DNA from: an uncultured Eubacteriales bacterium
GTDB lineage: Bacteria; Bacillota; Clostridia; Christensenellales; CAG-138
DNA: 48,433 nucleotides
Reading direction: 5' to 3'
Assembly: GCA_902802575.1 (NCBI GenBank)
Contig: CADCMN010000030.1
Location: 1 to 48,433 of the forward strand
A model generated the notes under the pieces. It did not search any database. It worked only from the letters and a program-made list of their open reading frames with translations, and was not told the origin of the DNA. The position numbers and the translations under genes were made by a program. Shown here in pieces: positions 1-48,433 of the stretch. Numbering within the stretch: position 1 is the stretch's first letter; each line of letters opens with the position of its first letter.

Positions 1-1386
1 GTAGTAGGCCCGGCGGGCGGCGGCGTCGGCGTAGTCCAAAAAGTCCTTGCCGCTGCGGTCCACCCCGTCCAGGTTGAAGGTGAGGAAGTTCCCCTCCTTA
101 TCCATGGGGATGCAGCCGTGGAAGAGCAGGTTCCCGTTGTAGATCTTGTAGATGCTGCCCTTGGAATAGAGGAAGCGGGTGTGCCGCTGGAGCTTCTCGC
201 TGTTGAGGAAGGCGCTGGTGAGCTGGTCGATGACGGCGCTCTCCTCGGGGGTCAGGGTGTAGGGGTCCTTGGGGTCCACGGTGGGGAAGTCCACGTCCTC
301 CAACGGCCAGGTGACGCCGTTGATGGTGACGCACTTGTTCTCGTAGTCGATCTTGTCCAAGAGCAGCCGATCCTCCATGCCGTACTCCGGGTGCCGGAGG
401 ATCTTCTGGCCCTCCAGCTTGAAGAGGATCACGGTGATGGCCTTGTGCATCCGGGCGGACAGAAGCTTGTCCTTCTCGGACACGCCCAGGGCGTCCTCCC
501 CCATGAGCTTCACGGCGAACCGGCTCACGTTGGTGTTCTTATAGACCTCGTTGGCGAAGACGGACAGGGGCCGCAGGGAGATGCCGTAGCCGGTCTCCAC
601 CACCTCCAGGTTGTTGTAGTGGATGGAGTTGGAGACCACGGTAGCCACCAGCGTCCGGGAGCCGGAGGCCGCGCCCATCCACAGGATGTCGTGGTTGCCC
701 CACTGGATGTCCACGCTGTGGTGCTTCACCAGGGAGTCCAGGATGATGTCCGCCCGGGGCCCCCTATCGAAGATGTCGCCCACCAGGTGAAGCCGGTCCA
801 CGGCGGCCCACTTGATGAGGGCGGCCAAAGCCTCGATGAGGCCCGGGGCCTGGCCGATGGCGATGACGGTGGAGATGATGTTCTCGAAGTAGTCCTTCTT
901 GTCCAGGTCCTCCCCGTGGGTGTAGAGGAGCTCCTCCAGGATGTACGCGAACTCCGCGGGCAGGTTCTTGCGGACCTTGGAGCGGGTGTACCGCTCGCTG
1001 GTGGCCCGGGCCAGGAGCACCAGCCGATGGATGGTGATCCGATACCACTCCTCCAGGTCCTTGATCTGGGGGGTGATGAGCTCCAGCTTCTCCCGGGGAT
1101 AGTAGACCAGGGTGGCCAGCTGGTTCAGCTCCTCCCGGGGCACGGAATTGGCGAAGAGCTCGTCCAGCCGCTCCCGGATCACGCCGGAGCAGGAGTTGAG
1201 GATATGCAAAAAGGCCTCGTGTTCTCCGTGAACGTCGGAGATGAAGTGTTCGCAGCCCTTGGGCAGGTTCCGGATGGCGCTCAGGTTGATGATCTCCGTG
1301 GCCGCGGCGCGAACGGTGGGAAACATGCGGGAGAGCATTTTGAGATAGCGCAGATCATTTTCCGTGTACGTGCGATGCTTTGCCAA
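1..1386 (-). CDS. fbp: Fructose-1,6-bisphosphatase class III (3' end cut by window)
   Basis: Hydrolyses fructose-1,6-bisphosphate to fructose-6-phosphate in gluconeogenesis, in the cytosol. The first 462 codons are present; Firmicutes class III enzymes run to about 640-670 residues, so roughly the last third lies outside the window. The metallophosphatase signature is clear: SDVHGE (residues 50-55), VGDIFDRGPRAD (202-213) and GNHDILWMG (230-238) supply the metal and phosphate ligands. The start is TTG (antisense of 1384-1386), chosen because AGGAGA sits a few bases upstream and the product begins MAKHRTYTENDLRYL, typical of the family. The gene is the last of a leftward pair with the small membrane gene at 1443-1811, about 56 bp upstream. 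Confidence 0.93.
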   Translation of the reverse strand, partial: MAKHRTYTENDLRYLKMLSRMFPTVRAAATEIINLSAIRNLPKGCEHFISDVHGEHEAFLHILNSCSGVIRERLDELFANSVPREELNQLATLVYYPREKLELITPQIKDLEEWYRITIHRLVLLARATSERYTRSKVRKNLPAEFAYILEELLYTHGEDLDKKDYFENIISTVIAIGQAPGLIEALAALIKWAAVDRLHLVGDIFDRGPRADIILDSLVKHHSVDIQWGNHDILWMGAASGSRTLVATVVSNSIHYNNLEVVETGYGISLRPLSVFANEVYKNTNVSRFAVKLMGEDALGVSEKDKLLSARMHKAITVILFKLEGQKILRHPEYGMEDRLLLDKIDYENKCVTINGVTWPLEDVDFPTVDPKDPYTLTPEESAVIDQLTSAFLNSEKLQRHTRFLYSKGSIYKIYNGNLLFHGCIPMDKEGNFLTFNLDGVDRSGKDFLDYADAAARRAYY

Positions 1387-1442
1387 GGTCAGTCTCCTTT
1401 TGTATTCTGTTTTTGAAAAAGATCACGAGATAACGAGGGGGA

Positions 1443-1811
1443 TCAAAGGAGCACGTCCTCTTCCTGATTGACCGACTCCTTCTTGCCCCGTTCCTTGTCG
1501 TGGCTATGCTCCCGGTCCACCTCCCAGGAAATGAGGAAGGAGATGGCGCCGTGGAGCACCACCATGCCCGCCACGATGGCCAGCTCCAGGGGCTCGCGGA
1601 TGAGCACCAGGCGGATGATCTCGGCGCAGAGCATGATGATGAGGGCGATGTTCATGAAGCGGGTGAGGTACAGGGTGATATGGGGCTTGTGCCGGATCAG
1701 CATCCAGATGGATTTGCCGCTGCCGAAGAGGAGGATCCCCATGGCGGCGATCTCCAAAAGCTCGATGCCCACATGGGCGATGCCGGTGGTGATGTTGGTC
1801 AAGAGTTCCAC
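1443..1811 (-). CDS. Small membrane protein, DUF1622-like
   Basis: Product of 122 residues with three likely membrane helices (about 8-30, 44-66 and 74-95) and a hydrophilic, Lys/Glu-rich tail rich in acidic residues. The middle pattern (AEIIRLVL, then a helix ending FLISWEVD) resembles the DUF1622 integral membrane family, of unknown function. That assignment is by pattern memory, not alignment. The start is GTG at 1811, preceded by GGGAGGA at good spacing. It lies upstream of fbp on the same strand and diverges from feoA, sharing a 185-bp intergenic region. Confidence 0.6.
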   Translation of the reverse strand: MELLTNITTGIAHVGIELLEIAAMGILLFGSGKSIWMLIRHKPHITLYLTRFMNIALIIMLCAEIIRLVLIREPLELAIVAGMVVLHGAISFLISWEVDREHSHDKERGKKESVNQEEDVLL

Positions 1812-1996
1812 GGGTCTTATCCTCCCAGCATTGATATAGTTCAGTATACCACGCCATGGGCCGCCGGTGCAAGCCCTTTATATCCGCGATCGGGGGCCGG
1901 CTCCCCCTCTCCCGGGCCGCGGGGCGGCGGCGGGGCACACTTTCGGGGGGATCGTCATAGGATACCCATACCACCCTTTTGTACGGAGGTCCGCCT

Positions 1997-2224
1997 ATGT
2001 TCCCTCTCTCCCGCCTGCCCCTGGGCAAGACGGCCCGCGTGTCGTCCCTGTCCGCCTCGGAGCCCCTGAAGGGCCGGCTCCTGGATCTGGGGTTCGTCCC
2101 CCAAAGCGAGATCACGCCCCTGTACGCCGCCCCGCTGGGCGACCCCCGGGCCTACCTTGTGTGCGACACCGTCATCGCCCTCCGGCAGCGGGACGCGGCC
2201 ACGGTGGCCGTGGAGGAAGAATGA
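1997..2224 (+). CDS. feoA: Ferrous iron transport protein A
   Basis: Small cytosolic SH3-like partner of the FeoB ferrous-iron permease. Product of 75 residues with the family pattern: MFPLSRLPLGKTARV at the start, a central LKGRLLDLGFVP turn and a C-terminal strand DTVIALRQRDAATVAVE. ATG at 1997 is preferred over an in-frame TTG at 1979 because GGAGG (1985-1989) is 7 bases upstream of the ATG. The last codon overlaps the start of feoB by ATGA, so the two are translationally coupled. Fe2+ uptake suits a low-oxygen lifestyle. I could not identify a convincing Fur box upstream. Confidence 0.93.
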   Translation: MFPLSRLPLGKTARVSSLSASEPLKGRLLDLGFVPQSEITPLYAAPLGDPRAYLVCDTVIALRQRDAATVAVEEE

Positions 2225-4032
2225 CCCCCGTAGTGGGCCTGTGCGGCAACCCCAACGTGGGCAAGAGCACCCTGTTCAACGGGGCCACGGGGCTCAAGCA
2301 GCACACGGGCAACTGGACGGGCAAGACCGTGGGCCTCCAATCGGGCACGGCCCGGGTGGACAGCCGGGCGCTGACGCTGGTGGACGTGCCGGGGACCTAC
2401 TCCCTCCGGCCCGTGTCCGAGGAGGAAAAAGCGGCGGCGGCCTTCGTGGAATCGGGAAAAGCGGACGCCTGGATCGTGGTCCTGGACGGCACCAGCCTTA
2501 GGCGGAGCCTGCCCCTGGCGCTGCAGATCCTCCGCCGCCAGCCCCGGACGGTACTGTGCGTGAATTTGCTGGACGAATGCCGAAAGCAGGGCATCCGCAT
2601 CGACACGGAGGCCCTCTCCCAGGCCCTGGGCGCGCCGGTCATCGGCGCCGCGGCCCGCAGCGGACAGGGCGTGGAGGCGGTCCTGCGGGCCGCCCTGAAG
2701 CTGATCGACGGTCCGGCCCCCCTCATCGCCCCCCTGATTGTGGCGGCCGGCGAAAGCGAAGCGGAGGCCTGCTACCGGCGGGCCGGGGAGCTGTGCGCCC
2801 TGGCGGTGACGCGGACGGACCGGGGCGCCCGGCGGCGGCAGCTCAAATGGGACCGGCTCCTGACGGGGCGGGCCCTGGGGATCCCCCTGATGCTGCTCCT
2901 GCTGGGGCTGGTGTTCTTTCTGACCCTGAAGGGGGCCAACTATCCCTCCGCCCTGCTGCAGCAAGGCTTTGCCTGGCTGGGGCTGCGGCTGCGCCAGGGG
3001 TTGGCGGCCCTGGGCGTGCCCGCCTTTCTGAGGGGGATGCTGACGGACGGGGTGTACGAAACCACCGCCACCGTGGTTTCGGTGATGCTGCCGCCCATGG
3101 CCGTGTTCTTTCCTCTGTTCACCCTTTTAGAGGATCTGGGGTATCTGCCCCGGGTGGCCTTCAACCTGGACGGCTGCTTCGCCCGCTGCCATGCCTGCGG
3201 CAAGCAGGCGTTGACGGTGTGCATGGGCTTCGGGTGCAACGCCGTGGGCGTCACGGGCTGCCGGATCATCGACTCCCGGCGGGAGCGGCTCATCGCCATC
3301 CTCACCAACAGCATCACGCCCTGCAACGGCCGCTTTCCCGCCCTGCTGGCCCTGTGCACGGTGTTCTTCGGCGGCGGGCTCCTCTCCGCAGGGCTCATGG
3401 TGGGCGTGATCGCCTTCTCCCTGGGGATGACGCTCCTGCTTTCCCTCCTCCTGTCCCGCACGGTCCTCAAGGGCCAGCCCTCGGCCTATACCCTGGAGCT
3501 ACCCCCCTTCCGGCGGCCTCAGGTGGGCAAGGTGATCGTTCGCTCCCTGCTGGATCGGACGCTGCGGATCCTCCTCAGGGCGGTGACGGTGGCGGCCCCC
3601 TGCGGCCTCCTCCTCTACCTGTTGGGCCATCTGCCCCTCACGGGCCCCTCCCTGCTGGCCCAGCTGACCGCCTTCCTGGACCCCGTCGGCCGCGTTTTCG
3701 GTCTGGACGGAGCCATCCTCTCCGGGTTCCTGCTGGGGCTCCCGGCCAACGAGATCGTGCTGCCCCTGACCCTGATGGGCTATACGGCCTCGGGGCGCCT
3801 GGCTTCCGCAGTCGCCGCGGGATCCCTGGGCCCGGCCCTCCTGGCCGCCGGTTGGACCCGGTGGACCGCCCTTTGCTTCATGGTCTTCTCCCTCCTGCAC
3901 TTTCCCTGCTCCACGACACTCCTGACCATACGAAAGGAGACCGGCTCCTGGGGCTGGTGCCTCCTGGCGGCCATCCTGCCCACGGTTTTCGGTCTCCTGT
4001 TCTGTTTGGTTATTCGGGTACTGTCTATATGA
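2221..4032 (+). CDS. feoB: Ferrous iron transport protein B (GTP-gated Fe2+ permease)
   Basis: Membrane permease for Fe2+ with an N-terminal G domain. G1 GNPNVGKST is at residues 9-17, G3 reads DVPGTYSL, and the NxxD motif is NLLD. The C-terminal part holds the gate and core membrane region, with the conserved Cys-rich stretch (CHACGKQALTVCMGFGCNAVG) and the LTNSITPCNGRFP signature. Length is 603 residues, about 100 short of most FeoB proteins; the linker between G domain and membrane region is short, but no key motif is missing. The ATG overlaps the feoA stop (ATGA). The gene converges on the K+ channel gene with 4 bp between stops. Confidence 0.95.
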   Translation: MTPVVGLCGNPNVGKSTLFNGATGLKQHTGNWTGKTVGLQSGTARVDSRALTLVDVPGTYSLRPVSEEEKAAAAFVESGKADAWIVVLDGTSLRRSLPLALQILRRQPRTVLCVNLLDECRKQGIRIDTEALSQALGAPVIGAAARSGQGVEAVLRAALKLIDGPAPLIAPLIVAAGESEAEACYRRAGELCALAVTRTDRGARRRQLKWDRLLTGRALGIPLMLLLLGLVFFLTLKGANYPSALLQQGFAWLGLRLRQGLAALGVPAFLRGMLTDGVYETTATVVSVMLPPMAVFFPLFTLLEDLGYLPRVAFNLDGCFARCHACGKQALTVCMGFGCNAVGVTGCRIIDSRRERLIAILTNSITPCNGRFPALLALCTVFFGGGLLSAGLMVGVIAFSLGMTLLLSLLLSRTVLKGQPSAYTLELPPFRRPQVGKVIVRSLLDRTLRILLRAVTVAAPCGLLLYLLGHLPLTGPSLLAQLTAFLDPVGRVFGLDGAILSGFLLGLPANEIVLPLTLMGYTASGRLASAVAAGSLGPALLAAGWTRWTALCFMVFSLLHFPCSTTLLTIRKETGSWGWCLLAAILPTVFGLLFCLVIRVLSI

Positions 4033-4036
4033 CGGA

Positions 4037-4762
4037 TTACTGCTCGTCCTGCTTGCGGCCCAGCTCGTTCATATATCCGGCAGTGATGATGCCGGCGGGG
4101 AGCGCCACGATAGCAATCCCGAACAAGGAGGAGACCATGGTTATAACTCTGCCCAGTGTCGATACGGGGTATATATCTCCATATCCCACTGTCGTCAACG
4201 AGACCGTAGCCCAATAGATGGCTTCAAAAAAGGATCCGAACGAATCCGGTTCCACATTGAAAATGATCAGTGCGGAAATCAATATGTATCCTGCAGCCAA
4301 AGCGCAAACCGACACAAGCGAATCCTTGGAAGACCGGAGCACGTTGCCAATGATAGCGAAGCTCTTGGAATACCGCATGGCCTTGAATACCCGGACCACG
4401 CGCATGGCCCTGAGCATACGCAATACGCGCAGCACCTTGAACCCGCTGTTCACGATCGTCAACGATGGCAGGATGGACAGCAAGTCGATCACCGCCATGG
4501 GGGAAAGCGGGTACCTGATGAAGGACCAGGCTTCATGCTTTTCAAATTTGTAGTCCGCAGTAGCCCACCGCAGGAAGTAATCAATGATAAACACGGTCAC
4601 CGTGACCTTATCTACCACCTTAAAAAAGGTGTTCTCCATCTTGAAAGCCAGCGGGATCAAGCTCAGCACGATCACTACGATCATCATATAATCGTAAGCG
4701 GCGCTCAGTTTGTCTTCGTAATCGGCTTTTTCAATGATTTCAAAAACACGCTTCCTTGTCAT
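4037..4762 (-). CDS. Voltage-gated-type potassium channel
   Basis: Inner-membrane K+ channel of the six-helix ion-transport family, 241 residues. Hydrophobic segments at about 23-41, 50-66, 86-104, 152-170 and 206-229 surround an S4-like segment (residues 107-130) with arginines spaced every three residues. The selectivity filter TVGYGD is at 191-196, preceded by the pore helix EAIYWATVSLT. No cytosolic RCK domain follows; the protein ends soon after S6. The start at 4762 has a GGGGGTGG Shine-Dalgarno. It is the third leftward gene after the small membrane protein and endonuclease. Base composition here is less GC-rich than around it. Confidence 0.9.
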   Translation of the reverse strand: MTRKRVFEIIEKADYEDKLSAAYDYMMIVVIVLSLIPLAFKMENTFFKVVDKVTVTVFIIDYFLRWATADYKFEKHEAWSFIRYPLSPMAVIDLLSILPSLTIVNSGFKVLRVLRMLRAMRVVRVFKAMRYSKSFAIIGNVLRSSKDSLVSVCALAAGYILISALIIFNVEPDSFGSFFEAIYWATVSLTTVGYGDIYPVSTLGRVITMVSSLFGIAIVALPAGIITAGYMNELGRKQDEQ

Positions 4763-4797
4763 TCGCTTCCACCCCCTCTGTTATTCGACCAAACCCA

Positions 4798-5697
4798 TTA
4801 CGGATGGCATCTGCCGCAAGGGGCGTACCCTGCCGCAATGGCTTCCTCCCTTGTCCCATAGAAGTTTTTTCTATGTTTGTCTTTTATATCTTTGACGCTG
4901 GAACAGCTCGGATAATGAAATTTCTTGGTGTTCGTATTCAAAACATATGTGACTTTCGGGGCCTCTGTCGCCTGCGGCCCGCTTCTATCAACATTCGTTG
5001 CGGATGCCTCAGCACCTTCTTGGACACTTTTGCCGGTGGCATAATCAATCACGATTCCTGGTTGGATATTGAACGCAAATACATTAAAGCACAATGCGCC
5101 TCTGTCCTCCACAGAGTACGCTTCCATTTGCACGCCCGAAGCTACCAGATTGTCCCCAGCATAAATGGGCGTGCAACGATAGATCACATGATTCTTTGTG
5201 CGAGAAATGTAGTCCGCTACCTGCGATTCAAAGATGACCATGCTGCCTGTATTCAGATATCCTGTCCCGGTAAACAAGTTTTCCGGCGTTGCATTGTCGC
5301 CGCATAACATGAACGCGATCACATGAGAGCGGTTATACAGATACCGATCCTCGCCAAGATTATCATATTGCGTTGCCTGCCAGCCCGATGGATACACGTT
5401 CCCCATGCTTCCCCTCGCCTGTGTTGGAAGCGTTTCCGGGCCCAAACAGGCCATGGCCGCCCCGGTCCGCCCGAGAGCATCCAGCCTGGAAAAGAGCACA
5501 TACGGTGTAGAGCTGATCTGCCAGACAAAAAAATCCGGTTGATTGTTTTGAAGGACCACATAGTCGGTGCCATCATATAACGGGATAGCTGATAGTGTGG
5601 AAACCGGCACCGTATCGCTGATGGAACCATCCGCATATGTGGCCGCGCCTACACACAGCAAAGAAAAAATCAGGATAAAAGCTGCAATCCTCTTCAT
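4798..5697 (-). CDS. Secreted DNA/RNA non-specific endonuclease with C-terminal Cys/His zinc-type domain
   Basis: Exported nuclease of 299 residues. A signal peptide covers residues 1-22 (KR, then a hydrophobic core, then ATYADG). The core carries NRSHVIAF (122-129), the counterpart of the DRGH-type catalytic motif of the beta-beta-alpha-metal nucleases, with conserved asparagines downstream (ENLFTGTGYLN, 139-149). A separate C-terminal module (residues 250-299) has His261, Cys265, Cys294 and Cys297 in the H-x3-C...CxxC arrangement often appended to such nucleases and to surface proteins. ATG 5697 is chosen over an upstream in-frame start because AAGGAGAG precedes it and the signal peptide begins there. 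A scavenging or DNA-uptake role is inference. Confidence 0.85.
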   Translation of the reverse strand: MKRIAAFILIFSLLCVGAATYADGSISDTVPVSTLSAIPLYDGTDYVVLQNNQPDFFVWQISSTPYVLFSRLDALGRTGAAMACLGPETLPTQARGSMGNVYPSGWQATQYDNLGEDRYLYNRSHVIAFMLCGDNATPENLFTGTGYLNTGSMVIFESQVADYISRTKNHVIYRCTPIYAGDNLVASGVQMEAYSVEDRGALCFNVFAFNIQPGIVIDYATGKSVQEGAEASATNVDRSGPQATEAPKVTYVLNTNTKKFHYPSCSSVKDIKDKHRKNFYGTREEAIAAGYAPCGRCHP

Positions 5698-5806
5698 GGC
5701 TCTCTCCTTAAATAATAAACTATGCTTTATTATATCTTCTTGCATTGTTTTTCGCAAGTCAGGGAAAAGCCCTCGCTGACACAGCTGAAAAAGGCAAATA
5801 CAACAA

Positions 5807-5832
5807 CGCCCTCTTCTCTGGGGAAGAGGGCG
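5807..5832 (-). terminator. Hairpin after the small membrane protein gene
   Basis: Perfect 10-bp inverted repeat CGCCCTCTTC (5807-5816) / GAAGAGGGCG (5823-5832) with a 6-nt loop, 9 bases past the stop of the 5842-6015 gene. On the minus strand it runs into a T-rich stretch (GTTGTTGTATTT), as expected of an intrinsic terminator. Confidence 0.7.
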
Positions 5833-5841
5833 TCTCACAAA

Positions 5842-6015
5842 TTACAATAACAGCGTCGTGATCTCGATGAGGGCTACGAAGCCCACGATGATGAGCATCA
5901 GGGCCGTGCCGCAGCCGATGCCCATCCTGTCGCTCTTGCGCGCTGCCGCCAGCGTGTCGGCATAGGCGGCGAACTGCTCCACCTCCTGATCCAGATACCC
6001 GTAGTTATTATCCAT
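5842..6015 (-). CDS. Small single-pass membrane protein, unknown
   Basis: Product of 57 residues: an acidic N-terminus (MDNNYGYLDQEVEQFAAYAD), a short basic patch, then a hydrophobic helix from about 37 to the C-terminus (MLIIVGFVALIEITTLLL). No family recognised. ATG 6015 is preferred because GAGGAGG lies upstream; a longer in-frame start at 6051 exists. A -10-like TATGCT (antisense of 6047-6052) and four 11-bp repeats at 6089-6132 lie upstream, so it may be under activator control. Confidence 0.6.
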   Translation of the reverse strand: MDNNYGYLDQEVEQFAAYADTLAAARKSDRMGIGCGTALMLIIVGFVALIEITTLLL

Positions 6016-6088
6016 ATCGCCTGCCTCCTCTCCTTTGGATGAGACAAGCATAGCAAACTAATTGTCCCATTTGCAGGACTTTGGCACC

Positions 6089-6132
6089 GGGTCACGAAAG
6101 GTTCACGAACGGGTCACGGGCGGTTCATAAAC
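6089..6132. repeat. Four tandem 11-bp imperfect repeats (candidate operator)
   Basis: GGGTCACGAAA (6089-6099), GGTTCACGAAC (6100-6110), GGGTCACGGGC (6111-6121) and GGTTCATAAAC (6122-6132) follow each other without a gap. One helical turn per copy suggests a cooperative DNA-binding site. It lies between the end of the WYL regulator gene and the small membrane protein gene, about 36 bp upstream of a TATGCT -10 for the latter. Confidence 0.65.
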
Positions 6133-6137
6133 CGGTT

Positions 6138-7121
6138 TCAGCATCCCTGTTTCACCCGCTCCATCTGCTTTTGGAACTGCTCCATGACCTCCCGGGGGGC
6201 GGTGACGGCGGCCTCCCCGTCCAGGCCGAAGAGCCAGCCGAAGAACTGGGGGCTCACCGCCACGGTGGTCCGGATCTGGAAGTGATCCTCGTCCACGGAG
6301 GAGATGGGCACGTCCTTGCCGAAGGTGTCGATGACCACGCCGATCATGCGGTTGGAGAAGCGCAGCGTCACCTGCTGCTCCTCCCCGCCGAACATGGAGA
6401 AGTTCTTGCGGGTGTACTCCCCCATCTCCTTCTCCGGCAGCAGTCCCTTCCCCTGGCGGAACCGGTCCGTCACCCGGATGCCGTCCATCTTGTCCACCCG
6501 AAAATGCTTGATCTTCCCGGCCTCGGCCTCATAGGCGATGAGATAATAGTTTTCCTCCGCCCAGGACAGGGCCAGGGGGCTCACGGCGTAGGGTCGGCCG
6601 TTGCGGCGAAACTTCTTCTCCTTGGTGACGGTGTAGGAATAGTACCGAAACTCGATCTGCTTATCCTCTCCGATGGCCTGGTGGATGGCGTCCACATTGT
6701 AGTAGATGGACTCATTCATGCTCTTGATCCGGTTCTTCACGTACAGCTGCCGCTTCATGAGGGCCGCCTCGTGGATGCTGGTAAGGCCCGCCAGCTTCTT
6801 GATGAGCTGCATGGTCTTGCGCTCGGTGATGAACTTGCTGGACTGGACGCTGTCGATGAGGAGCTTGATCTCCGGCAGCTCGAAGTCCCGCTCCCCCACG
6901 TAGTACCCGGCGGACCGGCCCCGGGTGACATGGATGTCCATGCCGAAGGCGCGCAGGGCCTCCACGTCGCTGTAGATGCTTTTGCGCTCGGCCTTCACCC
7001 CTGCCTCGCTGAGGCGGCGCAGGATGTCCTCCATGGACAGGGGATGCTCCTCGTCGCTCTCCTGCAGGAGCATGCGCATGACGTACAGGATCTTTGCCTT
7101 TTGGTTCACGTTCCGTGACAT
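6138..7121 (-). CDS. WYL-domain transcriptional regulator
   Basis: Cytosolic regulator of 327 residues. N-terminal winged helix (about 1-65; HTH_11-like with MEDILRRLSEAGVKAERKSIYSDVEAL), then a WYL domain (about 140-235) in which the name motif reads NYYLIAYE, followed by the WCX-type C-terminal extension. WYL regulators sense ligands, often nucleic acid or nucleotide, and several respond to DNA damage. The start at 7121 has GGAGG at good spacing; that Shine-Dalgarno overlaps the end of the helicase gene 12 bp upstream, so the two probably share a transcript. The target is not known; the 11-bp repeats just past its stop are a candidate. Confidence 0.85.
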   Translation of the reverse strand: MSRNVNQKAKILYVMRMLLQESDEEHPLSMEDILRRLSEAGVKAERKSIYSDVEALRAFGMDIHVTRGRSAGYYVGERDFELPEIKLLIDSVQSSKFITERKTMQLIKKLAGLTSIHEAALMKRQLYVKNRIKSMNESIYYNVDAIHQAIGEDKQIEFRYYSYTVTKEKKFRRNGRPYAVSPLALSWAEENYYLIAYEAEAGKIKHFRVDKMDGIRVTDRFRQGKGLLPEKEMGEYTRKNFSMFGGEEQQVTLRFSNRMIGVVIDTFGKDVPISSVDEDHFQIRTTVAVSPQFFGWLFGLDGEAAVTAPREVMEQFQKQMERVKQGC

Positions 7122-7133
7122 ACCGGTTACCTC

Positions 7134-9279
7134 CTATATGAGTCGAATGGGGCCGTCGAAGCGGATGGTCCGCTCCCGGCCGGAGTCAAAGCGAATGAGG
7201 ATGCACTGCTGATCCTTCTGCACCTCCAGGACGGTGCCCTTGCCGAAGAGGGCGTGCTCCACCCGGACGCCGGGGCCCAAGGGGTCCTGAGGCGGGGCCA
7301 TGCGCTTCTGGGCGGCGCGGATGTACCGCCGGGCCTCCCCCTCCCAGGCCGGGTCCAGCTCAACGAGATAGTTCAGATGCTCCTTCCCCATCTCAAACAG
7401 GAACCGGGAGGGGTACCGGGCCGTGCCCTCGTGGGAGACGCCGGCGGCCTCGGTGAGGGTCAACGTCTTCTCCGCCCGGGTGCAGGCCACATAGCAGAGC
7501 CGCCGTTCCTCCTCCATACGCTCGGCGGTGTCGGTCTTGCGGCTGGGGAAGACGCCCTCGTTGAGGCTGGCCACGATCACATGGGGGAACTCCAGTCCCT
7601 TGGCGTTGTGGATGGTCATGAGCTTCACGGAGTCCTTCCGGTCCTCCCGGTCCCGGTCCGTGAAGAGGGCCACCTCCGCCAAAAAGTCCTCCAGGGTGCA
7701 TTTCTCCCCGGCGCTCTGCTCATACTCCTCCAGGCTTTGGAGGAGCTCGGCGATGTTGTCCAGCCGATCTCCGTCCCCCAGCTGCTTGAGCATCTTCATA
7801 TACCCGCTCTCCGTGAGCAGATGGCTCAGCAGCTCGCTCATCTTCATGCCCTCGTGATCCTCGTAGGCTTTGAGCAGGGTCACGAAGGAGGCGGCGTCGG
7901 AGGACTGGATCATGGGGTCCTCCAGGTTGTCGAGGAGCGCCCCGTAGAGGGTGCAGCCCTTCTCCTGGGCGTAGCTGCGGAGAAAGGCCATGCGCTTCTT
8001 GCCCACGCCCCGGCGGGGCTCGTTCACCACCCGGGCGAAGGCGAGATCGTCCCCGAGAGCCAGCATCCTCAAATAGCAGACGGCGTCCTTGATCTCCTTG
8101 CGGCCGTAGAACTCCATGCCGCCCCAGACGACGTAGGGGATCTTGGCGTGCAACAGGGCGTCCTCCAAGCTTCGGGACACGTAGTGGGCCCGGTAGAGGA
8201 CGGCCATGTCCCGCCAGTCGGCCCCCTGCGCCTTCAGCGCCTGCAGGCGGGAGACGATGAACTTTGCCTCCGCCCCCACATCCTTGGCGTGGTAGTAGGG
8301 GGGCACGGGACCGGCGCCGTTCACGGCGACAAGCCGCCGCTCCACCCGCTGCTGATTCTTCTCGATGAGGGCGTTGGCGGCGGCCAGGATCTGGGGCGTG
8401 CTCCGGTAGTTCTCCGTGAGGACGACGGTCTCACACCCGGGGTATCTGTTCGGGAAGTCCAAGATGAAATGGACGTCCGCCCCCCGCCAGGTGTAGATGG
8501 TCTGGTCCGGGTCCCCCACCACGAAGAGATTCCTGTGACAGGAGGAGAGCATGTCCGCCAATTCATACTGCTTGCCGTCGATGTCCTGGAATTCGTCCAC
8601 CATCACGTACTCGAAGCGCTTGGCCCACTTCTCCCGGACCTCCTTGTTCTGCCGCAAAAGGGCCACGGCCATGTCCACCAGGTCCTCGAAGTCCAGGGCA
8701 TAGATCTTCCGCTGCTCGTAGAGGTAGCGGTAGAACATCTGCCGGCGGCGGTTCTGCTCCCGGTCGATGAGGTCCAAAAGGGGCTCGTCCGATTCCCCGG
8801 TGAGCAGGGGCACATAGGCTAGATCCCACTTCATGTCGTCGGTGAGGTCCGCGGCCTTGTGGAGGCTCATCTCCTTCAGGGTCATGCCCATGTCCTCAAA
8901 GGCGGTCCGAAGGAGCGAGTTCTTGTCCTCCTCGTCCAGCACCAAAAAGTTCTGAGGCCAGCCCAGGGTGTGCAGATCCTCCTTCAGGATCATGAGCCCC
9001 AGGGCGTGGAAGGTGCAGATGTAGCCCGTGTCGGCGTCCCCCGCCATGGCCCGGACCCGCTGCTTCATCTCGTTGGCGGCCTTGTTGGTGAAGGTCACGG
9101 CCAAAATGTGGCCCGGGCTCACGCCCCCGGCCTCCACCAGATACCCGTAGCGCCGGGTCAGGGTCCTGGGTCAGGGTCCTTGTCTTGCCCGTGCCGGCCC
9201 CCGCCACCACCCGGATATAGCCCTCGGTGGCCGTCACCGCCCGCCGTTGGGCCTCGTTCAATCCCGCTAAGCTGTCCAT
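7134..9279 (-). pseudogene. pcrA: PcrA/UvrD-type superfamily 1 DNA helicase, frame broken by 13-bp tandem duplication
   Basis: ATP-dependent 3'-5' helicase for repair and plasmid or rolling-circle replication. The N-terminus (from ATG 9279) has the Q motif and Walker A AGAGTGKT (residues 26-33). Just after this the frame is lost: GGGTCAGGGTCCT occurs twice in tandem (9155-9167 and 9168-9180). Removing one copy restores [33 protein letters not shown] as one reading frame. The rest (from about 9160 to 7134) is intact: VMVDEFQDID (motif II), VVGDPDQTIYTWRGA (III), MTIHNAKGLEFPHV (V) and a PcrA-type C-terminal domain (EHALFGKGTVLEVQKD). The full length would be about 711 residues. It may be a real mutation, a reversible slippage state or an assembly error; PcrA is normally essential in Firmicutes, though paralogues exist. 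Confidence 0.88.
9155..9180. repeat. Perfect 13-bp tandem duplication inside the helicase gene
   Basis: GGGTCAGGGTCCT is present twice with no spacer (9155-9167, 9168-9180). Thirteen is not a multiple of three, so the second copy shifts the frame right after the Walker A motif. Confidence 0.97.
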
Positions 9280-9368
9280 GCTGTCCCTTTCCTGTCTCTT
9301 TTTTTCCATCATACCATACTATCTGTCCCATAAACAGGATTCTTTCACTCATTTCGAGGAATGTTTAC

Positions 9369-9391
9369 AAAAAAACCCCTCCTCAGGGGGG
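9369..9391 (-). terminator. Intrinsic terminator of the dlt-like operon
   Basis: On the minus strand a short GC hairpin (CCCC...GGGG) is followed directly by seven T, about 20 bases past the dltB stop at 9410. Confidence 0.65.
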
Positions 9392-9409
9392 CGGATGAGA
9401 GGGGCCTGT

Positions 9410-10963
9410 CTAAAACTGTCCGTAGATGAAGTCGGAGGCGGTGTAGCCCGGGCCGTAGGCCCCCAGCAGCAGGGTGAGGATCAGCAGCAGGGCGGCGGCC
9501 GTCCAGAGCCGGACGGAGGTGTTGAGATACTTCGTTCGGAAGGAGCCCTCGCCCTTCTTGAGGGAGACGAAGAGCATCAGGGCGGTCATGGCAAGGACCA
9601 CGATCCAGTCCCCGGTCCCAACGCTCAGCTCCGGCAGGATGCTTCCCAATACGCCGGAGCGGAAGTTGACGAACAGGGACGAGAAGGCCGACCACACGTG
9701 CCAAGGGGTCGGATAGATGTCCCACAGGCGGATCAGGCACATGAGCAGGAAGGTGCGGACGATCTCGAAAGCCCCGTAGCCCCTGGTGGCCTTGAGGCCC
9801 GGGAAGCGCCGGTGGAAGCGTTCGTAGAGGGGCTTGAGGGTCAGGGAGAGGATGATGACGACGCCGTTGGTCAGTCCCCAGAGGGCGTAGTTCCAGCCCG
9901 CCCCGTGCCAGACGCCGGTGGCGAGCCAGGTGACCAGGGTGGCCGTGTAGAGGGGCAGACGGCTCAAAAAACCGTTGCCGAAGCGGGTGCGGAGGGCCTT
10001 GGTCCACTTTAGGAAGGGCTTGGACACGTTCAGGGGGTAGAACACGTAGTCCCGGAACCAGCTGCCCATGGTCATGTGCCAGCGGGTCCAGTATTCCTCG
10101 ATGCTTTTGGAGAGATAGGGCCGATCGAAGTTCTCCGGCAGGATCACGCCGAAGAGCTCCCCCACGCCGAGAGCCATGTCGATGCCGCCGGTGAAGTCCG
10201 CGTAGAGCCGCATGGCGTAGAGGACCATTTGGAGCAGCACCAGGCTCCCCGTATACCCGCTGCCGAAAACGGGCAGCGCAAAACGGATAAGCCGGTCCGC
10301 CACGATCAGCTTCTTGGCCGCGCCCCAGGCGATGCGCACCAGGCCCCGGCCGATCCTGTCAAGGTCGAAGTCGGCGCCCTCATAGAGGGTCTTGGACAGC
10401 ATGTCGCAGCGGCTGATGGGTCCCTGGATCATCTGGGGGAAGAAGGAGGCGAAGAGGGCGTATTTGAGGAAGTTCCGCTCCGGCGGGTACTTGCCCCGCT
10501 TCACGTCGATCAAATACCCGATGGACTGAAAGGTGTAGAAGGAGATCCCAAGGGGCAGCACCCAATGGACCTCCCAGGGGGCGCGAAGGGCCGAGAGCAG
10601 GAAGCCCGTGTATTTGAGGGCCCCCAGGAGCCCCAGGTTGATGAGGAGGCAGGCGAGGAACATAGCCGTGCGCTTCTTCCCCTCCCCCTTCTTATAGGCC
10701 GCCAGGGCCTCCTTGGAAAGGTCCTTTTTGTGCTCGGTCACATACTGTTTCTGCCGGTCCTGGCTCCGGCCCAGGAGGCGGGCAGTGGCGTACACGCTGA
10801 CGATGGTGACGCCCAAAAAGGGCAGATACCTTTTCCCCGCCAGGGCGTAGAAAACCACGCTCCCCGCCAGCAAGGTAAGATAGCGGAAGCGCTTGGGCAG
10901 CACATAGTAGATTATGAGCAGGGCCCCCACCAAGAGGAGGAAGCCGGAAGAGAGAAAGATCAT
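9410..10963 (-). CDS. dltB: MBOAT acyltransferase, DltB-like
   Basis: Polytopic membrane O-acyltransferase of about 517 residues. In the D-alanylation pathway DltB passes D-alanine from the carrier protein DltC across the membrane to teichoic acid. Family marks: PLGISFYTFQSIGYLIDVKRGKY, FASFFPQMIQGPISR, EYWTRWHMTMGSWFRDYVFYPL and the catalytic-His region ATGVWHGAGWNYALWGL. At least ten hydrophobic segments. ATG 10963 (MIFLSSGFLLL) is chosen; an in-frame GTG at 10996 would add 11 residues but lies against a palindromic repeat, and neither has a strong ribosome site. Last gene of the leftward operon, 159 bp after dltC with palindromic repeats in the gap. The acyl group is inferred from dltA and dltC. 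Confidence 0.88.
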   Translation of the reverse strand: MIFLSSGFLLLVGALLIIYYVLPKRFRYLTLLAGSVVFYALAGKRYLPFLGVTIVSVYATARLLGRSQDRQKQYVTEHKKDLSKEALAAYKKGEGKKRTAMFLACLLINLGLLGALKYTGFLLSALRAPWEVHWVLPLGISFYTFQSIGYLIDVKRGKYPPERNFLKYALFASFFPQMIQGPISRCDMLSKTLYEGADFDLDRIGRGLVRIAWGAAKKLIVADRLIRFALPVFGSGYTGSLVLLQMVLYAMRLYADFTGGIDMALGVGELFGVILPENFDRPYLSKSIEEYWTRWHMTMGSWFRDYVFYPLNVSKPFLKWTKALRTRFGNGFLSRLPLYTATLVTWLATGVWHGAGWNYALWGLTNGVVIILSLTLKPLYERFHRRFPGLKATRGYGAFEIVRTFLLMCLIRLWDIYPTPWHVWSAFSSLFVNFRSGVLGSILPELSVGTGDWIVVLAMTALMLFVSLKKGEGSFRTKYLNTSVRLWTAAALLLILTLLLGAYGPGYTASDFIYGQF

Positions 10964-10996
10964 GGTCGATGTATCAACAGGCAGGGTTCGTTTCAC

Positions 10997-11016
10997 GGGA
11001 GGGGCAAGCCCCTCCC
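10997..11016. repeat. Intergenic palindrome, family member 1
   Basis: GGGAGGGGC-AA-GCCCCTCCC followed by CTACG. One of a family of roughly 20-bp palindromes flanked by CCTACG-like sequence in several intergenic regions (also 11046, 11101, 20550, 23625). Confidence 0.7.
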
Positions 11017-11045
11017 CTACGAAGGATCTGCCTTGCGGCGTCGTA

Positions 11046-11065
11046 GGGGCGATTCATGAATCGCC
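11046..11065. repeat. Intergenic palindrome, family member 2
   Basis: GGGCGATTCATGAATCGCCC is a perfect 20-bp palindrome preceded by CGTAG. The sequence before it, TGCCTTGCGGCGT, recurs before member 3 at 11101. Confidence 0.75.
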
Positions 11066-11100
11066 CGCAGTATCGGAGAATTTGCCTTGCGGCGTTGCAG

Positions 11101-11120
11101 GGGACGGGCTTGCCCGTCCC
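11101..11120. repeat. Intergenic palindrome, family member 3
   Basis: GGGACGGGC-TT-GCCCGTCCC directly after the dltC stop. It could fold in the dltC-dltB transcript and lower downstream expression, but no T-run follows. Confidence 0.7.
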
Positions 11121-11122
11121 GT

Positions 11123-11356
11123 TCATTCGTTCTCGATGCGCTCGATCAGGGCGAAGAGGGCCCAGGCGCTGTTGAAGTTTTCGGGCACGATGTCCACGGC
11201 CCTCAGCTCCACGTCGTAGGTCTCCGAAAGCTCCGCCACGATGGACACAACGTCGAAGGAGGTCAGGATCTTGCGGTCGATGAGCCCCTCCTCGGCGGTA
11301 AAGTCAATGTCAGGATGCAGATCCCGCAGGAGGATCAATAGCTGTTGGAACGTCAT
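11123..11356 (-). CDS. dltC: D-alanyl carrier protein-like acyl carrier protein
   Basis: Cytosolic carrier protein of 77 residues with the four-helix ACP pattern. The phosphopantetheine serine is Ser33 in the stretch DRKILTSFDVVSIV, where DltC proteins have DSFD. It would be loaded with the amino acid by the adenylating enzyme encoded just upstream and unloaded by DltB. Its ATG overlaps the dltA stop by 4 bp, so the two are coupled. The order dltA-dltC-dltB differs from the common dltA-B-C-D. Confidence 0.87.
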   Translation of the reverse strand: MTFQQLLILLRDLHPDIDFTAEEGLIDRKILTSFDVVSIVAELSETYDVELRAVDIVPENFNSAWALFALIERIENE

Positions 11357-12846
11357 CGTCTGTACTCCTTCTCTTCCAGGGCGCGCCGGTCGATCTTTCC
11401 GTTGAACAGGTGCGGGAGCTCTGCGCGCTGCTCGGTGCGGCTGGGGGTCATGTACCCCGGCAGCTTCACCTTCAAGCCCACCACCAAATCCCAGGGCTGG
11501 GCGGGGCCCGTGTAGAAGAGGTCGATCCGCTGCCGATCCGCCGCATACAGGCACACCGCCTCGTGGACGCCCTTCAGGCTCAGGGCAGCCGCTTCGATCT
11601 CCCCCAGCTCCACCCGGTGGCCCATGTGCTTCACCTGCTGGTCCCGACGGCCCACGAAGATGAGGTCCCCGTTCTCATCCAGCCGGCCGTGGTCGCCGGT
11701 GCGGTAGCAAAGCCCGCCGTGCTCCGGGTCCGCCGGGTCCGGGATCAGGGCCGCGGCGGTGCGCTCCGGGTCCCTGTAATACCCCGCCATGACGCACTTT
11801 CCCCCGATGACGATCTCGCCCTCGCGGGCGATGCGCCCCTCATCGTCCAGCAGATACAGCTTTGTGCCGGGGAAGGGCTTGCCCACCGGCACGGCCTTGG
11901 CCGGGTCCTGAGGGCCGATCACGGGATGATAGACGCTCATGCCCGTGCATTCCGTGGCCCCGTAGAGCTGGAAGATCCGGGCGTCGGGGCAGGCCTTCTG
12001 CCAGGCGGAAAGCTGCTTCACGGGCAGCACCTCGCCGCCGAAGCACATGAGCTTCAAATGCTCCGGCACCACGGCATAGAAGGTGCGCAGCCGGGACACC
12101 AGGCTGAAAGCGGAGGACACCCAGCAAAGGGCGTTGATCCCATGGTTGTTGATATATTGGATCAGGGACACCGGATTCACGAACAGTTCCCGGGGCAGCA
12201 GATACGCCGTGCCCCCCTTGACGATGACCCCCAACAGCTCCTTGAGCCAGGCGTCGAAGTAAAGGGGCGACTGGACGCCGAAAACGAGGCTTTCATCGAA
12301 GCTGAGGGCTTCCGGCAGGGTGGCGGCGTAATCGAGAAGGCTCCTCTCCCGGATGGAGACCCCCTTGGGCTCCCCCGTGGAGCCGGAGGTGAACACCACA
12401 TAGGCCAGGGCGTCCTCCGGGCTTTCGTCCCGCAGCCGCTCCGGGCCGGGGAAGGCCGCCGCCCGGCTGTATACCAGATGCTCCGCGCCCGGGCACAGGC
12501 CCTCCGCCGCGGTCAGATTTTTCTGGTCCGCCAGGATGAACCGGGGGCTGAAGGTGCGGACGATGCGGTCCAACCGCTCCTTCGGCATCTGCTCATCCAG
12601 GGGCACGTAGAAGCACCCGGCCTCCATGATCCCCAGGAAGGCGGCGATCTCGGAGGCGCCCCGCTCCATGAGCACGCCCACGGGTTCCGCCGCGGCGCCG
12701 CTGTTGTTCAGACAGGCGCCCACGTTGGCCGCCGCCCGGCGCAGCTCGGCAAAGGTGAGGCCGCTGTCCCCATCCGAGAAGGCCGGCTTGTCCGGGAGCC
12801 GATCCGCCGTCGCATTCAAATAGGATAAAAAGCTCTTCATATGCAT
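11353..12846 (-). CDS. dltA: D-alanine--carrier protein ligase-like adenylating enzyme
   Basis: ATP-dependent adenylation of an amino acid (D-alanine in the Dlt pathway) and transfer to the carrier protein. About 497 residues, usual for DltA. Motifs: A3 FTSGSTGEPKGV (152-163), A5 QLYGATECTG, A7 YRTGDHG, A8 GRRDQQVKHMGHRVELGEIE and A10 NGKIDRRAL with the catalytic lysine. Start: ATG 12846 has AAGGAA at good spacing; a second ATG at 12840 (MKSFLSYL) is possible. Substrate specificity cannot be proven from sequence; the neighbouring MBOAT and carrier support D-alanine. Confidence 0.88.
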   Translation of the reverse strand: MHMKSFLSYLNATADRLPDKPAFSDGDSGLTFAELRRAAANVGACLNNSGAAAEPVGVLMERGASEIAAFLGIMEAGCFYVPLDEQMPKERLDRIVRTFSPRFILADQKNLTAAEGLCPGAEHLVYSRAAAFPGPERLRDESPEDALAYVVFTSGSTGEPKGVSIRERSLLDYAATLPEALSFDESLVFGVQSPLYFDAWLKELLGVIVKGGTAYLLPRELFVNPVSLIQYINNHGINALCWVSSAFSLVSRLRTFYAVVPEHLKLMCFGGEVLPVKQLSAWQKACPDARIFQLYGATECTGMSVYHPVIGPQDPAKAVPVGKPFPGTKLYLLDDEGRIAREGEIVIGGKCVMAGYYRDPERTAAALIPDPADPEHGGLCYRTGDHGRLDENGDLIFVGRRDQQVKHMGHRVELGEIEAAALSLKGVHEAVCLYAADRQRIDLFYTGPAQPWDLVVGLKVKLPGYMTPSRTEQRAELPHLFNGKIDRRALEEKEYRR

Positions 12847-12955
12847 TCCCGTTCCTTTTGGCAGTTTTGCCGGTTCCCCTTGCCGGATGCCTGCGCCGAT
12901 CCGCGGCAAGGCACAGGCGGCGGCAGGGTGCTGCCGACGTCTATCCCCGGCCGCC

Positions 12956-13603
12956 TTACGGTTCCTGGGCCACCCGATACTCGATGTACGCGATGCGCCT
13001 GACGTCGTCCTCGGTGTCCTGCATCGCGACGATCAGCTCCACCCGGCCGCTGCGGTAGGCATAGACGCCGTTGTCCTCCGTCCCGCCCAGAAGGTCCAGG
13101 AGCTTCTCCTCGTCATCATAGATCCGCAGGCCCTGGGGGATGGACACGGTGTCGTCCGTCACGGTGATGAGGGTGATCCTTGCCACGCCCTCCACCTCGT
13201 TCACCGTCAGCTGCACGCCGGGGTAGGCGTAGAACACGTCCTTGCCCACATAGGCGCAGCTGTCCGCTTCAAAGCGGCGGAGGGGCTCGCCCAGGGCGGC
13301 AAGCACGGGCGCCGCCTCCATCAGAGGCTCCAGGCGCACGCCCCTAAGTTCGATATACAGGTCCAAAGGCGCCTCCGGCTCCGTCGAATCGCCATCGCCC
13401 CCTTCCGTCCCGGACGAGGGTTGGACCGGGGCGGGAGCCAAAGGCGCATCCGTCCCGGCCCGGGCGGGAGCGGCGGTGGCCGCGTTGGGATCCAGGTAGA
13501 CCACGCCCGTCTTCCGGGCCGGCTGGGCATTTTGCGGGCCGCACCCCGCCAGCGCCAGCATCAGGGCGCCGATGAGGGCCAAAAGTCGTGTGGGTGTGTT
13601 CAT
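12956..13603 (-). CDS. Lipoprotein of the dlt-like operon, unknown
   Basis: Exported lipoprotein of 215 residues: basic start, hydrophobic core and lipobox LALAGC (Cys21), then a Pro/Ala/Thr-rich disordered stretch to about residue 75. The remaining part looks like a small alpha/beta domain (LYIELRGVRLEPLMEAAPVLAALGEPLRRFEADSCAY...), with repeated strand patterns (VQLTVNEVEGVARITLITV, VYAYRSGRVELIVAMQD). I recognise no family. One base separates it from the SGNH gene upstream, which ties it to the same envelope-modifying operon. Confidence 0.78.
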   Translation of the reverse strand: MNTPTRLLALIGALMLALAGCGPQNAQPARKTGVVYLDPNAATAAPARAGTDAPLAPAPVQPSSGTEGGDGDSTEPEAPLDLYIELRGVRLEPLMEAAPVLAALGEPLRRFEADSCAYVGKDVFYAYPGVQLTVNEVEGVARITLITVTDDTVSIPQGLRIYDDEEKLLDLLGGTEDNGVYAYRSGRVELIVAMQDTEDDVRRIAYIEYRVAQEP

Positions 13604-13604
13604 C

Positions 13605-14639
13605 CTACTTCTCCGTTCTTCTCTGTTTCTCCTGCTCGTACCGCAGCACCAAATCGCCGTATCGGGCGGCGATCACTGGGTCCTGCCGCTGATCCGTGAG
13701 CAATCCCCGCTCGCTGAGATGGGCTCCCAGCCAAAGGGTGTATTTTTCCGCCCCGAACACGTTCAGGTGGACGCCGCCGTCGTAGGTGTCGGCGCCAAGA
13801 TCGATGCCCATCTCCTCCATGAGGGGGATGGCGTTGATATACTCGATCCCATGGACCTCGGCGTAATCGGTCAGCCACCGGTCCCATTGGTCATACCAGG
13901 CCGGAAGCAGGCAGGGGCTCTTCACCAGGATCAGGGCGATCCCCTTCTCCTCGCACAGGGCCGCGATCCTGTCCAGGTATTCCACCGGCTTCTCCCCGAA
14001 GGCGGCATCCTTCAGCACCGGCGCCTGGGGCAGCCAGGTGTAGGGCACCGTCTCCGTGCGCATGAGGTAGCCATTGTAGGTGAGTTCCGGCCCTGCAAAC
14101 AGGTATTGGGCGTCCTCCGGCGTGAGCTCGAAGAGCCGGTCGTGATACCGAAGCAGGGGCACGTAATAGCTCAGCTCCGATTCCCCCTCCAGGAGGGACG
14201 CGCGGACGGCCTCGATCTTGTTCCTGCCGAAGCGCATGCCGTCCAGGGTCATGCGGTTGTAGGCCTCATTCTGGGGCTCGCTGTACCGCAGGGAGCAGAT
14301 CGACAGCACCACCGCCCGGGGGGTCTCCTTCTGGAGCGCTTCCCGCAGCAGGTAGTAGCTTTGCCACATGAGCTGCTGGGCGCTGCCCCGGATGTAGCTG
14401 GTGGCGCCGTACTCCGCGTACAGGGCGGCCGGAGAAAAGCTCTCGTAGACCTCGCAGTCGCCGATGAACAGCACCTGGTGGCCCTCCCCGGCGTGGGCAT
14501 ACCAATTCTCCACCATGCTGCCCTCCAGCGTCAGGCCGGAGGCGTATTTGGGCCGCACCAGCCGTCCCAGGCTCCAGACCAGGAGCCCCGTCAGCACCAG
14601 CACGCTCAGGGGCGCAAACCAATTCCTTCTCTTCTTCAT
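13605..14639 (-). CDS. Membrane-anchored SGNH/DltD-like protein
   Basis: 344 residues with an N-terminal transmembrane anchor (about 9-25) and an extracytoplasmic domain. The block-I motif reads LFIGDCEVYESFSP, so cysteine occupies the position usually held by the nucleophilic serine of SGNH hydrolases. Later conserved patches are YIRGSAQQLMWQSYYLLREAL, VLSICSLRYSEPQNEAYNRMTLDGMRF and a C-terminal Asp/His region DGGVHLNVFGAEKY. In position it replaces DltD. ATG 14639 has GGAGAG upstream; an in-frame start at 14663 lies in less typical sequence. Function, probably acyl-group handling at the outer face, is inferred from context. Confidence 0.75.
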   Translation of the reverse strand: MKKRRNWFAPLSVLVLTGLLVWSLGRLVRPKYASGLTLEGSMVENWYAHAGEGHQVLFIGDCEVYESFSPAALYAEYGATSYIRGSAQQLMWQSYYLLREALQKETPRAVVLSICSLRYSEPQNEAYNRMTLDGMRFGRNKIEAVRASLLEGESELSYYVPLLRYHDRLFELTPEDAQYLFAGPELTYNGYLMRTETVPYTWLPQAPVLKDAAFGEKPVEYLDRIAALCEEKGIALILVKSPCLLPAWYDQWDRWLTDYAEVHGIEYINAIPLMEEMGIDLGADTYDGGVHLNVFGAEKYTLWLGAHLSERGLLTDQRQDPVIAARYGDLVLRYEQEKQRRTEK

Positions 14640-14783
14640 TGCCTGTCTCTCCGTCCGCTCCATCCCGGGGGCAAGGGCTGCCTTCCCACAGGACGGGGGT
14701 CAAACCATATCCGATCCTTCCCGGGCGGCTCTCAGTTCCTGCCGCCCGGCCCCGATCGTGCTTCCCGCGCCGTGATCCCCCGC

Positions 14784-16862
14784 CTATCCGTGCATGTCAA
14801 AGGGGGTGGTGGGGGTGTCGGGATAGATGCTGTGATCGTAGCGCCAGAAGAACGGGTAGAGATCGTGGGCCTCCTCGGTGGTGAGCATGAAGCATTGGTA
14901 TCGGCGGCTGGGCCCCTCGTTCAGGGGGTCGAAATGATACCAGCCCGTGCCCAGATCCACCATGAGCCAATAGTGGCGGGCGTTGCTCTTGCGCGTCACG
15001 AACATGACCTTGGCCCCGATCCGCTCCAGCATCACCCGGGCCGCGGCGCAGTAGGTGAAGCAGTCCCCGTGACGGCGGGTGAGCCCCCTCCAGGCCTCGC
15101 GCTTCCAGTCGTACTTGTTGGAGGTGTAGCCGAAGGTGAAATTGTCGTAGACGTAGCGGTAGATGGCGTAGGCCTTCTCCCCCCGGGTCATGTCATCCGT
15201 CACGATCCGGGAAAGCACTTCGTCCGCCTTGGCCGTGAGCTGCTCCTCGGACACGGTGGGCTTGCGAAAATGCAGCCGCACCTTCTTCTGGGCGGTGTTC
15301 CCCGCCCGGTCCGTGGCGCTGTAGATCACGGTGTAGGAGCCGGGGGTGTAGATGTCCACGGCGGAATTGTCCACAGTGAAGGTCACGTCCTGGGGCTCGT
15401 CGGCGTTGTCCGTGACGGTGACCTGGGCAAAATAGGCCACGGGTTCGCCCACGTACAGATACTGGTTGTCCAGCCCCGCGATCTGCGGCGGCACCATGTC
15501 CGGGACCAGCGTCACCGTCCCCTCGAGGACGGTCTCGTTCCCGGCGACGTCCACCCCCCGGATCGCCACCGGCTGGGGCCCCGCCAGGGTCCAGTCGGGC
15601 TCCTGCAGGTAGGAGAGGGTCAACGACGTTTCGTCCTCCGCCGTTTCCAGCATGGCCTCGGGGGTCCGGGGATGGTCCACATAGACGCTGAGCCCTTTGG
15701 GGAACGACAGGCGCGGCGGCGTGGTGTCCACCACGAAGAACCGCTGGATGGCGGGCACGTCGTCCACGGTGGCGTTCACGTCATAGCATCCCAGGTTCCT
15801 GGGCACAAACCAGGACAGCTTCACCTCCCCCGAAAAGCTCCTGTCCAGCTCCCGCTGCCGGGCGGCGACCTGCTGCCCCGTCACGCCCCGGCGGCTGGCC
15901 TCCCAGACCAGGGGCGGCAGATCGGAGATCAGAACGGTGACGTCGCCTCGGGCGATGTTGCCCCCCGCGTCCGTCACGGTGACGGCGAAGGTCTGATACC
16001 CCTGCCGGGTCCAATCGGGCTCGGGATCGAAGCCGTAGGCCAGGGCCGAAGCGTCCCGGGCGCTGACCACCAGGCTTTCCGGCGTCAGGGCCTGGCCCGT
16101 TCGGACGCAGGGGATGGCGTCCGTGAAAACGCAGGCCGGCGGCACGGTGTCGCGGATCAGGAGGGCCGTCTCATACACCTGCCCCTCGGCTTCCACTTCG
16201 ATCATATGGACCCCGGGCACGGATGTGTCCACGGCGGCCACGTCCGTCACGAATCGGCCGGCCATGGTGTTGTTGGGCAGGAAGGCGCCGATGGGCGGCA
16301 CGGCCTCCCCGCACTCCAGGGACAGCCGGGACACGGGCCCCAAGACGGTGCAGTCGGCCGCCACGAAGCCCACGTTCCCCGACAGGTCCTCCAGCCGGAC
16401 GACCACGGGCCACTCCCCCGCCTCATGGAACCGGGGCGCCTGCTCAAAGGACACGCCCACCAGCTGGGCGTCGGCCAGGTCCGCGATGAAGGCGTCGGGC
16501 CCCGCCTCCTCGTCCAGCCCCAATATCAACGACCGGCCCCGGGCCGTGGGGGCCACGGTGTCCCGGACCTGCACCAGGGCGATCCGGGGACCGTCGCTGC
16601 CGGCCACCAGGACCACCGCGTTCCCGGGATGGGTCCAGTCGATCTTTCCGGTGTCAAAGGCGTAGGCGCCCTCCCCGCCGTCCCGCAGCAGGGCCGACGC
16701 CGGCGGGCAGCTGCCCGTGAGCTCCCATACCGTCACGGGCCGCACCTGGCGATAGAGCAGGAAAAAGGCCCCCGCAGGCGCCCCGATCAGCAGCAGCAGG
16801 CCGATCAAGGGCAGCCATAGCCAACGGGCAGTATGCACTTGTCGTTCCTGTTTCTCCGCCAC
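14784..16862 (-). CDS. Membrane-anchored transglutaminase-like protein with Ig-like repeats
   Basis: 692 residues. A transmembrane anchor at about 15-36 is followed by a series of Ig-like/DUF5011-type domains; the recurring strand pairs read like ...WTRQGYQTFAVTVTDAGGN, ...GAQPVAIRGVDVAGNE and GSYTVIYSATDRAGNT. The C-terminal domain is transglutaminase-like with a plausible triad: Cys601 (RRHGDCFTYC), His630 (SNARHYWLMVDL) and Asp645 (WYHFDPL). Such proteins act on the cell surface as peptidases or crosslinkers. First gene of the leftward operon with SGNH, lipoprotein, dltA, dltC and dltB, which suggests a wall-linked role. Start ATG 16862 lies 163 bp from the divergent pepD. Confidence 0.85.
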   Translation of the reverse strand: MAEKQERQVHTARWLWLPLIGLLLLIGAPAGAFFLLYRQVRPVTVWELTGSCPPASALLRDGGEGAYAFDTGKIDWTHPGNAVVLVAGSDGPRIALVQVRDTVAPTARGRSLILGLDEEAGPDAFIADLADAQLVGVSFEQAPRFHEAGEWPVVVRLEDLSGNVGFVAADCTVLGPVSRLSLECGEAVPPIGAFLPNNTMAGRFVTDVAAVDTSVPGVHMIEVEAEGQVYETALLIRDTVPPACVFTDAIPCVRTGQALTPESLVVSARDASALAYGFDPEPDWTRQGYQTFAVTVTDAGGNIARGDVTVLISDLPPLVWEASRRGVTGQQVAARQRELDRSFSGEVKLSWFVPRNLGCYDVNATVDDVPAIQRFFVVDTTPPRLSFPKGLSVYVDHPRTPEAMLETAEDETSLTLSYLQEPDWTLAGPQPVAIRGVDVAGNETVLEGTVTLVPDMVPPQIAGLDNQYLYVGEPVAYFAQVTVTDNADEPQDVTFTVDNSAVDIYTPGSYTVIYSATDRAGNTAQKKVRLHFRKPTVSEEQLTAKADEVLSRIVTDDMTRGEKAYAIYRYVYDNFTFGYTSNKYDWKREAWRGLTRRHGDCFTYCAAARVMLERIGAKVMFVTRKSNARHYWLMVDLGTGWYHFDPLNEGPSRRYQCFMLTTEEAHDLYPFFWRYDHSIYPDTPTTPFDMHG

Positions 16863-16946
16863 GGACGCGCCTCCATAGATTTACTCCATTATCATAGAAG
16901 AAAACCTCTCCGATGTCAATAAAAGGCGAACGGTTGAATTGTAAAA

Positions 16947-16961
16947 CCGACCCGCGGTCGG
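16947..16961. promoter_or_regulatory. Small inverted repeat upstream of pepD promoter
   Basis: CCGACC-CGC-GGTCGG, 6-bp arms around 3 bp, ending just upstream of the pepD -35 and between divergent genes. It could be an operator; no regulator is identified. Confidence 0.35.
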
Positions 16962-16962
16962 G

Positions 16963-16991
16963 TTGAAAAGAGAGGCCAAAAGGCGTATACT
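16963..16991 (+). promoter_or_regulatory. Sigma-A-type promoter of pepD
   Basis: TTGAAA (16963-16968), 17-bp spacer, TATACT (16986-16991), about 35 bp upstream of the pepD start. Confidence 0.8.
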
Positions 16992-17025
16992 GTAACAAAT
17001 CCAACGCCATAAGGAGAGAAAAGCT

Positions 17026-18489
17026 ATGCCCTGCACCACCATTCTGGTCGGCAAACGCGCCAGCAACGATCATTCCACCATGATCGCCCGCACCGACGAC
17101 GGCCATTTCGACGTGAAGAAGCTCATCGTCATGGAGCCGAAGATGCAAAAGCGGACCTACAAAAGCGTCCTGTCCCATGTTCAGATCCCCCTGCCCGACG
17201 ATCCCCTGCGCTGCACCGCCTGCCCCAGCGTGGATCTCTCGAAGGGGCTCTGGGCCGCCACCGGCATCAACGCCGCCAACGTGGGCGTCACCGCCACGGA
17301 GACCATCTCCTCCAACCCCCGCGTCCTTTCGGCGGACCCCCTGGTGGTCTATAAAAAGGCTGCGAAACGGGGAGAAAAGGACGTGATCGGCGGCATCGGC
17401 GAGGAGGACATCGTGGTGCTGGTTCTGCCGTACATCCGCACCGCCCGGGAGGGCGTGCTGCGGCTGGCGTCCCTGCTGGAAACCTACGGCACCTATGAAT
17501 CCAACGGCATCGCCTTCAACGACGAGAACGAGATCTGGTGGATGGAGACCATCGGCGGCCACCACTGGATGGCCCGTCGGGTCCCCGACGATCAGGTGGT
17601 CATCGCCCCCAACCAGTTCGGCCTGGACGGGTTCGATCTTGACGACGCCTTCGGAGAGCAACGAGACCATCTGTGCTCGGCGGACCTTCGGGAATTTATA
17701 GCGGAGAACCATCTTGATCTCAACCAGGACGGCCGCTTCAATCCCCGAAACGTGTTCGGCTCCCGTCGGGACAGCGACCATGTATACAACACCCCTCGGG
17801 CCTGGTTCATGGGCAGGTATCTGTGCCCCCTGTCCCACCGTTGGGAGGGGCCCGACGCCGAGTTCGGCCCGGAGAGCGACTGCATCCCCTGGGCTCTGAC
17901 GCCCGATCGGAAGGTCAGCGTGGAGGACGTGAAGTACCTGCTGTCCACCCACTTCCAGGGCACGGACTTCGATCCCTACACCAATCGCGACACGGGCAAG
18001 CGCGGCATGTACCGGTCCATCGGCATCAACCGGACCGGCGTGGCCGCCCTTTGCCAGATCCGCAGCGACGTTCCCGAGCCCATCCGGGGCATCGAGTGGA
18101 TCTGCTTCGGGCCCACCACCTTCAACGCCCTGCTGCCCGTCTATGCCAACGCGCCGAAGATGCCCGCCTATCTCTCCGCTGTGACCATGGACGTGTCCAC
18201 GGAGAACTTCTACTGGTCCAGCCGCCTCCTGGCCGCCCTGTGCGATCCCCACTTTGCCCAGACCGTTCAGCCCATGGAGCGATATCAGGACGCCGTCTTC
18301 ACCAAGGGCCGGCAGCTGATCCGCGAATACGACCGGAAAATGACCGACGCCGGCGACTTCTCCCTGACCGTGGAGGCCAACGATGCCCTGGCGAAGATGG
18401 CCCGGGAACAGACGCAGAAGATCCTCAGCGAGGCGCTCCAGGTGGCCAGCGAGCGCATGAAGAACGGCTACAATCGGGCGGACAACTGA
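17026..18489 (+). CDS. pepD: C69-family dipeptidase
   Basis: Ntn-hydrolase peptidase of 487 residues. It begins MPCTTILVGKRAS; Cys3 would become the N-terminal nucleophile after trimming, as in PepD/C69 enzymes. Other family patches are ARTDD, GLWAATGINAANVGVTATETISSN, EDIVVLVLPYIRTAREGV, SNGIAFNDENEIWWMETIGGHHWMARRVPDD and WICFGPTTFNALLPVYAN. It cleaves dipeptides, probably in the cytosol since no signal peptide is seen. AAGGAGAG precedes the ATG. Monocistronic or followed by galM 96 bp downstream. Confidence 0.92.
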   Translation: MPCTTILVGKRASNDHSTMIARTDDGHFDVKKLIVMEPKMQKRTYKSVLSHVQIPLPDDPLRCTACPSVDLSKGLWAATGINAANVGVTATETISSNPRVLSADPLVVYKKAAKRGEKDVIGGIGEEDIVVLVLPYIRTAREGVLRLASLLETYGTYESNGIAFNDENEIWWMETIGGHHWMARRVPDDQVVIAPNQFGLDGFDLDDAFGEQRDHLCSADLREFIAENHLDLNQDGRFNPRNVFGSRRDSDHVYNTPRAWFMGRYLCPLSHRWEGPDAEFGPESDCIPWALTPDRKVSVEDVKYLLSTHFQGTDFDPYTNRDTGKRGMYRSIGINRTGVAALCQIRSDVPEPIRGIEWICFGPTTFNALLPVYANAPKMPAYLSAVTMDVSTENFYWSSRLLAALCDPHFAQTVQPMERYQDAVFTKGRQLIREYDRKMTDAGDFSLTVEANDALAKMAREQTQKILSEALQVASERMKNGYNRADN

Positions 18490-18585
18490 ATCGTCTGCCT
18501 TAGAGCCACCGCCCTCCTTCGCCCTGTCCCGACGGCGGGAACGACGTAGGATACCAATGAAAAAAACGAAAGGACCTCAAAACCA

Positions 18586-19635
18586 ATGGCCGTGACGACG
18601 GAACGCTTCGGTACGCTGCAGGATGGGCGGGAAGCCCGCCTCTTCACCATCTCCACCCCGGCGGGGAGCTCCGTGACGCTGACGGATTTCGGCGCGGCGG
18701 TGGTGCGCCTGTGGGCGCCCGACAGCCGGGGGCGGCTGGCGGACGTGGCGTTGGGCTTCGACGATGTGGCGCTCTACGAGCGGGACTTGGGGAACTTCGG
18801 CGCGGTCTGCGGCCGGTTCGCCAACCGGCTCAGCCGGGCGTCATTGCCTCTGGACCGACGGGTGTATCCTCTGACCCGGAACGACGGGCCCAACACCCTC
18901 CACGGCGGGGCCGTGGGGTTCCACCACAAGCTCTGGGACGCTCAGGTGCTGGGGGAGGACGCCGTGCGGTTCACCCTGTTCAGTCCCGACGGGGAGGAAG
19001 GGTTCCCGGGAGATCTGACCGTGGCCGTCACCTACCGGTTCTCTCCGGCGAACGTGCTGTCGCTGGACTACGAGGCCGCGGCCGGGGCGAAGAACACCGT
19101 GGCGAATCTCACGAACCACACCTATTGGAACCTGGACGGGGACACCTTCGGCAGCATCCTGGATCACAGCATCCGCCTCCACGCCTCCCGGTTCACGCCC
19201 ACCAACGAATACCACGTGCCCGACGGCCGGCTCCTGCCCGTGAAGGGGGTCTTCGACCTCAGGGCCTATCGGACGCTGCGGGAGGGCGTGACGAGCAAGG
19301 ACGAGCAGATCCTCCAAAGCAACGGCTACGACCACAATTTTCTGATCGACGCCTATGACGGCCGGGGCCTGGTGAAGGCCGCGGACCTGAAGGGGGCCGT
19401 TTCCGGGCGGCGGATGGAGGTTTGGACCACCCTGCCCGGCATCCAGCTCTACACCGGCAACCACTTTGACCGCCTGGCCGGCAAGAACGGCATGCGCTAC
19501 AACAAGGCCGCAGGCCTGGCGTTGGAGACCCAGTTCTACCCCGACGCGCCCCATCACCCCGCTTGGCCCCAGCCCACCGTGAAGGCCGGGGAAACGCAGC
19601 GATCCAGAACGGAGTATCGGTTTTTTGCGGAGTGA
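18586..19635 (+). CDS. galM: Aldose 1-epimerase (mutarotase)
   Basis: Interconverts alpha and beta anomers of galactose/glucose in the Leloir pathway; cytosolic. 349 residues with the usual order: DFGAAVVRLWAPD, NRLSRASLPLD, NDGPNTLHGGAVGFHHKLWD (catalytic-site His), LTNHTYWNLDG (second conserved His), YDHNFLID and a C-terminal GLALETQFYPDAPHHPAWP with the catalytic Glu. AAAGGA lies upstream of the ATG. No other galactose gene is adjacent, so its substrate context is not shown here. Confidence 0.94.
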   Translation: MAVTTERFGTLQDGREARLFTISTPAGSSVTLTDFGAAVVRLWAPDSRGRLADVALGFDDVALYERDLGNFGAVCGRFANRLSRASLPLDRRVYPLTRNDGPNTLHGGAVGFHHKLWDAQVLGEDAVRFTLFSPDGEEGFPGDLTVAVTYRFSPANVLSLDYEAAAGAKNTVANLTNHTYWNLDGDTFGSILDHSIRLHASRFTPTNEYHVPDGRLLPVKGVFDLRAYRTLREGVTSKDEQILQSNGYDHNFLIDAYDGRGLVKAADLKGAVSGRRMEVWTTLPGIQLYTGNHFDRLAGKNGMRYNKAAGLALETQFYPDAPHHPAWPQPTVKAGETQRSRTEYRFFAE

Positions 19636-19648
19636 GGGCGTTTTATTT

Positions 19649-19685
19649 GCCGCTTTTTCTCTTATTACAAAGGAGAAAAAGCGGC
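19649..19685 (+). terminator. Terminator-like hairpin after galM
   Basis: GCCGCTTTTTCTC (19649-19661) / GAGAAAAAGCGGC (19673-19685), perfect 13-bp stem with 11-nt loop. It is related in sequence to the hairpin at 26679-26713. No T-run follows on the plus strand, so its terminator role is likely but not certain. Confidence 0.55.
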
Positions 19686-19758
19686 GCAAAAAGAGAAACT
19701 CATTTGGGATAATAGGGATGGCGGACAATAGCCATATCTCCCAATAAAAGTTCTTTTG

Positions 19759-19786
19759 GGCACCTTTTCTTTCAGGAAAAGGTGCT
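19759..19786. repeat. Second hairpin between galM and the response regulator gene
   Basis: GCACCTTTTC / GAAAAGGTGC, perfect 10-bp arms with a 6-nt loop in about this interval, followed by a T-rich stretch (TGATTTTATTCTTTTCC). It may back up termination of galM. Confidence 0.5.
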
Positions 19787-19824
19787 GATTTTATTCTTTT
19801 CCTCATACAAATTCCGCATATATT

Positions 19825-19856
19825 TTACAACGCCATTACAAGTTTCCTGCTATACT
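19825..19856 (+). promoter_or_regulatory. TTACAA direct repeat and -10 of the response regulator gene
   Basis: Two exact TTACAA boxes at 19825-19830 and 19836-19841 (11-bp period) end 9 nt before TATACT (19851-19856). The -35 position holds CAACGC, unlike TTGACA, so the promoter probably needs an activator. The arrangement is that of Pho-box-type OmpR-family promoters. It probably marks autoregulation by the downstream regulator. Confidence 0.7.
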
Positions 19857-19887
19857 TGAGGGGAAGAGAAACAGCGAGGGGGAAACT

Positions 19888-20535
19888 ATGGCGAAGATAC
19901 TGATCGTAGAGGACGAAAAGGCCATCAACGATTTGCTGAAACTGAATCTGGAGATGGTGGGCCACCAGTGCGTGTCCGCCTTCTCGGGCAAGGAGGCCAT
20001 CCGCACCGCCGGGGAGCAGGGGTTCGATCTGATGCTCCTCGATGTGATGCTGCCGGACATGGAGGGCTTCGCGGTCATGGAGAAGGTGCGGGACGTGCCC
20101 ACCATCTTCCTCACCGCCCGAGGCGCCACCACGGACAAGATCCGGGGCTTCGGTTTGGGCGCCGACGACTACATCGTGAAGCCCTTCGAGGTGGCGGAGC
20201 TCCTTGTGCGGGTCCAGGCGGTCCTCCGACGGACCCATCGGGAGGAGACGGAATACACCATCGGCGATCTCACCATCCGCTGGGAGGCCCACGAGGTGTT
20301 CCTCCGCGGAAAACGGGTGGAGCTGACGCCCCAGGAGTTCACGCTCCTGCACATCCTCATCGAGAATCGGAACGTGTGCCTGAGCCGCCAGAAGCTCCTT
20401 TCCGAGGCCTGGGGCATCGACTTTCTGGGGGAGAGCCGGACCGTGGACGTGCACATCCAGAAGCTCCGGCGAAAACTGGACCTGGACGACCATATCAAGA
20501 CCATCTACAAGAACGGGTATCGGTTTGAGGAATAG
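19888..20535 (+). CDS. OmpR/PhoB-family response regulator
   Basis: 215 residues. Receiver domain (1-115) with acidic pocket Glu8/Asp9, phospho-acceptor Asp52 (LMLLDVMLPDMEG), Thr77 (IFLTARG) and Lys98 (IVKPF). Winged-helix DNA-binding domain (about 125-215) with LTPQEFTLLHILIEN and the recognition helix around SRTVDVHIQKLRRKL, ending GYRFEE. This domain class binds as a dimer to direct repeats about 11 bp apart, which fits the TTACAA boxes upstream of this gene and two others. GAGGGGGAAACT precedes the ATG. The cognate histidine kinase follows 170 bp downstream. Confidence 0.94.
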   Translation: MAKILIVEDEKAINDLLKLNLEMVGHQCVSAFSGKEAIRTAGEQGFDLMLLDVMLPDMEGFAVMEKVRDVPTIFLTARGATTDKIRGFGLGADDYIVKPFEVAELLVRVQAVLRRTHREETEYTIGDLTIRWEAHEVFLRGKRVELTPQEFTLLHILIENRNVCLSRQKLLSEAWGIDFLGESRTVDVHIQKLRRKLDLDDHIKTIYKNGYRFEE

Positions 20536-20549
20536 GGGCCTGTTTTCAC

Positions 20550-20569
20550 GGGACGGACAAGCCCGTCCC
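20550..20569. repeat. Intergenic palindrome, family member 4
   Basis: GGGACGGAC-AA-GCCCGTCCC followed by CTACGG, one mismatch in the arms, in the gap between response regulator and kinase genes. Confidence 0.65.
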
Positions 20570-20624
20570 CTACGGCACCATGCCGAACCTTTCGTGCCCT
20601 GCCGCAGCGCCCCACTGAAACAGC

Positions 20625-20690
20625 CTGTCCTCCTGAGCGAAGGGAGCGATGCTTTGCATCGCTGCGAAGCCGAAGGACCTCTGAACGCAA
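20625..20690. repeat. Fragment related to the 210-bp intergenic element
   Basis: Contains CCTGTCCTCCTGAGCGAAG and GAAGGACCTCTGAACG (20672-20687); the latter is identical to 31828-31843 in the larger element. It fills the gap between response regulator and kinase genes and leaves the kinase without a strong Shine-Dalgarno. Confidence 0.55.
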
Positions 20691-20705
20691 AAAGGCATCG
20701 AATCC

Positions 20706-21833
20706 ATGAAACTCTGGCAAAAAACCTATCTGTTGTCCACCCTGCTCTGCGCCCTGATCCTCTATGGGTGCATGTTCGGCGTCACCGCTCCCGCCCTGTC
20801 CTCCGCCATCCGGGGCGCGCAGGAATCGTCGCTCCGGGAGGAGCGGGCCATTGCCGGCGCTTTGGAAAAAACCATGCTGGACGCGCCCGAGGGGCGGCAG
20901 ATCCCGGTGATGCAGGCGTTTTTGGAATACTACGCCGGCACCGGCCTGTACTTTGAGGCCCGCCGGGACGAGGCGCTCTACAGCTCCCTGCCCTGCGCCG
21001 TGGACAAGGCGCCCGGGACCATGGGCTTTGTCCGGGAGCAGGGGCGGCTGTACCTCTTCGTCAGCGACCGGCTCCCTGCGGGGGTGGATTTCCTGTACCT
21101 GAAGGACGCGGCGGCCACGGACGGCCTGCTCCGCCGCCAAATCACCGCGGCGGCCCTCACGGGCACGCTGGTGGCCCTGTTCATGGCGGCAGCCCTCTAC
21201 GTCCTCCTCTACCGGGTCAACCTGCCCGTGAGCCGCCTGGCCCACGAGATGCGGACCCCGCTCACCGCCATGAAGGGCTACGCCGAGACGCTGCGGGACG
21301 CCAAACTCACGGAGGAACAGCGGTACATGGCCGCCAGCTACATCGCCGAGGAGAGCACCCGGCTCTCGGACATCTCCGCCCGGCTGTTGACCCTCCACAA
21401 CGCCCGGGAGGAAGCCACCCCCTTCGGCCCCGTGGACGTGGCGGAGCTCTTCGACCACATCCGACAAACCTACCCCATCGTCGCCTGCGAGGTCCGCTGG
21501 CCCACCATCTTCGGGGACAGGGCCATGCTCTCGTCCCTCCTCAACAACCTGGTGGACAACGCCGTGAAGGCATCTCCGGCGGGGGCGAAGGTGGAGCTGC
21601 GGGCCGCGCCCAACGTGCTCACCGTCACCGACCACGGCAGCGGCATGAGCGACGAAGCCCTGCGCTATGTGAACCGCCCCTCCCGTTTCAAGAAGCTCCA
21701 CGCCGGCGGCGGCCTGGGCGTGCCCCTCTGCCACCAGATCGCCCGGGCCCACGGGGCCAGGCTGACCTACGCTCGAGGCGCAGACGGGGGCACCGTGGCC
21801 ACCGTGACCTTTTACAACTCCCTTACAAGTTGA
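20706..21833 (+). CDS. Sensor histidine kinase
   Basis: 375 residues, membrane sensor partner of the upstream response regulator. Transmembrane helices at about 8-29 and 148-169 enclose an extracytoplasmic sensing domain of about 120 residues that I do not recognise. No HAMP domain is evident; the H box follows soon (LAHEMRTPLTAMKGY, His180). N box LLNNLVDNAVKAS, G1 VTDHGSGMS and G2 GGGLGVPLCHQIARAHG are present. The 3' end overlaps the TTACAA boxes that precede the next gene. The ATG has no strong ribosome site. Confidence 0.92.
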   Translation: MKLWQKTYLLSTLLCALILYGCMFGVTAPALSSAIRGAQESSLREERAIAGALEKTMLDAPEGRQIPVMQAFLEYYAGTGLYFEARRDEALYSSLPCAVDKAPGTMGFVREQGRLYLFVSDRLPAGVDFLYLKDAAATDGLLRRQITAAALTGTLVALFMAAALYVLLYRVNLPVSRLAHEMRTPLTAMKGYAETLRDAKLTEEQRYMAASYIAEESTRLSDISARLLTLHNAREEATPFGPVDVAELFDHIRQTYPIVACEVRWPTIFGDRAMLSSLLNNLVDNAVKASPAGAKVELRAAPNVLTVTDHGSGMSDEALRYVNRPSRFKKLHAGGGLGVPLCHQIARAHGARLTYARGADGGTVATVTFYNSLTS

Positions 21834-21865
21834 TGAAGACTTCCTTACAAGTCCGGCTCTATACT
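21812..21865 (+). promoter_or_regulatory. TTACAA repeat array and -10 upstream of the 21900 gene
   Basis: Exact TTACAA at 21812, 21823 and 21845; the 11-bp register also passes 21834, where a degraded TGAAGA stands. The last box ends 9 nt before TATACT (21860-21865), the same spacing as at 19825-19856. The first 19 bases (TTTTACAACTCCCTTACAA, from 21810) are identical to 41540-41558. The array overlaps the end of the kinase gene. Confidence 0.75.
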
Positions 21866-21899
21866 GACGGTGTCAACTTGAGAAAGGAGCGAAACCCAC

Positions 21900-23393
21900 A
21901 TGAGACTCTTTTGGATGAAAAATAAAGTATTGATCGCCACCCTGGCCGCCGTGCTGGTACTGGGGGCCGCCTTCTGGGGCGGGCTCAGGCTCTTTGAAGG
22001 GGATCGGATGCAGGACGCCTTCATCCGCACCTCCGCCGCCGAGGCGGAGGCCACGGCCAACGCCACGGCGGGCCCCGGCGCCGCCGGGCAGACGGAGGCT
22101 TCCCCCGCGCCCACGGTCATGCCCGCGGAGCTGGTGTCCGATGACATCCTGAACACGGAGTGGAAGTATAAAGGCATCTTCCCCCGCATCACCCACATCT
22201 ACTCCTACCAGGCCAAGACCTGGAAGGAGGGGGATGCGGTGGACGACGCCCTGGCCGACGCCGCCCGGAAGAAGGCCAAGGACGTCTACTACCTGCTGTT
22301 CAACGTGGGCGGGGAGAACCACGACTTCACCACCGCCGCCGTCACCCGGTACGTGGACGAAGCGGGCTGCCGGGAGAACGTTCTCCGGCTCACCGGCAAG
22401 GGCAACAGCTTCGCCTGCGTGCTTACGGAGAAGGATCTGAACCTGCTCATCGCGGACAACGCCAGGTTCCCGGCCACCGCGGCCATCCGCGAGAAGGAGG
22501 ACGCCAAGGAGGTCGCCGAGTACTTGGGCGCCACCCTGGGCCAGGGGGTGGAGAACATGGGCGGCAGCCAGGATAGGACCGGCAGGTGGATGGAACGATT
22601 CTTCGGCTTCGAGCTCAGCGACGGCCGCTGGATCACCCTCTCATACACCATGAACACCCTCTGCGGCATCCAGGTCCACCAGGACAAATACAGCATGCAG
22701 GAGGGGGTCTGCTTCCAGGCGGACATCCGCCACAGCCCCGAGGTGGTCCATCTGGTGGCGGAGCAGAACTTCGTCCAGGGCAGCCCCAACGAGCCCGCCG
22801 AGGGCGACATGACCGTGGATAAGGTCGCGCTGCTGTACCGCGCCTTCCTGTCCGCCGCCAACGGCCGGGCCGCCGAGCGCCGGGACGCCGAGGGCAAGAC
22901 CTTGGCGGAGCTGGACTACAGCCTGAAGGATTGGGAGATCACCTACTTCCTGGACAAGTCCGGCTACCGGGAGAACTTCTACCGCATCCACAAGGACGGC
23001 CTCGTGGACATGGACATCGCCGCCAAGTCCGGCTATATCGTCCATGCCACCTGCAACGGGCTCTACAACCCCGACGACGATCTCAAGCTCATCAACATCC
23101 CCTACGATGATATGGGCGGCGTGGAGTACCTCCACTATGTGAAGTACGTGGCGGAGCAGACCTTCGGCAAGGAGGCTCTGCGGACCGTGGACGTGAACGC
23201 AGTCTACGACGGCAACTTCTGCACCATCGACGCCTACATGATGGACGGCCGCTGGTATGAGTTCTGCTTCGAAGGGGGCCAGCTCATGGAGATCCAGCAC
23301 TACGCTGCGGAGCGCTGCGGCATCATGGGCTGGGGCGCCGACAGCCTCTATGTGAACACCATCACCGGCGAAGAGTTCTATCAGGAGTATTGA
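21900..23393 (+). CDS. Membrane-anchored extracytoplasmic protein, unknown; likely target of the two-component system
   Basis: 497 residues. A short basic N-terminus and one hydrophobic segment (about 8-30) look like a signal anchor; then an Ala/Thr-rich linker to about residue 75 and a large exported domain. I recognise no family. Visible features are scattered aromatic/acidic strands and a C-terminal region with YDGNFCTIDAYMMDGRWYEFCFEGGQLMEIQHYAAERC that resembles beta-rich lipoprotein tails. AGGAGCG precedes the ATG. It lies directly after the kinase gene and is preceded by the TTACAA array, so co-regulation is likely. Function unknown. Confidence 0.75.
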   Translation: MRLFWMKNKVLIATLAAVLVLGAAFWGGLRLFEGDRMQDAFIRTSAAEAEATANATAGPGAAGQTEASPAPTVMPAELVSDDILNTEWKYKGIFPRITHIYSYQAKTWKEGDAVDDALADAARKKAKDVYYLLFNVGGENHDFTTAAVTRYVDEAGCRENVLRLTGKGNSFACVLTEKDLNLLIADNARFPATAAIREKEDAKEVAEYLGATLGQGVENMGGSQDRTGRWMERFFGFELSDGRWITLSYTMNTLCGIQVHQDKYSMQEGVCFQADIRHSPEVVHLVAEQNFVQGSPNEPAEGDMTVDKVALLYRAFLSAANGRAAERRDAEGKTLAELDYSLKDWEITYFLDKSGYRENFYRIHKDGLVDMDIAAKSGYIVHATCNGLYNPDDDLKLINIPYDDMGGVEYLHYVKYVAEQTFGKEALRTVDVNAVYDGNFCTIDAYMMDGRWYEFCFEGGQLMEIQHYAAERCGIMGWGADSLYVNTITGEEFYQEY

Positions 23394-23497
23394 TCCATAC
23401 GCGCCAACGCCGCCGCGGTTTCCTCCCCGCAGCGCAGGCCGTCATAAAGGGCGGCAGACTGGTTGGGGCAAGGAAAGACAAAGGGATACTATCGGCA

Positions 23498-23523
23498 GAA
23501 AGGACGCATAGCTGCGTCCTTTC
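23498..23523 (+). terminator. Hairpin after the 21900 gene
   Basis: GAAAGGACGCA (23498-23508), loop TAGC, TGCGTCCTTTC (23513-23523), perfect 11-bp stem about 105 bp past the stop. No strong T-run follows. Confidence 0.55.
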
Positions 23524-23624
23524 CCGATTATATGCCGCAAATCAGCCGTTTTTCCGGCTCTCCGCATAGCTAAGAAAACGGCTTCTGTCATCCTTTCTGA
23601 GGGCCTGCTTCAACACGCAAAAGC

Positions 23625-23644
23625 GGGCGGATCGTGATCCGCCC
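23625..23644. repeat. Intergenic palindrome, family member 5
   Basis: GGGCGGATC-GT-GATCCGCCC followed by CCTACGG. A weaker relative (GATTC-AC-GAATC) lies at about 23709-23720. The 334-bp gap 23394-23727 otherwise holds the hairpin at 23498 and no gene. Confidence 0.7.
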
Positions 23645-23727
23645 CTACGGATGTGGGACCAGGGCGTTCCCGCAGCGCAGCGTTGCACCGATTTGTTCCC
23701 GCAGGGCCGATTCACGAATCGCCGGTC

Positions 23728-24261
23728 TCACACGCTCAGCAGCCGTCCCAGATACAGCGCCCCGGTCTTCAGGCTCTGCAGGGCGCTCTCCCCCAGGGCC
23801 GGGCCGCCCTCGGCGCTCAGGAGGAACACGCCGCCCACGGCGTCGCCCTCCAGGAGGATGGGCACCCCCAACAGGGCCGTGAAGGGCGATTCCTGGCCTT
23901 CGGCCAGCAGGGCGTTGCGCTCCTCGATCACCTGCCGGCCCAGCAGCCGCCGCCGCAGGTTGTCCAGCAGAGGCTTGTCCAACAGCCACCGCCGCTGCCG
24001 CCCCGCCGCCGCCACGCAGGCTTCCTTGTCCGTCACCGCCGCCGTGAGGCCGAAGGCCCCGTTCAGCGCCTGGACGTACTGCTCCGCCACCTCCTTGAGG
24101 CCGCCCACGGAGGAGTATTTTTTGAGCTGGATGCACCCGTCCTCCCCCATGTAGATCTCCATGGGGTCGCTCTCCTGGATCCTCAGCGTCCGCCGTATCT
24201 CCTTGGGGATCACGATCCGCCCCAGCTCGTCTATCCTTCGCACGATCCCGGTTGCCTTCAT
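23728..24261 (-). CDS. spoVT: Stage V sporulation protein T
   Basis: Forespore transcription regulator that tunes late sigma-G-dependent genes and spore germination. 177-178 residues, the usual SpoVT size. An AbrB-type swapped-hairpin DNA-binding domain (1-50: MKATGIVRRIDELGRIVIPKEIRRTLRI) is followed by a GAF-like domain (about 55-178). ATG 24261 has GGAGG 6 bases upstream; the family starts exactly here. A sigma-G-like promoter is visible upstream (24297-24325). Together with spoIIE, spoIIGA and sigE it shows that the organism is a spore former. Confidence 0.94.
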   Translation of the reverse strand: MKATGIVRRIDELGRIVIPKEIRRTLRIQESDPMEIYMGEDGCIQLKKYSSVGGLKEVAEQYVQALNGAFGLTAAVTDKEACVAAAGRQRRWLLDKPLLDNLRRRLLGRQVIEERNALLAEGQESPFTALLGVPILLEGDAVGGVFLLSAEGGPALGESALQSLKTGALYLGRLLSV

Positions 24262-24296
24262 AAAAAACCTCCTGCAGTACCATCTTTTGCTTTGGA

Positions 24297-24325
24297 TAGT
24301 ATTTGCAGGAGGAGAATTGTTATAC
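24297..24325 (-). promoter_or_regulatory. Sigma-G-like promoter of spoVT
   Basis: On the minus strand GTATA (24325-24321), 17-bp spacer, AATACTA (24303-24297), compared with the known sigma-G pattern GHATR-N17/18-CATWMTA; one mismatch in the -10. It sits about 36 bp before the start codon. spoVT is a sigma-G gene in Bacillus subtilis. Confidence 0.6.
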
Positions 24326-24341
24326 AAAAAGCAGGACAGCT

Positions 24342-24569
24342 TTATTCGGTGGGTCCGTTCAAAGGCGTCTCCTCAGGAATGTACTCCATGATTTTGTCAA
24401 TGTCACATTGAAGAATGCGGCAGAACATCTCTATGGTGTGGGTGCTGACGCTTTCATTTCGCTTCAGCCGCGTGATCTGAGCCGGACTGATATGATATGT
24501 CTTGATAAGAGCGTACTGCGTAACGCCCCTTTCCTTCATCGTATCCCAAAGCTTTCCATATGAAATCAT
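24342..24569 (-). CDS. Small XRE-family HTH regulator
   Basis: 75 residues, nearly all a Cro/CI-type helix-turn-helix: MKERGVTQYALIKTYHISPAQITRLKRNESVSTHTIEMFCRILQCDIDKIMEYIPEE. It resembles the HTH_26/YozG-like single-domain repressors. It starts 111 bp from the divergent BIG2 surface-protein gene, and two inverted repeats lie between them, so it probably controls that gene and itself. Less GC-rich than the flanking spoVT. Confidence 0.85.
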   Translation of the reverse strand: MISYGKLWDTMKERGVTQYALIKTYHISPAQITRLKRNESVSTHTIEMFCRILQCDIDKIMEYIPEETPLNGPTE

Positions 24570-24571
24570 CT

Positions 24572-24598
24572 ATGCAAGCACTCGCTTTCCACTTGCAT
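24572..24598. promoter_or_regulatory. Inverted repeat overlapping the BIG2-gene -35 (candidate XRE operator)
   Basis: ATGCAAG (24572-24578) / CTTGCAT (24592-24598), perfect 7-bp arms with centres 20 bp apart. The right arm contains the -35 TTGCAT. Adjacent to the XRE gene start. Confidence 0.55.
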
Positions 24599-24621
24599 GA
24601 TAACCAAATACGGTTTATAAT
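24593..24621 (+). promoter_or_regulatory. Sigma-A-type promoter of the BIG2 surface protein gene
   Basis: TTGCAT (24593-24598), 17-bp spacer, TATAAT (24616-24621). A second inverted repeat, ATTAAC (24625-24630) / GTTAAT (24639-24644), follows the -10 and would cover the transcript start. Confidence 0.75.
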
Positions 24622-24679
24622 AATATTAACCAATATCAGTTAATGTACGGATTTACCAATAAGCAAAGGAGGGGATCCC

Positions 24680-26551
24680 ATGAAAAAAAGGATATATGGT
24701 CGACTGATCCTGTTTCTCGTTTTTTCGGCGCTCTTGGCTCTCTCGTTGTTTGAAGCTAAGGCGGATGGCGAACTGCCGGAAAGCACAACGGATCCAACCA
24801 GCACAGAAGGACCCATCGACTGGTCTCAATACACCTATAATGAGTTGCTTCTGATCCGGGACAGCCTGAATGATCACATCCGTGAGATGGAAAGGCAATA
24901 TGCCATTGAGAACGGCAACCGGATCATCACTCTGAGCGATGCGGAGGTCACCCTGTACACCAAAAAAACGCACACTCTTGCGGCTGAGATCAAACGGGTC
25001 GTAGAGGACGCACCGGACAAAACCACGCTTGTTTGGAAATCATCGGATGAATCCGTGGCAAAGGTGTCCAACACCGGCGTCGTCACGGGCATAGGATATG
25101 GCACGGCAACCATCACCTGCAGCGCATCCGACGATGAGTATATCTTTGCAGAATCTGCTATTCATGTCGTCCTCCCAGTATCCAAAATAACTTTGGACAC
25201 CTCCAATGTTTCACTGCTGTTGTCTGATCAGAATCCCTCCGATGGGACAGCTTCCCTGTCCTGCACCGTGGCCCCTGATAACGCCCATGTTAAGGACGTC
25301 ACCTGGACTTCCTCCAATACTGAAGTTGTTACTGTGGACGAAAGGGGAGTCATTCATGCCATATCGCCGGGAACGGCTATCATCACCGTTCGTTCCAAGG
25401 ATCCTGAGTCAAGCACGGTAAATGCGACGTGCAAGGTCACGGTGCTTCAGGTGGTCAACAAGATCACCCTCAATAAAACGTCTCTGTCCTTGAATATCAA
25501 CGCAAGCGAGACTCTGACAGCGACAATTCTGCCCGCAAACGCGACCAACAAGAAAGTGACCTGGGAATCCTCCAATCCTAAGGTCGCCACCGTTTCCATC
25601 AACGGCCAGGTGAAGGCTGTCGGTCCGGGCACCGCCACCATTTCCTGTATTGCTGCGGATGGGAGCAAGGTGCGCGCAACCTGCACCGTCAAATGTATCC
25701 AAATGATCACCGGCATCAAGATCGACGTCAAGGAGAAGACCATCACCCTGAACAGGGATAAATCGACCACTCTGAAAACCATCATTCAGCCGGCCAATGC
25801 ATCCGACAAGAGCCTGACATGGTCCAGCTCCAATCCTAGGATCGTCTCTGTCACCAGCGCGGGGGTCATAAAGGCTGTATCCGGTGGGGCCGCCACCATT
25901 ACCTGCACCGCCAATGACGGGAGCGGCAAGTCCGTTTCCATCGAAGTGTTTGTTCCCAGCATATCGGTCAGCAGAACTGAATACAGTGTCAGTTCAAAAT
26001 CCGGTCTCGATATTACCGTGCAGTATTATGGATTGTACAGGAACTTTAGTTATTCGGTCAGCCCGTCCAACTTGTTTGACGTAAAAACGAAACAGAGCGG
26101 CGACACCATCACTCTGTCGATCGTTCCCAACAAAGCGGGGACGGCCACCATCACCCTGAAGGACAGCGCTGATCGAAGAAATGAAACAAAGATCACTGTC
26201 AATATCCTGCATAGCGCCTGCTATGATACTTCGTCGTACCCAAAGGGCGATTACGAATCGGTTTTGAGAAACCCCTATTCCTATAAGGGCGGCAATATGT
26301 CTATTTACGGCAGAGTCCTTCAGATAGGCACCTCATGGGGTTCGACCTATATGCGCGTTGCGACCCGTGGCCGATATGATAATGTTTTCTATGTGAAATG
26401 CTCCAGCAGTATTGCGGCAGGCATCATCGAAGGCGACTATATCACCATATACGGGACCTGCACCGGCACGAAGACTTATACCACCGTGTTAGGCGCATCT
26501 GTCACGATTCCCTCCATAGATGCAGAGAAAATAGTTACCGGGAAAAAATAG
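24680..26551 (+). CDS. Secreted/surface protein with bacterial Ig-like (BIG2) repeats
   Basis: 623 residues. Signal peptide 1-29 (KKRIYGRLILFLVFSALLALSLFEAKAD). A region with a coiled stretch (YNELLLIRDSLNDHIREMERQYAIENGN) precedes about four BIG2 domains (about 85-420) with the repeated signature WxSSNxxVxxVxxxGxVxAxxxGxAxIT. The C-terminal 200 residues include a domain that looks OB-fold-like (KGGNMSIYGRVLQIG...YVKCSSSIAAGIIEGDYITIYGTCTG). No sortase motif or transmembrane anchor is seen at the end. AAAGGAGGGG precedes the ATG. Less GC-rich than neighbours, which may point to acquisition. Probably adhesive; substrate unknown. Confidence 0.85.
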   Translation: MKKRIYGRLILFLVFSALLALSLFEAKADGELPESTTDPTSTEGPIDWSQYTYNELLLIRDSLNDHIREMERQYAIENGNRIITLSDAEVTLYTKKTHTLAAEIKRVVEDAPDKTTLVWKSSDESVAKVSNTGVVTGIGYGTATITCSASDDEYIFAESAIHVVLPVSKITLDTSNVSLLLSDQNPSDGTASLSCTVAPDNAHVKDVTWTSSNTEVVTVDERGVIHAISPGTAIITVRSKDPESSTVNATCKVTVLQVVNKITLNKTSLSLNINASETLTATILPANATNKKVTWESSNPKVATVSINGQVKAVGPGTATISCIAADGSKVRATCTVKCIQMITGIKIDVKEKTITLNRDKSTTLKTIIQPANASDKSLTWSSSNPRIVSVTSAGVIKAVSGGAATITCTANDGSGKSVSIEVFVPSISVSRTEYSVSSKSGLDITVQYYGLYRNFSYSVSPSNLFDVKTKQSGDTITLSIVPNKAGTATITLKDSADRRNETKITVNILHSACYDTSSYPKGDYESVLRNPYSYKGGNMSIYGRVLQIGTSWGSTYMRVATRGRYDNVFYVKCSSSIAAGIIEGDYITIYGTCTGTKTYTTVLGASVTIPSIDAEKIVTGKK

Positions 26552-26594
26552 CCAACGCTTAAACAGTGGACCTGTTTCTGAAGAAATCGACAAA

Positions 26595-26630
26595 GAAGAG
26601 CGACCGAATCGTTTGAAACGGACGCTCTTC
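26595..26630 (+). terminator. Terminator of the BIG2 gene
   Basis: GAAGAGCG (26595-26602) / CGCTCTTC (26623-26630) with inner CCG/CGG pairing, followed by TTATAT, 44 bp past the stop. Confidence 0.65.
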
Positions 26631-26678
26631 TTATATGCCGATCTATTCCTCTTATCCCATCTGAGCTTTTCTTTTTCC

Positions 26679-26713
26679 GCCGCTTTTTCTTTTCACCGAA
26701 AAGAAAAAGCGGC
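26679..26713 (-). terminator. Strong hairpin between BIG2 and cobW genes
   Basis: GCCGCTTTTTCTTTTC (26679-26694) / GAAAAGAAAAAGCGGC (26698-26713), perfect 16-bp stem with 3-nt loop, 17 bp past the stop of the leftward cobW-like gene. The stem is closely related to 19649-19685. Confidence 0.65.
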
Positions 26714-26730
26714 AAAAGAAACCCCTATCA

Positions 26731-27644
26731 TCAATAGAACGTGGCCACGGGCTCCTCGGGCTCGCGCCAGGGTTCGATGGCCAGGGTGTTGAAGACGGGG
26801 CCCTTCTTGCCGTAGATGGCGGAGTAGAGGCTGGCGGCGTTGTCGTACTTGAAGGCGAAGGCGGCGAACTGGATGTCCGCGGCGCAGCACTGCATGAGCT
26901 GCCGGCCGGCCACGAAGGTGTCCCTGGGCATCTTGTTGTTCCGGGCCACCAGGGCGGTGAACTCCACCACCTTCCCATGATACTTCTTGAAGTCCTCCAC
27001 CAGGTCCTGGTAGAAGAGGGCGTAGTCCTTGTCCTCCACCTTCACGATGGGCGCACGATGGGCGCGTCCACGTCGAAGGGCAGGGGGTCCACGATCTCGT
27101 CGTACTCGGTCTTGCCGCTGTCGTAGGAGTAGGCGATGTCCGCTTGGCGGGTGATGGCCCGGACGATCTTGTGGAGGGCCATTTTGTCGGTCTGTTCCGT
27201 GACCCGATTGAAGAGCACCAGCTCGGCGGTCCGAAGCTTATCCACCACCAGCTGCCGCATATTGGCGTTGTAGACGGCGAAGGTGGTGCTGTCGAAGAAC
27301 AGGGTCTCCCCCGCGATGGACCAGCTTTCGGGCAGGGCCTGGAAGAGGCTGTTGTTGAGCCACATGCCGTTGTATTCCACGATGATCCGGGCGGGCTTAT
27401 ACTGCTTGGTCAGAGCCAAAAGATGCCCCTCGGTGAGCCGGTCCTCGGAGTCGATGGTGACGACGGAGACCTTCCCCTTCTTGGGGAACCGGTCGGGAGC
27501 GAGCTCCTCCTCGCCCTCCTCGCACTGGATCACCAGGGTGGGCTGGCCGTTGTTGAACTCCTTGTCCTCCAGCAGGCTCTCGATGAAGCTGGTCTTGCCC
27601 GCGTCCAGAAAGCCCGTGAACAGAAATACGGGGATGTCTTCCAT
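26731..27644 (-). pseudogene. Second CobW/G3E-family GTPase, split by an 11-bp tandem duplication
   Basis: Metallochaperone-type GTPase. The N-terminal piece (27644-27042, 200 residues) begins MEDIPVFLFTGFLDAGKTSFIESLL with the P-loop, and holds the GTPase core. The frame then meets ACGATGGGCGC repeated twice (27044-27054, 27055-27065). Removing one copy joins DVDAPIV to KVEDKDYALFYQDLVEDFKKYHGK, giving a 300-residue protein as I would expect of the family. In the present sequence the first piece ends TGA overlapping a GTG that opens the second piece (27045-26731, 104 residues), so expression as two coupled proteins is conceivable. The gene starts 3 bp after the stop of the larger CobW protein. 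Confidence 0.85.
27044..27065. repeat. Perfect 11-bp tandem duplication inside the second cobW-like gene
   Basis: ACGATGGGCGC at 27044-27054 and again at 27055-27065, without spacer. It shifts the reading frame. Confidence 0.97.
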
Positions 27645-27647
27645 AAC

Positions 27648-28877
27648 TTACACCCGGAACAGGGCCTTGAGGGCCGGTTCGTTGAGCTTGGAGCCGATGA
27701 CGCAGATCCGGCCCGTGAAGGAAGCTGGGCCCGTGCGCACGTCGTGCTCCTCGGGCACGTAGTCGTAGTGGAGCCACTGGCCGTCGGTCCCGGGCACCAC
27801 GCCCTTGGCCCGGAGGATGGCGCCGTAACTGGCCGCGTCGTCCAGCTTCGTCAAGATGCTCTCGATCTCGTCCCTGGAATACCTGTTGGCCGTCTCCACG
27901 CCCCAGCTGGTGAACACCTCGTCGGCGTCGTGGCCGTGGTGGTGATGGTGATGATGATGGTGCTCGTGCTCCCCGTCCTCGTCGTCGTGATGGTGGTGGC
28001 AGGAGCACTCGGGGTCGTCGCACTCGTCGTCATCGTCATGGTGATGATGGTGATGATGCTCGTGCTCCTCGTCGTCATCATCTTCGTCGTGATGGTGATG
28101 GTGATGATGCTCGTGCTCCTCGTCGTCATCGTCATCGTCGTCGTGATGGTGATGGTGGCATTCGCATTCGGGGTCGTCGCACTCGTCCTCGTCATGGTGA
28201 TGGTGGTGATGGTGCTCGTGCTCCTCCTCTTCCTCCTCCTTGCGGGCCATCTCAGAGAGCTCCTGCAGGGCCGCCGCCAGGGTATCCTTCCGCTCCATGG
28301 CGGAGAGGATGGTCTGGCCGGAGAGCTCGCTCCAGGGGGTGGTGATGATAATGGCGTTGGGGTTGTGCTCCCGAAGGAGGGATAAAACCTCGCTGAGCTT
28401 CGCCTCGTTCACGTCCTGGGTCCGGCTCAGGATGATGGCGCTGGCGCTCTCCACCTGGTTGTTGAAGAACTCGCCGAAGTTCTTCATGTAGACCTTGGCC
28501 TTCTTGGCGTCCACCACGGTGGTGAAGGAATTGAGCTCTATATCGTGGGAGTCGATGCGCTCCACGGCGCCGATCACGTCGGAGAGCTTGCCCACGCCCG
28601 AGGGCTCGATCAGGATCCGGTCCGGGGCGTACTCCGCCAAAACCTTCTTCAGGGCCCGGCCGAAGTCGCCCACCAGCGAGCAGCAGATGCAGCCGGAGTT
28701 CATCTCGTTCACCTGGATGCCCGCGTCCTGCATGAAGGCGCCGTCGATGCCGATCTCGCCGAACTCGTTTTCGATCAGCACCAGCTTTTCGCCCTGGTAC
28801 GCTTCCTGGATCAGCTTCTTGATGAGGGTGGTTTTCCCCGCGCCCAGAAACCCGGAGAAGATGTCTATCTTAGTCAT
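27648..28877 (-). CDS. CobW/G3E-family GTPase metallochaperone with extreme His/Asp-rich linker
   Basis: 409 residues, cytosolic. P-loop GFLGAGKTT (9-17), metal-binding CxCC motif in SGCICCSLVGD (63-66), and the G4-like region SRTQDVNE. Between the GTPase and C-terminal CobW_C domain lies a linker of about 110 residues (roughly 217-330) made almost only of His, Asp, Glu and a few Cys (runs such as HHHHHHHDEDECDDPEC). Such linkers store or hand over zinc, nickel or cobalt. The C-terminal domain (VFTSWGVETANRYSRDEIESIL...) is intact. It leads the leftward cobW pair and diverges from tldD-tldE. The metal is not proven by sequence; zinc is the likeliest. Confidence 0.93.
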   Translation of the reverse strand: MTKIDIFSGFLGAGKTTLIKKLIQEAYQGEKLVLIENEFGEIGIDGAFMQDAGIQVNEMNSGCICCSLVGDFGRALKKVLAEYAPDRILIEPSGVGKLSDVIGAVERIDSHDIELNSFTTVVDAKKAKVYMKNFGEFFNNQVESASAIILSRTQDVNEAKLSEVLSLLREHNPNAIIITTPWSELSGQTILSAMERKDTLAAALQELSEMARKEEEEEEHEHHHHHHHDEDECDDPECECHHHHHDDDDDDDEEHEHHHHHHHDEDDDDEEHEHHHHHHHDDDDECDDPECSCHHHHDDEDGEHEHHHHHHHHHGHDADEVFTSWGVETANRYSRDEIESILTKLDDAASYGAILRAKGVVPGTDGQWLHYDYVPEEHDVRTGPASFTGRICVIGSKLNEPALKALFRV

Positions 28878-28943
28878 TTCTTTCTTGCCTCCATATTAAA
28901 TCAGCTTATTATAGCCCGGTTCGTTTCTATAAAAATGTGTGTG

Positions 28944-28972
28944 TTGTAATTGCAGGCAAATGTTGATATGAT
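28944..28972 (+). promoter_or_regulatory. Sigma-A-type promoter of tldD-tldE
   Basis: TTGTAA (28944-28949), 17-bp spacer, TATGAT (28967-28972), 27 bp upstream of the tldD start. Confidence 0.6.
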
Positions 28973-28999
28973 GATGAAAACGCTATGGGAGGTATGAGA

Positions 29000-30436
29000 A
29001 TGCAGGTCAAGCGCAGCGCGTTTTTGCAGGCGGCCAAACCCCTGCTGCAGAAGCTCATCGGGCGGCTGAATGAGAAGTACGGCTATGTGTCCGTGCTGGC
29101 GGCCGACACCCGGGGCAAATTCTATAACGTAGCCAACACGGGCGTCAACGCCGGGGAGGACGAGCTCTTCACCCGCCGGGGCTTCGTGCTGAAGGTCTAC
29201 GACGGCCGGTCCTACGGGGAATACTCCTTCACCCACATGGACGAAGATGCCATCCCCGCCATCGCGGCGGCGGTGGAGAAGCGGCTCATGCCCCTCACCG
29301 GGCTGCCGGAGGGCCTTTCCCTCAGCGCGTACGGCCAGATCCCCGACGAGCCCGCCACATTGTTGAAGTGCAGCGAATACGCCATGGACCCGGACGGGAA
29401 GGGCGACGAGGCCATCCTGTCCCTTCTTACCGCTATCCGGGAGGAAGGCAAGGCCCGGGACGAGCGGATCGTGGACTGCGCCGTGGGCTACACCTTCCAG
29501 GAGGTCCACAAGCTCTTTCTCTCCCCCCGCCGGGACCTGGAGCAGAACTTCCTGTGGAGCGACGGGTATATCGAAGCCATGTGCCCCAAGGAGGACGACA
29601 TCGTGTGCTACATGGTGGGCGCTTCCGATCTGGGCGGGGCCGAGGTTTTGGACCGGCTGCGGAGCAAGCTGGACGAGGCCGTGCGGGGCGCCTTGGAGCT
29701 CATCGACAGCGAGCCCATCCCGCCGGGCGAATACGAGTGCGTCTGCACCCCCGCCGTCACGGGCATGATCGTCCATGAGGCCTTCGGTCACGGGGTGGAG
29801 ATGGACATGTTCGTGAAGGACCGGGCCCAGGCCAAGCAGTTCATCGGGGAATACGTGGCTTCGCCCCTGGTCACCATGCATGACGGTGCCGCCGTGCAGC
29901 GGGACACGGGCTCCTACTTCTTCGACGACGAGGGCGTCCTTTCCCACGACACGGTCATCATCGAAAAGGGCATCCTGAAGCGGGGCATCTCCGACGCCCA
30001 GAGCGCCATGCACCTGGGGACCGTCCCCACGGGCAACGGCCGCCGGGAGAGCTTCGAGCGCAAGGCCTACACCCGCATGACCAACACCACCAACACCTAC
30101 TTCGAGCCGGGCACGGACACCTTCGAGGACATGATCGCCTCCGTGAAGGACGGCTTCTTGCTGGACAATCCCACCAGCGGCATGGAGGACCCCAAGAACT
30201 GGGGCATCCAGTGCATGGTGAACGTGGCCAGGGAGATCAAGGACGGCAAGCTCACCGGCCGGGTCTTCTCCCCCATCGTGCTCACGGGCTATGTGCCGGA
30301 CCTGCTCAAGTCCATCACCATGGTCTCCGGGGACTTCGCTCTCGAAGGCGCCGGCATGTGCGGCAAGGGATGGAAGGAATGGGTGAAGGTCAGCGACGGC
30401 GGTCCCTGCATCAAGGCCCGCATCCGCTTGGGATAA
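29000..30436 (+). CDS. tldD: TldD-family metalloprotease subunit
   Basis: 478 residues. TldD carries the metal site of the TldD/TldE heterodimeric protease, which digests unfolded peptides and matures some ribosomal peptides (microcin B17 in Escherichia coli). The HExxxH motif HEAFGH is at residues 259-264; the glycine-rich C-terminal part (GTVPTGNGRRESFERKAYTRMTNTTNTYFEPG) is typical. ATG 29000 is preferred over ATGs at 28985 and 28994 because GGGAGG lies just upstream. tldE follows after 12 bp. Divergent from the cobW pair, which could help supply metal (inference). Confidence 0.93.
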   Translation: MQVKRSAFLQAAKPLLQKLIGRLNEKYGYVSVLAADTRGKFYNVANTGVNAGEDELFTRRGFVLKVYDGRSYGEYSFTHMDEDAIPAIAAAVEKRLMPLTGLPEGLSLSAYGQIPDEPATLLKCSEYAMDPDGKGDEAILSLLTAIREEGKARDERIVDCAVGYTFQEVHKLFLSPRRDLEQNFLWSDGYIEAMCPKEDDIVCYMVGASDLGGAEVLDRLRSKLDEAVRGALELIDSEPIPPGEYECVCTPAVTGMIVHEAFGHGVEMDMFVKDRAQAKQFIGEYVASPLVTMHDGAAVQRDTGSYFFDDEGVLSHDTVIIEKGILKRGISDAQSAMHLGTVPTGNGRRESFERKAYTRMTNTTNTYFEPGTDTFEDMIASVKDGFLLDNPTSGMEDPKNWGIQCMVNVAREIKDGKLTGRVFSPIVLTGYVPDLLKSITMVSGDFALEGAGMCGKGWKEWVKVSDGGPCIKARIRLG

Positions 30437-30448
30437 GGAGGAAAGACT

Positions 30449-31717
30449 ATGCGTGACATGATTTTACAGGCTCTGCGGGAGCTGGACATCCCCGTATACG
30501 ATATCACCCTGGAGAAGGAGCGCTCTGCGGAGCTGTTCTTCATCCGAAAGACCCTGGATATGCGCCGGATCAAGGACGTGGCCCGCTGCGCCGTCACGGT
30601 CTATCGGGACTTTGAGGCCGACGGCAGGAAGTACCGGGGCCGGTCTCTGACCCAGATCTTCGAGGGCATGAGCCTGGACGAGGTCAAGGCGCGTTTGAAG
30701 AGCGCTCTCTTCGCCGCCCAGTTCGTGAAGAACCCATTCTACGAGCTGTATGAAGGAAAGAAGGAAGAGCCCGTGGCCATGCCCTCCACCTTGGCCGACC
30801 GGTCCCTGGAGGACGATGCCATGCTCATGGCCCAGGCCCTCTTCGCGGCGGACACGGAGGAGGACGCCTGGATCAACAGCGCGGAGGTCTTCGCTATCGA
30901 GAAGCAGGTGACCTTTCTCAACAGCTCGGGCACGGACGTTTCCTACAGCCGGTATCTCGTAGAGGGGGAGTTCGTGACCCAGTGCAAAACGCCCCAGGAT
31001 GTGGAGCAGTTCTTCCAGTTCGCCTACGCGGATCTGAACACCGAGGCCCTCACCGAGAAGGCGAGAAAGGCCATCGCCGCGGTCCGGGATCGGGCGGCCG
31101 CCCAGGAGAGCCCCCAGGCCGGGACCTACGACGTGGTCCTCTCCGGGGACCAGGTGGGGACCCTCATGAATTACTACCTGGATCGGGCCAACGCGGCCCT
31201 GGTCTACGCCCAATACTCCGATTGGGCCGCCGGGAAACGAGTCCAGGGCGAAGAGGTGAAGGGAGAGAAGCTGAACCTCAAATTGCTGCCCCAGGCCCCC
31301 TACTCCCCGGAAGGCATCCCCATGGCGGCCCGGCCCCTCGTGGAAAACGGGGAGCTCAGGACCCTCTACGGCGCCCTCCGCTTCTGCCAGTACCTGGGCC
31401 TGGAGCCCACGGGCAACTATGAGCGTGTGGGCCTTGAGAACGGCGCCGTGCCCCTGCAGGAGCTGCAGAAGGGGTGCCTGTGCCCCGTGTCCTTCTCCGG
31501 CTTCGAGATGGATTCATTCACGGGCCACTTTGGCGGCGAGATCCGCCTCGCCTACCTCTACACCGAGGACGGCGTGAAGATTCTCACCGGCGGCTCCATC
31601 AACGGCAACCTGTCCGAAAAGCAGGGAAAGCTGCTCTTCTCGAAGGAGCGCTACGACACCATGGACTACACCGGCCCCTTCGCCGTCAGGATCGAGGGCG
31701 TGGAGGTGGCGGGCTGA
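30449..31717 (+). CDS. tldE: TldE/PmbA-family protease partner subunit
   Basis: 422 residues, the non-metal partner of TldD; no HExxxH motif is present. Family patches: N-terminal domain with YDITLEKERSAELFFIRKTLDM, central FLNSSGTDVSYSRYLVEGEFVTQ, TYDVVLSGDQVGTLMNYYLDRANAALVYAQYSDW, and C-terminal CLCPVSFSGFEMDSFTGHFGGEIRLAYLY with GGSINGN. AAGGAGG precedes the ATG. Probably cotranscribed with tldD. Confidence 0.9.
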   Translation: MRDMILQALRELDIPVYDITLEKERSAELFFIRKTLDMRRIKDVARCAVTVYRDFEADGRKYRGRSLTQIFEGMSLDEVKARLKSALFAAQFVKNPFYELYEGKKEEPVAMPSTLADRSLEDDAMLMAQALFAADTEEDAWINSAEVFAIEKQVTFLNSSGTDVSYSRYLVEGEFVTQCKTPQDVEQFFQFAYADLNTEALTEKARKAIAAVRDRAAAQESPQAGTYDVVLSGDQVGTLMNYYLDRANAALVYAQYSDWAAGKRVQGEEVKGEKLNLKLLPQAPYSPEGIPMAARPLVENGELRTLYGALRFCQYLGLEPTGNYERVGLENGAVPLQELQKGCLCPVSFSGFEMDSFTGHFGGEIRLAYLYTEDGVKILTGGSINGNLSEKQGKLLFSKERYDTMDYTGPFAVRIEGVEVAG

Positions 31718-31760
31718 GGCTGCCCATAGGGGCATCAGACCATTTATTTGTCTAAAGGCC

Positions 31761-31970
31761 TGTCATCCTGACCGAGGGAGCGAAAACGTAAGCAGCACGC
31801 CCGAATAGAGACATGAGCGACCGAGCGGAAGGACCTCTGAACGAAAAAAACTGGTGGCTGGGATTAGCATCTCGCCATGTCTGACATCGTTCTGAGATCC
31901 TTCCGCTCGGTCGCTTGCGTTTCCATGCAATCGAGATCTTTTTTGTACGCTCCCTCGGTCAGTATGACAA
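31761..31970. mobile_element. 210-bp intergenic element with 22-bp terminal inverted repeats (MITE-like)
   Basis: Left end 31761-31782 and right end 31949-31970 are inverted copies matching at 21 of 22 bases (core CTGACCGAGGGAGCG). A second inverted pair lies inside (31817-31837 / 31894-31914, core GCGACCGAGCGGAAGGA), so the whole can fold into a long hairpin. No coding capacity. Part of it recurs at 20672-20687. It occupies most of the 344-bp gap 31718-32061; nothing else was seen there. Confidence 0.7.
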
Positions 31971-32061
31971 TGGAGGGCAAAAAGGCGACAACTGACTCAA
32001 GCAACGAGCCAGTTGTCATATTTATGATGTATAGACTTTTCTGAATGAGACAGCCCCTTCT

Positions 32062-32745
32062 TTATATCACCTCAAACACCTGGTGCAGGTCCTGGATCTC
32101 GTAGTCCATGGCCATGTCCGCAGGGCGGGGATGACCTTTGGGATTGTACCAGCAGGTGGGAATGCCGGCCACAAGGCCGCCCTTCATGTCGCTGGTCAGG
32201 GAGTCGCCCACGATCAGCATCTCCTCTTTTTTAAGGTCCGGCAGGGCGGCGAAGACCTTGTCAAAGAAGGCGGGGCCGGGCTTTTCGGCGCCCAGCTCCT
32301 CGGAGAGAAAGACGCCGTCCATCCACGCCCCCAGGTGGGACCGCTGCAGCTTTTTCGTCTGGGCGACGACGGTGCCGTTGGAGACCACATACTGCTTCAC
32401 CCGGCCGTGGAGGGTCTTGACGATGGTCAGGCTATCGTCCCGGTAGACCACCGTGTCCCCCAGGGCGTGCTGATACCGGGCGTTGAAGCTCTCCGCCAGC
32501 TCGGGGTCGATGCCCAGCTCTGCGAAGAACTCCCGGAACCGGCCGATGAGCACCTCTTTCTTGGCGATCTCGCCCCGCTCCAGCCGCTTCCAGTACCCGT
32601 CGTTTATGGCGGAGTACCGGGCTACCATATCGTCCGTACACTCGCCCAGCCCGAATTCTTGAAACAGCCGCTGTATGGCCGCCTTCTCCGCCGCGGCGAA
32701 ATCCAGCAGCGTCCCGTCCACGTCCCATAAAATGGCTTTCACCAT
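32062..32745 (-). CDS. HAD-family hydrolase, YjjG-like
   Basis: 227 residues, cytosolic HAD phosphatase. Motif I WDVDGTLLDF (nucleophile and general acid Asp near the start), motif II VSNGT, motif III Lys in GAEKPGPAFFDKV and motif IV VGDSLTSDMKGG. The helical cap (about 20-90) is of the type in YjjG nucleotidases, which remove phosphate from pyrimidine monophosphates; the substrate is not certain. ATG 32745 has AGAGGA upstream; an alternative ATG at 32769 overlaps the stop of the upstream gene. Confidence 0.87.
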   Translation of the reverse strand: MVKAILWDVDGTLLDFAAAEKAAIQRLFQEFGLGECTDDMVARYSAINDGYWKRLERGEIAKKEVLIGRFREFFAELGIDPELAESFNARYQHALGDTVVYRDDSLTIVKTLHGRVKQYVVSNGTVVAQTKKLQRSHLGAWMDGVFLSEELGAEKPGPAFFDKVFAALPDLKKEEMLIVGDSLTSDMKGGLVAGIPTCWYNPKGHPRPADMAMDYEIQDLHQVFEVI

Positions 32746-32765
32746 AGTTTTTGTTCCTCTCTCAG

Positions 32766-33191
32766 TCATTGGCCTTGTATGATATCACGCAGCATCTGGG
32801 CCATCTCCTCCGGCGTCTCCCGAAAGTCCCGACGGATCCACCCGTCCAGCAGGCCGTAGAGCCCGTGGGCGTAGAAGGTCTCCCGGTAGGCGGCGGCCGT
32901 TATCATGTCTGTCGCCGCAGCAAGCTCTTTAAACGCGCCGGACTCCATGAACATCTCCACGAGTCTGAGCGTGCTCTGGTTCGAAGCATGGAACCTCTGG
33001 GTGAGGGTTTCCACGTTTTTGGCCTTCATATCCAGCTCTGCGGTAATCTCGCCCAGAAGGGGCGTGAGGCTCATCTTCTTCTGATATTCCTCCTGCCCTC
33101 TCGTCTGAATCTGGGAAAGAATCATAATCATCAGCAAGACGGTCATGATGATTGCGATATAGGCCACAAGCTTTATCCCCAGGGATTTCAC
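32766..33191 (-). CDS. Membrane protein with TetR-like C-terminal domain, no HTH
   Basis: 141 residues from GTG 33191. Residues 5-26 form a transmembrane helix. The C-terminal half (FKELAAATDMITAAAYRETFYAHGLYGLLDGWIRRDFRETPEEMAQMLRDII) looks like the ligand/dimer domain at the end of Firmicutes TetR regulators, yet no DNA-binding helix-turn-helix is present. The GTG has a poor ribosome site. In the same frame, seven codons earlier, ATA (33210-33212) stands exactly 7 nt after GGAGG (33220-33224) and just after a stop, giving an N-terminus (I/M)EKKNTKVKSLG. Either an unusual ATA start or a lost ATG is possible. Function unknown. Confidence 0.55.
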   Translation of the reverse strand: MKSLGIKLVAYIAIIMTVLLMIMILSQIQTRGQEEYQKKMSLTPLLGEITAELDMKAKNVETLTQRFHASNQSTLRLVEMFMESGAFKELAAATDMITAAAYRETFYAHGLYGLLDGWIRRDFRETPEEMAQMLRDIIQGQ

Positions 33192-33250
33192 TTTCGTATT
33201 TTTCTTTTCTATCTAAGGTCCTCCTACAAGGTGTGAAGATTTGTTTTGTG

Positions 33251-33292
33251 AAAAAACGGGGCTGTTTGTATGTACATCATGCAACAGCCCCG
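33251..33292 (-). terminator. Intrinsic terminator of the aquaporin gene
   Basis: CGGGGCTGTT (33257-33266) / AACAGCCCCG (33283-33292), perfect 10-bp stem, followed on the minus strand by six T (33256-33251). A further 7-bp hairpin (GGCCGGT / ACCGGCC, 33312-33336) lies between it and the gene. Confidence 0.85.
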
Positions 33293-33354
33293 AGTTCTGA
33301 TTGAAACCAACGGCCGGTTTCCGATCAGGACCGGCCGAAGGGTGTTTCCTGCGA

Positions 33355-34041
33355 TTATTTCTCCAGCTTCTTGTAGACGACCGCAGCGAGAGCAGCGCCG
33401 ACCATGGGCCCGGCAATGAACACCCACAGGCACTTGATGGGATCCGCGTTGCCGTTGAAGAGGGCGATAAGGGCGGGACCGAAGCTGCGGGCGGGGTTGA
33501 CGGAGGTGCCGGTCAAGCCGATGCCGAGGATGTGGACGACGACAAGGGTGAGGCCGATGACCAGGCCCGCGAAGGAGCCGTGGCCGGCTTTCTTGCTGGT
33601 CACGCCGAGAATGGCAATGACGAAGATGAAGGTCAGAACGATCTCAACCAGCAGGCCGGCAAGAACGCTGCCGTTAACGCCGCCGAGGCCGTTGGAGCCG
33701 AAGCCGCCGGTCATGTCCTTCACGCCGCCAAGACCGAAGATCGCCCACAGAACCAGAGCGCCGCAGAACGCGCCGATGCACTGGGAGATGATGTACTTGA
33801 CAAATTCCTTGGCGTCCATTCCGCCGGACAGATACACGCCCAGGGAAACGGCGGGATTGATGTGGCAGCCGGAGATGTTGCCGATGGAATATGCCATGGC
33901 AACGATCGTCAGACCAAAGGCAAGAGCGGTGAGGATATAGCCGCCGCCCGCCGCTGCGTCGCAGCCCACCAGCATGGCGGTGCCGCAGCCGAGAATCACC
34001 AGAACAGCCGTTCCGATAGCTTCCGCAAAGTACTTTTTCAT
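33355..34041 (-). CDS. Aquaporin / MIP-family channel
   Basis: 228 residues, six transmembrane helices with the two half-helix NPA motifs: GCHINPAVSLG and GTSVNPARSFGPAL. The residues after the second NPA (RSFGPALI) and the compact size fit water-type AqpZ better than glycerol facilitator GlpF, which has NPARD, but the substrate is not settled. GAAGGAGAAG precedes the ATG. It has its own promoter (34119-34146) and terminator, so it is probably monocistronic. Confidence 0.92.
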   Translation of the reverse strand: MKKYFAEAIGTAVLVILGCGTAMLVGCDAAAGGGYILTALAFGLTIVAMAYSIGNISGCHINPAVSLGVYLSGGMDAKEFVKYIISQCIGAFCGALVLWAIFGLGGVKDMTGGFGSNGLGGVNGSVLAGLLVEIVLTFIFVIAILGVTSKKAGHGSFAGLVIGLTLVVVHILGIGLTGTSVNPARSFGPALIALFNGNADPIKCLWVFIAGPMVGAALAAVVYKKLEK

Positions 34042-34118
34042 GTTTGCTTCTCCTTCTTTTTCTCCAGAATAATTCCGAGCATAACACAAGATATTGTGGT
34101 AATACTCAGTTCATGCTT

Positions 34119-34146
34119 ATTATATACCACATGTATACTCTGTCAA
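34119..34146 (-). promoter_or_regulatory. Sigma-A-type promoter of the aquaporin gene
   Basis: On the minus strand TTGACA (34146-34141), 16-bp spacer, TATAAT (34124-34119). Both hexamers are exact. Confidence 0.85.
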
Positions 34147-34205
34147 CAGAAATCCGACGTTTTTTGGGGCAACATGATATATTCCCGTCCTGCCGTCCGG
34201 GCACC

Positions 34206-34234
34206 TTTACTTTCCGTTTGGCGGAGCGTATACT
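34206..34234 (+). promoter_or_regulatory. Probable promoter of the M18 aminopeptidase gene
   Basis: TTTACT (34206-34211), 17-bp spacer, TATACT (34229-34234), 29 bp before the start codon. Confidence 0.55.
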
Positions 34235-34263
34235 AATCATACAGCACCATAAGGAGGGTGAAT

Positions 34264-35634
34264 ATGGAACGGATCAACGCGTGGACCACGTACAAGAAGC
34301 GGGAAGAGAAGAAGGTCATGGACCTGGGCAAGGCCTATCGGGCCTTTTTGGATAAGGGCAAGACCGAGCGGGAGTGCGTGAAGGAGGCCATCCGCCGGGC
34401 GGAGCAGGCCGGGTACGCGGACCTGGAGAAGGTCGAAAAGCTCCAGGCCGGGGACCGGGTGTATGTGAACACCATGGGCAAGGCCATCCAGCTGTACATC
34501 ATCGGCACCGAGCCCCTGGAGAAGGGCCTCAACATCGTGGGCGCCCACATCGACAGCCCCCGTATGGACCTGAAGCAGAACCCTCTCTATGAGGACACGG
34601 ACGTGGCGTATCTGGACACCCACTACTACGGCGGCATCAAGAAGTATCAGTGGGTCACCCTGCCCCTGGCCCTTCACGGCGTGGTGGCCAAGAAGGACGG
34701 CACGGTGGCGGACGTGGTCATCGGCGAGGACGAGGACGACCCCGTGGTGGGCATCTCCGACCTGTTGATCCACCTGTCCGCCCAGCAGTTGGACAAGAAG
34801 GCCAGCGTGGTCATTGAGGGCGAAGCTTTGGACGTGATCGTGGGCGGCAAGCCCCTCAAGGGTGCGGAGAAGGAGCCCGTGAAGGCGGCCATTTTGGCGA
34901 TACTGAAGGAGAAGTACGGCATGGAGGAGGAGGACTTCCTCTCCGCCGAGATCGAGGTGGTCCCTGCGGGCAAGAGCCGGGACTTCGGGTTGGACCGCAG
35001 CATGATCCTGGGCTACGGCCATGACGATCGGGTCTGCGCCTATGCACAGATCGAGGCCATGCTGAAGATCGCCGAAACGCCCCGCTGCACCTGCTGCTGC
35101 ATCCTGGCCGACAAGGAGGAGATCGGCAGCGTGGGCGCCACGGGCATGCGGGCCCGCTACTTCGAGAATGCCGTGGCGGAGATCATGGACAAGCTGGGCG
35201 AGTATTCCGAGCTGAAGCTCCGCCGGGCCCTGTCGAGCAGCCGCATGCTCTCCTGCGACGTGAGCGCAGGCTTCGACCCCTCCTACGCCGCCAGCTTCGA
35301 GAAGAAGAATTCCGCGTATCTCGGCCGGGGCGTCTGCTTCAACAAGTACACCGGCTCCCGGGGCAAGGGCGGCAGCAACGACGCCAACGCCGAGTACATG
35401 GGCCGGCTCCGGGCCATCATGGACGACAACAAGGTCTGCTTCCAGACGGCGGAGCTGGGCCGGGTGGACCAGGGCGGCGGCGGCACCATCGCCTACATCT
35501 GCGCCCTCTACGGCATGAACGTCATCGACAGCGGCGTGGCGGTCCTGTCCATGCACGCCCCCTGGGAGATCATCTCCAAGGCGGACCTCTATGAGGCGGT
35601 CAAGGCCTACCATGCCTTCCTGATGAACGCCTGA
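34264..35634 (+). CDS. M18-family aminopeptidase
   Basis: 456 residues, cytosolic metallo-aminopeptidase that removes N-terminal acidic or neutral residues. Zinc-site patches: VGAHIDSPRMDL, YGHDDRVCAYAQIEAM, ADKEEIGSVGATGMRARYF and a C-terminal VLSMHAPWEIISKADLYEAVKAYHAF. ATG 34264 has AGGAGG 6 bases upstream; GTG at 34258 is in frame but within the ribosome site. A UUCG-loop terminator follows. Confidence 0.93.
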   Translation: MERINAWTTYKKREEKKVMDLGKAYRAFLDKGKTERECVKEAIRRAEQAGYADLEKVEKLQAGDRVYVNTMGKAIQLYIIGTEPLEKGLNIVGAHIDSPRMDLKQNPLYEDTDVAYLDTHYYGGIKKYQWVTLPLALHGVVAKKDGTVADVVIGEDEDDPVVGISDLLIHLSAQQLDKKASVVIEGEALDVIVGGKPLKGAEKEPVKAAILAILKEKYGMEEEDFLSAEIEVVPAGKSRDFGLDRSMILGYGHDDRVCAYAQIEAMLKIAETPRCTCCCILADKEEIGSVGATGMRARYFENAVAEIMDKLGEYSELKLRRALSSSRMLSCDVSAGFDPSYAASFEKKNSAYLGRGVCFNKYTGSRGKGGSNDANAEYMGRLRAIMDDNKVCFQTAELGRVDQGGGGTIAYICALYGMNVIDSGVAVLSMHAPWEIISKADLYEAVKAYHAFLMNA

Positions 35635-35652
35635 TCCCCCTATTATCGCAGC

Positions 35653-35687
35653 AAAGCGGGCGTCTTCGGACGCCTGCTTTTGTTTTT
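35653..35687 (+). terminator. Terminator of the M18 gene
   Basis: AAAGCGGGCGTC (35653-35664), TTCG loop, GACGCCTGCTTT (35669-35680) with one G-T pair, then TGTTTTT. Confidence 0.85.
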
Positions 35688-35700
35688 CCTGCAAACAGGG

Positions 35701-35730
35701 GGAGCGCGCCGGCCTTTACCGACGCGCTCC
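35701..35730 (-). terminator. Possible terminator of sigE
   Basis: GGAGCGCG (35701-35708) / CGCGCTCC (35723-35730), 8-bp arms, 29 bp past the sigE stop on the minus strand. No T-run, so weakly supported. Confidence 0.4.
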
Positions 35731-35758
35731 AAGCGCCTCCTTCCCGATTTGATACGCT

Positions 35759-36472
35759 TTATCCTTGCATGCGCAGGATCTCCCGCTTCAGTTGGTCCAT
35801 GATCCGCTTCTCCAGGCGGGAGATGTAGCTCTGGCTGATGCCCATGGCGTCGGCCACCTGCTTCTGGGTCCGGGGCGGCTGCTCATGAAGGCCGAAGCGC
35901 AGCTCCACGATCCGCCGTTCCCGGGGGCTGAGCCGGGCGAGGGCCGCCCAGAGGAGGCGTTTGTCCACCTCGTCCTCCAGATCCCGGCCGACCTCCTCCC
36001 CGTCCGTGCCCAGGATGTCGGAGAGCAGCAGCTCGTTGCCGTCCCAGTCCACGTTCAGAGGTTCGTCCAGCGACACCTCCAGCTTCAGCTTGCAGCTGCG
36101 GCGCAGGTACATGAGGATCTCGTTTTCGATGCACCGGGAGGCGTAGGTGGCCAGCTTGATCTTCTTCTCCGGATCGAAGGTGTTCACCGCCTTGATGAGG
36201 CCGATGGTGCCGATGGAGATCAGATCCTCCGCCTGGACGCCGGTGTTTTCAAACTTTCGCGCGATGAACACCACCAGCCGCAGGTTGTGCTCGATCAGCT
36301 GGTTCCGGGCGCCTTCGCTCCCCTTGGCCGCCAGGATCACACAGCCCCGCTCCTCCTCCGGCGTCAGCGGCGGCGGCAGGCTCTCCCCCGAGCGGACCAG
36401 ATAGCAGCGATAGCGCCGGGTGAACAGCCGCGCGCAGAGCCGATAGAACAGCGCTTTGAGCTTTTGGAACAT
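35759..36472 (-). CDS. sigE: Sporulation sigma factor SigE (pro-sigma-E)
   Basis: 237 residues, the mother-cell sigma factor made as an inactive precursor. An amphipathic pro-sequence of about 27 residues ([21 protein letters not shown]) precedes region 2 ([43 protein letters not shown]) and region 4 ([29 protein letters not shown]). ATG 36472 has GGAGG upstream. It is the last gene of the leftward spoIIE-spoIIGA-sigE cluster; SpoIIGA removes the pro-sequence. Confidence 0.95.
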
Positions 36473-37220
36473 GTTCCTTCCTCCCTTCATGGAGCGCCGC
36501 CCCGGGGAGCAGCGCCTGAAATTCGATGAGCGGCAGCGGGGATTGGCCCACATACACGGGCACCCTGGCCCGGTCCTCTCCCAGCCGCACCGTGGCCCGC
36601 ACCACCTCCACCACCCCCTGCCCCGCCAATGACAGAGGCCGGCCCGGGGGCAGCTCCACCCCCTCCACCAGGACCACCGGCAGGCCCGAAAGGGGTTCCG
36701 TCAGCAGATTCCCCGAGTCCACCAAGGCGGTGAGGGAAAAGGTCCGGCCCCCCACGTCCAGAACGATGGTCCGCCGGCAGCTCTCCTCATACCCCCGATG
36801 GACCAGAAACCGGACGGCGCGAACGAGGGGCGGCAGCAGGCAGAAGCCGTAGACGGCCGCCCGCAGAGGCACGGCGCCCAGGAGCACCCCGCCGGTCCAG
36901 GGGCCGGTCCGGCCCAGGGTGAGGAGCAGCAGGCCGCCCCCCAGCAGCAGGGACGCGGCGAACAACGACAGCAGGGATCTAAGATACTCCCGGCGGCCGA
37001 CGAGCAGCGCCGTGACCAACAAACAGCCCACCCGCCCCGGGGGGCTCAGGAGCCGAGGCCATCGGCTCAGCGCCGCCAGATCCCAGCACGTTCCCAGCAG
37101 GGACGTGAGCGCGGCCCGACCGGGGCGCAGCGCCATGCCGCCCAGGGCTCCGGCCAGCTTCAGCAGGAGCCAGTTCACCGCGAAGTTGTCCAGCAAAAAC
37201 CACTCTAAGGAGACCCTCAT
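36249..37220 (-). CDS. spoIIGA: SpoIIGA, sigma-E processing peptidase (stop codon lies inside sigE)
   Basis: Membrane aspartic protease that cleaves pro-sigma-E after a signal from the forespore. Five hydrophobic segments fill residues 1-140; the catalytic Asp168 lies in [19 protein letters not shown]. The family part ends near residue 245 ([18 protein letters not shown]). No stop follows in this frame until 36249, so the open frame runs 224 bp into sigE and would give 323 residues with an odd Ala/Gly-rich tail. Adding one base in the CCCCGGGG tract near 36500 would bring a TGA into frame just before the sigE ribosome site. ATG 37220 overlaps the spoIIE stop by 4 bp. Confidence 0.87.
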
Positions 37221-39457
37221 GCCACTTCCACGACCATGACGGTCATGTCGTCCCGCTGTCCCCGATCCCTGGCCGCCGCCATGAGCTCCTCTGCCATTCT
37301 CTCCAGCGGCACGGCGGCCCGGCACTTCAGCTCCGCTTCCAGATCCTTGCCCAGCAGGTCATAGACCCCGTCGGTGCAGAACACCAGCCGATCCTGCTGC
37401 CGCAGGCGGATGCGGCGGATATAGGGCCGGGCCTCGTCCACGATGCCGCAGGGCAGGGCCTCCCCGGAAAGGGTCCTCACGTTCCCCTCCCGCACCAGGC
37501 AGGTGGGCGGCGCGCCAAACTTCACCATCTCCGCCTCCCCGGTGACCAGGTCGATGCTGGCTGCGTCCAATGTGGCATAGATCTCCTTTTCCCCCCGGGC
37601 GATGAGCAGCCGGTTCACATTCTCATAGATCAGCTCCCGTTCCATCCCCAGCCGGAACTGGTCGAACAACAGGTCGATCGCCGCCCGGCTCTCCCGGTTG
37701 GCCGCCTCGCCGCTGCCCATGCCGTCGGACACGGCGTAGACCACCTTCCCGCTGGGCATCCGAAGCTCTCCTGTTTCGTCCCCGCAGACGCTCTCCTCCC
37801 CCTCCGGCAAGGAGACCCGCGCCATACGGGCCGTAAGACCCTGGAGGGCCTCCATCTCAAAGACGGTCCCCGCCGCCTCCCGCCGACTCTCGATGATACG
37901 CATGGTCCGGCGGAGCTTCTTCTCCACGGCGGCGATCAGCGCCCCGGCGTTCTCGCTGCCCCGGGCGCTCAGGCGGATGGACAGGCACAGCCGGCCGCCG
38001 GAATAGAAGGCGTCCACGGACAGGGGCGCGAACCCCCGGCGGATGAGATAGGGGATCAGCGCCCCCTCCACCGCTTCATCCCCCCAGCGGTCCTCCCGCA
38101 GCCGCATGGCCAGGACGCCGAGCAGGGCGGACACGCCCTGAAGCTGCCGGTTCATGTAGGCGTACTGCTCCGCCGTCCGCCGCTGATGGGCCTCATGGAC
38201 GAAGGCCTGGTTATAGGATTGATAGGCGGAGGTCATGATCTCCCGGAAGAACCGGCAATGGCTGTCCATGGGCGACAGGGGCCGCACGGGCTCCCCCCGA
38301 TCATAGGCGGACAGCAGATGGAGCACCGCCCGGTCAAAGTCTCCCTCTTCCCGCTGGCACAGGATGCGGCCCTCGCAGCCCACGCACACCCGCCGAGCCG
38401 CCCCCAGGGGCCACTCCACCACGAACCGGTCGTCCTCCCCCTCCTCCCGGAACAGGCCGGACAGGGCCCCGCACAGATGGGCCGCTTCCTCCACCTCCGC
38501 CGCCAGGCGGCGCTTCCATCGGTCCATGGCCTGGGCGCCGTTTCGCTCTCCATACAGACGGCTGTTCAGCAGCAGCTCCCACCGGTTCATCCATTCCCGC
38601 GGAAAAACCAAGGTCACGAGGCAGGCGATGAGCGCGCTGCCCACCCGCCAGGTTTCCCCCTCTCCGCCCAGGAAGACCGCCAGGATCGTGGCCGTCAGCA
38701 GAAAAGTCCCGGCGGTGTAGGCTCGCCCATAGGGGGCGACGAGGGCGGCCATCAGGGTGCACAGGGCCGTGACGCCCAGCAGCAGCGCCCCGTCCTCCAG
38801 CCCGAAGGCCAGCAGCGCCGCCGTGAGGATCGCCGTCCCCAGCCCTTGGGGCCCCTTGGTCAACGCCAGGATCAGCACATACAGATCCAGCAGGATCACC
38901 GGCAGCGAGATGCCCCCGACGGCAAAATCGCCCATCCCCAGGAGCAGCAGCCCCAACGACGCGGACAGGATCAGCTGCTCCCCCTCCTGCAGCACCGTCA
39001 GCCGCTCCGCCCGTCGAACGAGGCCCCAGCACCGATGCAGCAGCACCACGGCCGCCGCCGACAGGGCCAGCGACAGCAGGGCGTACGCCGAGGAGCGCCA
39101 GGTCAGCACCATCTCAAAGGGCAGCACCGCCAGCTCGCATAGCAGAAACACCAGCATCCTGGCGCTGGCGGACACACGCCCCACCAGGGCGTTCATCAGC
39201 CGCATGAGCAGCACGAAGGCCGCCGCGGCGATCATAACACCCCAGAGGGGCTCGCCGCTCAGAAAGGCCCCCGCCACCACGCCGGCGCCGGCAAAGAGAG
39301 GGTCGATGCCGGACAGCTCCGCGGCCGCCATGCAGGCCAGGCCGAAGGGCGCGCAGCTCTCCCCCACCCGTACCCGGCAAAGGAGCAGGCTCGCGGCGAA
39401 GGCCGCCAGCTCCAGCAGATACTTCCTGGTATTGATTCCCTGTTTCTTTCGGTTCAT
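37217..39457 (-). CDS. spoIIE: Stage II sporulation protein E (membrane PP2C phosphatase)
   Basis: 746 residues; dephosphorylates SpoIIAA at the sporulation septum and so activates sigma-F. About ten transmembrane helices occupy residues 15-300. A middle region (VCVGCEGRILCQREEGDFDRAV) is conserved in clostridial SpoIIE. The C-terminal PPM domain (about 545-746) has VSDGMGSGEAA, a metal-site TDGVYDLLG, and RDDMTVMVVEV. Its stop overlaps the spoIIGA start (ATGA). In Bacillus subtilis spoIIE is not next to spoIIGA-sigE, so this clustering is notable. Confidence 0.94.
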   Translation of the reverse strand: MNRKKQGINTRKYLLELAAFAASLLLCRVRVGESCAPFGLACMAAAELSGIDPLFAGAGVVAGAFLSGEPLWGVMIAAAAFVLLMRLMNALVGRVSASARMLVFLLCELAVLPFEMVLTWRSSAYALLSLALSAAAVVLLHRCWGLVRRAERLTVLQEGEQLILSASLGLLLLGMGDFAVGGISLPVILLDLYVLILALTKGPQGLGTAILTAALLAFGLEDGALLLGVTALCTLMAALVAPYGRAYTAGTFLLTATILAVFLGGEGETWRVGSALIACLVTLVFPREWMNRWELLLNSRLYGERNGAQAMDRWKRRLAAEVEEAAHLCGALSGLFREEGEDDRFVVEWPLGAARRVCVGCEGRILCQREEGDFDRAVLHLLSAYDRGEPVRPLSPMDSHCRFFREIMTSAYQSYNQAFVHEAHQRRTAEQYAYMNRQLQGVSALLGVLAMRLREDRWGDEAVEGALIPYLIRRGFAPLSVDAFYSGGRLCLSIRLSARGSENAGALIAAVEKKLRRTMRIIESRREAAGTVFEMEALQGLTARMARVSLPEGEESVCGDETGELRMPSGKVVYAVSDGMGSGEAANRESRAAIDLLFDQFRLGMERELIYENVNRLLIARGEKEIYATLDAASIDLVTGEAEMVKFGAPPTCLVREGNVRTLSGEALPCGIVDEARPYIRRIRLRQQDRLVFCTDGVYDLLGKDLEAELKCRAAVPLERMAEELMAAARDRGQRDDMTVMVVEVA

Positions 39458-39473
39458 GGCCCCATTGTAGACG

Positions 39474-39591
39474 ATGGCAGGGGTCCGTTTTCGGCGAATC
39501 CGGTTCCTGTATCCGCATTTCTTCCCGACAGGATCGGCGGCGCCTCGGCCTCTTTTAGCCTTTCCTCTCCGATCCTGTGGGCCCCTGCCAT
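39474..39591. repeat. Nested inverted repeats between spoIIE and tmk
   Basis: Outer arms ATGGCAGGGG (39474-39483) / CCCCTGCCAT (39582-39591) and inner arms ACAGGATCGG (39528-39537) / CCGATCCTGT (39569-39578). All four arms are perfect. The pair could form a cruciform or an RNA structure in the divergent intergenic region. Function unknown. Confidence 0.6.
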
Positions 39592-39603
39592 GAAAACCCT
39601 GTC

Positions 39604-39632
39604 TTGCCCCGGAGGGTGGAATATGCTATACT
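39604..39632 (+). promoter_or_regulatory. Promoter of the thymidylate kinase-like gene
   Basis: TTGCCC (39604-39609), 17-bp spacer, TATACT (39627-39632) with the extended -10 TG at 39624-39625. Confidence 0.65.
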
Positions 39633-39666
39633 GATGGCAAATATCATCCGACAGGAAAGAACGACT

Positions 39667-40335
39667 ATGAACCAAACGAAGATCATCGCCTTTGAGGGTA
39701 TCGACGGCACGGGCAAGAGCGTACAGATGGAGGCCCTGCGCCAGAGGCTGGAGGAACGGGGCCTTTCCGTGGGCGTGCTGTCCTTCCCGGACTACGACAG
39801 CTTTTTCGGCGGCTGCGTGGGCCGATACCTCACCAAGCGGGATGGGGTCTCCGCCAGCGATGTGGATCAGCGGAGCATGGCCCTCTGGTTCGCCATGGAC
39901 CGGTGGGCCGCCTTTCGGGACTTCGACTATCGCCCGTACGACGTGCTGCTCATCAACCGCTACGTGCTGAGCAACGCCGTGTACCAGAGCATCCGGGATC
40001 GGGACGTGGACCGGCCCGACATTTTGGAATTTGTGCTGGAGCTGGAGCACGGGCAGCTCCGGCTCCCCCGGCCGGATCTGTACCTCATTTTGGATGTGGA
40101 TCTGAGCGCCGCCCAGAACAACGTCACCAAGAAGGGATACCGGGAGTATGTGGGCGACGAGAAGGATGAGTATGAGAAACAGGATGCCATCCAGCTCAGA
40201 GCCCGGGCCAAGTACCTCGCCTTCGGGGAACGGCTCGACGGCGTGCAGGTGATCCCCTGCATGGAGGACGGCGCCCTGCTGCCCATCGAAACCATCGCTC
40301 AGCGCGTGTACGCCGCCGCAGCCAGGATCCTGTAA
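39667..40335 (+). CDS. tmk: Thymidylate kinase-like P-loop kinase
   Basis: Phosphorylates dTMP to dTDP. 222 residues with P-loop FEGIDGTGKS (9-18), the DRx-type motif NRYVLSNAVYQS and a C-terminal helix QRVYAAAARIL. The lid region (KKGYREYVGDEKDEYEKQDA) differs from the usual short bacterial lid, so the substrate could be another deoxynucleoside monophosphate. CAGGAAAG precedes the ATG. 17 bp before the polysaccharide deacetylase gene, probably cotranscribed. Confidence 0.85.
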   Translation: MNQTKIIAFEGIDGTGKSVQMEALRQRLEERGLSVGVLSFPDYDSFFGGCVGRYLTKRDGVSASDVDQRSMALWFAMDRWAAFRDFDYRPYDVLLINRYVLSNAVYQSIRDRDVDRPDILEFVLELEHGQLRLPRPDLYLILDVDLSAAQNNVTKKGYREYVGDEKDEYEKQDAIQLRARAKYLAFGERLDGVQVIPCMEDGALLPIETIAQRVYAAAARIL

Positions 40336-40352
40336 CCGGCGGAGGAGGGCAT

Positions 40353-41480
40353 ATGATCCGACGTTCCTTTCTGATCCTGCTGGGCGCGCTGCTGGTCCTG
40401 AGCCTGTTTGCCGCCTGCGGGCCCGACGCCCAAATCGAGGCTTTGTCGCCCGACGAAAGGGCCCCGGCCCGGCCCGCCGCGGCGGCCACGGCCATCCCCA
40501 TGGTCATCGACCCGCCCGTCTGCACGGCTTCGCCCGTTCCCGTTCTCTCGCCCACGCCCACGGCTGCGCCCACCCCCATCCCTGTCAGCGATCCCGTCAT
40601 CCTGCTGAAGGGGGGCGAATCCCTGACGGTGAACGCCGCCTTCACCTTTGAGGACCCGGGGTTCACGGCGCGGGATTACCTGGGCGAGGATCTGACGAGC
40701 CGGGTGGTCGTCACGGGGACGGTGACCTCCTACCTGGTGGGGGAATACGCCCTCACCTACGCCGTGGCGGACGATTACGGAAACTCGACCCGGATAGAGC
40801 GCACCGTCACCGTTCAGCCCGTGCCGCTGCCCGAGTTGGTCCCCCCGCCGGAAAAGACCATCTACCTCACCTTTGACGACGGCCCCGGCGATCACACGGC
40901 CCTGCTGCTGGATATCCTGAAAAAATACGACGTCAAGGCCACCTTCTTCGTGGTGGGCAGCCGCCGAAGAAAGGACCTTATCAAGCGGGCCTTTGACGAG
41001 GGCCACAGCATCGGCGTCCACACCTTCACCCATGACTACGACAAGATGTATACCAGCCTGGACGCCTACTTCCAGGACTTCCTGGCCACCCAGGAGGTCA
41101 TCCGGGACCAGACCGGCCAATACACCACCCTCTTCCGCTTCCCCGGCGGCAGCGGCAACACCGCCAGCATCAGCCGATGCCGCGGCCTCATGACCCAGCT
41201 CACCAAGATCATGGAGGACATGGGGTACCGCTATTTCGACTGGAACTGCAGCGCCGGCGACTCCAACTTCCATTCGGGCCAGAGCGCCTCCCATTACAGC
41301 AGCGTGCTGTGCGGCAAGGTCAAGAAGGACGGCAGTCCCACCTTGATCCTGCAGCACGATCTGAACCGAAACAGCATCCAGGCCCTGGACTACTTCATCC
41401 CCTGGGCCCTGAAAAAGGGCTACGTCTTCCTGCCGCTGGACATGACCAGCCCCGTGGTCCACTCCCTGGTCAAAAACTGA
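40353..41480 (+). CDS. Lipoprotein polysaccharide deacetylase with Ig-like domain
   Basis: 375 residues. Lipoprotein signal with LFAACG (Cys22), a Pro/Ala/Thr-rich linker, a DUF5011-like Ig domain (about 80-155: FTFEDPGFTARDYLGEDLTSRVVVTG...YALTYAVADDYGN) and a NodB deacetylase domain (about 168-375). Metal and catalytic motifs: TFDDGPG, HTFTHDY and RFPGGSGN. It would deacetylate peptidoglycan or another surface glycan outside the membrane. GGAGGAGGG precedes the ATG. Ends at a UUCG terminator. Confidence 0.9.
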   Translation: MIRRSFLILLGALLVLSLFAACGPDAQIEALSPDERAPARPAAAATAIPMVIDPPVCTASPVPVLSPTPTAAPTPIPVSDPVILLKGGESLTVNAAFTFEDPGFTARDYLGEDLTSRVVVTGTVTSYLVGEYALTYAVADDYGNSTRIERTVTVQPVPLPELVPPPEKTIYLTFDDGPGDHTALLLDILKKYDVKATFFVVGSRRRKDLIKRAFDEGHSIGVHTFTHDYDKMYTSLDAYFQDFLATQEVIRDQTGQYTTLFRFPGGSGNTASISRCRGLMTQLTKIMEDMGYRYFDWNCSAGDSNFHSGQSASHYSSVLCGKVKKDGSPTLILQHDLNRNSIQALDYFIPWALKKGYVFLPLDMTSPVVHSLVKN

Positions 41481-41495
41481 TCCCGCCTGCCCGGC

Positions 41496-41522
41496 CCCCT
41501 CTCTTCGGAGAGGGGCTTTTTT
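41496..41522 (+). terminator. Terminator of the tmk-deacetylase unit
   Basis: CCCCTCTC (41496-41503), TTCG loop, GAGAGGGG (41508-41515), then C and six T. Confidence 0.92.
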
Positions 41523-41541
41523 CTCTGCGCCGAAGGAGGTT

Positions 41542-41605
41542 TTACAACTCCCTTACAACTCCCTTACAACTATGTGACGTTTTGGACGAATTTGGGCGGT
41601 AGAAT
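41542..41605 (+). promoter_or_regulatory. Triple TTACAA repeat upstream of the 41636 lipoprotein gene
   Basis: Exact TTACAA at 41542, 41553 and 41564, strict 11-bp period. TTTTACAACTCCCTTACAA (41540-41558) is identical to 21810-21828. A TAGAAT -10 lies at 41600-41605, about two further 11-bp turns downstream; poorly matching copies (TGACGT 41575, ACGAAT 41586) stand in that register. Directly follows a terminator, so it is a free-standing promoter region. Confidence 0.72.
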
Positions 41606-41635
41606 GAGGACAGAAACACAAAGGAGAGCAAGGAT

Positions 41636-43057
41636 ATGAAAAAAACGGGTATCGTACTGCTGGCCGTCCTGCTGCTGATGAGCACGATCGCCTGCCAGCC
41701 CACGCCCACGGAGGAGTTTGTGGTGAACAAGAAGGACAGCGGCGCGGCGGCCAAGCTCCAGGCGGACACCGACGAGAGCGCCGAATCACGGGGCCCCCAG
41801 CGGGCGCCGGACCGGTGGGACGAGGTGTATGAAAGCGATCTCATGACGCTGACCTTCGCCGCCCCCATCACGCAGAAGGCGGACGGTCTCTACCCCGTGT
41901 ACCGCACCCGGAGCAACCCCCTCACGGAGGCGGAGATGGTGAACTATCTCAACGCCCTCTTCCCGGACCCCGTGGCCGTGCGGCGGAACCTGCCCACCAA
42001 GGCGGACATCCAGCGGGAGATGGAATGGTATCTGCAGGAAGCCGAAGCGAAGCTGGCCTGGCAGGACGCCGGCCGCCCCGACGACGGGGTGGACCGGGAC
42101 GAGACGCCCCTCACCCGGGAGGAGGTCGATCAGGAGCTGGCCAACTACCAGGCGCTGATCCAAAATGCTCCCGAGACCAACGAGGAGAGCCCCACCGCGG
42201 CTTACCATATCCCCACCGGCCAGGAGGGGATCCTGGTCTACCGGCTCGCGTCCGGAGACTCCCTGATCGTGAACCCCTCCTGGGAGGGGAGCCTGTACGC
42301 GGGATTGGGCAGCAGCCACACCCACGTGTACCCGCGGTACGAGTATGAGGAGATGAAGCGATTTGACGATGAGGACACCCTCCCCTACACCCCCGTGACC
42401 GCGGACCAAAAGAAGTGCGAGCAGGCGGCCAAGGACGCCCTTATCAAGCTGGGCATCGAGGGCATGGTCCTGGCGGCCACGGAGGAAGCGAATTTGATGG
42501 ACGGCCGGGTGTGCCTGGCGGGCGGGTATGAATGCCTGTTCGTCCGGGACTTCGGGGGCTACCCCTATCTGGGCAGCAACTTCGAGCCCGCCCAGGGCCT
42601 GACCTACGGAAGCGACAGCAGCTTCGTGGCCAACAAGCACATCCGCGCCGAGGAGCTGCGGCTCTTTACGGACGAGGCGGGCGTGAAGCTCATCAGCTTC
42701 GATGCCCCCAAGATGATCGTGGGCATCGAAAGCAAGAACGCCGAGCTGCTGCCCTTTGCCCAAGCCCAGGAGCGCATCCGACAGGGGCTCGTCTACGGCC
42801 TCACCCGGTGGGCCCAGGAGCTGAAGCAGAACGAACCCGACCTGAAGCTCAACGTGGAGATCTACAAAATCGGCATCACCAGCTACACCATCCACGCGCC
42901 GAACAGCGAGGACTACTGCGAGATGCCCTGCTACGTGGTGTACTACGATCCCTGGCAGCGGCCGGACAGCAGCCGGAACGACAAGACCATGATGCAGGAA
43001 ACGCTGCTCATCAACGCCGTGGACGGCTCCATCGTCCACACGGACTACGGGTATTGA
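41636..43057 (+). CDS. Large lipoprotein, unknown; likely target of the two-component system
   Basis: 473 residues. Lipoprotein signal MKKTGIVLLAVLLLMSTIAC with lipobox Cys20, then a short polar linker and a large exported region. It resembles secreted clostridial lipoproteins of unknown function by its pattern (LYPVYRTRSNPLTEAEMVNYLNALFPD, CYVVYYDPWQRPDSS), but I cannot name a family. AAAGGAGAG precedes the ATG. The TTACAA array upstream ties it to the response regulator about 21 kb away. It is similar in size and location class to the 21900 protein, but I saw no clear sequence homology between them. Confidence 0.75.
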   Translation: MKKTGIVLLAVLLLMSTIACQPTPTEEFVVNKKDSGAAAKLQADTDESAESRGPQRAPDRWDEVYESDLMTLTFAAPITQKADGLYPVYRTRSNPLTEAEMVNYLNALFPDPVAVRRNLPTKADIQREMEWYLQEAEAKLAWQDAGRPDDGVDRDETPLTREEVDQELANYQALIQNAPETNEESPTAAYHIPTGQEGILVYRLASGDSLIVNPSWEGSLYAGLGSSHTHVYPRYEYEEMKRFDDEDTLPYTPVTADQKKCEQAAKDALIKLGIEGMVLAATEEANLMDGRVCLAGGYECLFVRDFGGYPYLGSNFEPAQGLTYGSDSSFVANKHIRAEELRLFTDEAGVKLISFDAPKMIVGIESKNAELLPFAQAQERIRQGLVYGLTRWAQELKQNEPDLKLNVEIYKIGITSYTIHAPNSEDYCEMPCYVVYYDPWQRPDSSRNDKTMMQETLLINAVDGSIVHTDYGY

Positions 43058-43147
43058 CGATTGCGTATAGCTTTTTTCCCCTCTCACATGTATAATGGGA
43101 CAGGGCCGCCCGACAACGCGGCGGCCCTGAGGAAGGGAGAAAGGACT

Positions 43148-44629
43148 ATGAAATTCTTGCAGAAGTTAGGGAAGTCCCTGTTGCTGCCCGTGTGCTGCCT
43201 GCCGCTCTGCGGCATCCTCATGGGGATCGGATATTGGCTTTGCCCCGTGTCCATGCAGGGCGGCGAGCTCACCGGCGTGGGCCCGGCCATCGGCCTGTTC
43301 CTGGTCAAGGCGGGCGGGGCGCTCATCGACCATATCGCTCTGCTGTTCGCCGTGGGCATCGGCGTAGGCATGTCCGACGACCAGAACGGGACCGCGGCCC
43401 TCACGGCCCTGGTCTCCTGGCTGATCGTCACCTCGCTCCTGCAGGCGGACTTTGTGAAGACGGTCCTGCCCTCCGTCGCAGACAGGCCCATCGCCCTGCT
43501 GGCCTTCGAGAAGATCCAGAATCCCTTCATCGGCATCCTGACGGGGCTCATCGGCGCCTTCTGCTACAACCGGTTCAAGAACACGAACCTGCCGGAATGG
43601 CTGGCCTTCTTCAGCCGCCGCCGGAGCACGGTGATCGTCTCGGGCGTCGTCTCCCTCCTGGCGGCCGCGGTCCTGTTCTTCCTGTGGCCCGTGCTCTTCG
43701 GCGCGCTGGTGGCCCTGGGCCAATGGATCGCCGGGCTGGGCCCCGTCGGCGCGGGCATCTACGCCTTCCTCAACCGGCTGCTGATCCCCTTCGGCCTCCA
43801 CCACGCCCTGAACAACGTGTTCTGGTTCGACACCATCGGTCTGGGCGACCTGACCCACTTCTGGGCAGGCCACACCAGCGCCGACGTGTCCTGGTCGTTG
43901 GGCATCTACATGTCCGGCTTCTTCCCCTGCATGATGTTCGGCGTCCCCGGCGCAGCCCTTGGCATGATCCGCAGTGCCCGGCCCAGCCGCCGCAAATACG
44001 CCGCGGGCATCCTGCTGTCCGCCGCCCTCTGCTCCTTCGTGTGCGGCATCACGGAGCCCTTTGAGTTTGCCTTCCTGTTTGTCGCCCCGGCGCTCTATGT
44101 CGTCTATTCCCTGCTCTACGGAGTCTTTGCCTTTGCGGCGGCCCTGGTGGGCTTCCGCGCCGGGTTCTCCTTCTCCGGCGGCATCACGGACCTGCTCTTC
44201 TCCGCCTCCCTGCCGGCGGCCGCCAAGACCTGGCTGATCCTGCCCCTGGGCGTCGCGGCTTTTGCGGTGTTCTATCTGGTGTTTCGCTGCCTCATCTCCA
44301 AATTCCACCTGCCCACCCCGGGGAATGAGCCGGAGGAAGCGGCTCCGGCCGATGCTCCTGCAGCCGCCCCCGCGGCGGCCCCGGCGACGGGCGTGGACGT
44401 GCCGGCCATCCTCGCCGGGTTGGGCGGCCCGGAAAACATCGCTTCCCTGGACCACTGTGCCACCCGTCTGCGGGTGGAGCTGAAGGACAGGAATCTCCTC
44501 AACGAAGCCGCTTTGAAGGCGGCCGGCGCCAAAGGCGTCGTGAAGCTCGGCAAGACCGGCGTCCAGGTCATCATCGGTCTGAAGGTCCAGGCCGTAGCGG
44601 ACGCCTTGAAAAATCTGTTGACACCGTAG
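43148..44629 (+). CDS. PTS transporter EIICB, glucose/N-acetylglucosamine family
   Basis: 493 residues. Membrane EIIC domain (about 1-385) of the Glc/GlcNAc type, with patches GVGMSDDQNGTAALTALVSWL, RLLIPFGLHHALNNVFWFD and GITEPFEFAFLFVAP. An Ala/Pro-rich linker (AAPADAPAAAPAAAP) leads to an EIIB domain with the phospho-cysteine in SLDHCATRLRVELKD. No EIIA domain is attached. It imports and phosphorylates a hexose, probably GlcNAc by resemblance to NagE. ATG 43148 follows GGAAGGGAGAAAGG. A TATAAT at 43091-43096 probably serves as -10. Confidence 0.9.
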   Translation: MKFLQKLGKSLLLPVCCLPLCGILMGIGYWLCPVSMQGGELTGVGPAIGLFLVKAGGALIDHIALLFAVGIGVGMSDDQNGTAALTALVSWLIVTSLLQADFVKTVLPSVADRPIALLAFEKIQNPFIGILTGLIGAFCYNRFKNTNLPEWLAFFSRRRSTVIVSGVVSLLAAAVLFFLWPVLFGALVALGQWIAGLGPVGAGIYAFLNRLLIPFGLHHALNNVFWFDTIGLGDLTHFWAGHTSADVSWSLGIYMSGFFPCMMFGVPGAALGMIRSARPSRRKYAAGILLSAALCSFVCGITEPFEFAFLFVAPALYVVYSLLYGVFAFAAALVGFRAGFSFSGGITDLLFSASLPAAAKTWLILPLGVAAFAVFYLVFRCLISKFHLPTPGNEPEEAAPADAPAAAPAAAPATGVDVPAILAGLGGPENIASLDHCATRLRVELKDRNLLNEAALKAAGAKGVVKLGKTGVQVIIGLKVQAVADALKNLLTP

Positions 44630-44647
44630 GTTTCAGCAAACCGAAAT

Positions 44648-44679
44648 GAAAAAGGATGGTCCAAAGACCATCCTTTTTC
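44648..44679. terminator. Bidirectional terminator between PTS gene and SRP RNA
   Basis: GAAAAAGGATGGTC (44648-44661), loop CAAA, GACCATCCTTTTTC (44666-44679), perfect 14-bp stem with T-runs on both strands. It ends both the PTS gene (+) and the SRP RNA gene (-). Confidence 0.93.
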
Positions 44680-44680
44680 A

Positions 44681-44951
44681 AATGCGTGCACCCCGTTCTC
44701 GACAGGTCGCTACCGTCTTACCGATTGCCGATGGCTCCTCGCAGGAGACCTCGCGGCACACGGAAGGGTCCGCTTAGTGCTGCTTCCGTCAGGATCTGAC
44801 ACGGTTCACAGTCTTCCGTTGCACGAGTCCCACGATTCAACGCTCCGTACGCACGGCAGGCACCACAGCGCCGAGCCTCAAACGGGGGATGAAACCCCGC
44901 TATAGCGGATTGCGGGTGCAGGGCACCGCTACCTCCCCGTCTGGCACGCAA
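44681..44951 (-). ncRNA. ffs: Signal recognition particle RNA, large bacterial type
   Basis: About 270 nt, the Firmicutes form with Alu and S domains. The minus strand has the 5' region GGGGAGGTAGCGGTGCC, CCGCAATCCGCTATAGC, the conserved apical part GTGTCAGATCCTGACGG then AAGCAGCACTAAGCGGA, and ends that pair (TGCGTGCC with GCACGCA). Together with Ffh it targets membrane and exported proteins. A consensus promoter (44957-44985) and a strong terminator define the ends to within a few bases. Confidence 0.95.
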
Positions 44952-44956
44952 GAGGC

Positions 44957-44985
44957 ATTATACCCTATCGGTCCGCATTTTTCAA
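44957..44985 (-). promoter_or_regulatory. Promoter of the SRP RNA gene
   Basis: On the minus strand TTGAAA (44985-44980), 17-bp spacer, TATAAT (44962-44957). The RNA would start about 6 bases later. Confidence 0.9.
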
Positions 44986-45026
44986 GTGGGAAATTGCCCG
45001 CAATTTGGCTCGTAGAATATCCGTTC

Positions 45027-45491
45027 TTATTTCGTTCTATCCTTGACCGATTCGGGCTGGTGCATCATCACCATTTCCTTGCCCCAATAATGGCCCTCAC
45101 AATACCGGAACCCTACGCTTTCATACAGTTTTCGGGCAGCGGCGTTGTCAGGATGCACCGACAGAAGCACTCTTGGCGCATGATGTGCGTACAGATACGC
45201 CAACGCCCACAGCAATGCCTGTCTGCCGATCCCCTGCTTTTGACAGCGTTCGTCGACCAGCAATCTGCCTACGTTGTACTTCTTTGTTTTTGCGCAGCAA
45301 TAGAGATACACGTATCCCACGCCGCGCCCGTTCTCACAAATCAGAAACAGCTTGGAGAAAGGCATATAAACGATGGATTGCCAAAGCGTTTTCAGGTTGC
45401 TCGTTGCCAGGATACGCTTCTGATCTTCCGAAATCGACAGCTTCAGATACTCCCGCAGATTCCGCATCGATACTCTTTCATATGTCAGCAT
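45027..45491 (-). CDS. GNAT-family N-acetyltransferase
   Basis: 154 residues. Acetyl-CoA motif A is VDERCQKQGIGRQALLWAL, followed by SVHPDNAAARKLYESVGFRYCEG (motif B). Similar to diamine N-acetyltransferases, but the substrate is open. ATG 45491 is chosen because the family begins near MLTYERVS; a GTG at 45533 overlaps the mazG-like stop (GTGA) and could be used by coupling. Last gene of a leftward set beginning with the V-ATPase; less GC-rich than those genes. Confidence 0.82.
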   Translation of the reverse strand: MLTYERVSMRNLREYLKLSISEDQKRILATSNLKTLWQSIVYMPFSKLFLICENGRGVGYVYLYCCAKTKKYNVGRLLVDERCQKQGIGRQALLWALAYLYAHHAPRVLLSVHPDNAAARKLYESVGFRYCEGHYWGKEMVMMHQPESVKDRTK

Positions 45492-45529
45492 GCCTTTTTT
45501 CCTGTCTGCTTTTTCGGATAGACTCCGAT

Positions 45530-45856
45530 TCACCAGCGCTTCATGTTCTTTTCAAATTTGTCGGTATAGGATCGTTTCAATTCCTCTGCCGATATCCCGT
45601 AGCATAGCAGAATGTCGTTATAATACATGAGAACGTCCGCCATCTCTTCAATGAGCCTTTTTCGCAATTCCGCATCCTGGCAGGCTTTTTGCCCGCCATG
45701 CTTTTTGACGATATCGATCACTTCCCCGATCTCGCCGATCATCCACAGCAGCTGATCTTGCCCGCGTTCGGGACCGATCGGTTTCCACAAGTCCTGGTAT
45801 TTCTCCTGTAAAGCTGCTTGCATTTCCAGCATCTCATTGATTCCAAAATCATTCAT
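45530..45856 (-). CDS. MazG-like nucleotide pyrophosphohydrolase
   Basis: 108 residues, all-alpha NTP-PPase fold. Metal-binding acidic motifs EIGEVIDIVKK and EEMADVLMYYNDI fit the MazG ExxE...ExxD pattern. Such enzymes hydrolyse non-canonical or excess nucleotides. ATG 45856 has GAGGT upstream. Follows the QueG-like gene by 17 bp and overlaps a possible GNAT start. Less GC-rich than the V-ATPase genes. Confidence 0.85.
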   Translation of the reverse strand: MNDFGINEMLEMQAALQEKYQDLWKPIGPERGQDQLLWMIGEIGEVIDIVKKHGGQKACQDAELRKRLIEEMADVLMYYNDILLCYGISAEELKRSYTDKFEKNMKRW

Positions 45857-45873
45857 GGCGCTAACCTCAAAAA

Positions 45874-46794
45874 CTAAATATGTTGAAGCTTGGAGATTGC
45901 CCAAAGAAGGGTATCTTTCAGGGGGCCGTCGGTTCGCGCGGCCTGCTCCTCTAAGAGGGGCAGCAGGTCGGTGCGGTTTTGGTTGGCCGCCAGCACCGCC
46001 GCCTGGGCGGTGAGCTTGCCCCCCTTTTTCATGTTTTTGCCGATGAGGGAAAGGGCCGGCTTCAGGTCCCCGGCGATCAGCTTGTCAAGATCGAAGGCCG
46101 ACTCCTCCTCGGTCATGGGCCGGGGCCGGATGAAATGGTTGAGGGGGCAGACGTCCTGGCACACCTCGCAGCCCAGGAGGCAGGTCATTTTCTCCATGAC
46201 CCATTCGGGCATCCCGGGACCGTCCTCAAAGGCCCTGAGACAGCCCCGCCAGTCGTAGCCCCGGGGGGAGATGGCGCCGCCGGGGCAGGCGTTTTGGCAG
46301 CGTCGGCAATGGATGCAGGCGGTGAAGGGCGTTCGTTTCGGCGTGAAGACCAGCTCCTCCTCCGGCAGGGCCACCGCCAGAGCCTGGATGACGAACCGGG
46401 TGCCGAGCCCCGGTATGTAGAGCATGTCGCTGTCCAGGCAGGTCGCCAATCCGTGCTCTGCCAGGATGGACCTTACGGGCACTGCCGCCCGCTCCGCCCG
46501 CACGCCCGCCGCCTGTAGGCCTTTCTTCAGGTCCATCATGGCGTGGTAGCTTCGGTTTGAGGCGGGATAGTAGCCGGAAAGGCCGGCTTCGGGATCATAG
46601 GGGCGATAAGGCCAGATGAGCAGCAGCAGTCCGTTGGCCCAGGGGTACGCGGTTTTCGCGTCGCCCTCGATCCAATCGGCCTCCGGCGCAAACGCGCCGC
46701 TTGCTCGGCGGCGCGTCCACTCCTCATATTGGGGCACGGGCAGCAGATACCCTGCCGCGAAGCCCGCGTGTTGTACCAGTTCTGCAAGGTTCAT
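45874..46794 (-). CDS. QueG-like epoxyqueuosine reductase / double 4Fe-4S protein
   Basis: 306 residues. Two [4Fe-4S] motifs, CIHCRRCQNACP and CLLGCEVCQDVCP, follow an N-terminal cobalamin-binding-like domain; the end looks like a short HEAT-type helical repeat. QueG makes queuosine in tRNA with cobalamin and iron-sulfur clusters. At 306 residues it is shorter than typical QueG (about 350-390), so it may be a QueG-like paralogue rather than the enzyme itself. ATG 46794 overlaps the atpD stop by 4 bp, so it is coupled to the V-ATPase operon. Confidence 0.8.
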   Translation of the reverse strand: MNLAELVQHAGFAAGYLLPVPQYEEWTRRRASGAFAPEADWIEGDAKTAYPWANGLLLLIWPYRPYDPEAGLSGYYPASNRSYHAMMDLKKGLQAAGVRAERAAVPVRSILAEHGLATCLDSDMLYIPGLGTRFVIQALAVALPEEELVFTPKRTPFTACIHCRRCQNACPGGAISPRGYDWRGCLRAFEDGPGMPEWVMEKMTCLLGCEVCQDVCPLNHFIRPRPMTEEESAFDLDKLIAGDLKPALSLIGKNMKKGGKLTAQAAVLAANQNRTDLLPLLEEQAARTDGPLKDTLLWAISKLQHI

Positions 46795-47366
46795 TGGGCC
46801 TGGGCCTGCAGCATCTCCTTGGTCTTCATGAGCCGGGACAGGTTCCCGCGCTCGTTCTCGTCCAGCTTCATCTGAATGGTGCGGATGGCCTCGGTGTACT
46901 GGGGGATCATGACGTATTCGAGGGCGTTGACCCGACGGCGGGTCTTCTCGATCTCGTCGGCCAGGCGCGCCGTGCTCTTCTCCACCTCCGCGAGCTCCAG
47001 CATCAGCGGCAGGGCCTCGGCGATGGCCTGGACCGCGCCGTCCAGATCCGCGCTGGTGGAGGAGAAGCCGTAGGGATACACGATCTCCTCCGAGGTGCTC
47101 ATGGAGAGCTTGGGCACGGGGATGGACAGGATGGTCTGCTTTTCGGCCTCCACCTGGATGCCCCGGGCGGGATAGAGCAGCGCTTCCTCGATCTCGTTGT
47201 TGGACATGGTGGCTTTGGCCAGGACGAAGTTCTGCATGGCCGCAGCCATCTTGGCCTCGGTCTGCTCCCTCAGCTCCTTGTTCTTCCGGGCCAGCACGAT
47301 GAAGCGGCGGACCAGCTCGTCCCGCTTGTCCTTCATCATCTTATGGCCCCGCACCGCCGTCTTCAA
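46791..47366 (-). CDS. atpD: V-type ATP synthase subunit D, N-terminus damaged
   Basis: Central-stalk subunit of the V-type ATPase. The open frame starts at TTG 47366 (KTAVRGHKMMKDKRDELVRRF) and has 191 residues. The family normally begins with a segment like MAVNPTRMELTRLK before this, about 15-20 residues that are missing. Instead, a well-placed ATG at 47373 with GGGAGG upstream opens another frame that stops after ten codons. Deletion of the N-terminal codons with a frame change would explain this; an assembly error is an alternative. The rest (ATMSNNEIEEALLYPARGIQVE, and the long C-terminal helix) is normal. Confidence 0.85.
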   Translation of the reverse strand: MKTAVRGHKMMKDKRDELVRRFIVLARKNKELREQTEAKMAAAMQNFVLAKATMSNNEIEEALLYPARGIQVEAEKQTILSIPVPKLSMSTSEEIVYPYGFSSTSADLDGAVQAIAEALPLMLELAEVEKSTARLADEIEKTRRRVNALEYVMIPQYTEAIRTIQMKLDENERGNLSRLMKTKEMLQAQAQ

Positions 47367-47385
47367 CCGCCATAGGCGTCCTCCC

Positions 47386-48433
47386 TTACTCTGCGGGATG
47401 GTAGTACTTGTCGAGATAGGCGTCCCGAATACGCTTGAGCTCCGTCCTGGGCAGGATCCCCAGCAGCTTCCAGCCCAGGTCCAACGTCTCCTCGATGGTC
47501 CGGTTGGTGTAGTAGCCCTGGGAGATGTATTCCGCCTCGAAGGCGTCGGCGAACTTGGCGTAGAGCTTGTCGGTGTCGGACAGGGCCGCGTCGCCCAAAA
47601 TGACCGCCAGCTCCTTGGCGTCCTTGCCCCGGGAATAGGCGGAGAACAGCTGGTTCATGGTGTCCGCGTGGTCTTCCCTGGTCTTGCCCTTGCCGATGCC
47701 CTTGTCCTTCAGACGGGACAGGGAGGGCAGCACGTTGATGGGCGGGGTCAGGCCCTTGCGGTACAGGTCGCGGCTCAGGATGATCTGGCCCTCGGTGATG
47801 TACCCGGTCAAGTCGGGAATGGGGTGGGTCACGTCGTCCTCAGGCATGGACAGGATGGGGATCATGGTGATGGAGCCCTTGTTGTCCCGGATACGGCCGG
47901 CCCGCTCGTACATGGTGGCAAGGTCGGTGTACATGTAGCCCGGGTAGCCGCGCCGGCCCGGCACCTCCTTGCGGGCTGCGGAGATCTCCCGCAGGGCCTC
48001 GGCATAGTTGGTGATGTCGGTGATGATGACCAGCACGTGCATGCCCAGATCGTACGCGAGATACTCCGCCGCGGTGATGGCCATACGGGGGGTGGCGATA
48101 CGCTCGATGGCCGGGTCGTTGGCCAGGTTGATGAAGGTGACGGTCCGCTCGATGGCGCCGGTCTTCCTGAAGTCGCTGATGAAGAAGTCGGCTTCCTCAA
48201 AGGTGATGCCCACGGCGGCGAAGACCACGGCGAACTTTTCATCGGAGCCCAAAACCTTGGCCTGCCGGGCGATCTGAGCCGCCAGCTGAGCGTGGGGCAA
48301 GCCGCTGCCGGAGAACACCGGGAGCTTCTGGCCCCGGACCAGGGTGTTGAGGCCGTCGATGGCGGACACGCCGGTCTGGATGAACTCGGAGGGGTAGTCC
48401 CGGGCGGCGGGGTTCATGGGGTTGCCGTTGATG
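47386..48433 (-). CDS. atpB: V-type ATP synthase subunit B (5' end cut by window)
   Basis: Regulatory, non-catalytic subunit of the V1 sector. 349 codons present, beginning inside the sequence ...[47 protein letters not shown], with family patches [20 protein letters not shown] and LPSLSRL. About 110 N-terminal residues lie outside. The TAA stop is 20 bp before the subunit D start. The order B-D is standard in V-ATPase operons. Confidence 0.95.

Follow-up and report, generated by a model that had tools for sequence, protein, structure and literature searches.

The window, which here means the whole 48,433-nt stretch of contig CADCMN010000030.1 that was analysed, contains three loci with TTACAA hexamers repeated at 11-bp steps (Table 1). 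Locus 1 precedes the gene of an OmpR-family response regulator, referred to below as the 19888 regulator. This gene is followed by a histidine kinase gene and by orf497, and locus 2 spans the junction between the latter two. Locus 3 lies about 20 kb further downstream, in front of a DUF6034 lipoprotein gene. The regulator combines a receiver with a winged-helix output domain and the adjacent kinase carries both catalytic core domains, which identifies the pair as a two-component system; the kinase has no Pfam match beyond these two domains. The product of orf497 has no Pfam match, its sequence gave no useful match among solved structures, and no plasmids holding the gene were found. All nine further candidate DUF6034 genes of the genome, chosen by lipobox or C-terminal motif, match PF19499 above the curated cut-off. 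One literature search for DUF6034 gave no paper.

Table 1. Box elements, promoter hexamers and genes at the three loci of the window.
Feature	Position	Strand	Remark
Box CCGCAT, in register 11 bp upstream of the first TTACAA	19814–19819	+	In most same-genus relatives
Locus 1, response-regulator promoter: TTACAA (19825), TTACAA (19836)	19825–19841	+	Conserved
-10 hexamer TATACT, regulator promoter	19851–19856	+	Read from sequence
OmpR-family response regulator, 215 aa	19888–20535	+	Pfam Response_reg and Trans_reg_C
Histidine kinase, 375 aa	20706–21833	+	Pfam HisKA and HATPase_c; orthologs in relatives
Locus 2, four-box element: TTACAA (21812), TTACAA (21823), TGAAGA (21834), TTACAA (21845)	21812–21850	+	28 of 28 orthologous loci
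-10 hexamer TATACT, orf497 promoter	21860–21865	+	Read from sequence
orf497, third operon gene, one N-terminal membrane anchor	21900–23393	+	Anchor read from sequence
Locus 3, DUF6034 promoter: TTACAA (41542), TTACAA (41553), TTACAA (41564)	41542–41569	+	Read from sequence
In-register TGACGT (41575) and ACGAAT (41586), defining the DUF6034-type class	41575–41591	+	
-10 hexamer TAGAAT, 8 nt past ACGAAT	41600–41605	+	
DUF6034 lipoprotein, 473 aa, lipobox ...STIAC-QPTP	41636–43057	+	Pfam PF19499

All TTACAA boxes of the original prediction are exact and correctly placed, TATACT does begin 9 nt past the last box at loci 1 and 2, and the 19-base core TTTTACAACTCCCTTACAA, said to be identical at two distant loci, was found at 21810–21828 and 41540–41558. 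The two-box pattern with up to two mismatches occurs four times in the window against 0.42 expected, and four or more occurrences were seen in none of 100 shuffles. Nine exact pairs were found in the whole genome (reversed control 0), 69 in 12 genus-g1 genomes (controls 0) and 37 in 45 genomes from the family's other genera (controls 15). A survey of six same-genus genomes gave 50 TTACAA pairs with spacers of 0–25 nt, which are not independent because many are orthologous; 36 of them have the 5-nt spacer and five a spacer of 16 nt, equal to two turns, while the reversed control gave 13 pairs over all spacers together. The boxes are thus direct repeats with the 11-bp period of an OmpR/PhoB-type operator. 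Lone TTACAA hexamers are also present elsewhere in the window.

Conservation was assessed in 28 operons, namely the window and 27 of 78 loci (L149–L175) in which the match extended over most of the kinase. The loci L176–L226, with a match to the kinase core only, were excluded, and at least 12 of the 27 contigs equal contigs of the genome set used below in length, so that the two sets overlap. Identity to the window kinase is just 38–44% in 15 of the 28 operons. Two boxes at 9 nt from the -10 hexamer are found at the regulator promoter in 24 of them; the exceptions are L163 and L174, with exact boxes and no -10 hexamer at 9 nt, and L169 and L170, with degraded boxes. Orthologs therefore retain the boxes in front of the regulator gene itself. 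The kinase–orf497 junction, which remains intact in relatives, has the consensus TTACAA / TNACAA / TGANGA / TTACAA in 11-bp steps, ending 9 nt before the -10 hexamer, in all 28 operons. The element scores at least 19 of 22 in each of them, and random 500-nt stretches reach at most 17 (n=1,958). Its first two boxes fall within the final kinase codons. The third box of locus 2, correctly located and originally described as degraded, is not a product of decay because TGA-N-GA is conserved. A conserved element at a fixed distance from the -10 hexamer, both at the regulator's promoter and at that of the gene following the kinase, bears out the proposed OmpR/PhoB-type geometry.

Searched across the family, the four-box pattern matched 61 times, in 39 of 103 genomes, against two matches in reversed controls. 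The pattern is present in 29 of the 30 genomes having this kinase and in one of the five genus-g2 genomes without it; it was derived from this operon, and its presence there is therefore partly by construction. A kinase match in G129, covering the C-terminal half only, was not scored as an occurrence of this system. Of 12 related loci fetched from other genera (6 genera), 8 score 17–22 of 22, with reversed controls at 15 or below, and the four boxes are missing at the other four. Since the boxes stay with this operon in nearly all genomes that have the kinase, autoregulation is the simplest reading.

Own promoters of regulators were scanned for coding-strand pairs with up to two mismatches. 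Such pairs precede 6 of 18 regulators in one clade (support 100/96), which includes the 19888 regulator, and none of 19 regulators outside it. Because each gene start was set by the longest reading frame, a box can be missed where the start is misplaced; this accounts for some of the 12 in-clade regulators scored without a pair, and L081 and L228_2650 were scored boxless though boxes are present. One regulator outside the clade, L141, has a two-mismatch pair on the opposite strand. The regulator tree, built after removal of two rows and trimming of the long ones, is without G006:C5:121925 and the three weakest (G012:C5:217792, G000:C7:18852 and G006:C2:35442) of 51 rows. The 19888 regulator lies outside the three regulator lines common to all six genomes compared in this tree, which is without a named WalR.

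Locus 3 belongs to a different promoter class, distinguished by in-register TGACRT and ACGAAT boxes; its distance of 8 nt to the -10 hexamer is set by the search pattern itself. This pattern has 153 matches in all. The downstream genes were checked at 36 composite sites in fetched loci, where the starts of several proteins are the script's guess: 23 sites precede DUF6034 genes, 5 a response regulator and 8 neither. Seven genus-g1 matches of the form TGTACACAT resemble another promoter, and L283, the one checked, precedes no DUF6034 gene. The class is not confined to genomes with the regulator's system. Matches are found in four of the five genus-g2 genomes without the kinase, where a DUF6034 gene downstream of the composite promoter is confirmed in G058 only. 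The numbers do not track the kinase among the genus-g2 genomes, with 63 matches in 18 genomes with it and 17 in five without (MWU p 0.85). Exact-pair counts in the same 23 genomes show a weak difference (p 0.07), which is gone once the two promoters belonging to the operon are discounted (p 0.40). Because the class persists in a genome without the kinase, the assignment of locus 3 to the 19888 regulator is not supported in the form proposed. The original prediction is upheld in part, for the element at loci 1 and 2, the conserved operon promoters; a paralogous regulator of the same genome has its own pair matching 11 of 12 box positions. DUF6034 genes lie within 1 kb downstream of at least 21 of 74 kinases, counted among the kinase and DUF6034 matches listed.

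A lack of boxes upstream of exported-protein genes elsewhere would have spoken against the original prediction, and the genome withstood this test. Five of the nine exact pairs precede genes of extracytoplasmic or membrane proteins, one before orf497, two before the window DUF6034 gene and one each before the DUF6034 units at C61 and C6. Of the other four, one precedes the regulator and three lie elsewhere (glycosyltransferase, RecX and one unclear). The pair before the glycosyltransferase gene G000:C1:29656 has an ACAGT spacer and that before the RecX gene C3:26657 a CAAAG spacer (gene names from Pfam). Both are at a longer distance from the -10 hexamer, and the ACAGT pair is also present in other genera; a single regulator for all TTACAA pairs was rejected on these grounds.

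The original prediction regarded the proteins encoded downstream of loci 2 and 3 as unrelated-looking. Their profiles indeed do not align with each other, yet both are single-anchor extracytoplasmic proteins whose models have YycI-like or YpeB-like matches. The DUF6034 model matches YycI (2o3o) with a Foldseek probability of 0.84–0.98 over seven chains, with low TM-scores of 0.23 by query and 0.38–0.40 by target; its top structural match is the uncharacterised 5coz. By sequence, DUF6034 has no match among solved structures at E up to 1. For the orf497 model, YpeB is the only relevant match, third by E-value (probability 0.95, TM 0.36 by target). An anchor or lipobox and adjacency to a kinase were also observed.

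The register, spacing and conservation of the boxes, the operon order and the gene families form the basis for our interpretation; from them we infer which regulator pairs with which boxes, that control is by activation, and that orf497 and DUF6034 act as accessory proteins. We consider it fairly probable that the locus encodes a multiplied, autoregulated WalRK-YycI-like signalling module, with the boxes as candidate OmpR/PhoB-type half-sites. Regulator dimers would bind these tandem half-sites head to tail on one helix face, once per 11-bp turn, and would bring RNA polymerase to promoters with a -10 hexamer and no -35. The 19888 regulator would activate its own operon of regulator and kinase through the boxes at 19825, and orf497 through the four-box version at the 3′ end of the kinase gene. 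The product of orf497 may be an anchored accessory protein of the YycI/YpeB type, giving a module like WalRK-YycHI. The module appears to have multiplied in this bacterial family, and the paralogous regulator–kinase–DUF6034 operons keep the same four boxes. Scattered DUF6034 lipoprotein genes carry the composite promoter with its additional TGACRT and ACGAAT boxes, and one or more of the paralogous regulators probably recognise it.

Locus 3 might instead belong to a separate regulon, in which ACGAAT/TGACRT (TTYGNNCRAA, palindrome-like) is the element of another transcription factor and TTACAA an added layer. The DUF6034 promoters of L277 and L280 indeed have TGACGT-ACGAAT with no TTACAA in the preceding 48 nt, and listed variants of the motif partly retain its symmetry. 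The element is, however, in exact 11-bp register with TTACAA and 8 nt from the -10 hexamer, as one tandem array would be, and we regard this alternative as possible although not likely.

We find it rather doubtful that the main reader of the boxes is a paralogue of the 19888 regulator from its own clade, with the 19888 regulator itself only a target or partner. The candidates would be the regulator next to the G000:C6 cluster of DUF6034 genes, or the C6:32898 regulator, which itself has a DUF6034-type promoter. The second system of the genome has the 11/12 box pair before its regulator, and an exact pair sits between its kinase and the DUF6034 cluster, 117 nt past the kinase. Matches to the composite pattern precede the C6:32898 regulator and its counterparts in G006, G011, G058 and G037, a like match is found at most about 2.2 kb upstream of a kinase match in 11 of 12 genus-g1 genomes, and DUF6034-type promoters persist in G058, which is without the 20706 kinase. 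Against this, the operon retains its boxes at 19825 and 21812 across two genera, and the four-box element follows the kinase in the genome counts given above.

The general WalR/YycF regulator is a quite improbable reader of the boxes. On the other strand, the site at 19825 reads TGTAAT-N5-TGTAAA and fits the WalR consensus TGTWAH-N5-TGTWAH, as given in PMC4168254. The conserved glycosyltransferase and RecX pairs with their longer distance to the -10 hexamer would also suit such a regulator, as would the recurrence of the ACAGT-spacer pair in other genera. Two out-of-clade regulator lines are nevertheless present in all six genomes, yet pairs are near background in other genera, out-of-clade regulators have no coding-strand pair at their own promoters, and a four-box series with a TGANGA third box is absent from the WalR consensus. 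A chance origin in AT-rich intergenic DNA, to which the single hexamers elsewhere in the window might point, is practically ruled out by the shuffles, by the reversed controls of the pair and four-box searches and by the box positions kept in 28 operons.

The preferred reading, an autoregulated module with OmpR/PhoB-type half-sites, may be extended tentatively, and with considerable doubt. DUF6034 proteins could be a hugely expanded family of WalI/YycI-like lipoproteins that regulate histidine kinases, with paralogous response regulators switching on each set via combinatorial four-box promoters, in which TTACAA- versus ACGAAT-type half-sites at 11-bp steps decide which act. If true, the network would be family-wide, with regulators selecting which extracellular proteins partner their own kinases. 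The conserved pattern at a sensor system and a lipoprotein family points to a real control circuit, here in predicted form, and supplies, for uncultured gut Clostridia, a regulon and an operator code that can be tested. DUF6034, a large unstudied family, becomes tied to two-component signalling through operon order, promoter and fold. The paralogous regulators with closely related half-sites offer a natural set for studying specificity divergence in the OmpR family.

At PhoB-type promoters the box array stands in place of the -35 hexamer. In the pho box, direct repeat units of 11 nt are occupied in head-to-tail arrangement by a regulator of the OmpR/PhoB family (PMC4415409). The elements described here share the 11-nt direct repeats with the sites of PhoB of E. 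coli and PhoP of Bacillus and Streptomyces. They differ in the word, TTACAA and not CTGTCAT, in having four boxes with a distinct conserved third, and in their targets, which are a kinase operon and lipoproteins and not phosphate genes. WalR/VicR sites have the same layout of hexamer, 5-nt spacer and hexamer, and the site at 19825 fits them on the opposite strand; the four-box arrays in single orientation, the fixed 9 nt to the -10 hexamer and the position of the regulator outside the three common lines set the present system apart. YycH and YycI are described as membrane-anchored proteins with large extracellular domains that reportedly influence how active WalK is, in opposite directions in B. 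subtilis and S. aureus, while one study saw little effect (PMC4801191, PMC7355866, PMC7299342). The order of regulator, kinase and anchored extracytoplasmic protein is that of WalRK-YycHI (WalHI). Unlike YycHI, the DUF6034 proteins examined have a lipobox, many copies and their own box-bearing promoters.

The TTACAA hexamers of the original prediction were confirmed on re-reading the sequence: positions and spacings are exact at all three loci, which start at 19825 (first), 21812 (second) and 41542 (third). The distance of 9 nt from the end of the last box to TATACT was found at 19825/19836 and at 21845, and the 19-base core is identical at 21810–21828 and 41540–41558. With up to two mismatches allowed, the two-box pattern occurs four times, against 0.42 expected from 100 dinucleotide shuffles. 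The proposed genome-wide search gave nine exact pairs in G000, the genome holding the window, and none in the reversed control, a search for the same pattern with its letters reversed. When spacers of 0–25 nt were allowed in six genomes of the same genus, 36 of 50 TTACAA pairs, many of them orthologous to one another, had a spacer of 5 nt and five a spacer of 16 nt; the reversed control gave 13 pairs over all spacers together. The 11-bp period of the pairs is specific.

The first two loci lie in an operon encoding a response regulator of the OmpR family, a histidine kinase and orf497, an anchored extracytoplasmic protein.

Genes of the operon that contains the first and second loci
Feature	Coordinates	Sequence
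response regulator	19888-20535	window
histidine kinase	20706-21833	window
orf497	21900-23393	window

The order regulator, kinase, orf497 relative is kept in 28 of 28 loci (the window and 27 others). In 24 of them the regulator promoter has a pair of boxes (matching at 10 or more of the 12 letters) exactly 9 nt before a -10 hexamer (five or six letters of TATAAT); 22 were counted in the first pass, and L166 and L172 were added from a longer upstream stretch. At L163 and L174 the boxes are exact, but no qualifying -10 hexamer stands at 9 nt, and at L169 and L170 the boxes are degraded. A terminator-like hairpin (ccgctttttctc ... gagaaaaagcgg) at 19650–19684, downstream of an epimerase gene, has a single TTACAA in its loop; this hexamer is separate from the array.

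At the kinase–orf497 junction each of the 28 loci has a four-box element that matches TTACAA-N5-TNACAA-N5-TGANGA-N5-TTACAA in 19 or more of its 22 letters (13, a further 13, and the last two from a search of a longer interval). The element is followed after 9 nt by a hexamer with four or five letters of TATAAT. Stretches of 500 nt drawn at random from the window, 1,958 in all, scored 17 at best. The third box had been described as degraded; since the element with TGANGA is present at every junction, this box is instead a conserved variant. In the window, and likewise in its close relatives, the last codons of the kinase contain boxes 1 and 2. In seven of the 15 more distant loci (L161–L175) the element lies entirely 3′ of the kinase stop codon, which shows that it is kept as DNA and not as protein.

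The kinase was found in 12 of 12 genomes of the window's genus and in 18 of 23 genomes of a second genus of the family (E up to 1e-40). The titled assemblies bearing it are named Clostridia, Clostridiales or Bacillota, one being labelled Christensenella sp., and a gut origin (sheep, goat, cattle or buffalo) is named for nine of the 27 kinase-bearing loci (L149–L175). With one mismatch allowed, the four-box pattern gave 61 matches in 39 of 103 family genomes, spread over nine of 26 genera, and two reversed controls. It was matched in 29 of the 30 kinase-bearing genomes and in one of the five second-genus genomes without the kinase; its presence at the operon is partly by construction, because the pattern was derived from that operon. 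Sixteen additional loci, each holding a related kinase gene or a DUF6034 (PF19499) gene, were also scored. Among the 12 from other genera, eight loci in six genera score 17–22 of 22, and the element is absent from four (13–15); the four from the window's genus score 18–21, and the reversed-letter controls 12–15. One example, L348, reads TTACAA-TTACAA-TGCGGA-TTACAA-N9-TAAAAT. The inspected elements are located either 5′ of the regulator or 3′ of the kinase.

Exact pairs number 69 in the 12 genomes of the window's genus (no controls) and 93 in the 23 genomes of the second genus (three controls). The other genera of the family gave 37 pairs and 15 controls in 45 genomes, a set from which four second-genus genomes and 40 from other families were excluded (101 genomes searched). 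A tree built from 52 response regulators places that of the window in a clade (100/98) nested in a larger clade of 24 (100/96). Box pairs with up to two mismatches on the coding strand precede the regulator's own gene in six of 18 cases inside the larger clade and in none of 19 outside it; one regulator outside has a two-mismatch pair on the opposite strand. A second system of G000 (C6:19915) carries TTACAAAGAAATTACAT 5′ of its regulator, and its counterpart in genome G008 an exact pair. The recognition helix is RTVDVHIQKLRRKL in the window's regulator versus RSVDVKISSLRRKL and RTLDSHVQRLRRKL in paralogs, and this difference between lines makes a shared but graded specificity among the paralogous regulators plausible. 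Two exact pairs of G000 precede a glycosyltransferase 2/GtrA-domain gene (C1:29656, L109) and a RecX gene (C3:26657, L110; both by Pfam). In each case a TGACAT or TGACGT comes next in register; the spacers of the two pairs recur genus-wide, that of L109 also in other genera. These pairs are likely to be served by another regulator.

The third locus precedes a gene for a DUF6034 lipoprotein. Two more boxes, TGACGT and ACGAAT, extend its array without a change of register, and TAGAAT stands 8 nt after the second of them. In the window's genus all 12 genomes contain the pattern KRCRNTTYGKMCRMAT-N8-TA, with 66 matches in total (one reversed control); the second genus has 80 matches in 20 of 23 genomes (two), and 68 other genomes together have seven (nine). 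Downstream of 36 inspected composite sites are 23 DUF6034 genes (within 4 kb, same strand), five response regulators and eight cases of neither. Seven matches in the window's genus share the form TGTACACAT and seem to represent another kind of promoter; L283, the only one of them inspected, belongs to these eight. G000 has nine composite sites, eight before DUF6034 transcription units and one (C6:33593, L227) before the gene of a paralogous response regulator (C6:32898). At L227 a TTACAA box lies immediately 5′ of the ACGAAT-type box, and similar matches occur in the other genomes of the genus. One composite-promoter DUF6034 unit (C61) is headed by a 565-aa membrane protein without a Pfam match (L105:3247-4941); a similar gene also precedes DUF6034 in L097. 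G000 contains 22 stretches matching DUF6034, against none in 14 control genomes. At least four matches contain one in-frame stop (G058:C9:19123, G012:C5:106331, G008:C5:35045, G033:C12:8986; TAG three times, TAA once) and may be copies undergoing decay within a family that is expanding. Surface-type proteins were also seen in the window: one with four Big_2 Ig-like stretches (24680–26551), and, immediately before the third locus, a polysaccharide deacetylase that also has a surface Ig-like domain (40353–41480).

The original prediction placed the third locus in the probable regulon of the regulator at 19888. Composite-class matches remain in four of five second-genus genomes without the kinase, with sites confirmed ahead of DUF6034 genes in one of them (G058), and composite counts in this genus do not differ between genomes with and without the kinase (p 0.85). 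The class thus does not depend on the kinase, so that the third locus is not assignable to this regulator. At L166, L169, L170 and L175 a DUF6034-type promoter stands ahead of the regulator's own promoter, which suggests wiring between both promoter classes.

Among the 74 kinase matches listed, at least 21, in 18 genomes, have a DUF6034 gene within 1 kb downstream on the same strand; in the window's operon orf497 takes this place. The DUF6034 structure model (mean pLDDT 79.3, pTM 0.74) best matches 5coz, an uncharacterised Eubacterium rectale structure (E 1.4e-8), followed by seven chains of Bacillus subtilis YycI (E 2e-3 to 3e-2, probability 0.84–0.98; TM 0.23 by query, 0.38–0.40 by target). 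For the orf497 model (pLDDT 81.7, pTM 0.67), YpeB ranks third (E 2e-3, probability 0.95), and the remaining listed matches have a probability of 0.41 or less. The yycH and yycI genes are described downstream of walR-walK, and WalK modulation by YycH and YycI is reported with a sign that varies by species (PMC4801191, PMC7355866, PMC7299342). The model matches, this parallel and the operon order suggest, with moderate confidence, that orf497 and DUF6034 may be accessory proteins of the kinases. No paper on DUF6034 was found in the literature searched, and the one title that came up there for TTACAA direct repeats of a response regulator concerns pneumococcus.

Taken as sequence elements, the boxes are a real, conserved predicted operator system of the known OmpR/PhoB type in a new arrangement. 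The case for the operator reading is strong at the first and second loci; the third belongs to a promoter class that is related to theirs but distinct. The window's arrays share the 11-nt direct repeat of the pho box, which is described as bound head-to-tail (PMC4415409), and the 19825 site matches on its opposite strand the WalR/VicR site given as TGTWAH-N5-TGTWAH (PMC4168254). Compared with the literature searched, the novelty lies in the box word TTACAA, in an architecture of four boxes of which the third is special, in the multiplied regulator–kinase–DUF6034 modules and in the composite DUF6034 promoters.
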